From Limnomonas spitsbergensis (taxonomy: Eukaryota; Chlorophyta; Chlorophyceae; Chlamydomonadales), in NCBI GenBank assembly GCA_037349105.1, contig JAYJMM010000123.1:7254001-7318000 (forward strand): a stretch of 64,000 bases of DNA, in the 5' to 3' direction. A model generated the notes under the pieces. That model was not told where the DNA came from and ran no database searches. It worked only from the letters and a program-made list of their open reading frames with translations. The first letter of the stretch is position 1. Each line of letters starts with the position of its first letter. The translations under genes were made by a program, and so were the position numbers. This document shows, in pieces, positions 1-64,000 of this stretch.

Positions 1-240
1 CTGCTCACCACTTCCCCGCCATCATGTACGTGTGCCCCAGCCCGGGACCCCATCCCCCTCACCACTACCCGTCCTGCTCACCACTGCCCCGCCATCATGT
101 ACATGTGCTCCAGCCCGGGACCCCATCCCCCTCACCACTACCCGTCCTGCTCACCACTACCCCGCCATCATGTACGTGTGCTCCAGCCCGGGACCCCATC
201 CCCCTCACCACTACCCGTCCCGCTCACCACTGCCCCGCCA
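1..240. repeat. ~73-bp tandem repeat, donor copies of WD40 exon 7
   Basis: About three units of 73 bp. Read on the minus strand each unit holds ATGATGGCGGGGCAGTGGTG, the exon 7 end and donor, followed by degenerate intron sequence. Frames open through it are not genes. Confidence 0.85.
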
Positions 241-666
241 TCATTAAGATCCACCAGCTGCACCTCCTCGGTGTCCCCTACCACCGCAGCCACGGAGTCT
301 CCGCCTATCCACCTCTCTCCCAAGTCCACTATGTTTGTCCCTTTACCCCCCTCCGCCCGTCCCTCTCACCACTGCCCCGCCATCATTGAGATCCACCAGC
401 TGCGCCTCCTCGGTGTCCCCCACCACCGCAGCCACGGAGTCTCCGCCCATCCACCTCTCTCCCAAGTCCACTATGTTTGTCCCTTTACCCCCCTCCGCCG
501 GTCCCTCTCACTACTGCCCCGCCATCATTAAGGTCCACCAGCTGCGCCTCCTCGGTGTCCCCCACCACCGCAGCCACGGAGTCTCCGCCCATCCACCTCT
601 CTCCCAAGTCCACTATGTTTGTCCCTTTACCCCCCTCCGCCCGTCCCTCTCACCACTGCCCCGCCA
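241..666. repeat. 142-bp tandem repeat (three copies) of the 3' part and donor of WD40 exon 7
   Basis: Units at 241-382, 383-524 and 525-666. Each contains, on the minus strand, codons for GDSVAAVVGDTEEAQLVDLN... and the GTGAGA donor. They are pseudo-exon copies in the intron downstream of the real exon. Confidence 0.9.
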
Positions 667-801
667 TCATTGAGATCCACCAGCTGCGCCTCCTCGGTGT
701 CCCCCACCACAGCGGCCAGGGAGTCTCCGCCCGGTCGCGTCACGGCGTAATTGACGGCCCAGGGGAACTCCACCTGGGTGGCCACCTGGAACGTCTCAGC
801 A
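654..801 (-). CDS. WD40 gene exon 7 (last one in window)
   Basis: One base plus 49 codons: SAETFQVATQVEFPWAVNY at the start, GDTEEAQLVDLNDGGAV at the end, then a GTGAGA donor. The last 25 codons with the donor are repeated three more times to the left with a 142-bp period, so the true donor could be one of several. The rightmost copy is contiguous with the exon and is used here. Confidence 0.82.
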
Positions 802-3800
802 CTAGGAGGTTGGGGGGGGAGGCGGAGTGAGGGGTCAAGTATGAAGGTGTGGGTGGGGGGGAGGGGGGGGGAGGGGTCAAGTATGAAGGTGTGGGTGGGG
901 AGGGGGAGGGAGAGGGGTCAAGTATGAAGGTGAGGGTGGGTGGGGGAGGTGAAGGGTCGAGTATGAAGGTGTGGGTGGGTGGGGCAGGGGAGTGAGGGGT
1001 CAAGTATGAAGGTGTGGGTGGGGTGGGGCAGGAAAGTGAGGGGGCAAGTATGAAGGTGTGTGTGGGGGAGGGAGGGAGAGGGGTCAAGTATGAAGGTGTG
1101 GGTGGGTGGGGGGGAGTGAGGGGTCGAGTATGAAGGTGTGTGGGGGGTTGGGGAGGGGAGTGAGGGGGCGAGGAATGGCTAGAGACGGGCGATTGGTGGC
1201 TGTAGTAACAGGTAGAGAACAGGGTACGATGAGATCTCAGGTATTAAATGAGGGATGCAAGTTCACACTACCCAAATCTTTGTGTGTTTCGAGATATGGC
1301 TCAGTGCCGCCCACCTCAGGCCATGGTAGCACGATACGTCCTGTGCCATATCGTGCAGTAGATAGCAGGATACAAAGATACGACACAACATGACACGATA
1401 CGGCACGATATGGCGCGATACGGCGCAATACTGCACGATACGGCCTGCGCCATATCATGCAGTAGGTCGAAGGATACAAAGATATGACACGATAGGGTTT
1501 ATAGGGTTAAGGGTGTAGGGACCTTTTACACCTAAAACCACAAACCGGGATCCAGTAAGATGGACACTGCTGCCTTGCAGGATGCAACTGGTCAAATGGG
1601 GTTAAGGGTTTAGGGTTTGTAAACCAGAATCCAGTAGGAATGGCGCTGCTGCCTTACAGGATGCAACCGGTCGATTAGGGTTTGGGACTTAAGGGTTGAT
1701 CAACCTCAACCATAACCCAGTAGGAAGGGCGCTACTGCCTTGCAGGATGCAACCGGTCAAATAGGGATTAGGACTTATGAGTTGATCAACCTCAACCATA
1801 ACCCAGTAGGAAGGGCACTTCTGCTGGCAGCTGGCTAACCAGTCCAGCAGGGTTCAAGATTTAGGGTTTAGAAGCCTAAACCCTCATCCATTATGCTGGC
1901 AGGACCCTACTGGTCCAATAGGCTTCAGGGTTCAGGGATTAGGGCATAGCAACCTAATAAACCCAAAACCATAAACCTTATGGGAACCCTGATGCTGACT
2001 GGACCCTACCGGTCCAATAGGAGCTCGAGTGGTGCAGGTGGTTGTTATGGGAACATCTCGAACAGGCGCAGACGCGGCCTAGGCCCACGCCGCACTGTTT
2101 CCTCAACCCTCACGCCCCTGCGGGCCGTAGTTTTGTTTCTTTCTTTCTATAGGGTAACATTATGGGAACATGCCCCAAGCGGCGCAGGCAACACATCCTC
2201 TGAGGCTCCGGCGCTTGAAAATGATCGTCGAGGCCCGTGGAGCCTGACACCATCATGCATATTGGCCTCCAAAGCATCATTTGCAGGACAACAGTGCTGG
2301 AGGCGCGAGGGGTGGCACAATGTAGCAGCGTACATCCGTACAACAAGTCCAAGGCTACACGCATCAATCGATCAAGGGTTAAGGGTTGAGGGGTTAGGGG
2401 GTCTAAACCTGCAACCCTAAACTAAGGCATCACACATCAATGATTCATGGGCTTAAGGTTTATAAACCCTCAACCCTAAACTAAGGCACGACGCGTCACT
2501 AATCCATGGCTTGGTGTTTTAGGGTTCAGGGGTCTTAACCCTAAGCTCTGAAATTATAACTAAGGCATCACACGTCATTGATTCATGGGCTTAAAATTTA
2601 GGGTTCCGAGGTCGTAACCCTATACCCTATTCTAAGGCATCAAGCATAAATAGTTTACGCTGCAGCCCACTGGTACAGCTGGCAGGTGGTTTACGAGCAC
2701 TGGCCCGGCGGGCGTCCCGCATACTCACGAGAACAGCCGCAGTACGCAGTCATTGTTGGAAGCTAGCAGGCAGGTGCCATGGCCGCGCACCGTGTCGCAT
2801 ATTTCGATCCCGTTTGTGATGCCATTGTCACTGCGGCAAAGGAGAGTTATCAAAGGGCGGGTTACGGAGCAGGCAGGTGCCGTCATGTGCTGACTGATTG
2901 CCTTCCAACAAGGGGCTCGGGGCAGAAAGATATCACAAATTAAGTACCTTTATACAGTGTGCGTTAGATATTTCGACCCAGTTTAAAATGCCGATGTCAC
3001 TGCAAGAGAGCGTACAAACGGCGGGTTACGGAGCAGGCAGGTGCCATCATGTGCTGACTGAGTGCTTTCCAAGAAGGGGCTCGAGGCAGAAAGATATTAC
3101 AAATTAAGTACCTTTAAACAGTGTGCGTTAGATATTTCGATCCAGTTTAAAATGCCAATGTCACTGCAAGAGAGCGAGCAAACGGCGGGTAACAGAGCAG
3201 ACAGGTGCCATCATGTGCTGTCAGAGTGCCTTCCAACAAGGGACTTGGTACTCAAAGCCAACAAGGGGCTTGGTACTCAAAAGCCAACAAGGGGCTTGGT
3301 ACTCAAAAGCCAACAAGGGGCTTGGTACTCAAAGCCAACAAGGGACTTGGTACTTAAAGCCAACAAGGGGCTTGGTACTCAAAGCCAACAAGGGGCTTGG
3401 TACTCAAAGCCAACAAGGGGCTTGGTACTCAAAGCCAACAAGGGGCTTGGTACTCAAAGCCAACAAGGGACTTGGTACTTAAAGCCAACAAGGGACTTGG
3501 TACTTAAAGCCAACAAGGGGCTTGGTACTCAAAGCCAACAAGGGGCTTGGTACTCAAAGCCAACAAGGGGCTTGGTACTCAAAGCCAACAAGGGGCTTGG
3601 TACTCAAAGCCAACAAGGGACTTGGTACTCAAAGCCAACAAGGGGCTTGGCACTCAAAGCCAACAAAGGGCTTGGTACTCAAAGCCAACAAAGGGCTTGG
3701 TACTCAAAAGCCAACAAGGGGCTTGGTACTCAAAGCCAACAAAGGGCTTGGTACTCAAAGCCAACAAAGGGCTTGGTACTCAAAGCCAACAAAGGACTTG

Positions 3801-6800
3801 GTACTCAAAGCCAACAAGGGGCTTGGTACTCAAAGCCAACAAAGGACTTGGTACTCAAAAGCCAACAAGGGACTTGGTACTCAAAAGCCAACAAGGGACT
3901 TGGTACTTAAAAGCCAACAAGGGGCTTGGTACTCAAAGCCAACAAGGGGCTTGGTACTCAAAGCCAACAAAGGGCTTGGTACTCAAAGCCAACAAAGGAC
4001 TTGGTACTCAAAGCCAACAAGGGGCTTGGTACTCAAAGCCAACAAAGGACTTGGTACTCAAAAGCCAACAAGGGACTTGGTACTCAAAAGCCAACAAGGG
4101 ACTTGGTACTTAAAAGCCAACAAGGGACTTGGTACTCAAAGCCAACAAGGGACTTGGTACTCAAAAGCCAACAAGGGACTTGGTACTTAAAAGCCAACAA
4201 GGGACTTGGTACTTAAAAGCCAACAAGGGACTTGGTACTCAAAAGCCAACAAGGGACTTGGTACTCAAAAGCCAACAAGGGACTTGGTACTCAAAAGCCA
4301 ACAAGGGACTTGGTACTCAAAAGCCAACAAGGGACTTGGTACTTAAAGCCAACAAAGGGCTTGGTACTCAAAGCCAACAAAGGGCTTGGTACTCAAAGCC
4401 AACAAGGGGCTTGGTACTCAAAGCCAACAAAGGGCTTGGTACTCAAAGCCAACAAAGGGCTTGGTACTCAAAGCCAACAAGGGACTTGGTACTCAAAAGC
4501 CAACAAGGGACTTGGTACTCAAAGCCAACAAGGGACTTGGTACTCAAAAGCCAACAAGGGACTTGGTACTTAAAGCCCACAAATGGCTTAATACTCAAAG
4601 CCAACAAAGGGCTTGGTACTCAAAGCCAACAAGGGGCTTGGTACTCAAAGCCAACAAAGGGCTTGGTACTCAAAGCCAACAAAGGGCTTGGTACTCAAAG
4701 CCAACAAGGGACTTGGTACTCAAAAGCCAACAAGGGACTTGGTACTCAAAGCCAACAAGGGACTTGGTACTCAAAGCCAACAAAGGGCTTGGTACTCAAA
4801 GCCAACAAAGGGCTTGGTACTCAAAAGCCAACAAAGGGCTTGGTACTCAAAGCCAACAAAGGGCTTGGTACTCAAAGCCAACAAGGGGCTTGGTACTCAA
4901 AGCCAACAAAGGGCTTGGTACTCAAAGCCAACAAGGGGCTTGGTACTCAAAGCCAACAAAGGGCTTGGTACTCAAAGCCAACAAGGGGCTTGGTACTCAA
5001 AGCCAACAAAGGGCTTGGTACTCAAAGCCAACAAAGGGCTTGGTACTCAAAAGCCAACAAAGGGCTTGGTACTCAAAAGCCAACAAGGGGCTTGGTACTC
5101 AAAGCCAACAAAGGGCTTGGTACTCAAAAGCCAACAAGGGGCTTGGCACTCAAAGCCAACAAGGGGCTTGGTACTCAAAGCCAACAAAGGGCTTGGTACT
5201 CAAAAGCCAACAAAGGACTTGGTACTCAAAGCCAACAAGGGGCTTGGTACTCAAAGCCAACAAGGGGCTTGGTACTCAAAGCCAACAAAGGGCTTGGTAC
5301 TCAAAGCCAACAAGGGGCTTGGTACTCAAAGCCAACAAAGGGCTTGGTACTCAAAAGCCAACAAGGGGCTTGGTACTCAAAGCCAACAAAGGGCTTGGTA
5401 CTCAAAAGCCAACAAGGGGCTTGGCACTCAAAAGCCAACAAGGGGCTTGGTACTCAAAAGCCAACAAGGGGCTTGGTACTCAAAAGCCAACAAGGGACTT
5501 GATACTCAAAAGCCAACAAGGGGCTTGGCACTCAAAAGCCAACAAAGGGCTTGGTACTCAAAGCCAACAAAGGGCTTGGTACTCAAAAGCCAACAAGGGG
5601 CTTGGTACTCAAAAGCCAACAAGGGGCTTGGTACTCAAAAGCCAACAAAGGGCTTGGTACTCAAAGCCAACAAAGGGCTTGGTACTCAAAAGCCAACAAG
5701 GGGCTTGGTACTCAAAGCCAACAAAGGGCTTGGTACTCAAAGCCAACAAAGGGCTTGGTACTCAAAAGCCAACAAGGGACTTGGTACTCAAAAGCCAACA
5801 AGGGGCTTGGTACTCAAAGCCAACAAGGGGCTTGGTACTCAAAGCCAACAAAGGGCTTGGTACTCAAAAGCCAACAAGGGGCTTGGTACTAAAAGCCAAC
5901 AAGGGGCTTGGTACTCAAAAGCCAACAAAGGGCTTGGTACTCAAAGCCAACAAAGGGCTTGGCACTCAAAAGCCAACAAGGGGCTTGGCACTCAAAAGCC
6001 AACAAGGGGCTTGGTACTCAAAAGCCAACAAGGGGCTTGGTACTCAAAAGCCAACAAGGGACTTGGTACTCAAAAGCCAACAAGGGGCTTGGCACTCAAA
6101 AGCCAACAAGGGGCTTGGCACTCAAAAGCCAACAAGGGGCTTGGTACTCAAAAGCCAACAAGGGGCTTGGTACTCAAAAGCCAACACCATGTACCTTTTG
6201 TTAACAGACAGGGGTATTCACGCCAATGAGGCAGGTTACTCTTGATACGTTACTCTTTCAGTTATACATTCGGTGCATTTAATTAAATTCGAATTTGGTA
6301 TTTAAATATTTTTACCTGTACACTACGATACCGTAGGCATTTAATACGATTTCCTGTGGATTATTTGTATGTACTATTAGACAAGACACACTATTCCCAT
6401 CTTCAACATTTTCACTTCATGCCGGTGTTCAACAACTTTTTAGGAAACTGTAGATGTGTGCTAGGCCAGGCTAGGCTAGGCTAGGCTAGGCTAGGCTAGG
6501 CTAGGCTAGGCTAGGCTAGGCTAGGCTAGGCCAAGCTAGGCTAGGCTAGGCTAGGTCAAGCTAGGCTAGGCTAGGCTAGGCTAGGCTAGGCTAGGCTAGG
6601 CTAGGCTAGGCTAGGCTAGGCTAGGCTAGGCTAGGTCAAGCTAGGCTAGGCTAGGCTAGGCTAGGCTAGGCTAGGCCAGGCTAGGCCAGGCTAGGTCAAG
6701 CTAGGCTAGGCTAGGCCAGGCTAGGCTAGGCTAGGCTAGGCTAGGCTAGGCTAGGCTAGGTCAAGCTAGGCTAGGCTAGGCCAGGCTAGGCTAGGCTAGG

Positions 6801-9800
6801 CTAGGCTAGGCTAGGTCAGGCTAGGCCAGGCTAGGCTAGGCTAGGCTAGGCTAGGTCAAGCTAGGCTAGGTCAGGCTAGGTCAAGCTAGGCCAGGCCTGG
6901 CCAGGCTAGGCCAAACCAGGCCAGGCTAGGTCAAGCCACGCCAGGTCAGGTCAGGCTAGGTCAAGCTAGGCCAGGCCTGGCCAGGCTAGGCTAAACCAGG
7001 CCAGGCTAGGCCAGGCCGGGCCAGGCTAGGTCAAGCTAGGCCAGGCCTGGCCAGGCTAGGCTAAACCAGGCCAAGCTAGGCCAGGCCAGGCCAGGCTAGG
7101 CCAGGCTAGGCCAGGCTAGGTCAAGCTAGGCCAGGCCAGCCGGTCTCCTCCCACCTGCGCGTCACACGACCCGAGAAAGCCGCTGACATGTCGTTCATGC
7201 GGACGCACACAAGCTCCCCGTGAAACCCCCCGACCGCCAGCAAGCCCGCCTTGACACACATGGTGCTGACCTGAGAGGGCAGGGTGGAAGGAGGGAAACC
7301 CAGTGCTTCATTTTTTACGGTTACAAGTTCAATTTCGGCAGGCCGCCCAGCGGCAGCCAAAGGCCTGCTTCGGACCAAACCTGGACTGGCCTGCAACTGG
7401 TGGTTACCAAAGCCGCAATGCTGGCCAGGAATGAGGCCTCCGGCCAAGGGCCAGAGTGCAGCTGACATGTAGCTGAGCCACGAAAAAAAAGAACACTGGA
7501 GGGAGCAATCCCGCGATTGTTGTCATTGACGCACATAGTGCACCATGTGCACCATGCGCACCATGTGCACCATGCACACCATGGTTGATGATTTTCTTTA
7601 GAAGGTCCAGGCCATTCGACGCTTTGGGGGGAAGGCCAAGGAGTTTAAAGTTTTGAACGTTCAGGGTTGAGTGTAAGGGTTTGGGCTGCGGGTGGTGACC
7701 ATGCGCACATAGTGTTGAACTGAGGGGCAAGGCATAAAGAGGGAGCAATCCTGCAATCAGCGTCACAGACGCACATGGTGCACCATGCGCATGCCGAGCT
7801 CAGAGGCAAGGGAGGGGGAGGGAGGAACCCCGCCTTTATCGCTTTTGATGCACATGGTGTTGAGCTCAGAGGCAAGTGAGGGGGAGGGAGCAACCCCGCC
7901 TTTATCGTTATTGATGCACCTGGTGTTGAGCTCAGAGGCAAGTGAGGGGGAGGGAACAACCCCGCCTTTTATCATTTTTGTTGCACATGGTGTTGAGCTC
8001 AGAGGAATGGGAAGGGGAGGGAGCAACCCCGCCTTTATCGTTTTTGATGCACATGGTGTAGAGCTCAGAGGCAAGTGAGGGGGAGGGAGCAACCCCGCCT
8101 TTTTCATTTTGAATCACCTGGTGTTGAGCTCAGAGGCAAGTGAGGGGGAGGAACAACCCCGCCTTTATCGTTTTTGAATCACCTGGTGTTGAGCTCAGAG
8201 GCAAGGGAGGGGGAGGGAGCAACCCCGCCTTTATCGTTATTGATGCACATGGTGTTGAGCTCAGAGGCATGGGAGGGGGAGGGAACAACCCCGCCTTTAT
8301 CGTTTTTGATGCACATGGTGTTGAGCTCAGAGGCATGGGAGGGGGAGGGAGCAACCCCGCCTTTATCGTTTTTGATGCACATGGTGTTGAGCTCAGAGGC
8401 AAGGGAGGGGGAGGGCGCAACCCCGCCTTTATCGTTATTGATGCACATGGTGTTGAGCTCAGAGGCATGGGAGGGGGAGGGAGCAACCCCGCCTTTATCG
8501 TTTTTGATGCACATGGTGTTGAGCTCAGAGGCAAGGGAGGGGGAGGGAGCAACCCCGCCTTTATCGTTTTTGATGCACATGGTGTTGAGCTCAGAGGCAA
8601 GTGAGGGGGAGGGAGCAACCCCGCCTTTTTCATTTTTGATGCACCTGGTGTTGAGCTCAGAGGCAAGTGAGGGGGAGGGAGCAACCCCGCCTTTACCGTT
8701 TTTGATGCACATGGTGTTGAGCTCAGAGGCAAGGGAGGGGGAGGGAGCAACCCCGCCTTTATCGTTTTTGATGCACCTGGTGTTGAGCTCAGAGGCAAGT
8801 GAGGGGGAGGAACAACCCCGCCTTTATCGTTTTTGAATCACCTGGTGTTGAGCTCAGAGGCATGGGAGGGGGAGGGAGCAACCCCGCCTTTATCGTTATT
8901 GATGCACATGGTGTTGAGCTCAGAGGCATGGGAGGGGGAGGGAACAACCCCGCCTTTATCGTTTTTGATGCACATGGTGTTGAGCTCAGAGGCATGGGAG
9001 GGGGAGGGAGCAACCCCGCCTTTATCGTTTTTGATGCACATGGTGTTGAGCTCAGAGGCAAGGGAGGGGGAGGGCGCAACCCCGCCTTTATCGTTATTGA
9101 TGCACATGGTGTTGAGCTCAGAGGCATGGGAGGGGGAGGGAGCAACCCCGCCTTTATCGTTTTTGATGCACATGGTGTTGAGCTCAGAGGCAAGTGAGGG
9201 GGAGGGAGCAACCCCGCCTTAATCGTTTTTGATGCACATGGTGTTGAGCTCAGAGGCAAGTGAGGGGGAGGGAGCTACCCCGCCTTTTTCATTTTTGATG
9301 CACCTGGTGTTGAGCTCAGAGGCAAGTGAGGGGGAGGGAGCAACCCCGCCTTTACCGTTTTTGATGCACATGGTGTTGAGCTCAGAGGCAAGGGAGGGGG
9401 AGGGAGCAACCCCGCCTTTATCGTTTTTGATGCACCTGGTGTTGAGCTCAGAGGCAAGTGAGGGGGAGGAACAACCCCGCCTTTATCGTTTTTGAATCAC
9501 CTGGTGTTGAGCTCAGAGGCATGGGAGGGGGAGGGAGCAACCCCGCCTTTATCGTTATTGATGCACATGGTGTTGAGCTCAGAGGCATGGGAGGGGGATG
9601 GAACAACCCCGCCTTTATCGTTTTTGATGCACATGGTGTTGAGCTCAGAGGCATGGGAGGGGGAGGGAGCAACCCCGCCTTTATCGTTTTTGATGCACAT
9701 GGTGTTGAGCTCAGAGGCAAGGGAGGGGGAGGGCGCAACCCCGCCTTTATCGTTATTGATGCACATGGTGTTGAGCTCAGAGGCATGGGAGGGGGAGGGA

Positions 9801-12800
9801 GCAACCCCGCCTTTATCGTTTTTGATGCACATGGTGTTGAGCTCAGAGGCATGGGAGGGGGAGGGAGCAACCCCGCCTTTATCGTTTTTGATGCACATGG
9901 TGTTGAGCTCAGAGGCAAGGGAGGGGGAGGGCGCAACCCCGCCTTTATCGTTATTGATGCACATGGTGTTGAGCTCAGAGGCATGGGAGGGGGAGGGAGC
10001 AACCCCGCCTTTATCGTTTTTGATGCACATGGTGTTGAGCTCAGAGGCAAGTGAGGGGGAGGGAGCAACCCCGCCTTAATCGTTTTTGATGCACATGGTG
10101 TTGAGCTCAGAGGCAAGTGAGGGGGAGGGAGCAACCCCGCCTTTTTCATTTTTGATGCACCTGGTGTTGAGCTCAGAGGCAAGTGAGGGGGAGGGAGCAA
10201 CCCCGCCTTTACCGTTTTTGATGCACATGGTGTTGAGCTCAGAGGCAAGGGAGGGGGAGGGAGCAACCCCGCCTTTATCGTTTTTGATGCACCTGGTGTT
10301 GAGCTCAGAGGCAAGTGAGGGGGAGGAACAACCCCGCCTTTATCGTTTTTGAATCACCTGGTGTTGAGCTCAGAGGCATGGGAGGGGGAGGGAGCAACCC
10401 CGCCTTTATCGTTATTGATGCACATGGTGTTGAGCTCAGAGGCATGGGAGGGGGATGGAACAACCCCGCCTTTATCGTTTTTGATGCACATGGTGTTGAG
10501 CTCAGAGGCATGGGAGGGGGAGGGAGCAACCCCGCCTTTATCGTTTTTGATGCACATGGTGTTGAGCTCAGAGGCAAGGGAGGGGGAGGGCGCAACCCCG
10601 CCTTTATCGTTATTGATGCACATGGTGTTGAGCTCAGAGGCATGGGAGGGGGAGGGAGCAACCCCGCCTTTATCGTTTTTGATGCACATGGTGTTGAGCT
10701 CAGAGGCAAGTGAGGGGGAGGGAGCAACCCCGCCTTAATCGTTTTTGATGCACATGGTGTTGAGCTCAGAGGCAAGTGAGGGGGAGGGAGCAACCCCGCC
10801 TTTTTCATTTTTGATGCACCTGGTGTTGAGCTCAGAGGCAAGTGAGGGGGAGGGAGCAACCCCGCCTTTACCGTTTTTGATGCACATGGTGTTGAGCTCA
10901 GAGGCAAGGGAGGGGGAGGGAGCAACCCCGCCTTTATCGTTTTTGATGCACCTGGTGTTGAGCTCAGAGGCAAGTGAGGGGGAGGGAGCAACCCCGCTTT
11001 TTTCATTTTTGATGCACCTGGTGTTGAGCTCAGAGGCAAGTGAGGGGGAGGGAGCAACCCCGCCTTTTTCATTTTTGATGCACATGGTGTTGAGCTCAGA
11101 GGCAAGGGAGGGGGAGGGAGCAACCCCGCCTTTATCATTATTGATGCACCTGGTGTTGAGCTCAGAGGCAAGGGAGGGGGAGGGCGCAACCCCGCCTTAC
11201 TCATTATTGATGCACCTGGTGTTGAGCTCAGAGGCAAGTGAGGGGGAGGGAGCAACCCCGCCTTTTTCATTTTTGATGCACCTGGTGTTGAGCTCAGAGG
11301 CAAGTGAGGGGGAGGGAGCAACCCCGCCTTTATCGTTTTTGATGCACCTGGTGTTGAGCTCAGAGGCAAGGGAGGGGGAGGGCGCAACCCCGCCTTTATC
11401 ATTATTGATGCACATGGTGTTGAGCTCAGAGGCAAGTGAGGGGGAGGGAGCAACCCCGCCTTTATCATTATTGATGCACATGGTGTTGAGCAAAGCTGGT
11501 TGCAAAAAATCATCACAGACAACTAGACAAGAGTGCCCCAAGGCTTTTGTGGCTTCGGCCCAGGCTGCGCTGTTTCCTTAACTCTCACGCCCCTCACGGG
11601 GCGTAGCCCTCTTTCCTTTTGCCCCTCGCCCCCCATTCAGGTGGCAGCCCTGAATACCCCAAACCCTACTCCCCCCCCCCCAAACCCTACTCCCCCCCCC
11701 CCAAACCCTACTCCCCCCCCCCAAACCCTACTCCCCCCCCCCAAACCCTACTCCCCCCCCCCAAAAAACATATACGCCCCTCTGGCCTGAATGGAGCCCA
11801 CACCGGACGGCCTGCGGGCATGCTGCCCCCCAGACAGGTGGCAACCCTGAATAGTGAATACCCCCCCAACCCTCCCCAACAACACAAAAAGGGGGGGAAA
11901 TGCGCCCCTCTTGCCTGAATGGAGCCTACGCCGGGCAGCCTGCGGGTGTGTTGCCCCCCGGACAGGTCCAGCACTGGAGTCAGCACGCGCGTGGCGGGGT
12001 TCCAATGCTCCACGCAGTTCTCGTGCACCACAAACACGTCATTGCGCGAGGTGGCCCAGACCAGGTTACGTAACTGCACAGGGGGGAGGGGGGAGGGGGA
12101 AGTGTTAACCACTCAGGTGTGGACGGGGAATGAAGTGTGAACACATTATTGCGGAAGGTGGCCCACACGAGGTTACGTAACTGCAGGGGGGAGGGGGGAG
12201 GGGGGAGAAAGTGTGAACCACTCAGAGGTGTGAACGGGGGATATAGTGAGAACCAACCAGGAGTGTGAACACAAACACGTCATTGCGGGAGGTGGCCAAG
12301 ACCAGGTTGCGTGACTGCAGGGGGGGAGGGGGGATGGGGAATGAAGTGTGGACCGGTAAGGGGTGTGGACACAAACACGTCATTCCGGGAGGTGGCCCAG
12401 ACCAGGTTGCGTAATTGCAGGGGGGGAGTGTGAACAGCTTAGGGGTGTGGGCGCATACAAATCATTGCGGGAGGTGGCCCAGGCTAGCTTATGTAACAGC
12501 ATGAGGGAGGGAAGGCAGGGTGTGAAGCACTTGGGGTGTGGACGAAGTGTGGATGGGGTGTGGACGTGGGGTGACCCACAAACACGTCATTGCAAAAGGC
12601 GGGCCAGACCAGGCTTCACAACTGAAAAGGGAGAATGTACACTGTTCTAAACCCGACCAATAGCCGGTGGCCCAAGCAACAGGGTGTGACAAACTAGGGA
12701 CATCCCCAGTCGCAGGGCGTGTCATGATGCAGCTCAATTGTAGCTGATCTGTAGCTGAAGAACGCTTAAAGCAACACGGGTCGTTTTTGTGTGTCCCCAG

Positions 12801-15800
12801 GGGCTAAACCCACACTCGGCTTCATCGAACCCTCTGCAGGCTCACCTGGAAGTGCACGATGTTGGACTGGCCTTTCTAGGGTTGAGGGTTACGGGTTAAG
12901 GGAAAACCTTAAAACCTCAAACCTTCAACCCAAAAGCGTAACCTACACCCCCTTTGCAGACCCAGTTGGAAGTGCACGATGGTGGACTGGACTTCCTAGG
13001 GTTTAGGGTTTAGGGTTCAGGGTTAAGGGAAAACCTTAAAACCTATAAACTTTGACCCAAAACAACACCCCTCTGCAGACTCGCCTGGAAGTGCACAATG
13101 GTAGACTGGACTTTCTAGGGTTTAGGGTTTAGGGTAGACCTTTTAAACCTAAACCTTTAACCCTTAACCCAAAACCATACCCCTCAGAAGACTCACCTGG
13201 AAGTGCACGATGGTGGACTGGACTTTCCGGCTGTTCCTCGTGAAATCAAAATTCCGGCCGTTGCTGACGGGCGCCCGCGGCCGCGCCAAGGCCAGGATCT
13301 CATCGTGGAACTCCGCCAGGTCCTCAGGCAGTACATTGTTGTAGTTGGGGTACGAGCGCAGCCGCATGGCCCGGTAGTGCTCGCGGCTGAACTGCAACCG
13401 GTCCCACGGAATGCCTGTCGGGAGCAGCGTGTGCGATAAATAAACGATAAAATGATAAAATAAACGAGTAATTAGATGAATAGACGAGTCAATAGATGCG
13501 CAAACAAGTGTGTGGATGAGGAAACCACCCATTTGGGCCAAATCGTCGGACATGGCTACTCTGGGGGCGGCGGCAGCGTGCAGAGAGAGCAGGGGGGTCA
13601 TGTTATGCCTGTCGGCTGTATGGCTACTCCAGGGGGGGGCGGCAACAGCGTGCAGAGAGAGCAGATCGTTCATGTAATGCCTGCCGGCTGCATGGGACAA
13701 GATACTGGCAGTGCGATTAGGTTCCCTGGACCCTGGACCATAAACTCTGCCGGGTGCAGGGAGCAGATCGTTCATGTAATGCCTGCAGGCTGCATGGGAC
13801 AAGATACTGGTAGTGCGATTAGGTTCCCTGGACCCTGGACCATAAACTCTGCCGGGTGCAGGGAGCAGATCGTTCATGTAATGCCTGCAGGCTGCATGGG
13901 ACAAGATACTGGTAGTGCGATTAGGTTCCCTGGACCCTGGACCATAAACTCTGCCGGGTGCAGGGAGCAGATCGTTCATGTAATGCCTGCAGGCTGCATG
14001 GGACAGATACTGGTCGTGAGATTGGGTTCCCTTCACCCTAAACCCTGGACTGCAACCGGTCCCATGGCATGGAATGCCTGCTGGGTGCAGAGGGCAGATT
14101 AGGTTGCTTGACATAGCCCTAACCCCTAAATAAATAATCCCATAAAAAGCCTGCCAGATGCAGGGAGCAAATCGTTCATGGCATGTCTGCCGTGTTCAGG
14201 GGACAGGTTCTGGTAGGGAGATGGTCCCACGGAATGCCAGCTTTATGCAGGGAGCAGATAGCCCCATGGAATGCCTGACAGGTAGGGGACAGACAGCAGT
14301 AGTTCATCTAATGCTTGCTTTATGCAGGGAGCAGATAGCCCCATGGAATGCCTGACAGGTAGGGGGGACAGACAGCAGTAGTTCATCGAATGCTTGCTTT
14401 GTGCAGGGAGCAGATAGCCCCATGAAATGCCTGACAGGTAGGGGGTACAGATAGCAGTAGTTCATTGAATGCTTGCTTTGTGCAGGGAGCAGATAGCCCC
14501 ATGAAATGCCTGACAGGTAGGGGGGACAGACAGCAGTAGTTCATCGAATGCTTGCTTTGTGCAGGGAGCAGATAGCCCCATGGAATGCCTGACAGGTAGG
14601 GGGGACAGACAGCAGTAGTTCATCGAATGCTTGCTTTATGCAGGGAGCAGATAGCCCCATGGAATGCTTGACAGGTAGGGGGGACAGACAGCAGTAGTTC
14701 ATCGAATGCTTGCTTTGTGCAGGGAGCAGATAGCCCCATGGAATGCCTGACAGGTAGGGGGGAGAGATAGCAGTAGTTCATTGAATGCTTGCTTTGTGCA
14801 GGGAGCAGATAGTCCCATGGTATGCCTGACAGGTAGGGGGGACAGACAGCAGTAGTTTATCGAATGCTTGCTTTATGCAGGGAGCAGATAGTCCCATGAA
14901 ATGCCTGGCAGGTAGGGGGGACAGACAGCAGTAGTTCATCGAATGCTTGCTTTGTGCAGGGAGCAGATAGCCCCATGGAATGCCTGACAGGTAGGGGGGA
15001 CAGACAGCAGTAGAGCATCGAATGCTTGCTTTGTGCAGGGAGCAGATAGCCCCATGAAATGCCTGACAGGTAGGGGGGACAGACAGCAGTAGTTTATCCA
15101 ATGCTTGCTTTATGCAGGGAGCAGATAGCCCCATAAAATGCCTGACAGGTAGGGGGGACAGACAGCAGTAGAGCATCGAATGCTTGCTTTATGCAGGGAG
15201 CAGATCGTCCCATGGTATGCCTGACAGGTAGGGGGGACAGACAGCAGTAGTTTATCGAATGCTTGCTTTATGCAGGGAGCAGATAGCCCCATAAAATGCC
15301 TGACAGGTAGGGGGGACAGACAGCAGTAGTTCATCGAATGCTTGCTTTGTGCAGGGAGCAGATAGCCCCATGGAATGCCTGACAGGTAGGGGGGACAGAC
15401 AGCAGTAGTTCATCGAATGCTTGCTTTATGCAGGGAGCAGATAGCCCCATGGAATGCTTGACAGGTAGGGGGGACAGACAGCAGTAGTTCATCGAATGCT
15501 TGCTTTGTGCAGGGAGCAGATAGCCCCATGGAATGCCTGACAGGTAGGGGGGAGAGATAGCAGTAGTTCATTGAATGCTTGCTTTGTGCAGGGAGCAGAT
15601 AGTCCCATGGTATGCCTGACAGGTAGGGGGGACAGACAGCAGTAGTTTATCGAATGCTTGCTTTATGCAGGGAGCAGATAGTCCCATGAAATGCCTGGCA
15701 GGTAGGGGGGACAGACAGCAGTAGTTCATCGAATGCTTGCTTTGTGCAGGGAGCAGATAGCCCCATGGAATGCCTGACAGGTAGGGGGGACAGACAGCAG

Positions 15801-18800
15801 TAGAGCATCGAATGCTTGCTTTGTGCAGGGAGCAGATAGCCCCATGAAATGCCTGACAGGTAGGGGGGACAGACAGCAGTAGTTTATCCAATGCTTGCTT
15901 TATGCAGGGAGCAGATAGCCCCATAAAATGCCTGACAGGTAGGGGGGACAGACAGCAGTAGAGCATCGAATGCTTGCTTTATGCAGGGAGCAGATCGTCC
16001 CATGGTATGCCTGACAGGTAGGGGGGACAGACAGCAGTAGTTTATCGAATGCTTGCTTTATGCAGGGAGCAGATAGCCCCATAAAATGCCTGACAGGTAG
16101 GGGGGACAGACAGCAGTAGTTCATCGAATGCTTGCTTTATGCAGGGAGCAGATCGTCCCTTTGAAATATTGAAATGCCTGCCAGCTGCATGAGACAGACA
16201 GCTGAAGGTTGTCGCAAGCCTGCCATCAGTATATATATATATACCTCCAATCCACTCCCTCTACCGTAGCTTTGCTTTGCCTGCCCTCTGGTATGAAAAC
16301 ATGATTTGTCTCAATGAGGATGCCCTCCCTAGGACAAACTTTCGATAAAGACTCTTAAATTCCAGACTGAAATATTGCGTTGACAATCGATCATTAGTAT
16401 ACCAGTATTCATGGATACCTCAAACTCAAAGCAACGTTAATTATGAGGGAAGGCAAAGCAAATCTACGGTCCTCCCTCCATAATGAATATCGCTTTTATC
16501 TCCCACCTTGTATATCTTTGCCTGCTCTCAGCTGCTCCGCTGTCGTGTCTTGGACTTCCTCGGAGGTTTCATCGTCGGTGAAATCCTCCACAAGCTGCAT
16601 GCCGTACACAGTTCGTTTCGTTGGTTAGTGTGTGGGGGAGGGCTACTAAGAATCCAATCCTCCACAAGCTACATACACACATAGTTTTGTGTGGGGGGCT
16701 TTGTGTGGGGACCTTTGTGTGGGGGGCTCTGTGTGGGGCTTTCGGTGGGGACCTTTGTGGGGGGGGCTTTGTGTGCGGGGGGGGGGGGGGGAGAGGGCAA
16801 CTATAAATAATTAAACCCTCCACATGCTGCATAAACGGTTCGGTTTGTTGGTAAGTGTGTGTGAGGAGGGGGAGGGTAACTACGACTTAAATCCTCCACG
16901 TGCTGCAAAAACAGTTCATTTTGTCAATTTGTGTGTGGGGCTTTGGGTGGGGAGCTTTGTGTGTGGGGCTTTGGGTGGGGAGGTTTGTGTGTGATGGGAG
17001 AAAGCTTTGTGTGTGGGGCAATGGGTGGGGAGCTTTGTGTGTGATGAGGGAAAGCTTTGTGTATGGGGCAATGGGTGGGGAGCTTTGTGTGTGGGGCTTT
17101 GGGTGGGGAGCTTTTAGCGTGATGGGCGGGAACTTTGTGTGTGGGGCTTTGTGTGGGGAGCTTTGTGTGTGGGGCTGTGGGTGGGGAGCTTTGTGCGTGA
17201 TGGGCGGGAGCTTTGTTTGTGGGGCTTTGGGTGGGGAGCTTTGTGTGTGGGGCTTTGGGAGTAGAGATTTTAGCGTGATGGCGGGAGCTTTGTGTGTGGG
17301 GCTTTGGGTGGGGAGCTTTGTGTGGGGGGCTTTGGGTAGGGAGCTTTTTGCGTGATGGGCGGGAGCTTTGTGTGTGGGGCTTTGGGTGGGGAGCTTTGTG
17401 CGTGATGGGCGGGAGCTTTGTGTATGGGGCTTTGGGTGGGGAGCTTTGTGTGTGGGGCTTTGGGTGAGGAGCTTTGTGTATGGCGCTTTGGGAGGGGAGC
17501 TTTTAGCGTGATGGGCGGGAGCTTTGTGTGTAGGGCTTTGGGTGGGGAGCTTTGTGTGTGGGGCTTTGGGTGGGGAGCTTTGTGCGTGATGGGCGGGAGC
17601 TTTGTGTGTGGGGCTTTGGGTGGGGAGCTTTGTGTGTGGGGCTTTGGGTGGGGAGCTTTGTGTGTGGGGCTTGGGGTGGGGAGCTTTGTGCGTGATGGGC
17701 GGGAGCTTTGTGTGTGGGGCTTTGGGTGGGGAGCTTTATGTGTGGGGCTTTGGGTGGGGAGCTTTGTGTGTGATGGGGGTGAGCTTTGTGTGTAGGGCTT
17801 TGGGTGGGGAGCTTTGTGTGTGATGGGGGAGAGCTTTGTGTGTGGGGCTTTGGGTGGGGAGCTTTGTGCGTAATGGGCGGGAGCTTTGTGTGTGGGGCTT
17901 TGGGTGGGGAGCTTTGTGCGTGATGGGCGGGAGCTTTGTGTGTGGGGCTTTGGGTGGGGAGCTTTGTGTGTGATGGGGGGGAGCTTTGTGTGTGGGGCTT
18001 TGGGTGGGGAGCTTTGTGCGTGATGGGCGGGAGCTTTGTGTGTGGGGCTTTGGGTGGGGAGCTTTGTGCGTGATGGGCGGGAGCTTTGTGTGTGGGGCTT
18101 TGGGTGGGGAGCTTTGTGCGTGATGGGCCGGAGCTTTGTGTGTGGGGCTTGGGGTGGGGAGCTTTGTGCGTGATGGGCGGGAGCTTTGTGTGTGGGGCTT
18201 TGGGTGGGGAGCTTTATGTGTGGGGCTTTGGGTGGGGAGCTTTGTGTGTGATGGGGGTGAGCTTTGTGTGTAGGGCTTTGGGTGGGGAGCTTTGTGCGTG
18301 ATGGGCGGGAGCTTTGTGTGTGGGGCTTTGGGTGGGGAGCTTTGTGCGTGATGGGCGGGAGCTTTGTGTGTGGGGCTTTGGGTGGGGAGCTTTGTGCGTG
18401 ATGGGCGGGAGCTTTGTGTGTGGGGCTTTGGGTGGGGAGCTTTGTGCGTGATGGGCGGGAGCTTTGTGTGTGGGGCTTGGGGTGGGGAGCTTTGTGCGTG
18501 ATGGGCGGGAGCTTTGTGTGTGGGGCTTTGGGTGGGGAGCTTTATGTGTGGGGCTTTGGGTGGGGAGCTTTGTGTGTGATGGGGGTGAGCTTTGTGTGTA
18601 GGGCTCTGGGTGGGGAGCTTTGTGTGTGATGGGGGAGAGCTTTGTGTGTGGGGCTTTGGGTGGGGAGCTTTGTGCGTAATGGGCGGGAGCTTTGTGTGTG
18701 GGGCTTTGGGTGGGGAGCTTTGTGCGTGATGGGCGGGAGCTTTGTGTGTGGGGCTTTGGGTGGGGAGCTTTGTGTGTGATGGGGGGGAGCTTTGTGTGTG

Positions 18801-20652
18801 GGGCTTTGGGTGGGGAGCTTTGTGTGTGGGGCTTGGGGTGGGGAGCTTTGTGCGTGATGGGCGGGAGCTTTGTGTGTGGGGCTTTGGGTGGGGAGCTTTG
18901 TGTGTGATGGGGGTGAGCTTTGTGTGTGGGGCTTTGGGTGGGGAGCTGTGTGTGTGATGGGGGGAGAGGGCTGCTTAGAATCAAATCCTCCACATGCTGC
19001 ATGAACAGTTTGTTTTGTTGGTTTGTGTGTGGGGGGGGAGGGGAGGGCAACTACGAGTTAAATCCTCCACATGCTTCATACACGGTTCGTTCTGTTAGTT
19101 TCTGTGAATGGGGGGAGGGCTTATGAGAATTAAATCCTCCACATGCTGCATACACGGTTCGTTCTGTTAGTTTCTGTGAATGGGGGGAGGGCTAATGAGA
19201 ATTAAATCCTCCCCATGCTGCATACACGTTTTCTTTGTCGTAGTTCCTGCATGCTGCGTGGGGGGGGGGCTACTTCGAACGAAATCTTACACATGCTGCA
19301 TGCAACCTTTGTCTTGTTGGTGTCTGCGCGTGCTATATGGGGAGAAGCGAATCATTCAATCCTCCCTATGCTGCATACAAGATTGCATGTATCAGACACT
19401 TTGTGCGCAGAGCTTGTCAAGCTGTGATCAGGGCAGGGAAATTATGAATTAAATCTTCAACACGCTGCATTCACGGCTTGTTCTATAAGCGTGCTCCTGT
19501 GTAATGTGTATGTGCAATGTGTTGTGTGTTATGTGTTATGTGTTATGTGTGTAGGAGGGACGATGAATTATATAGCCACTCGAGGAAAAGGTGGCATGCA
19601 CAGGGAGGGCAGATGATAATTCAAAGCTGCAAGGGGAGATCACACTTTAAGTATCCATGTCAGCCTTCTTCAGTGGGGACTACTGCCAAGCAACCTGCCC
19701 CACCATCACACACGTGCATGCCGCCCTTTGGCCCCTGTCACCTGCCCCACCACCATACACTGCCATAGTACCATGCCGCCCTGCCTTGCCCTGTCACCTA
19801 CCCCACCACCACACACTGCCATAGTACCATGCCATCCTGCCTTGCCCTGTCACCTGACCTACCATGCTGTCTCCTCCGCCACCTGACCTGCACAGCCCTA
19901 TCCTGTCCCGTCCTGTCACCTGCCCTGGCATGTCCTGCCACATGCCCTGCGTCATGTCATGGCTTGCCCTGCCACCTGCCCTGCCTCCTAACCTGCCACA
20001 TGCTCTGCCACCTGTCCTGCCCCCTTTGCCCTGTCACCTGCCCTGCCACATGCTCTGCCGCATGCCCTGCCACGTCCTACCACCTGCCCTGTCACCTGCC
20101 ACCTTCCATGCCATGCCTCCTATCCTACCCTGCCACCCGCCACGCATTCTGCCCTATCAACTGCTTGACTATCTGGCCTGCGATCTGCCCTGCTGTCTAC
20201 TCTGCTCTGCAGTCTGCCATATCACCAAGGTAGCCCTGCCACCGGCAAAACCTGCCCTGCCCAGTCCTGACACGCGCCAGGCTGGACAACAATGCAGAAC
20301 ACAGACCACGCATGCGTGCAGGCTCTTACAAAGGGTGGGCTATTATTCTGTCACACACCTCTTCATCCTCTTGGTCATCCTCCTCGGGAGGGGCTACGCC
20401 TGGTCGCCGCCCCGCCGCGCCTGCCCCAGCACCTGCAGCTGCCTCCGCCCCCCAGCGACGTTCGCCCAGCATCTCCGGCCAGTACTCGGGAACTGGCAGC
20501 TGCCAGTCGCCTTCGTCGTCATCTTCATCTTCATCGTCCATCAGGAGAGGGGGCGGCTCCTCGTCCAGCATGGCAACGTGCGGGTCATTGTCATCTCCAT
20601 GCAGCTGGGCAGCTGCTGCATGATCCTCGCCTGCTGCTGGCGCATGAGTCAT
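654..20652 (-). CDS. WD40-repeat (beta-propeller) protein, plant/algal family; 5' seven exons, continues off left edge
   Basis: Exons read right to left: 20652-20359, 16594-16507, 13414-13197, 12073-11915, 7270-7155, 2830-2729, 801-654. Phases agree at all six junctions and give about 375 residues. The N-terminus is acidic (residues 39-48 nearly all D/E). Exon 2 joins exon 3 as ...AGKDIQ-GIPWDRL, then come NFDFTRNSRKVQSTIVHFQ, LRNLVWATSRNDVFVVHEN, VSTMCVKAGLLAVGGFHGEL, SDNGITNGIEI, ASNNDCVLRLFS and VEFPWAVNYAV. From memory, this order matches a green-lineage family whose Arabidopsis members are labelled only 'Transducin/WD40 repeat-like'. The later blades are outside the window. Function is unknown; a scaffold role is inference. 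Exons make up about 1.1 kb of 20 kb, the rest being tandem arrays. Confidence is high for the exon chain, moderate for the family. Confidence 0.88.
805..1165. repeat. G-rich ~55-bp tandem repeat
   Basis: About six units around GGGGTCAAGTATGAAGGTGT with variable G runs. Lies in the intron upstream of WD40 exon 7. No exon-derived sequence was recognised in it. Confidence 0.8.
1300..1495. repeat. Short GATACGGC/CGATATGGC repeats
   Basis: Irregular repeats of ACGATACGGCACGATATGGC type in the intron between WD40 exons 6 and 7. No coding signal. Confidence 0.7.
1490..2650. repeat. Telomere-like (GGGTTTA/GGGTTAAG) degenerate intronic repeats
   Basis: Many GGGTTTAGGG-, GGGTTAAGGG- and AACCCTAAA-like stretches, mixed with ~110-bp units carrying CCAGTAGGAAGGGCGCTACT and GCAGGATGCAACCGGTC. 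Intron between WD40 exons 6 and 7. The tract at 2064-2150 is a retroelement tail. Confidence 0.75.
2729..2830 (-). CDS. WD40 gene exon 6
   Basis: One base, 33 codons, two bases. Encodes (S)DNGITNGIEICDTVRGHG and ASNNDCVLRLF. Acceptor GCCGCAG, donor GTGAGT. Too short and too split by repeats to be found as a long open frame; it was identified by phase and family pattern. Copies of its acceptor end are at about 2.86-3.22 kb. Confidence 0.85.
2860..3225. repeat. ~165-bp repeats carrying the acceptor of WD40 exon 6
   Basis: Two and a half copies. Each contains GATATTTCGACCCAGTTT and ATGTCACTGCAAGAGAGC, degraded copies of the first bases of exon 6 and its acceptor (2790-2840). Each also holds CCTTCCAACAAGGGGCTCGG, the apparent seed of the next array. 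Confidence 0.85.
3226..6187. repeat. 25/26-bp minisatellite, about 115 units
   Basis: Unit CCAACAAGGGGCTTGGTACT + CAAAG, with or without one extra A. The mix of 25 and 26 bp leaves very long meaningless frames in all three phases (up to 619 codons). Lies in the intron between WD40 exons 5 and 6. Confidence 0.95.
6188..6455. other. AT-rich intron stretch without recognised features
   Basis: Unique AT-rich sequence between two arrays, in the intron between WD40 exons 5 and 6. Nothing coding or structural was recognised. Confidence 0.5.
6456..7137. repeat. CTAGG pentanucleotide array, degenerate at the right end
   Basis: Perfect (GGCTA)n runs interrupted by GGTCAAGCTA and GGCCAGGCTA variants that become dominant towards the exon 5 donor at 7155. 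Homogeneous on the left and diverged on the right, as if growth was at the far end. Confidence 0.92.
7155..7270 (-). CDS. WD40 gene exon 5
   Basis: 38 codons plus two bases. Begins VSTMCVKAGLLAVGGFHGEL, a blade-like strand pattern, and ends SGRVTR. Acceptor CCTCTCAG, donor GTGGGA. Its acceptor end is the recognisable source of the 66-bp array at 7.8-11.5 kb. Confidence 0.87.
7318..7490. repeat. Dispersed repeat, copy A
   Basis: Shares GGCAGGCCGCCCAG, CCAAACCTGGAC, CAACTGGTGG and GTAGCTGAG..CACGAAA with 38285-38460 in the same order. Unclassified; probably a retroelement fragment. Confidence 0.65.
7770..11492. repeat. 66-bp minisatellite derived from the acceptor of WD40 exon 5, about 56 units
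   Basis: Unit on plus strand: GATGCACATGGTGTTGAGCT, CAGAGGCAAGGGAGGGGGAG, GGAGCAACCCCGCCTTTATC, GTTTTT. On the minus strand CTCTGAGCTCAACACCATGT matches the exon 5 junction CTCTCAGGTCAGCACCATGT. Because 66 is a multiple of 3, frames stay open on both strands. A 659-bp higher-order period repeats at about 8.13, 8.79 and 9.45 kb. Confidence 0.92.
11540..11635 (+). mobile_element. Retroelement 3' tail, CACGCCCC family
   Basis: GTGGCTTCGGCCCAGGCTGC, GCTGTTTCCTTAACTCTCAC, GCCCCTCACGGGGCGTAG. The same tail occurs at 2064, 24868 (reverse), 39690 and 39840 (reverse). Confidence 0.7.
11636..11850. repeat. C-rich CCAAACCCTACT repeats and donor copies of WD40 exon 4
   Basis: Six units of CCAAACCCTACT plus C runs (telomere-like CCCTA core). 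They are flanked by copies of CTGAATGGAGCC...GGCCTGCGGGC...CCCCCC, the end of exon 4 with its donor. Confidence 0.75.
11915..12073 (-). CDS. WD40 gene exon 4, probable GC-AG intron follows
   Basis: 53 codons, phase 0 at both ends. Begins LRNLVWATSRNDVFVVHEN and ends GVGSIQ. Acceptor TGTGCAG. The only in-frame junction that joins the next exon in phase is ATTCAG followed by GCAAGA, a non-canonical GC donor. Five copies of the acceptor end lie just upstream (12.12-12.63 kb). Confidence 0.8.
12115..12630. repeat. Five acceptor-end copies of WD40 exon 4
   Basis: Repeats of CACAAACACGTCATTGCGGG, AGGTGGCCCAGACCAGGTT, GCGTAACTGCAGGGGGGAG at about 12.14, 12.27, 12.37, 12.45 and 12.57 kb, upstream of the exon at 12073. 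They are degenerate copies of its first ~55 bases plus CAG. Confidence 0.9.
12825..13145. repeat. Three donor-end copies of WD40 exon 3 with telomere-like spacers
   Basis: Copies of CTCACCTGGAAGTGCACGAT, GGTGGACTGGACTTTC at 12.84, 12.96 and 13.08 kb, period ~118 bp. They are separated by GGGTTTAGGGTTTAGGG and AACCCTTAACCC tracts. The real junction is at 13191-13230. Confidence 0.9.
13197..13414 (-). CDS. WD40 gene exon 3
   Basis: Two bases plus 72 codons. Encodes (G)IPWDRLQFSREHYRAMRL at its start and STIVHFQ at its end. Acceptor CCGACAG, donor GTGAGT. Both of its junctions have been duplicated into flanking arrays: donor copies at 12.83-13.12 kb, acceptor copies at 13.67-16.17 kb. Confidence 0.9.
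13560..14160. repeat. ~115-bp repeats related to the acceptor of WD40 exon 3
   Basis: Three to four units with ATGCCTGCAGGCTGCATGGG, ACAAGATACTGGTAGTGCG and GGTTCCCTGGACCCTGGACC. The last unit contains CTGCAACCGGTCCCATGGCA, clearly the exon 3 start read in reverse. Confidence 0.85.
14161..16170. repeat. 79-bp minisatellite from the acceptor of WD40 exon 3, about 25 units
   Basis: Unit includes CCCCATGGAATGCCTGACAG, the reverse of acceptor CAG plus GCATTCC(G)TGGG of exon 3. A 790-bp (ten-unit) block is duplicated: 14778-15176 recurs at 15568-15966. Confidence 0.92.
16171..16506. other. Intron sequence without recognised features
   Basis: Unique sequence between the 79-bp array and WD40 exon 2, with a short TATATATATATA run near 16.23 kb. 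Nothing else was recognised. Confidence 0.5.
16507..16594 (-). CDS. WD40 gene exon 2
   Basis: 29 codons plus one base. Acceptor GCATGCAG, donor GTGGGA. Encodes LVEDFTDDETSEEVQDTTAE and ends ...AGKDIQ. The acceptor and the first bases of this exon recur in degraded form about ten times between 16.66 and 19.46 kb. Confidence 0.85.
16625..19460. repeat. G-rich GCTTTGTGTGTGGGG array flanked by acceptor copies of WD40 exon 2
   Basis: The core (16.9-18.96 kb) repeats GGGGCTTTGGGTGGGGAGCT, TTGTGTGTG and GATGGGCGGGA variants. On both sides AAATCCTCCACATGCTGCAT plus an AACAGTTTGTTTTGTTGG-like tail recurs about ten times. This is the exon 2 start, its CAG acceptor and adjoining intron in reverse. Confidence 0.88.
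19680..20260. repeat. Degenerate CCTGCCACCTGCCCTG repeats
   Basis: Irregular C/T-rich repeats (CACCTGCCCTG, ACACTGCCATAGTACCATGC) in intron 1 of the WD40 gene, next to the exon 1 donor. No exon copy was recognised. Confidence 0.65.
20359..20652 (-). CDS. WD40 gene exon 1 (start codon)
   Basis: 98 codons from ATG at 20652 to a GTGTGT donor, phase 0. Acidic stretch at residues 39-48, Ala/Gly-rich stretch at 70-82, then a second acidic end at 90-98. The start is chosen because the frame joins exon 2 in phase and no upstream coding exon was recognised. Confidence 0.8.
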
Positions 20653-22600
20653 GGCAGCAGCGCGGAATTCCTTCCACTCTCCTAAACTTGATGTGCCGTG
20701 CGAGTCTGGTTGTCCAGGCCTGGGCGCCTTTAGTCCCTTATGTGTCTTTAGGAATGTGGGTCTCCGCTCGCCCAGAAGCAGGCGCAGCTAACGAGTCAGC
20801 ACAGCATCTCGAACAAGGGCTTCCGCGCAATCCCTATGCAGTGTCCAGCTTCCCGTCAGATCTCGGAAGATGTGACCGGACATCCGACTCCGGGCATGGT
20901 AATTGGAAAACCTCGAAAATGCCAGGTAGACTGAGCTTAGGAAGAATGTTATTTAAATTTCAAGTCTCTTCGGACGTCTATGACGACAAACTCTTAAGCA
21001 GCTACGACAGCGCGTCACCTATCCAGCAGCAAGCCAGCAATGTCGGGACGAGGACGTGGAGGGAAACCGTACCGGCTTCCATACATTTGCGAACTGATCA
21101 CGATGATCGATGACGCCTTTAATCCTCAATGCACTCTACGCCGTTTTCTCAATCTCTAGTTGTTCATTGTTATGGTACACCCCTGGATTCTTATTCGTCT
21201 CCTGACCGGCCTTTGAGTTTGATCTGAGGAATTTTTGTTTGACCCGAGCCTGAGGCAGGAATGCATGACTGGGGCTGAAAGGCATTGTTGCTTTTTGATT
21301 TGAGGAAATCAAAATTTGGATAGAGCCTGAGGCAGGAAAACATATCAAGGACAGGGCTGAAAGGCATTGTTGTTTCTTGATGTCATGCAGAGAGACGGGT
21401 TTGTCGTCTCGCCATGCATGGATGAGTACCGGTATGCTGGCCATCGTCTCATTGTCCAACAAACTGCTTGATCATGACCTCCCACGGGACGCAGGTTTCA
21501 GCACAGCAAGATAGACCTACTCTGGGCTGGTTTCAACTGATTTAAATCCAGGCTACCGGTAAGGGCAAAGGACAGCTAGCGCGACTGGCAGCGTGACAAT
21601 ACCCCGGACGAGGGATAGCACCGGCACAGCTGCTCAGCTGGAGGGCAGCTAAACAGGTTCAAGGTGAGGCAAGCTTGCATGAACATCTATTCAGACATGG
21701 CACAATGCGGCTTAACTTGTGCGGTTTTGTGCCATCTTGGTACTTCAATCCGGCTAAGCCTGTGCTTTATTAAGCATCATCGTGCCTGATCATGCTACCT
21801 TGATTGACATAGCATTCCAGCATTACTTTGCCTCTGAGCTTCAGTGGGCTGGGCGGTCAATCGAGTATGGTGTATGCAGTCATGAGATCTAATCAGGGAC
21901 CACGATGCATGGATAATGCATTGGGGATGAATGGCCTCATGAAAACTGCCAGTGGTACCCTTTCAGATGTTTTCTTGCTTAATTATTATGCTTGGATCTT
22001 TCCATGTTACAATGTGCAGGCCCCCCCGGTGCAGGCTTTGTTATCTGCAGAATAATGAAGACGTTTGGACGAAGATGATCTTCCCAAGTGATAACATTTT
22101 GTGTTAGGCTCCTTACTATGTAACAAAGTTACGGCAGGACCAAACAACCTTGCAGAAGTGATATTTCTCATTAGACAGTCCCCTCATGATGCGATTTGAA
22201 AGCACTAGCTAGTATTGGCAAACACTGGCAGAGCAGGGCCGCGTCATTCTCCCACGTTCAAGAACAATGCTAGAAAATGCAGTGAAGCCCATCCAGGTGG
22301 GGCATAAAACACCAAGAGAAAGGTAGACATTTGCAATTCCACACCATGTGAGAGTGGGTTAACACGACCCGGAGCAAAGCTGTCCTTTATCCGCGTGCCC
22401 AAAGATTGGATGTCATGGCTCCTTCTGGATGCTATGCTGTGATCATCTGACTGCCTGGCGGTGCTTTCTGCCAACGGTGAGACCATGGATGGTGTTCTCA
22501 CACTAGACCACTGTGGCAACAGCAGTGAAGATAACCCATGGTGGCAGATACAGTTGCGGCGTAGACGTTTTCAGAGGACGATGACCGACGTTTTTTCAGC
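20653..22600. other. Intergenic, upstream of the WD40 gene
   Basis: Should contain the WD40 gene's 5' UTR and promoter (minus strand). Two ~130-bp related stretches near 21.24 and 21.32 kb share GCCTGAGGCAGGAA and GGGCTGAAAGGCATTGTTG. No gene was recognised. Confidence 0.4.
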
Positions 22601-22735
22601 CTTTTTTTTTCTTACACTTATTTTCCCCTTTTCCCTCGCATTTCCCTTGTTTTTTTCTGACCAACTGACCAGACAGTCGGGCGCCCATGCGGCCGAGCCT
22701 TTTGAGCATGGCCCAGAGGTTGCCCTAAAATCATT
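22600..22735 (+). mobile_element. Non-LTR retroelement 3' tail
   Basis: T/C-rich tract followed by GGCGCCCATGCGGCCGAGCC and GCATGGCCCAGAGGTTG. 5'-truncated copy of the tail seen intact at 24.1-24.25 kb; the terminal GTCATTGACC is degenerate here. Confidence 0.65.
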
Positions 22736-23129
22736 GTCCTAAAGTCATTGCCCTAAAATACGCCCTATGTCAGACGGACTTTTGTGCGTGTCATTGCGGG
22801 AAGGTGGCCCTGATACCCATATTGGTTGTCTGGCAGACATGCTGATTAGAACTGCAGGGCTTCATTGTCATCTATCCATTGAGACTGAGATTCTCAACAA
22901 ACTTTGGGGCACTAAAGCCCATTAAAAGTAGGAATTAAATTAACAGTGAGCAGCTGAGCTTTTCAAACGAACTCATCCTGGCCCTTCAAGCCTCTTCGTT
23001 AGCAAGCAATGTCCATCCATTTTAAATGCACCGACACATCAGAGGATCTCATGGGTTTGCTTCTTTCTTTCCTCTTTGTCGAGGGCTAGCATCTGGACGG
23101 GCTGGGGATTCTTCAGATCTGCATTATAT

Positions 23130-23485
23130 CGTTGGATGGTCTTTTCCTTCTCCTTCTTCCATCTGTTCCTTTCCTTTCCCCACTGGCCTTAAGTTCATTT
23201 TCCTCCCGACGAGACAGTCGGGCGCCCATGCAGCCGATCCTTTTCAGCATGGCCCAGAGGTGTAATGCCGTTGACACCGGAGTTAAGCTTGGCTCCTTGG
23301 TGTCAACGAATGTTTATGGAAAAGCGTCGGAACCAAGTTAGCAACATCCTTTGTCCTTCCTTTCTAGCCTTTGTCTGTCCCTTCACTTTTTTACCCCTTT
23401 TCCTTTTTTTTTCACCCCTTAAACTTAGGCGCCCACGCAGCCGAGCCTTTTTTACCAGGGCCCAGAGGTGTAACGTCATTGACCA
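23130..23485 (+). mobile_element. Two tandem non-LTR retroelement 3' tails
   Basis: Copies ending near 23275 (GTAATGCCGTTGACACC) and 23482 (GTAACGTCATTGACC). Each is preceded by a pyrimidine-rich UTR and GGCGCCCA(T/C)GCAGCCGA. No protein-coding part remains. Confidence 0.75.
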
Positions 23486-23674
23486 AGTACCGTAAGCACA
23501 TGTCGCGATGGCTACAGTTATTATCGTGAGTTTAGGAAGGTGTGTACCCTTTGGGCCCTACTGAACGCTGGGCCGAGTTGCGCTAGTACGGGATGAGCAA
23601 GCTCAATTCCAGCTAACAGTCACAGGTAGTAAATCAATGGTGCAGCCATACCACCCTCCAATGCTTATCATGTT

Positions 23675-23762
23675 ACACCTCTGACAGTGGGCCCTGCTCT
23701 GTGAGGTTCATGACGTTACACCTATGGGCCCTGCTGAAATGAAGCTCGGCCACGTCGGCAAA
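23675..23762 (-). mobile_element. Non-LTR retroelement 3' tail, reverse
   Basis: GACGTTACACCTATGGGCCC and AGCTCGGCCACGTCGGC are the reverse of the common tail; a second partial TTACACCTCTGACAG precedes it. Confidence 0.65.
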
Positions 23763-24099
23763 CAAAAAGTGAGCTAGGAAACACAAGGTAGAAGGCATAA
23801 GAGGAAAGAAAGGAGAGCGAGTTCACCTGCCAAACAACAAGAACAGCAGCAAAAATGTCAGGTTAACCGTATCCCCTGCCCTTGAAGAGACTGGCCTTAA
23901 AAAAACTCAAGTACAAGTTCAACAAAAGGCAGGGCCTCCTAACCCCGCCTGTGGGCTTTCCTTTTTTCTGTCTTGATGGGAGGGAAGAGGAAAGAAACTT
24001 AAGGCAAGAGGAAAGACAGAGAGGAGCACAAAGGACAAAGAACCCCCTCCCTAGACGTGGTGGAAATCTTTGAGACGCAGACGTTCTCAGAGACTGGAA

Positions 24100-24246
24100 C
24101 CTCCTTTGCCTTTCCTTTCCAGCCTTTTGTCTGTCCCTTCATTTTTATACCCCGTTTCCTTTCTTTTTTCTGCCCCTTTTACTTAGGCGCCCACGCGGCC
24201 GAGCCTTTTTAGAGCAGGGCCCAGAGGTGTAACGTCATTGACCCCC
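24100..24246 (+). mobile_element. Non-LTR retroelement 3' tail
   Basis: Pyrimidine-rich UTR, then GGCGCCCACGCGGCCGAGCC, TTTTTAGAGCAGGGCCCAGA, GGTGTAACGTCATTGACC. Abuts a C run, beyond which a reverse-strand element begins. Confidence 0.8.
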
Positions 24247-25760
<1,514 letters not shown>

Positions 25761-26084
25761 GCATGCTTCTGCCCCCCGGCCAATACGTTTCCCTGCCGCT
25801 GAGGAAGCGGCCTTTCCGGTCCATCCCTAGGCGGGGCCCGACCAGCCCAAGCTGCCCGGCCCTGTCCCGGCTGCTGCGAGGTGGGGGACAGGGGCGGGGG
25901 CGGGGGCGGAGGCGGATGCGGAGGCGGGGTATTGGACGGCGTCTGAAGGCTGGCAGGAGCGGGCTGCCAGCTGAATCCCTGTTGTACCCATGTCTGGGAT
26001 GCCCCATGGGTACTTCCGACTGACGTCTATGGCTACTGCTCATGGGCCTCCAACTTGGACATGCGTGCAGCCATAAGCGGCAAT

Positions 26085-26145
26085 TGTTCCAGCTGCTGCT
26101 GCTGTTGCTGCTGTTGTTGCTGCTGCTGCTGCTGCTGCGGCGGCA
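26085..26145. repeat. CTG/TTG trinucleotide repeat
   Basis: About 17 triplets of GCTGCTGCTGTTG type upstream of the diiron-protein gene. Could lie in a promoter or 5' UTR; no frame is supported. Confidence 0.8.
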
Positions 26146-26580
26146 GCTGCGTATGCTCCGGTTCCTAATTCAGCACGGCGTGCAGCTAACGGAAGACAGA
26201 GCAGAGGCCACATCAGCGTGAGGGGAATGCACCCTGTCTAAGGACCGGGCAGCTGCCTCCCTCTCTCTGGCTTGGCCTCCTTGCTGCACATGCATGTGAA
26301 TATGTGGATGGTTTTAAATCGCGGAACGGGGGTACTGGCAGCCCCTGCTCGGCCCTTTGAAAGGTCATGCCAATTTCAAGACACCCTTGAACAATACATG
26401 TATGCTAGTTTAGCGTAAGTGATCGCCAAGAAGAGCCGAATGGAGTGAGATGTTATGGAGTGACGTCTTATTTCCCACTGTTGACGTACGCACAGCTGGT
26501 ACGTGTAACAGAGGACGTGACCCTCTCTGACCCTATCCTATTGCCAGTCCATCGCATTGCCAATCTCCTCTGTATTTCAA

Positions 26581-29500
26581 ATGGCAAACATGCTTGCTAA
26601 CAAGTCATTTGTGAACATCCATGGACGCAGCAGCCCTGCCTGCTCTCGCTCTGTGGTCACATGCTCCCGTCCCAGCAGGGTTGTCAAGGTTAGCATCCAA
26701 ACAATCCAGCTATATTGAGCCAATCCTGATCAATGTTGGGGAGTATGTAAAGTGTGTGGCCAGTCCTTGATCCCGCCGTCTCTATGTCCCAGGCCCGCCA
26801 GGTCGCAATGCAAGCTGCTGCACCTGTCATGGAGCAGCGGGAAATCAGCATGTTCGGACCAAGTAAGCGATTGTGATTGCATGCGATGGGCGCGTCCAAA
26901 CCACGTGCACCGACTTCCGATGGCTTACAAGGGTTTATGATCTCACCCATCGTAGATGAGCAGAGCCGCAGGGCTGGTCTGCCACAGTTGATCAGCAAGG
27001 AGCAGGTCGTCGGCTTGGAGGTGCGCTTGCTTGTTGAGGGTTGTTATGGCGATAACGATGTCATGCATCTGCATCGTCAGCATCCCGGTACGCAACCTGT
27101 TCCTCTCGCTCGCGTGATCGTAGGCCGAGCTTGACCAGGGCGCTTCTATGGCTGCTTTGCGGAGGTTCAACGACAACCTGAGGAGTATCCCGGCAGACAA
27201 ATGGGGTAAGCAAAAGCATTTCATCCATGGCCAGTGCATGTAGCTGCATGCGGCATGACGAGGCAGCGGTTGGCCAGTGCATGATGCATGCATGCGGCAT
27301 GACGAGGCAGCGTTTGGCTCCTGAGCACCAGTCGCAGGTATCCCTGCCCTTGAGTTTGCCTCGCCTCCTGGAAGGAATGCATACCTTCTGGCGTCTCCCC
27401 TTTCTCCACGTCAGCTTTGCATGCATACCTCCCAGCGCTACCCACCCCTGGGCCAGTCTGTGTGTCTTTGCACCTTCCTTGCTTTCCAACCCCTGGAATA
27501 CCTGAGAATACCTGCCTCTGTCCACTGAGGGTGTCCATGCTCTATCCTAAAAGGCGCTCCCTGCCCTCCCAACCAACAGAGGCGGTGCTGACACCTGTCT
27601 TTGTGGAGCTCTGCTACAACCTCGAGTCGTTCAACCCTGCCTTCACCTCTTGCCTGCTCATGGTACGTGCGTGCAGCTCGGTTTTTTCCCGACCACGATG
27701 GCCAGGCCGCCCAAGCGGCCGCTTAACGTCCATATGGGATGAAACTTGGGGGTGGCCCTCAGCTGTCAGCCCCAGCTGCCCTCATCCAGGGCCTTTGGCT
27801 GGAGGCCAAAGTGTCGTGACATGTGACTGAGTTACGGATATTGAGTCACTCACACTGCAAACCCTAATGAGAGTAGGGAGAGGCCAACCGTCATGGCGGG
27901 CCCCAAGCCCCCGAGGAGTGCATGACTGCATGTGCTTCCTGATGTGGCATGTTGCTACTTTTCTGGTGACTGCTCTGGCGGCCTGAATTAAAAGTCTTGA
28001 TCCTTATCGCAATGATCCGACTGAGCTTCATGCGGCTGCCGGCTTACACCAGTAGGCTCATCGCTGTGTGGTCCTCAGCGCAATTGTCCGATTAGGCTGT
28101 ATGTGGCTGCTGGCTATCATCAATAGACTCATCTCTGTGTGTTCCTCCTCAGCGCAATTATCCGCCTGGGCTTGATGCGGCTGCTGGCTTTTATCAAGAA
28201 ATTCATTGCTGTGTGGTCCGCTGATCTATACAGGTGCAGCGCACGATCGGAACCTCAGATTACGTGCGTCGTGACCTTGCCCTGAAGAACCTGATCCAGC
28301 CCTTGGCAGGAGAGTACGGCATGCACAACGGACAGCCCCAGCGTAAGAGCCTGTCCTTTGGGTTAGACCTAGAATACTTAACCCTAAACCCAGCGTAAGA
28401 GCCCGTCCTCCGGGTTAGACCCTAAACCCTGAACCCTGAACCCAGCGTAAGAGTTGTCTTTAGGGTTAGACCCTACACCCTTAACCCTTACCCCGGCGGA
28501 AGAGCCCGTCCCCCGGGGAGGGTATGATGATGCAGCCATGTTTTCTGAATTCGCTGTAAAGGCATGGCAGACACAGCCATGCCGTTTCCCCCTTCCTGGC
28601 AAGGGGCCTGTCACCTAGGGGGTCGGACCAGTTCCCCAGATATCTTCGTAACAGCCATTGGAAACATAGCTTGCATGATAAGCAGGGGGACAGGTCCAAC
28701 CTCAAGGTGACAGGCCCCTTATCCTGCCACTTCCTTCATTCCTTTTAATAGAAATTTAAGATACCATGGGTAAGAGATGACAAGAGCATCATGACGTAAC
28801 GATGCTGTGGGATCTGTGTTCCCCCCGCCTGAACGATTGGTAAAACCTCTCGGCGTGAAATGCCGTAGCTGGTCGTGAGGGAAATCGCAAAAGATTACTG
28901 AGGTACCGCCGAGCGATTGATCCACAATTGCAATGACACGGGGAAGAATGCGCGTATCCCGTACGGGAAGGTTGTCCTTAGGGATCGCCTATACCTAGGG
29001 ATTCGTCAAACATCACGAAGGATTGGAAACCACACGTAGTTCTTACTTCTTGTTCCCCCCATGGAGTAAACCATCTATATAGACTGTAGAATAGGACTGA
29101 TTTTATGGTCCCAATGTCCAGCCCATTTGACCTCCCCCCCTTCGGAATTGTTTCCCTTTGTTATCCCTCCTTGGCTCTCAATGAAGACAACCAACCCATT
29201 GATCTCTCCCCCCCCCTTTGTAATCATTTCCTTTGTTATCCCTCCCTGGCTCTCAATGGAGACAACCAACCCATTGATCTCTCCCCCCCCTTTGTAATCA
29301 TTTCCTTAGTTATCCCTCCCTGGCTCTCAATGAAGACAACCAACCCATTGATTCCCCCCCCCCCCCTTTGTAATCATTTCCTTTGTTATCCCTCCCTGGC
29401 TCTCAATGAAGACAACCAACCCATTTGATCTCTCCCCCCCCTTTGTAATCATTTCCATTGTTATCCCTCCTTGGCTCTCAATGAAGACATCCAACCCATT

Positions 29501-31826
29501 GATCTCTCCCCCCCCTTTGTAACCATTTCCTTTGTTATCCCTCCTTGGCTCTCAATGAAGACATCCAACCCATTTGATCTCTCCCCCCCCCTTTGTGATC
29601 ATTTCCTTTCTTATCCCTCCCTGGCTCTCAATGAAGACATCCAACCCATTAGATCTCTCCCCCCCCCTTTGTAATCATTCCCTTTGTTATCCCTCCTTGG
29701 CTCTCAATGAAGACATCCAACCCATTTGATCTCTCCCCCCCCTTTGTAATCATTTCCTTTGTTATCCCTCCTTGGCTCTCAATGAAGACATCCAACCCAT
29801 TGATCTCTCCCCCCCCCCCTTTGTAATCATTTCCTTTGTTATCCCTCCTTGGCTCTCAATGAAGACAACCAACCCATTGATCTCTCCCCCCCCTTTGTAA
29901 TCATTTCCTTTGTTATCCCTCCCTGGCTCTCAATGAAGTCATCCAACCCATTAGATCTCCCCCCCCCCCTTTGTAATCATTTCCCTTGCTTAGTGAAGAC
30001 CCACCGTGAGCTGTTTGCGGACTTCTTCGCCTCCATGTTTGGGTACCCGTTGGAGGACCTGATGGCGAGAGGTGTGCGCCCCGAGGCCGCTGAGGCCATG
30101 TGGAGCCAGATGTCCCGCGACATCACGACTGGAGGCAGCGGGGCCTACGCAGAGCCGGTGGCACAGGTGAGGGCTCCGGAATGTCAGACGAGGTGCCTCT
30201 TTATGTTGGGAAAGTCTCTAAGAAGATGCAAGACCTGAAGCTAAAAGAAAATGGTGAGAGGCAGCCGTGGATAGGTGAGGGCTCCAGACTGTCAGATGAT
30301 GCATCTCTGAGTAATGTATGTGACTTCCATGCCTGCCTCAGAGACAGAAGTAGGGTAAACAAACCGGCTGGTCACCGGGGGCTTTTGGCCGAAGAAAAAA
30401 GAATCCGGGGAAAACCTGGAGGGCCTTCTGGCGACGCCGGATGAAAAACATCATGTATGGATGTTCTCTGGCTTCGTAGTTTTTGGCCGTAGGCCCCGGA
30501 GTCTTCGTAGTCCGGCTAGTACTGTATATTATCTCGGGGAAGCGCCCCATCACCTGGAATATGCAGCTGTGCTGCGCAGTTGTGTTTATTTTGTTGGGTG
30601 CTTCAGGTACAATTCTGCTACATCGCAGCTGCTACCCAGGGGGGCCTGGTGCTGCAAGCCCTGCTGCTCGGGCCACCTTGCTACGGCCGGTACAGGCTTT
30701 ATACCCAATCCCCAATGGCCTAGTACTGGCTGACCAGCAGCCTGTCATGGTGGTCTGTAGCGCCAAATGGTCCATTCTTGGCCTTGATGCATTCCCTGGC
30801 CCACCCTTCTCTGGTACAGGCCCACACGTCTGTGTCCTGGTCAGACTTTGCCTTGACTGCCTTGGTTGCCTGGACCACCCTTCCCTGGTACAGGCCCACG
30901 CTTCTGTGTCCTGGTCAGACTTTTCCTGGATTACCTGAACACATTGCCTGGCCCACCCTCCCCTGGTACAGGCAAGCTATGCCCTGGGTTACAACTTGGC
31001 CATTGAGTACCTGGCAGACTACGAGAAGACGTGGATGCTGGACAGCTTCCGCGCCCTGGACACGCGGATCTTCTCTGCCCTGGGGAAGAAGGTCGACTGG
31101 GTCTTCCTGGAGGTCCATGCTGAGGGTGAGAGGAATGGGGTTGACCGCTTTGTGGCTATGGCACTTGCTTCAGCGCTGAAAACAAGAACCAGGGTGCCGT
31201 AAATGGATGTAACGGAGGTAACAAACCACATTAAACTTTTTCAGGAGAGTCTATCACGCAGGACTGTGAGGGCGGCGACCAGGTTGTGGCCATGGTATTG
31301 AAAGCTGCTTAGAGGCTGGGTGGGCTGCACTCTGCCCCTTGTGTTATGCAAGACCATTCAAATATTTGTATGATTGCTCGGGGCATGTCACGTCTTGAAG
31401 TGACGTTCGATGCAGGGCTGCATGGGTGGATGGATGCATGGACGTGAGGGCGCTTACAACCCGGTCTGTGTCAGGCAGGGCGTGCGCAAGAGGCCCAGCC
31501 CTCACCTAGTGTGAGGAGCAGGGCGGTGTTCACCCAATTTGGGTCCCAGACGGTAAGGGTGCTGCTTGGGCTGCTGGCTCTGGGTTTAGTCACATTGGGC
31601 TCTGAAGTGGCAACATGGCAGCCTGTTCTGGTGTTGATATCTGATACAAATCTCGAACCTGAACCCCGCAGGCGAGGCAGAGCATGCCGTCATTGGCCAC
31701 AACGCGGTGCTGAATTTCGTGGCAGCAGAGCACACACCCATCCTCCGCCAAGCCATGCGCGACCATGACCGAGACTTCGCTGTCTTCTACAACCATGTGG
31801 CAGATATGTTGGAGGCCCGCATGTGA
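26581..31826 (+). CDS. Heme-oxygenase-like diiron protein (CADD/TenA type), probably plastid-targeted; complete
   Basis: Exons 26581-26688, 26793-26862, 26956-27020, 27582-27662, 28234-28342, 29994-30166, 30972-31125, 31672-31826; phases agree throughout, giving 304 residues. Residues 1-36 (Ser/Arg/Val-rich, almost no acid) look like a transit peptide. Six ligands typical of heme-oxygenase-like diiron oxygenases are present: E135 (AGEYG), H148 (KTHRELF), E214 (LAIEYL), and H251-x3-E255-x2-H258. The last matches the H-x3-D/E-x2-H motif of Chlamydia CADD. Proteins of this type include oxygenases and the CADD route to p-aminobenzoate; the substrate here is unknown. Uncertain points: exon 3 may extend to 27039 with exon 4 from 27580 (+7 residues), and exon 5 may start at 28240. 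Confidence 0.88.
28003..28225. repeat. ~75-bp repeats upstream of diiron-gene exon 5
   Basis: Three units with GCGGCTGCTGGCTT..ATCA and CATTGCTGTGTGGTCC. Two contain CTCAGCGCAATT(G/A)TCCG, resembling GCAGCGCACGATCGG at the exon 5 acceptor, which suggests acceptor-derived copies. Confidence 0.6.
28343..28515. repeat. ~53-bp donor copies of diiron-gene exon 5 with telomere-like spacers
   Basis: The real junction CCCCAGC/GTAAGAG at 28336-28349 is followed by copies at about 28389 and 28442 (CCCAGCGTAAGAG) and a degenerate one at 28494. They are separated by GGGTTAGACCCTAAACCCTGAACCC. Confidence 0.85.
28830..29055 (+). repeat. Unclassified dispersed element, copy A
   Basis: Aligns over about 220 bp in inverted orientation with 45028-45262. 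Shared blocks: GATTGGTAAAACCTC, CTGGTCGTGAGGGAAAT, GATTACTGAGGTACCG, AAGAATGCGCGTATCC, GGATCGCCTATACCTAG, GAAACCACACGTAGTTC. It sits in intron 5 of the diiron gene. No coding frame is shared. Confidence 0.8.
29118..29993. repeat. ~70-bp array from the acceptor of diiron-gene exon 6, about 12 units
   Basis: Unit: CCTTTGTAATCATTTCCTTT, GTTATCCCTCC(T)TGGCTCTC, AATGAAGACAACCAACCCAT. The real junction is CCTTTGTAATCATTTCCCTT GCTTAG/TGAAGACCCACC, so each unit is the branch/acceptor region plus about 12 exon bases. Confidence 0.92.
30167..30310. repeat. Donor copy of diiron-gene exon 6
   Basis: GTGAGGGCTCCGGAATGTCA at the real donor (30167) recurs as GTGAGGGCTCCAGACTGTCA at about 30272, with flanking similarity. 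Confidence 0.8.
30785..30971. repeat. ~75-bp acceptor copies of diiron-gene exon 7
   Basis: TGGCCCACCCTTCTCTGGTA + CAGG and GACCACCCTTCCCTGGTACA + GG precede the real GGCCCACCCTCCCCTGGTAC + AG/G at 30952-30972, each with GTGTCCTGGTCAGACTTT between. Confidence 0.85.
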
Positions 31827-31865
31827 TGCGTCATTAATAGCTGGGCTGCGACTTGCCCTCCTAGT

Positions 31866-31910
31866 TGTAACCCTCGTCATCCTTGCTAAACTGCGAATGG
31901 TACAATGTAA
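31866..31910 (+). terminator. Poly(A) signals of the diiron gene
   Basis: TGTAA at 31866-31870 and 31906-31910, 40-84 bases after the stop codon. TGTAA is the usual poly(A) signal of volvocalean green algae. Confidence 0.6.
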
Positions 31911-32526
31911 ATACTTTTGAATATGAATTCGGAACCAGGGCGGAATCGACGCAAGTGTTCAGCTTACAGTATCGCCTGAAGCTTTTTGTGGGACCAGATG
32001 AGGAATCGCATTTTTTGTTGTCTTGGGTCACTCCTGGTTTAGACCTACGACGTTGGACAAGGCCAGCATGGGATCGACCCCTGGATCAACCCCATTAGAA
32101 GATGTCACCGCCCTGGTGCCAGGTCCTGGACTGAGGCCCTTCTGCGGTGAGCATCGATGGAGACCTTCCGGCCAAGCAGAGAAGTACATGCATACAATGC
32201 GGTATCAAGGGCTTCTGTTGGGGATTTATGAACATTGCCTACAAACGACTCTAACAGCTTCATGATCTGCGGGTTGGAGGGCGGTGACAAAAGATGGGAC
32301 AACGTTGCAGGTTCCTTGGTGCTTCCAAGATACCTTCGCCCGGATCAAGAGGTTTCGGGGGTTTTCACAATTTTTAAACCAGGCCGAGCGTTTGCTATCA
32401 TTTTAACATTTACTATTATTTGTAAATCCCTATTAATATTTGTGTCTTGTTTGTGCTGTGCCATATTGTTTCCTCTGTCCAAAGCAGTAGCAAGCGCCCT
32501 GTCCCATCATCCTGCTACCTTCCGCC
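31911..32526. other. Intergenic; bZIP promoter and 5' UTR
   Basis: About 600 bases between the diiron gene and the bZIP start, same strand. No repeats and no recognised elements; becomes AT-rich at 32370-32430. Confidence 0.4.
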
Positions 32527-34182
32527 ATGTCGCCCTGTCCCGAAGACGTCTTCCCTGATACCGATTTATTCTCCTCTCTTCCTTACGACTTGGATTGGCT
32601 TGCGGATGACAATACAAACTTCCTGAGCTTTCTATACGATGACTTCCCGCTGAACGCTGCTGAGCCTTCACCAATGGAGTCTGAGAGCACACCCACTTCT
32701 GTATCCACAAGCTACACCCCGTCACCGCCTTCTTCCAGTATGAGCCACTTTGTCATCCAAGCGGGGGAACCTGTCGAGCTCGCGGTGGCCCGCTGCTGTG
32801 GACCCCCAACAAGAAAGAAAGGCCCAGGTGAGAAGCCACACTTGTTCCCCAACGAATTGTGTATCTTTGACATTCGGTCCGTGTTCCCCGATGCTCCACC
32901 AGTTTGAAGCTAATACTTGTTTAAAGCTCCTAATTGTCCATGTCCTCCCTCCTTTTTGTAGTTCGTTTAGTCACAACAGAAGTCTCGCCCTCAGAAGTGA
33001 AGTTCGAAGATCTTTTGAAGTCTGCACAAGCTTTCTCTCACGTCTGTTCCAGCTCGAGCGACGAAGAGGACGACGATTCCGATGCTAGCAATGAAACTGA
33101 CGAGGGTGCTGTCTTTCAGGATGGTTCCAAGACGAACAAGCGCAAGGTGAGAAGGATTTGACATTGGGCGGTTGTTGGACACTCCTTGCACCTGTCATTT
33201 CTGTCACCACGAGATGTGTACTTTTTCCGATACACGTATCCTGAAGCGACGCTACCTTTTATGGACGAGGTTCCGTGACCTATTTACTGCTTGACCTTGC
33301 GCCCTACTCCCACCTGCTTTCAGGCGCCAGACGTTGATTGGCGGCCAATCTCTGACCCAGGCGAGCGTCGGCGTCAAAGAAGACTGGCAAAGAATCGTGT
33401 TACTGCTGCCCGTTCGCGTGAGCGCAAGAAGGTGCAGTGGACTGAGCTGGAGGGCAAGCTGGCCAGCATGGATGGAGATAACAAGCGCCTGCGCGCCATG
33501 CTCGAGCAGCTCTCCAGAGAAAACAGCTTGCTACGCGGCCAGCTGGCGTCAGGCAGCGCTGCTGCAGCTCAAGGAGCGTTGCCTGGGAATCCGGGGAAGA
33601 AGAGCAACTACAGTGCCGAGCCTGCTGTGCTTGTATTTATATCTACTTTGCTGCTACTGTTAGTTGCGCTCTCCCCGGGCGACCAGGCTACGCTCCTTGC
33701 CTCAGCGGTGCCCCTGGCCTTGCTGGCCCATGTGCTGCATTCAATCGGATCGCAGGGCTCCCACCACTCAGCGTGTGACGCAATGCTGAAGGTGCGGCAT
33801 TTTCCAACTCCAATTTGGCCGTGCTCATATGCAAGAAAACACTGCAACTGAGCCTCCTAGCTGGCTTTGTCGGCTCCACCTGCAAAAATGCCCTCTGCCC
33901 TTGTCTCCCCTCTGAAGCAATGCACTTGGCTGTTGGCCCACCTAATTATTTGCCCCTCTCTCCTTTTTACAGGCCTTGCTGAGCATACGCTTGCTGCTGA
34001 CAAGAGGAGCAAGGACTGTGAGGAGTAGTGCATGGCGCGCCCTGGACCAGTGGCGCACTGCCTCATCCCCGCAGAAGTCAGTCAGTGCACAGGACACGTC
34101 AAGATGGCAGGGGCCCATGGCATTTGTCAAGTCTGAGTTTCACTCGCTGTCGTCTGCAATGCCGCTGATGTGCGCCGGCTGA
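32527..34182 (+). CDS. bZIP transcription factor with a hydrophobic segment after the zipper; complete
   Basis: Exons 32527-32827, 32962-33146, 33324-33791, 33973-34182; phases agree, giving 387 residues. Acidic, Ser-rich N-terminal half (possible activation region; SSSSDEEDDDSDASNETDEG near 130-150). Basic region ERRRQRRLAKNRVTAARSR with N186-x7-R194, then exactly nine residues to L204 and heptads L204, M211, L218, L225, L232. Residues about 262-278 (AVLVFISTLLLLLVAL) could span a membrane, and a second weaker hydrophobic stretch lies near 284-300. bZIP-plus-membrane architecture is that of plant bZIP17/28/60-type ER-stress factors and of the Chlamydomonas IRE1 target bZIP1; that role here is inference. 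Introns are short and free of arrays. Confidence 0.9.
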
Positions 34183-34651
34183 CAGTTTCGATGCACGCCC
34201 TTCGAGGGCTGGGTCTGCCGCAACCTTGTGATGGTGTAGTGGTAGGGATGTTACTCGACCATGCCTTACCGTCTCGAAGCCCGAACGCCCAGGACTAAAT
34301 ATTTACTTGGGCTGACGGGTGGAGTGGTCACTCGCATGTGGTTTGTCCCTCAAGCTAATTTTCCCATCACCGGTTTGTTAGGTGGTCTGCAGTTTCTGCT
34401 TGGATTGTCTGGATGCATTATCACAATCAGTCAGCGAAGCCGGCATGTATGAGTCTGTAGCTCTCTATTGAGTAGTCTATTACTAATAGAATTTCATAAA
34501 ATTCCTCCATTTTGTCTGTAGTACTTAATGCATCGCTTTTGAACCGGCCTGTTTACAACAACCGAAGTCTGTTCCTGATCCAAAGCGACTGTTAGTAGGC
34601 AAGGCACTGTCCAAACATTTCCGAACAGTTGAAACATATGACTAGGTAGTT

Positions 34652-34656
34652 TGTAA
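34652..34656 (+). terminator. Possible poly(A) signal of the bZIP gene
   Basis: TGTAA about 470 bases after the stop codon; the first such signal found downstream. It implies a long 3' UTR. Confidence 0.35.
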
Positions 34657-34999
34657 TGAATCCTGCAACTCATCTTCACATTGTGCAGTACAAGTGTGGA
34701 TCTGGCTTTGTTTTGCTGAAATCGGTAACAAACTGTGGTGAATCGAGTGAAGTGAATACATTACGGGACTGTGGTACAAAAATTCGTAAGGGCATTGAAA
34801 AAGACTCATACTGTCATGAATGTGACGATAGTTCCAAGATGTTATTGACGGTAAACAGCAGCCCTGATTGAACCAGCCCTGGCGACGTCTGTAAAAATCA
34901 TCAAGGAAGCTGAAGGGTGAAGCAACACGTGGAAAGTTGAGAGATGTTCTAGACATATACCCAAGGTCTTCAGATGTGCAGATAGGAACTACTTCATGC

Positions 35000-36115
35000 G
35001 CACATGCGCGTCAATGCCATAACACCCAACTACGGTGATGAGGTGTGGGCCACCCATCACCTCAGGCCGCGGATTTGTCAGAGCAAGATGCAGTCCATCT
35101 TCCACCAGCATCTGCGCCATGCTACAAGGCTACCTCCGTCCACCGCCAGTTGGGGGGTCATGAGGGAGCTGCAGATCCAGCCGTTACAGCGAAGTTGGTG
35201 GCAGCATGTACTTCGCTTCTACAACGCTGCGGTCGCACCAGCAGCACAGCAAGACAGCCCACTCATGGCCGCAGCCATGGCGGCCGACATGCAGCTCGCT
35301 GTCAGGTAGGGCACAGGAGGGCGCATTTGGTGCAGTGGATTGCTAGGTGCTTTGGGGAGCTGGAGCTGGGATCAACCGTCCCCAAACTGCGTCAGACAGC
35401 GACTGACCTGCAGCCGCTACCTGTTCCAGAGGTGACAGCGCTAGTTGATGCAGCATACGAGCGGGCGCAGCTAGATGCAGCTGGTAGAGGGGACCCCAGA
35501 GATCCTGTCACTGAACACAGGTCTGCGGCCGCCTACCGCACCTGGTTTCAGTCTTTGACGGGCGCTTGCTGGCGCAGGCCAGGGGCCGCACCAGTCTAAG
35601 GGAGTGTGCTTGCGTGCGCACGAACGCTAAGGTTGCGGCTCAGCGCTGTCAGCACGGCTGACACACGAGGACGGAGCAGCGGTCGGCAGCGTGACGGACG
35701 GTGCTGCCAACGGTGTTGGGGGAGATGGCGAGGATGCGCTGCATGTCTGCTTCCAGTGCCCTAGCGTGAAGGAGAGGCATAGGGAGAAAGGTTGGGCAGG
35801 CCCCACGGAGGGTGCCACAGACTTTCAACAGTTGTACCGGGGCAGGCTTGGATGGGAGGCTCTGACTTTAGTTGAGGTCGTCGTACGCTGTATTGAGGCC
35901 TAATTTTGTTTATTTTCTTTACCTTCTTGGGGAATAGGCTTGACAGGGGCAAGGATACTTCGGGATGCCTTTTCCTTTTGGGGGGTATTTCTCTCCTTTC
36001 TTCTCCCTCTTTCCCTCTTCCCCTAAGTTTCTTTTCTTTCCTTCCAACGGGACAATTGGACACCCACGCGGCCGAGCCTTTTTGAGCTGGGCCCAGAGGT
36101 GTTATGTCAATGACC
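35000..36115 (+). mobile_element. Degenerate non-LTR retrotransposon, 3' portion
   Basis: Frames broken by shifts: YGDEVWATHHLRPRI, MRELQIQPLQRSWWQHVLRF (region after the reverse transcriptase), VPEVTALVDAAYERAQLDAA, then EDALHVCFQCPSVKERH and GATDFQQLYRGRLGWEAL, homologous to the reverse-strand copy at 24.4 kb. The 3' UTR ends CACCCACGCGGCCGAGCC... TGTTATGTCAATGACC at about 36112. No intact reading frame. Confidence 0.78.
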
Positions 36116-36534
36116 TCTAGGCCCTGCTCAGAAAGGAACAGCCGCGTGAGCGCCCAACGAATTAGTTGGGGAAAAAGAACAAAAAATGGGGTCAGGACAA
36201 AAAATGAGAATAAGTGGAGGGGCAGACAGAAGGCTGGGTAGGTGATGAGTTAACTCAATTTCCGCTACCATGCACAGCCAGGACTATGGTGCAGCCATGC
36301 CCCCCTCCTATGTGAGGGGGCAGGAACCTGGAACCCGGCGATGTAGACGGGGAGAGAGGAGACCGTTTGGTGGGTGCATATGGTACTTGTACTGCCGTAA
36401 GTGGGCCATCCCAACTGCTACTACGTTGTCAGCATTTCCTGGACCAAAGTTGTTCGCTTGCCTTCATCGGCGCACAGAACCACGTGCTTACACCTGCACT
36501 GCCTTTTCCTCGCATTCCCCTCCTGCCACCTTGT

Positions 36535-36627
36535 GATTGTTTCATTCTTGTCCCCCAACCCTTAAGTTAGGCGCCCACACGGCCGACTTTTTTGAGCAGG
36601 GCCCAGAGGTGTAACGTCATTGACCTG
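36535..36627 (+). mobile_element. Non-LTR retroelement 3' tail
   Basis: GGCGCCCACACGGCCGA, TTTTTTGAGCAGGGCCCAGA, GGTGTAACGTCATTGACC. Confidence 0.75.
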
Positions 36628-36809
36628 CACTGCTTCCTTGCCACGCCAAACTACAACATGGCAATAGCAAGCCAGGTTGCAATTTGTCATCTCCATCAGG
36701 TCATTTCCTACCTCCACTTGTGGCAACGCCTAGCGAATTTATATAACCAGTATTAATCACCTCCCTCCCTGCCCTCGCTGCTGCACATTTGACGGGCAGA
36801 ACAGAACAG

Positions 36810-37100
36810 GGTCAATGACGTTACACCTCTGGGCCATGCTCAAGAAGGCTCGGCCGCGTGGGAGCCCAACTGTTCAGATGGGAGAAAAGAAGAAACTAAT
36901 AGGATGAGGGGGGACAAGGAACAAAAGGAAAGGCCGGAAAGGCAAACAAGTCCGACACATCAGCCCCTCTAGGAGCTAGCCCTCAACAATGCCTACAACA
37001 GCGTCCACAAAAGCAAGCGCATCCCGCACCCCTGCTCGGCCTGGTACAGCTGGTGGAAGTGTGTGGCACCGTCCGGGGGACCTGCTCAACCCCGTTCCCG
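36810..37100 (-). mobile_element. Non-LTR retroelement 3' end with coding remnant
   Basis: The minus strand carries a broken C-terminus resembling FQQLYQGRHGWEAL (here FHQLYQAEQG), a UTR, and the tail CACGCGGCCGAGCCTTCTTG, AGCATGGCCCAGAGGTGTAA, CGTCATTGACC ending near 36812. Confidence 0.72.
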
Positions 37101-37129
37101 TTACTGCTCCCTGACACTGCAGAACAGAG

Positions 37130-37200
37130 CAGGGTCAATGACATTACACCTCTGGGCCCTGCTCAAAAAGGCTTGGCCGCGTGGGTGCCTAACTAAAAAG
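37130..37200 (-). mobile_element. Non-LTR retroelement 3' tail, reverse
   Basis: Reverse of the common tail; its 3' flank CTGCTCTGTTCTGC resembles that of the copy ending at 36812 (CTGTTCTGTTCTGC). Confidence 0.7.
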
Positions 37201-37309
37201 AGTTGGGAGGAAAGATGGAAGCAACACAAGGGGGCAGGACAAAAAAAAGGAGGAAAAAGTGGGTGAGACGGAAAGAGGGAGAAGAACAGAGCAGGGGGTA
37301 CCCTGCCAA

Positions 37310-37375
37310 TCATAGGGCGCCTGTGCAGCCGAGTCTTTTGAGCCGGGCCAAGAGGTGCAACGTCATCGACCCGAC
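37310..37375 (+). mobile_element. Non-LTR retroelement 3' tail
   Basis: GGGCGCCTGTGCAGCCGAG, GAGGTGCAACGTCATCGACC; a more diverged copy. Confidence 0.65.
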
Positions 37376-37655
37376 CAATCTGTGCCCACCACACCCATAC
37401 GGCCATACCGGTATAGCAAAAAATGTCCAAAGTCATGGGCATATTATTTCACTGGGTTCGGTTAGATATATAAACGATGATAGTCAACTCACAGACGCAT
37501 GTCTGTCTTTCTGCACCGGACGGTCGATAACGTTACCGGATGGACTGTAAAACATGTAGAAGGGCAGTCGTTGCAGTCCTGTGGCACGTCACATATGATG
37601 CCTGGAATGGCATGCGCTTATCTTCCCTACTGTTAACGTCGCAAAATTTGCAATT

Positions 37656-37660
37656 TTACA
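37656..37660 (-). terminator. Possible poly(A) signal of the TPR gene
   Basis: TGTAA on the minus strand about 270 bases after the read-through TAG at 37930. Relevant only if T17 is the last exon. Confidence 0.3.
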
Positions 37661-37847
37661 TATCTTTGCCTCTTCAACACTAGAACAACAGGATTGACAC
37701 ACCCTTGCCTCTTTGAAGCTTGAAAAAGATGATTGCCTCCTGATTGCCTCGTCATCAACTCAAAACTTGAACAAGATGATGGCCTCGCTCCCGGGCTGGC
37801 AGAGGTCGACCACCCTTTCTGACGCTGCATGGAAACGAGGAAAAGTT

Positions 37848-37905
37848 AATGACGGTACACCTTTTGGCTCTGATCTAAAGGCTCGGCCACTTGGCCCTGC
37901 GCCTG
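37848..37905 (-). mobile_element. Diverged retroelement tail beyond the last recognised TPR exon
   Basis: AATGACGGTACACCTTTTGG and AAAGGCTCGGCCACTTGG are a degraded reverse tail, lying just past the last recognised TPR exon. Confidence 0.55.
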
Positions 37906-37929
37906 CTGCACATCCGCTGGCAAGCGGGT

Positions 37930-63771
<25,842 letters not shown>

Positions 63772-63951
63772 CTGTGAGAAAACAACAGGTCCAAAAGTTG
63801 ACGCCCGGGGAATTCGAATTCGTAATGGGGAAAATTTGTATCGGGGAGGTGTGGACCGAGCAGAGGCGCATGCAAGGCCTGAATGGGAGGCCAGCACTAA
63901 ACTGCGCTCTTCCTTTGGCTCTCACAGATACACCTGCCACCCATCACAAAG

Positions 63952-63979
63952 CCTAAACCCTAATCCCTAAACCCTAAAC
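63952..63979. repeat. CCCTAAA telomere-like tract
   Basis: CCTAAACCCTAATCCCTAAA + CCCTAAA: four heptamers of the plant-type telomere sequence, one changed, in an intron of the TPR gene. Confidence 0.8.
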
Positions 63980-64000
63980 AGCCGTCACCCCCAAGAAGCC

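Follow-up and report, generated by a model that had tools for sequence, protein, structure and literature searches.

Tandem copies of exon edges in the adjoining introns of the green alga Limnomonas spitsbergensis and a probable route of intron growth

In the green snow alga Limnomonas spitsbergensis, 53 of 113 sampled introns contain copies of the edge of an adjoining exon, and 65/226 exon edges have a match in the intron next to them at a rank p ≤ 0.01 against foreign edges, compared with 2/226 in an antisense control and 5/134 in a wrong-side control at the same threshold. The best explanation, and a very probable one, is that these introns grew through tandem duplication of segments straddling the exon-intron border, the process described as exon stuttering in birds, followed by growth of the resulting arrays. 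Direct support comes from the locality and polarity of the copies, their register with the exon, the single-locus nature of the units in three arrays, the link with intron length, the largely intact decoy splice sites and the lack of frame bias. According to this explanation, a segment lying across an exon-intron border would be tandemly duplicated, the gene would survive if splicing stayed with the exon-proximal site, so that the other copy turns into intron, and the arrays would then expand or shrink like ordinary minisatellites, giving a longer intron. Since splicing keeps the exon-proximal site, donor copies would pile up downstream and acceptor copies upstream of the exon.

Locality and polarity of the exon-edge copies

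Three genes (WD40, TPR and diiron) of the window, i.e., the whole stretch of 64,000 nucleotides that was analysed, were modelled from the proteins of relatives. The WD40 and TPR exon models were derived from the Chlamydomonas eustigma orthologues P0001 and P0121 and then curated: the first WD40 exon, the start of TPR exon 1, the 3' end of TPR exon 7 and the 5' end of TPR exon 8 were placed by hand, two small WD40 and three small TPR exons suggested by the aligner were judged spurious and removed, and the 5'-most WD40 intron was counted despite its uncertain donor. The seven introns of the diiron gene were left out of the 113-intron set, which includes 83 introns taken at 32 further loci (Cpn60 and kinesin) of the genome; PF00171 search hits were excluded from the counts. 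For Cpn60, 16 stretches were fetched, 14 were used for intron placement (L020 and L021 had a single hit each) and 12 had usable introns; pairs with a profile gap of more than 22 residues or without a candidate were left out, and of the 41 introns placed four were dropped for weak splice scores and one for a poor length match, leaving 36. For kinesin, 20 of the 33 gene clusters with at least three hits were taken, and 47 of the 50 introns placed were used; because selection went by a high number of hits per length of DNA and the clusters were trimmed closely, shorter introns are favoured in this set. A set of 29 window introns served to train the splice-score matrix. Five kept introns are off the profile length by 7–10 residues (L022.436, L023.442, L024.422, L029.1744 and L009.5881), L024.422 being a counted hit. 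Many Cpn60 and kinesin exons are known only as a piece inside a profile hit, and both edges were placed for 67 exons.

At the looser threshold of p ≤ 0.05, own-intron matches in the 113 introns rise to 72/226, antisense matches to 18/226 and wrong-side matches to 6/134. The 83 introns outside the window, none of which had been picked by the first-pass annotation, give 41/166 own, 2/166 antisense and 1/78 wrong-side matches (p ≤ 0.01). When the WD40 and TPR genes are scored on exonic bases only (p ≤ 0.05), 24/60 edges match their own intron, 23 of these 24 outranking every control edge, and 4/56 match on the wrong side. The antisense, foreign-edge and wrong-side controls rule out chance as the source of the matches. 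A donor excess seen in the window (15 donor vs. 9 acceptor edges, p ≤ 0.01) is reversed in Cpn60 (4 vs. 12), and the overall count is 32 vs. 33.

The first-pass annotation had seen adjacent-edge copies in nearly all introns of the WD40 gene and in at least 12 of 16 TPR introns, and the exonic bases bear it out, with 8/9 WD40 and 12/21 TPR introns affected (counts that take in introns past the window ends). It would have given way if units resembled non-adjacent edges equally well or if copies lay equally often on the wrong side, and the 65/226 own-edge matches (p ≤ 0.01) exceed both comparisons. Its statement that acceptor copies lie upstream and donor copies downstream of the exon stands as a strong polarity, but not as "always", given the five edges that match the wrong intron. 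Three of these belong to exons of 69–114 bp whose correct-side copies extend into the tested 60 bases, and the two left over are WD40 exon 2830-2729, with a 16-base interior piece, and L024.2932.

The copies are imperfect and arranged in tandem, tens to hundreds of bases long and isolated between exons, some families consisting of a single detected copy. The matched exon part measures 20–94 bases (median 38) and ends within 1 base of the exon border in 38/56 cases and within 5 bases in 50/56, positions that are blurred by the ends of local alignments; the best match per edge spans at most 0.66 of the known exon piece, and the median distance to the first copy is 113–115 bp. A fixed exon share per unit was rejected, the share ranging from 0.02 to 0.97. 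In the array cases of the WD40 and TPR genes the shift is a multiple of the array period, so that the exon edge is itself the terminal unit of the array, and conservation of the exon in C. eustigma marks the copy in the intron as derived.

Arrays in the genes of the window

The WD40 arrays are all on the minus strand. Intron 7 (1..590) carries six donor-edge copies of exon 801-654 (90–98% identity) with up to 79 exon bases plus the donor, at shifts of 142, 284 and 426 and then in 73-bp steps, the last copy extending a few bases beyond the left end of the window. Two acceptor-edge copies of exon 2830-2729 are found in intron 5 (2968..3218; 32 exon bases, unit of 164 bp, 80%). The acceptor-edge copies of exon 7270-7155 in intron 4 (7845..11456; 20 exon bases) lie inside a 66-bp array at 7796-11491, where 32 copies were matched out of 56 TRF units (74–78%), with AG in 32/32; the same intron holds a donor-edge copy of exon 12073-11915 with 53 exon bases and a GC donor (11772..11839). 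The acceptor edge of that exon is copied five times in intron 3 (12140..12631; up to 46 exon bases), some copies being detectable by tblastn with the C. eustigma protein, next to three donor-edge copies of exon 13414-13197 (12830..13115; 31 exon bases). One acceptor-edge copy of the latter exon lies in intron 2 (14045..14090; 28 exon bases), between arrays at 13650-14039 and 14232-16153, and six of exon 16594-16507 lie in intron 1 (16656..19202; up to 17 exon bases, 73–95%).

The TPR arrays, on the minus strand as well, include donor-edge copies of exon 39145-39015 in intron 19 (38860..38961; one copy, 62 exon bases) and of exon 41339-41223 in intron 17 (40562..40605; one distant copy, 40 exon bases, 77%). 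Intron 16 carries acceptor-edge copies of this last exon (41670..42058; 41 exon bases) and six 157-bp donor-edge units of exon 43359-43247 (42251..43147; 58 exon bases), a piece of which, searched against the genome, matches its own locus only, and acceptor-edge copies of exon 43359-43247 are found in intron 15 (43438..43639; 23 exon bases). The six 106-bp acceptor-edge units of exon 45421-45311 in intron 13 (45464..46090; 64 exon bases) likewise match only their own locus when a piece is searched against the genome, and intron 12 (46971..47020) has a donor-edge copy of exon 47301-47232 with 14 exon bases. The longest acceptor array, in intron 10 (48644..55517), comprises 57.7 units of 119 bp derived from exon 48470-48329, with up to 57 exon bases; none of the 55 copies tested retains the aligned AG. 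This array is also a single locus, and its genome-search matches recur every 1,664 bp, steps that fit unequal exchange, by which the arrays probably grow. Exon 57439-57267 has six donor-edge copies in intron 9 (56058..57233; up to 42 exon bases, 74–85%) and one acceptor-edge copy in intron 8 (57666..57705; 15 exon bases), an edge that is non-significant in the exonic test. Seven donor-edge units of about 180 bp from exon 62812-62685, whose donor position was read by hand, occupy intron 7 (61390..62561; 57 exon bases), and intron 6 (63346..63372) holds a donor-edge copy of exon 63771-63658 with 13 exon bases, together with a second copy at a shift of 136 that spans bases 34–109 of this exon.

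In the diiron gene, on the plus strand, introns 5 and 6 had been credited with 12–100 exon bases per unit, a claim that failed, with 0/14 edges at p ≤ 0.05. The donor array of intron 5 (28337..28511) starts 6 bases within exon 28234-28342 and the acceptor array of intron 6 (30790..30973) ends 2 bases within exon 30972-31125, both overlaps being too short for scoring in the exonic test.

Intron growth and the placement of duplications

The intron growth suggested by the first-pass annotation is upheld by the distribution of the copies, found in 8/48 introns below 500 bp and in 45/65 above (3/23, 5/25, 23/30, 13/26 and 9/9 in successive length classes), so that a single simple mutational process is linked with intron length in almost half of the introns sampled. 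Among introns of 1–2 kb, the affected share (13/26) is lower than the 0.65–0.91 predicted by a growth simulation. Since 64/90 TRF arrays with units of at least 20 bp were not classed as exon-carrying, border crossing is not the sole route of growth. The idea that arrays are confined to introns nearly holds in the window, where TRF coverage is 59% of modelled introns vs. 0.5% of 9.6 kb of intergenic DNA, but is weaker elsewhere (20% of mapped introns vs. 9% of the rest of the fetched stretches, a rest that includes exons and unmapped introns).

Arrays carrying splice sites in many introns would also be expected of introner-like mobile elements that bring their own splice sites; the exon edges, however, match their own intron and not the introns of other genes, and 3/3 arrays tested by genome search (a search that skips very common words) are a single locus each, which makes such elements a most improbable source. 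An assembly artefact from repeated long-read segments is equally hard to credit: although tandem arrays are an assembly challenge and PacBio reads were the basis of the genome, 53/113 introns are affected with differing units, some in introns as short as 161–329 bp, the identity of the window copies to the exon edge ranges from 70 to 98%, and the genome paper, in the part considered here, refers to polishing and gives a read L50 of 32.946 kb (PMC11228838).

Of the mechanism put forward at first, the part that is well supported is tandem duplication acting locally at exon edges, with later growth of the arrays; the junction itself is no more than a candidate seed. Duplication may have been uniform, with nothing special about the junction, units of about 100 bp in introns of about 200 bp often crossing an edge, and this we rate at slightly below an even chance. 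Units of 20–45 bp cross in 2/42 arrays and units of at least 80 bp in 21/29, the model fits the unit-length bins and most intron-length classes, and a splicing constraint acting on random duplications would by itself leave the one-sidedness. With current residual intron lengths, however, crossing is expected for 10.8 of 48 arrays with units of at least 45 bp and observed for 24, and an excess of breakpoints at exon edges counts against uniformity. This excess is the main argument for the idea that the junction is a hotspot of tandem duplication, with transcription-linked or nucleosome-boundary breaks among the possible causes, an idea that is conceivable but somewhat less probable than uniform placement. 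Exon-side breakpoints in the zone from –20 to +60 fall in 58/462 edge-bins vs. 16/521 in the adjoining intron (ratio 4.1; 74 introns of at least 400 bp), and in 17/553 vs. 6/889 for families of at least 90% identity; simulated uniform breakpoints yield a ratio of 0.6–1.1, and planted duplications reveal a detection bias of 1.33, after correction for which the excess is 3.1-fold (p = 1e-5), or 3.5-fold in the families of at least 90% identity (p = 0.005). Against a hotspot, crossing depends on unit length as under uniform placement if introns were then about 210 bp long (support 160–290), with 2, 3, 11 and 10 crossings seen in the unit-length bins vs. 2.2, 5.9, 9.1 and 10.1 expected, quicker loss or scrambling of interior duplications could yield the same breakpoint ratio, and the breakpoints are scattered across 0–60 exon bases with no fixed point. 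The copy-free introns, however, have a median of 358 bp, longer than the assumed 210 bp. The broader proposition that borders are preferred duplication sites (about 3-fold over the neighbouring intron) common to birds and green algae, forming a major engine of intron growth in which working-looking sites are ignored through a positional rule, can be advanced only tentatively, with a shade less confidence than the hotspot itself.

The two edges differ in the position of their copies. In the 62 crossing families, the distance to the first copy minus its exon bases is at least 27 at 31/31 acceptors and below 27 at 6/31 donors (Fisher p = 0.012), and when the smallest copy spacing takes the place of this distance the difference is below 27 at 2/31 acceptors and 8/31 donors (p = 0.04), the 27-base cut being post hoc in both cases. 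Acceptor duplications may survive better when they carry the branch point and the pyrimidine tract.

Known systems and decoy splice sites

The pattern, which the first-pass annotation did not know as described, was already reported as exon stuttering in chicken, chiefly for the dot chromosomes of birds (Hron et al., 2026, Genome Biol Evol; PMC12954441). In the parts of that paper considered here, partial tandem copies of the adjacent exon edge and splice site lie in the neighbouring intron, as in the alga. The chicken tally is 236 introns in 115 genes; dot chromosomes account for 190 of these introns, or 3.4% of all dot introns, and the authors tie the process to GC-rich regions (PMC12954441). 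The exon part is 20–187 bp in chicken (median 36), close to the algal range, copy numbers reach 1–44 in chicken and up to 55 in the alga, and some families have a single detected copy in both; more than 90% of the chicken exon parts end within 1 base of the border (PMC12954441), a stricter precision than the algal 38/56, which alignment ends blur. Chicken cases are mainly on dot chromosomes or in GC-rich regions, whereas affected algal loci outside the window are spread over 15 of the 27 contigs sampled in a genome of 54% GC, but location is not part of the structure of stuttering. New relative to chicken are the occurrence in an alga, i.e., in a different kingdom, a rate (53/113 sampled introns) far above 3.4%, obtained in screens with different thresholds, the largely intact decoys and a null model of where duplications fall. 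Results section 7 and the discussion of Hron et al. contain no polarity statistics, no assessment of decoy intactness and no such null model.

Intron gain by tandem genomic duplication is reportedly linked to Rogers 1989. In the potato RdRp example, as far as the part of the paper considered goes (PMC4974935), duplication likewise changes intron content, but there a new intron arises, whereas in the alga existing introns lengthen with their borders kept. Internal tandem repeats at exon-intron boundaries of human paralogues (PMC2812944) are similarly variable and alter introns; unlike in the alga, these are recent segmental duplicates with new, often alternative introns, and the portion of that paper considered proposes no general route of intron growth. 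A genome-wide survey of plant and green-algal tandem repeats (G3 2013; PMC3887541) reports that in C. reinhardtii and Volvox carteri introns hold the most repeats, with a higher density close to intron-exon junctions; it gives repeat positions, its text containing no words beginning with "splice" and the part considered making no mention of exon-edge copies.

The splice sites within the copies had been called degraded, a description that does not hold. GT/GC or AG is present in every copy of 23/31 donor and 20/31 acceptor families, and 137/306 copies reach at least the 10th percentile of real-site scores. Retention of the splice-site dinucleotide is on a par with that of the same dinucleotide at other places in the unit (0.888 vs. 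0.825, p = 0.20, and 0.750 vs. 0.695, p = 0.46; both non-significant). These intact sites, together with a donor retention of 0.84 vs. 0.74 for other unit dinucleotides (p = 0.02; acceptors 0.78 vs. 0.72, p = 0.09), could suggest that the decoys are useful and kept by selection, for example by slowing or diversifying splicing. This is quite unlikely, in view of the non-significant comparison with the same dinucleotide, of the 55/55 copies of TPR intron 10 without AG, of the arrays that differ between paralogues and of the missing frame bias: the shift modulo 3 is 23/20/19 in the 62 crossing families, where coding or frame selection left no sign. The opposite idea of a selective inactivation of acceptor decoys, which came from the copies of TPR intron 10, is not general across families.

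With the proteins conserved, the exon-proximal copy must be the one used, and the decoys are accordingly predicted to be bypassed. The spliceosome may ignore them because no copy holds a whole exon with both edges, as exon definition would have it; whole-exon copies were dropped as a test, since few units exceed exon length, and for the same reason their absence is weak evidence. Introns bearing from one decoy up to dozens, many of them with scores like those of real sites, form a natural experiment on splice-site choice, in which the Iso-Seq data already published for this alga (PMC11228838) would allow exon definition and first-AG scanning to be compared directly over many genes.

Among 14 paralogous intron pairs, three have edge copies in one member only and two more differ in the affected edge, differences that point to fast turnover. 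Within this single assembly, the one-sided pairs are an indirect sign of the strong variation in intron length among individuals that belongs to exon stuttering (PMC12954441). L022/L024 take part in two of these three one-sided pairs, and the exon-edge identities there are 0.42–0.87.

Exon-edge copies in the window and beyond

Introns of Limnomonas spitsbergensis, an Arctic snow alga of the Chlamydomonadales with a published assembly of 260.248 Mb in 124 contigs, the largest of 10.736 Mb (assembly figures as given in PMC11228838), carry copies of the ends of their own exons, a genuine and common pattern among the sampled genes. Relatives of the window genes were sought with the joined window exons as query, giving Chlamydomonas eustigma g4206 (P0001, 70% identity) for the WD40 gene, g4203 (P0121) for the TPR gene, and g4205 (P0124) together with a closer relative (P0123) for the diiron gene. 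A purpose-written spliced protein-to-DNA aligner, run with 30 kb of flanking sequence added to the window, placed 10, 22 and 8 exons in the WD40, TPR and diiron genes, respectively. A fourth gene at about 32.5–33.8 kb, putatively bZIP-like by its motif, is outside the modelled set; in the 2-kb bin that holds it, TRF coverage is 0.00.

The window edge test was restricted to exonic bases: the 60 nearest each exon border were compared with the adjacent intron, trimmed of 15 bases at both ends, and edges from other exons served as controls. Own-intron matches at rank p ≤ 0.05 were found for 24 of 60 edges (all controls being beaten by 23) and wrong-side matches, in the intron across the exon, for 4 of 56; own matches exceeded antisense (p = 1e-7) and wrong-side ones (p = 1e-5). 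Distances between an exon and its copies are multiples of the array period, for example 142, 284 and 426 for WD40 exon 801–654, 157 × 1–6 for TPR exon 43359–43247 and 106 × 1–6 for TPR exon 45421–45311, so that the exon edge is the final unit of the array. Conservation of the exon marks the intron copy as the derived one; several intron copies are also revealed with the C. eustigma protein as query. In the diiron gene none of 14 edges reached p ≤ 0.05 in this test, and the arrays of its introns 5 and 6, although they take in the splice site, extend only 6 and 2 bases into the exon, not the 12–100 proposed in the first-pass annotation.

Stretches fetched around exon matches of Cpn60/TCP-1 (76) and kinesin (143), with intron borders set by splice score, phase and profile length, extended the sample to 30 window, 36 Cpn60 and 47 kinesin introns (226 edges). 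At p ≤ 0.01, own matches were found at 65/226 edges (32 donor, 33 acceptor), against 2/226 antisense and 5/134 on the wrong side, which bears out the claim that the arrays contain exon-edge copies; at p ≤ 0.05 the counts were 72/226, 18/226 and 6/134, the antisense excess coming mainly from the kinesin set (13/94). Three of the five wrong-side matches are short exons with correct-side copies extending into the tested 60 bases, and the other two are without such an explanation. With the window excluded, 41/166 own, 2/166 antisense and 1/78 wrong-side matches were found at p ≤ 0.01; 33 of 83 introns (32 loci sampled) and 15 of the 27 sampled contigs are affected.

The best reading is exon stuttering in a green alga, in which a tandem duplication would straddle the exon border and splicing would then filter the outcomes. 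The broad mechanism put forward earlier, local duplication at exon edges followed by array expansion, is in our judgement right. The boundary duplication, held at first to be undescribed, has one direct precedent in the literature found, a study of chicken dot-chromosome introns by Hron et al. (2026; PMC12954441). These authors introduce the term “sequence stuttering” and define “exon stuttering” as the copying of part of an exon and its splice site into the neighbouring intron, with 236 introns in 115 genes (3.4% of dot introns) affected; they state that they did not find it in other vertebrates, save in GC-rich gerbil genes (data not shown in that paper). For C. reinhardtii and Volvox, a 2013 G3 article (PMC3887541) describes intron repeats as more densely packed close to junctions, and no report of algal exon-edge copies was found in a search mostly confined to journals without subscription.

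Anatomy of the copies

Border-crossing families, with at least 6 exon and at least 4 intron bases aligned, number 62 (31 donor, 31 acceptor). First copies lie at a median distance of 115 bp in donor and 113 bp in acceptor families, exon bases per family have a median of 31 and maxima of 96 and 67, and the best exon-derived match per edge is at most 0.66 of the known exon piece. Shifts modulo 3 (23/20/19) show no excess of multiples of three in these families. By the first-copy measure, at least 27 intron bases are present in 31/31 acceptors and fewer in 6/31 donors (Fisher p = 0.012), and by the smallest-spacing measure fewer than 27 in 2/31 acceptors vs. 8/31 donors (p = 0.04), the 27-base cut having been picked post hoc; the direction is that expected if branch point and pyrimidine tract are both required for an acceptor, whereas a few bases suffice for a donor.

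The splice dinucleotide is intact in every copy in 23/31 donor and 20/31 acceptor families. Its retention is 0.84 vs. 0.74 for other dinucleotides at donors (p = 0.02) and 0.78 vs. 0.72 at acceptors (p = 0.09), and is not significantly above that of identical dinucleotides at other places in the unit. At least one copy in 24/31 donor and 25/31 acceptor families reaches the 10th percentile of scores at real sites, as do 137 of all 306 copies, and the special degradation first attributed to the copied sites is not seen. Two WD40 introns have GC donors: at 11914 (gcaaga) the sole donor-edge copy retains GC, and in the intron after exon –2226..–2410 (gcaagt; fetched stretch L001) one of two copies does.

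Placement of the duplications

If duplications are placed uniformly, the chance of crossing a border rises with unit length. TRF arrays follow this dependence: those classed as containing exon bases are 2/42 at units of 20–45 bp, 3/19 at 45–80, 11/16 at 80–120 and 10/13 above 120, by a strict rule that misses arrays with exon bases found by blastn, e.g., in WD40 introns 1, 2 and 4. The uniform model, whose one free parameter is intron length at the time of duplication, fits best at 210 bp (160–290), in agreement with the core-Reinhardtinia medians of 198–343 bp listed in PMC8226300. Simulated growth gives affected fractions of 0.12–0.27 (<250 bp), 0.17–0.31 (250–500), 0.53–0.78 (500–1000), 0.65–0.91 (1–2 kb) and 0.74–0.97 (>2 kb), and those observed are 0.13 (3/23), 0.20 (5/25), 0.77 (23/30), 0.50 (13/26) and 1.00 (9/9), so that special seeding is unneeded for the overall frequencies. 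Uniform local tandem duplication, with nothing special about the junction, which accounts for these frequencies through the unit-length dependence and the 210-bp fit, has in our estimate a nearly even chance of being correct, but it is opposed by the position of the exon-side breakpoints, which is non-uniform.

In introns of at least 400 bp (148 edges), 58 such breakpoints fall in 462 edge-bins at –20..+60 vs. 16 in 521 at –160..–20, and uniform simulation gives a ratio of 0.6–1.1. Edge copies of planted and aged artificial duplications were detected 1.33 times as readily; correction for this bias leaves a ratio of 3.1 (p = 1e-5) over all families and one of 3.5 (p = 0.005) when only those with 90% identity or more are counted. 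This concentration argues for the junction as a hotspot for tandem duplication, a possibility that we entertain tentatively, since faster turnover of interior sequence could yield the breakpoint excess too.

Array growth, paralogues and gene neighbourhood

Pieces of the 157-bp, 119-bp and 106-bp arrays match only their own loci in DNA searches that skipped very common words. Equal-score matches recur every 1,664 bp within the 119-bp array (48644–55517), a higher-order period of about 14 units, which suggests that blocks of several units were exchanged unequally. Even by the standard of this genome the window is rich in arrays, with TRF coverage of 59% of modelled introns vs. 20% of Cpn60 and kinesin introns. 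Intergenic 20700–26780 and 34250–37760 have TRF arrays over only 0.5% vs. the 59% of introns, a contrast less marked elsewhere in the genome; minus-strand open frames at 24186–25657 resemble retrotransposon remnants in their motifs.

Among 14 paralogous intron pairs (exon-edge identity 0.42–1.00), significant edge copies occur in a single member in three (L011.7565/L012.8217, and L022.436/L024.422 and L022.1546/L024.3469, whose borders are among the less certain placements; names give fetched stretch and intron), and a different edge is affected in two more (L025.4312/L026.3581 and L028.3234/L032.2487). Close Cpn60/kinesin gene pairs (stretches L011/L012, L015/L016, L017/L018 and L022/L023, the last separated by about 15 kb of a single contig and the others on separate contigs) could date array birth, given proper divergence estimates.

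The TPR–diiron–WD40 neighbourhood appears conserved, as the counterparts g4203, g4205 and g4206 are all on one 770,439-bp contig of C. eustigma. The UWO 241 genes FOA52_003040 and FOA52_003043 point to such conservation as well.
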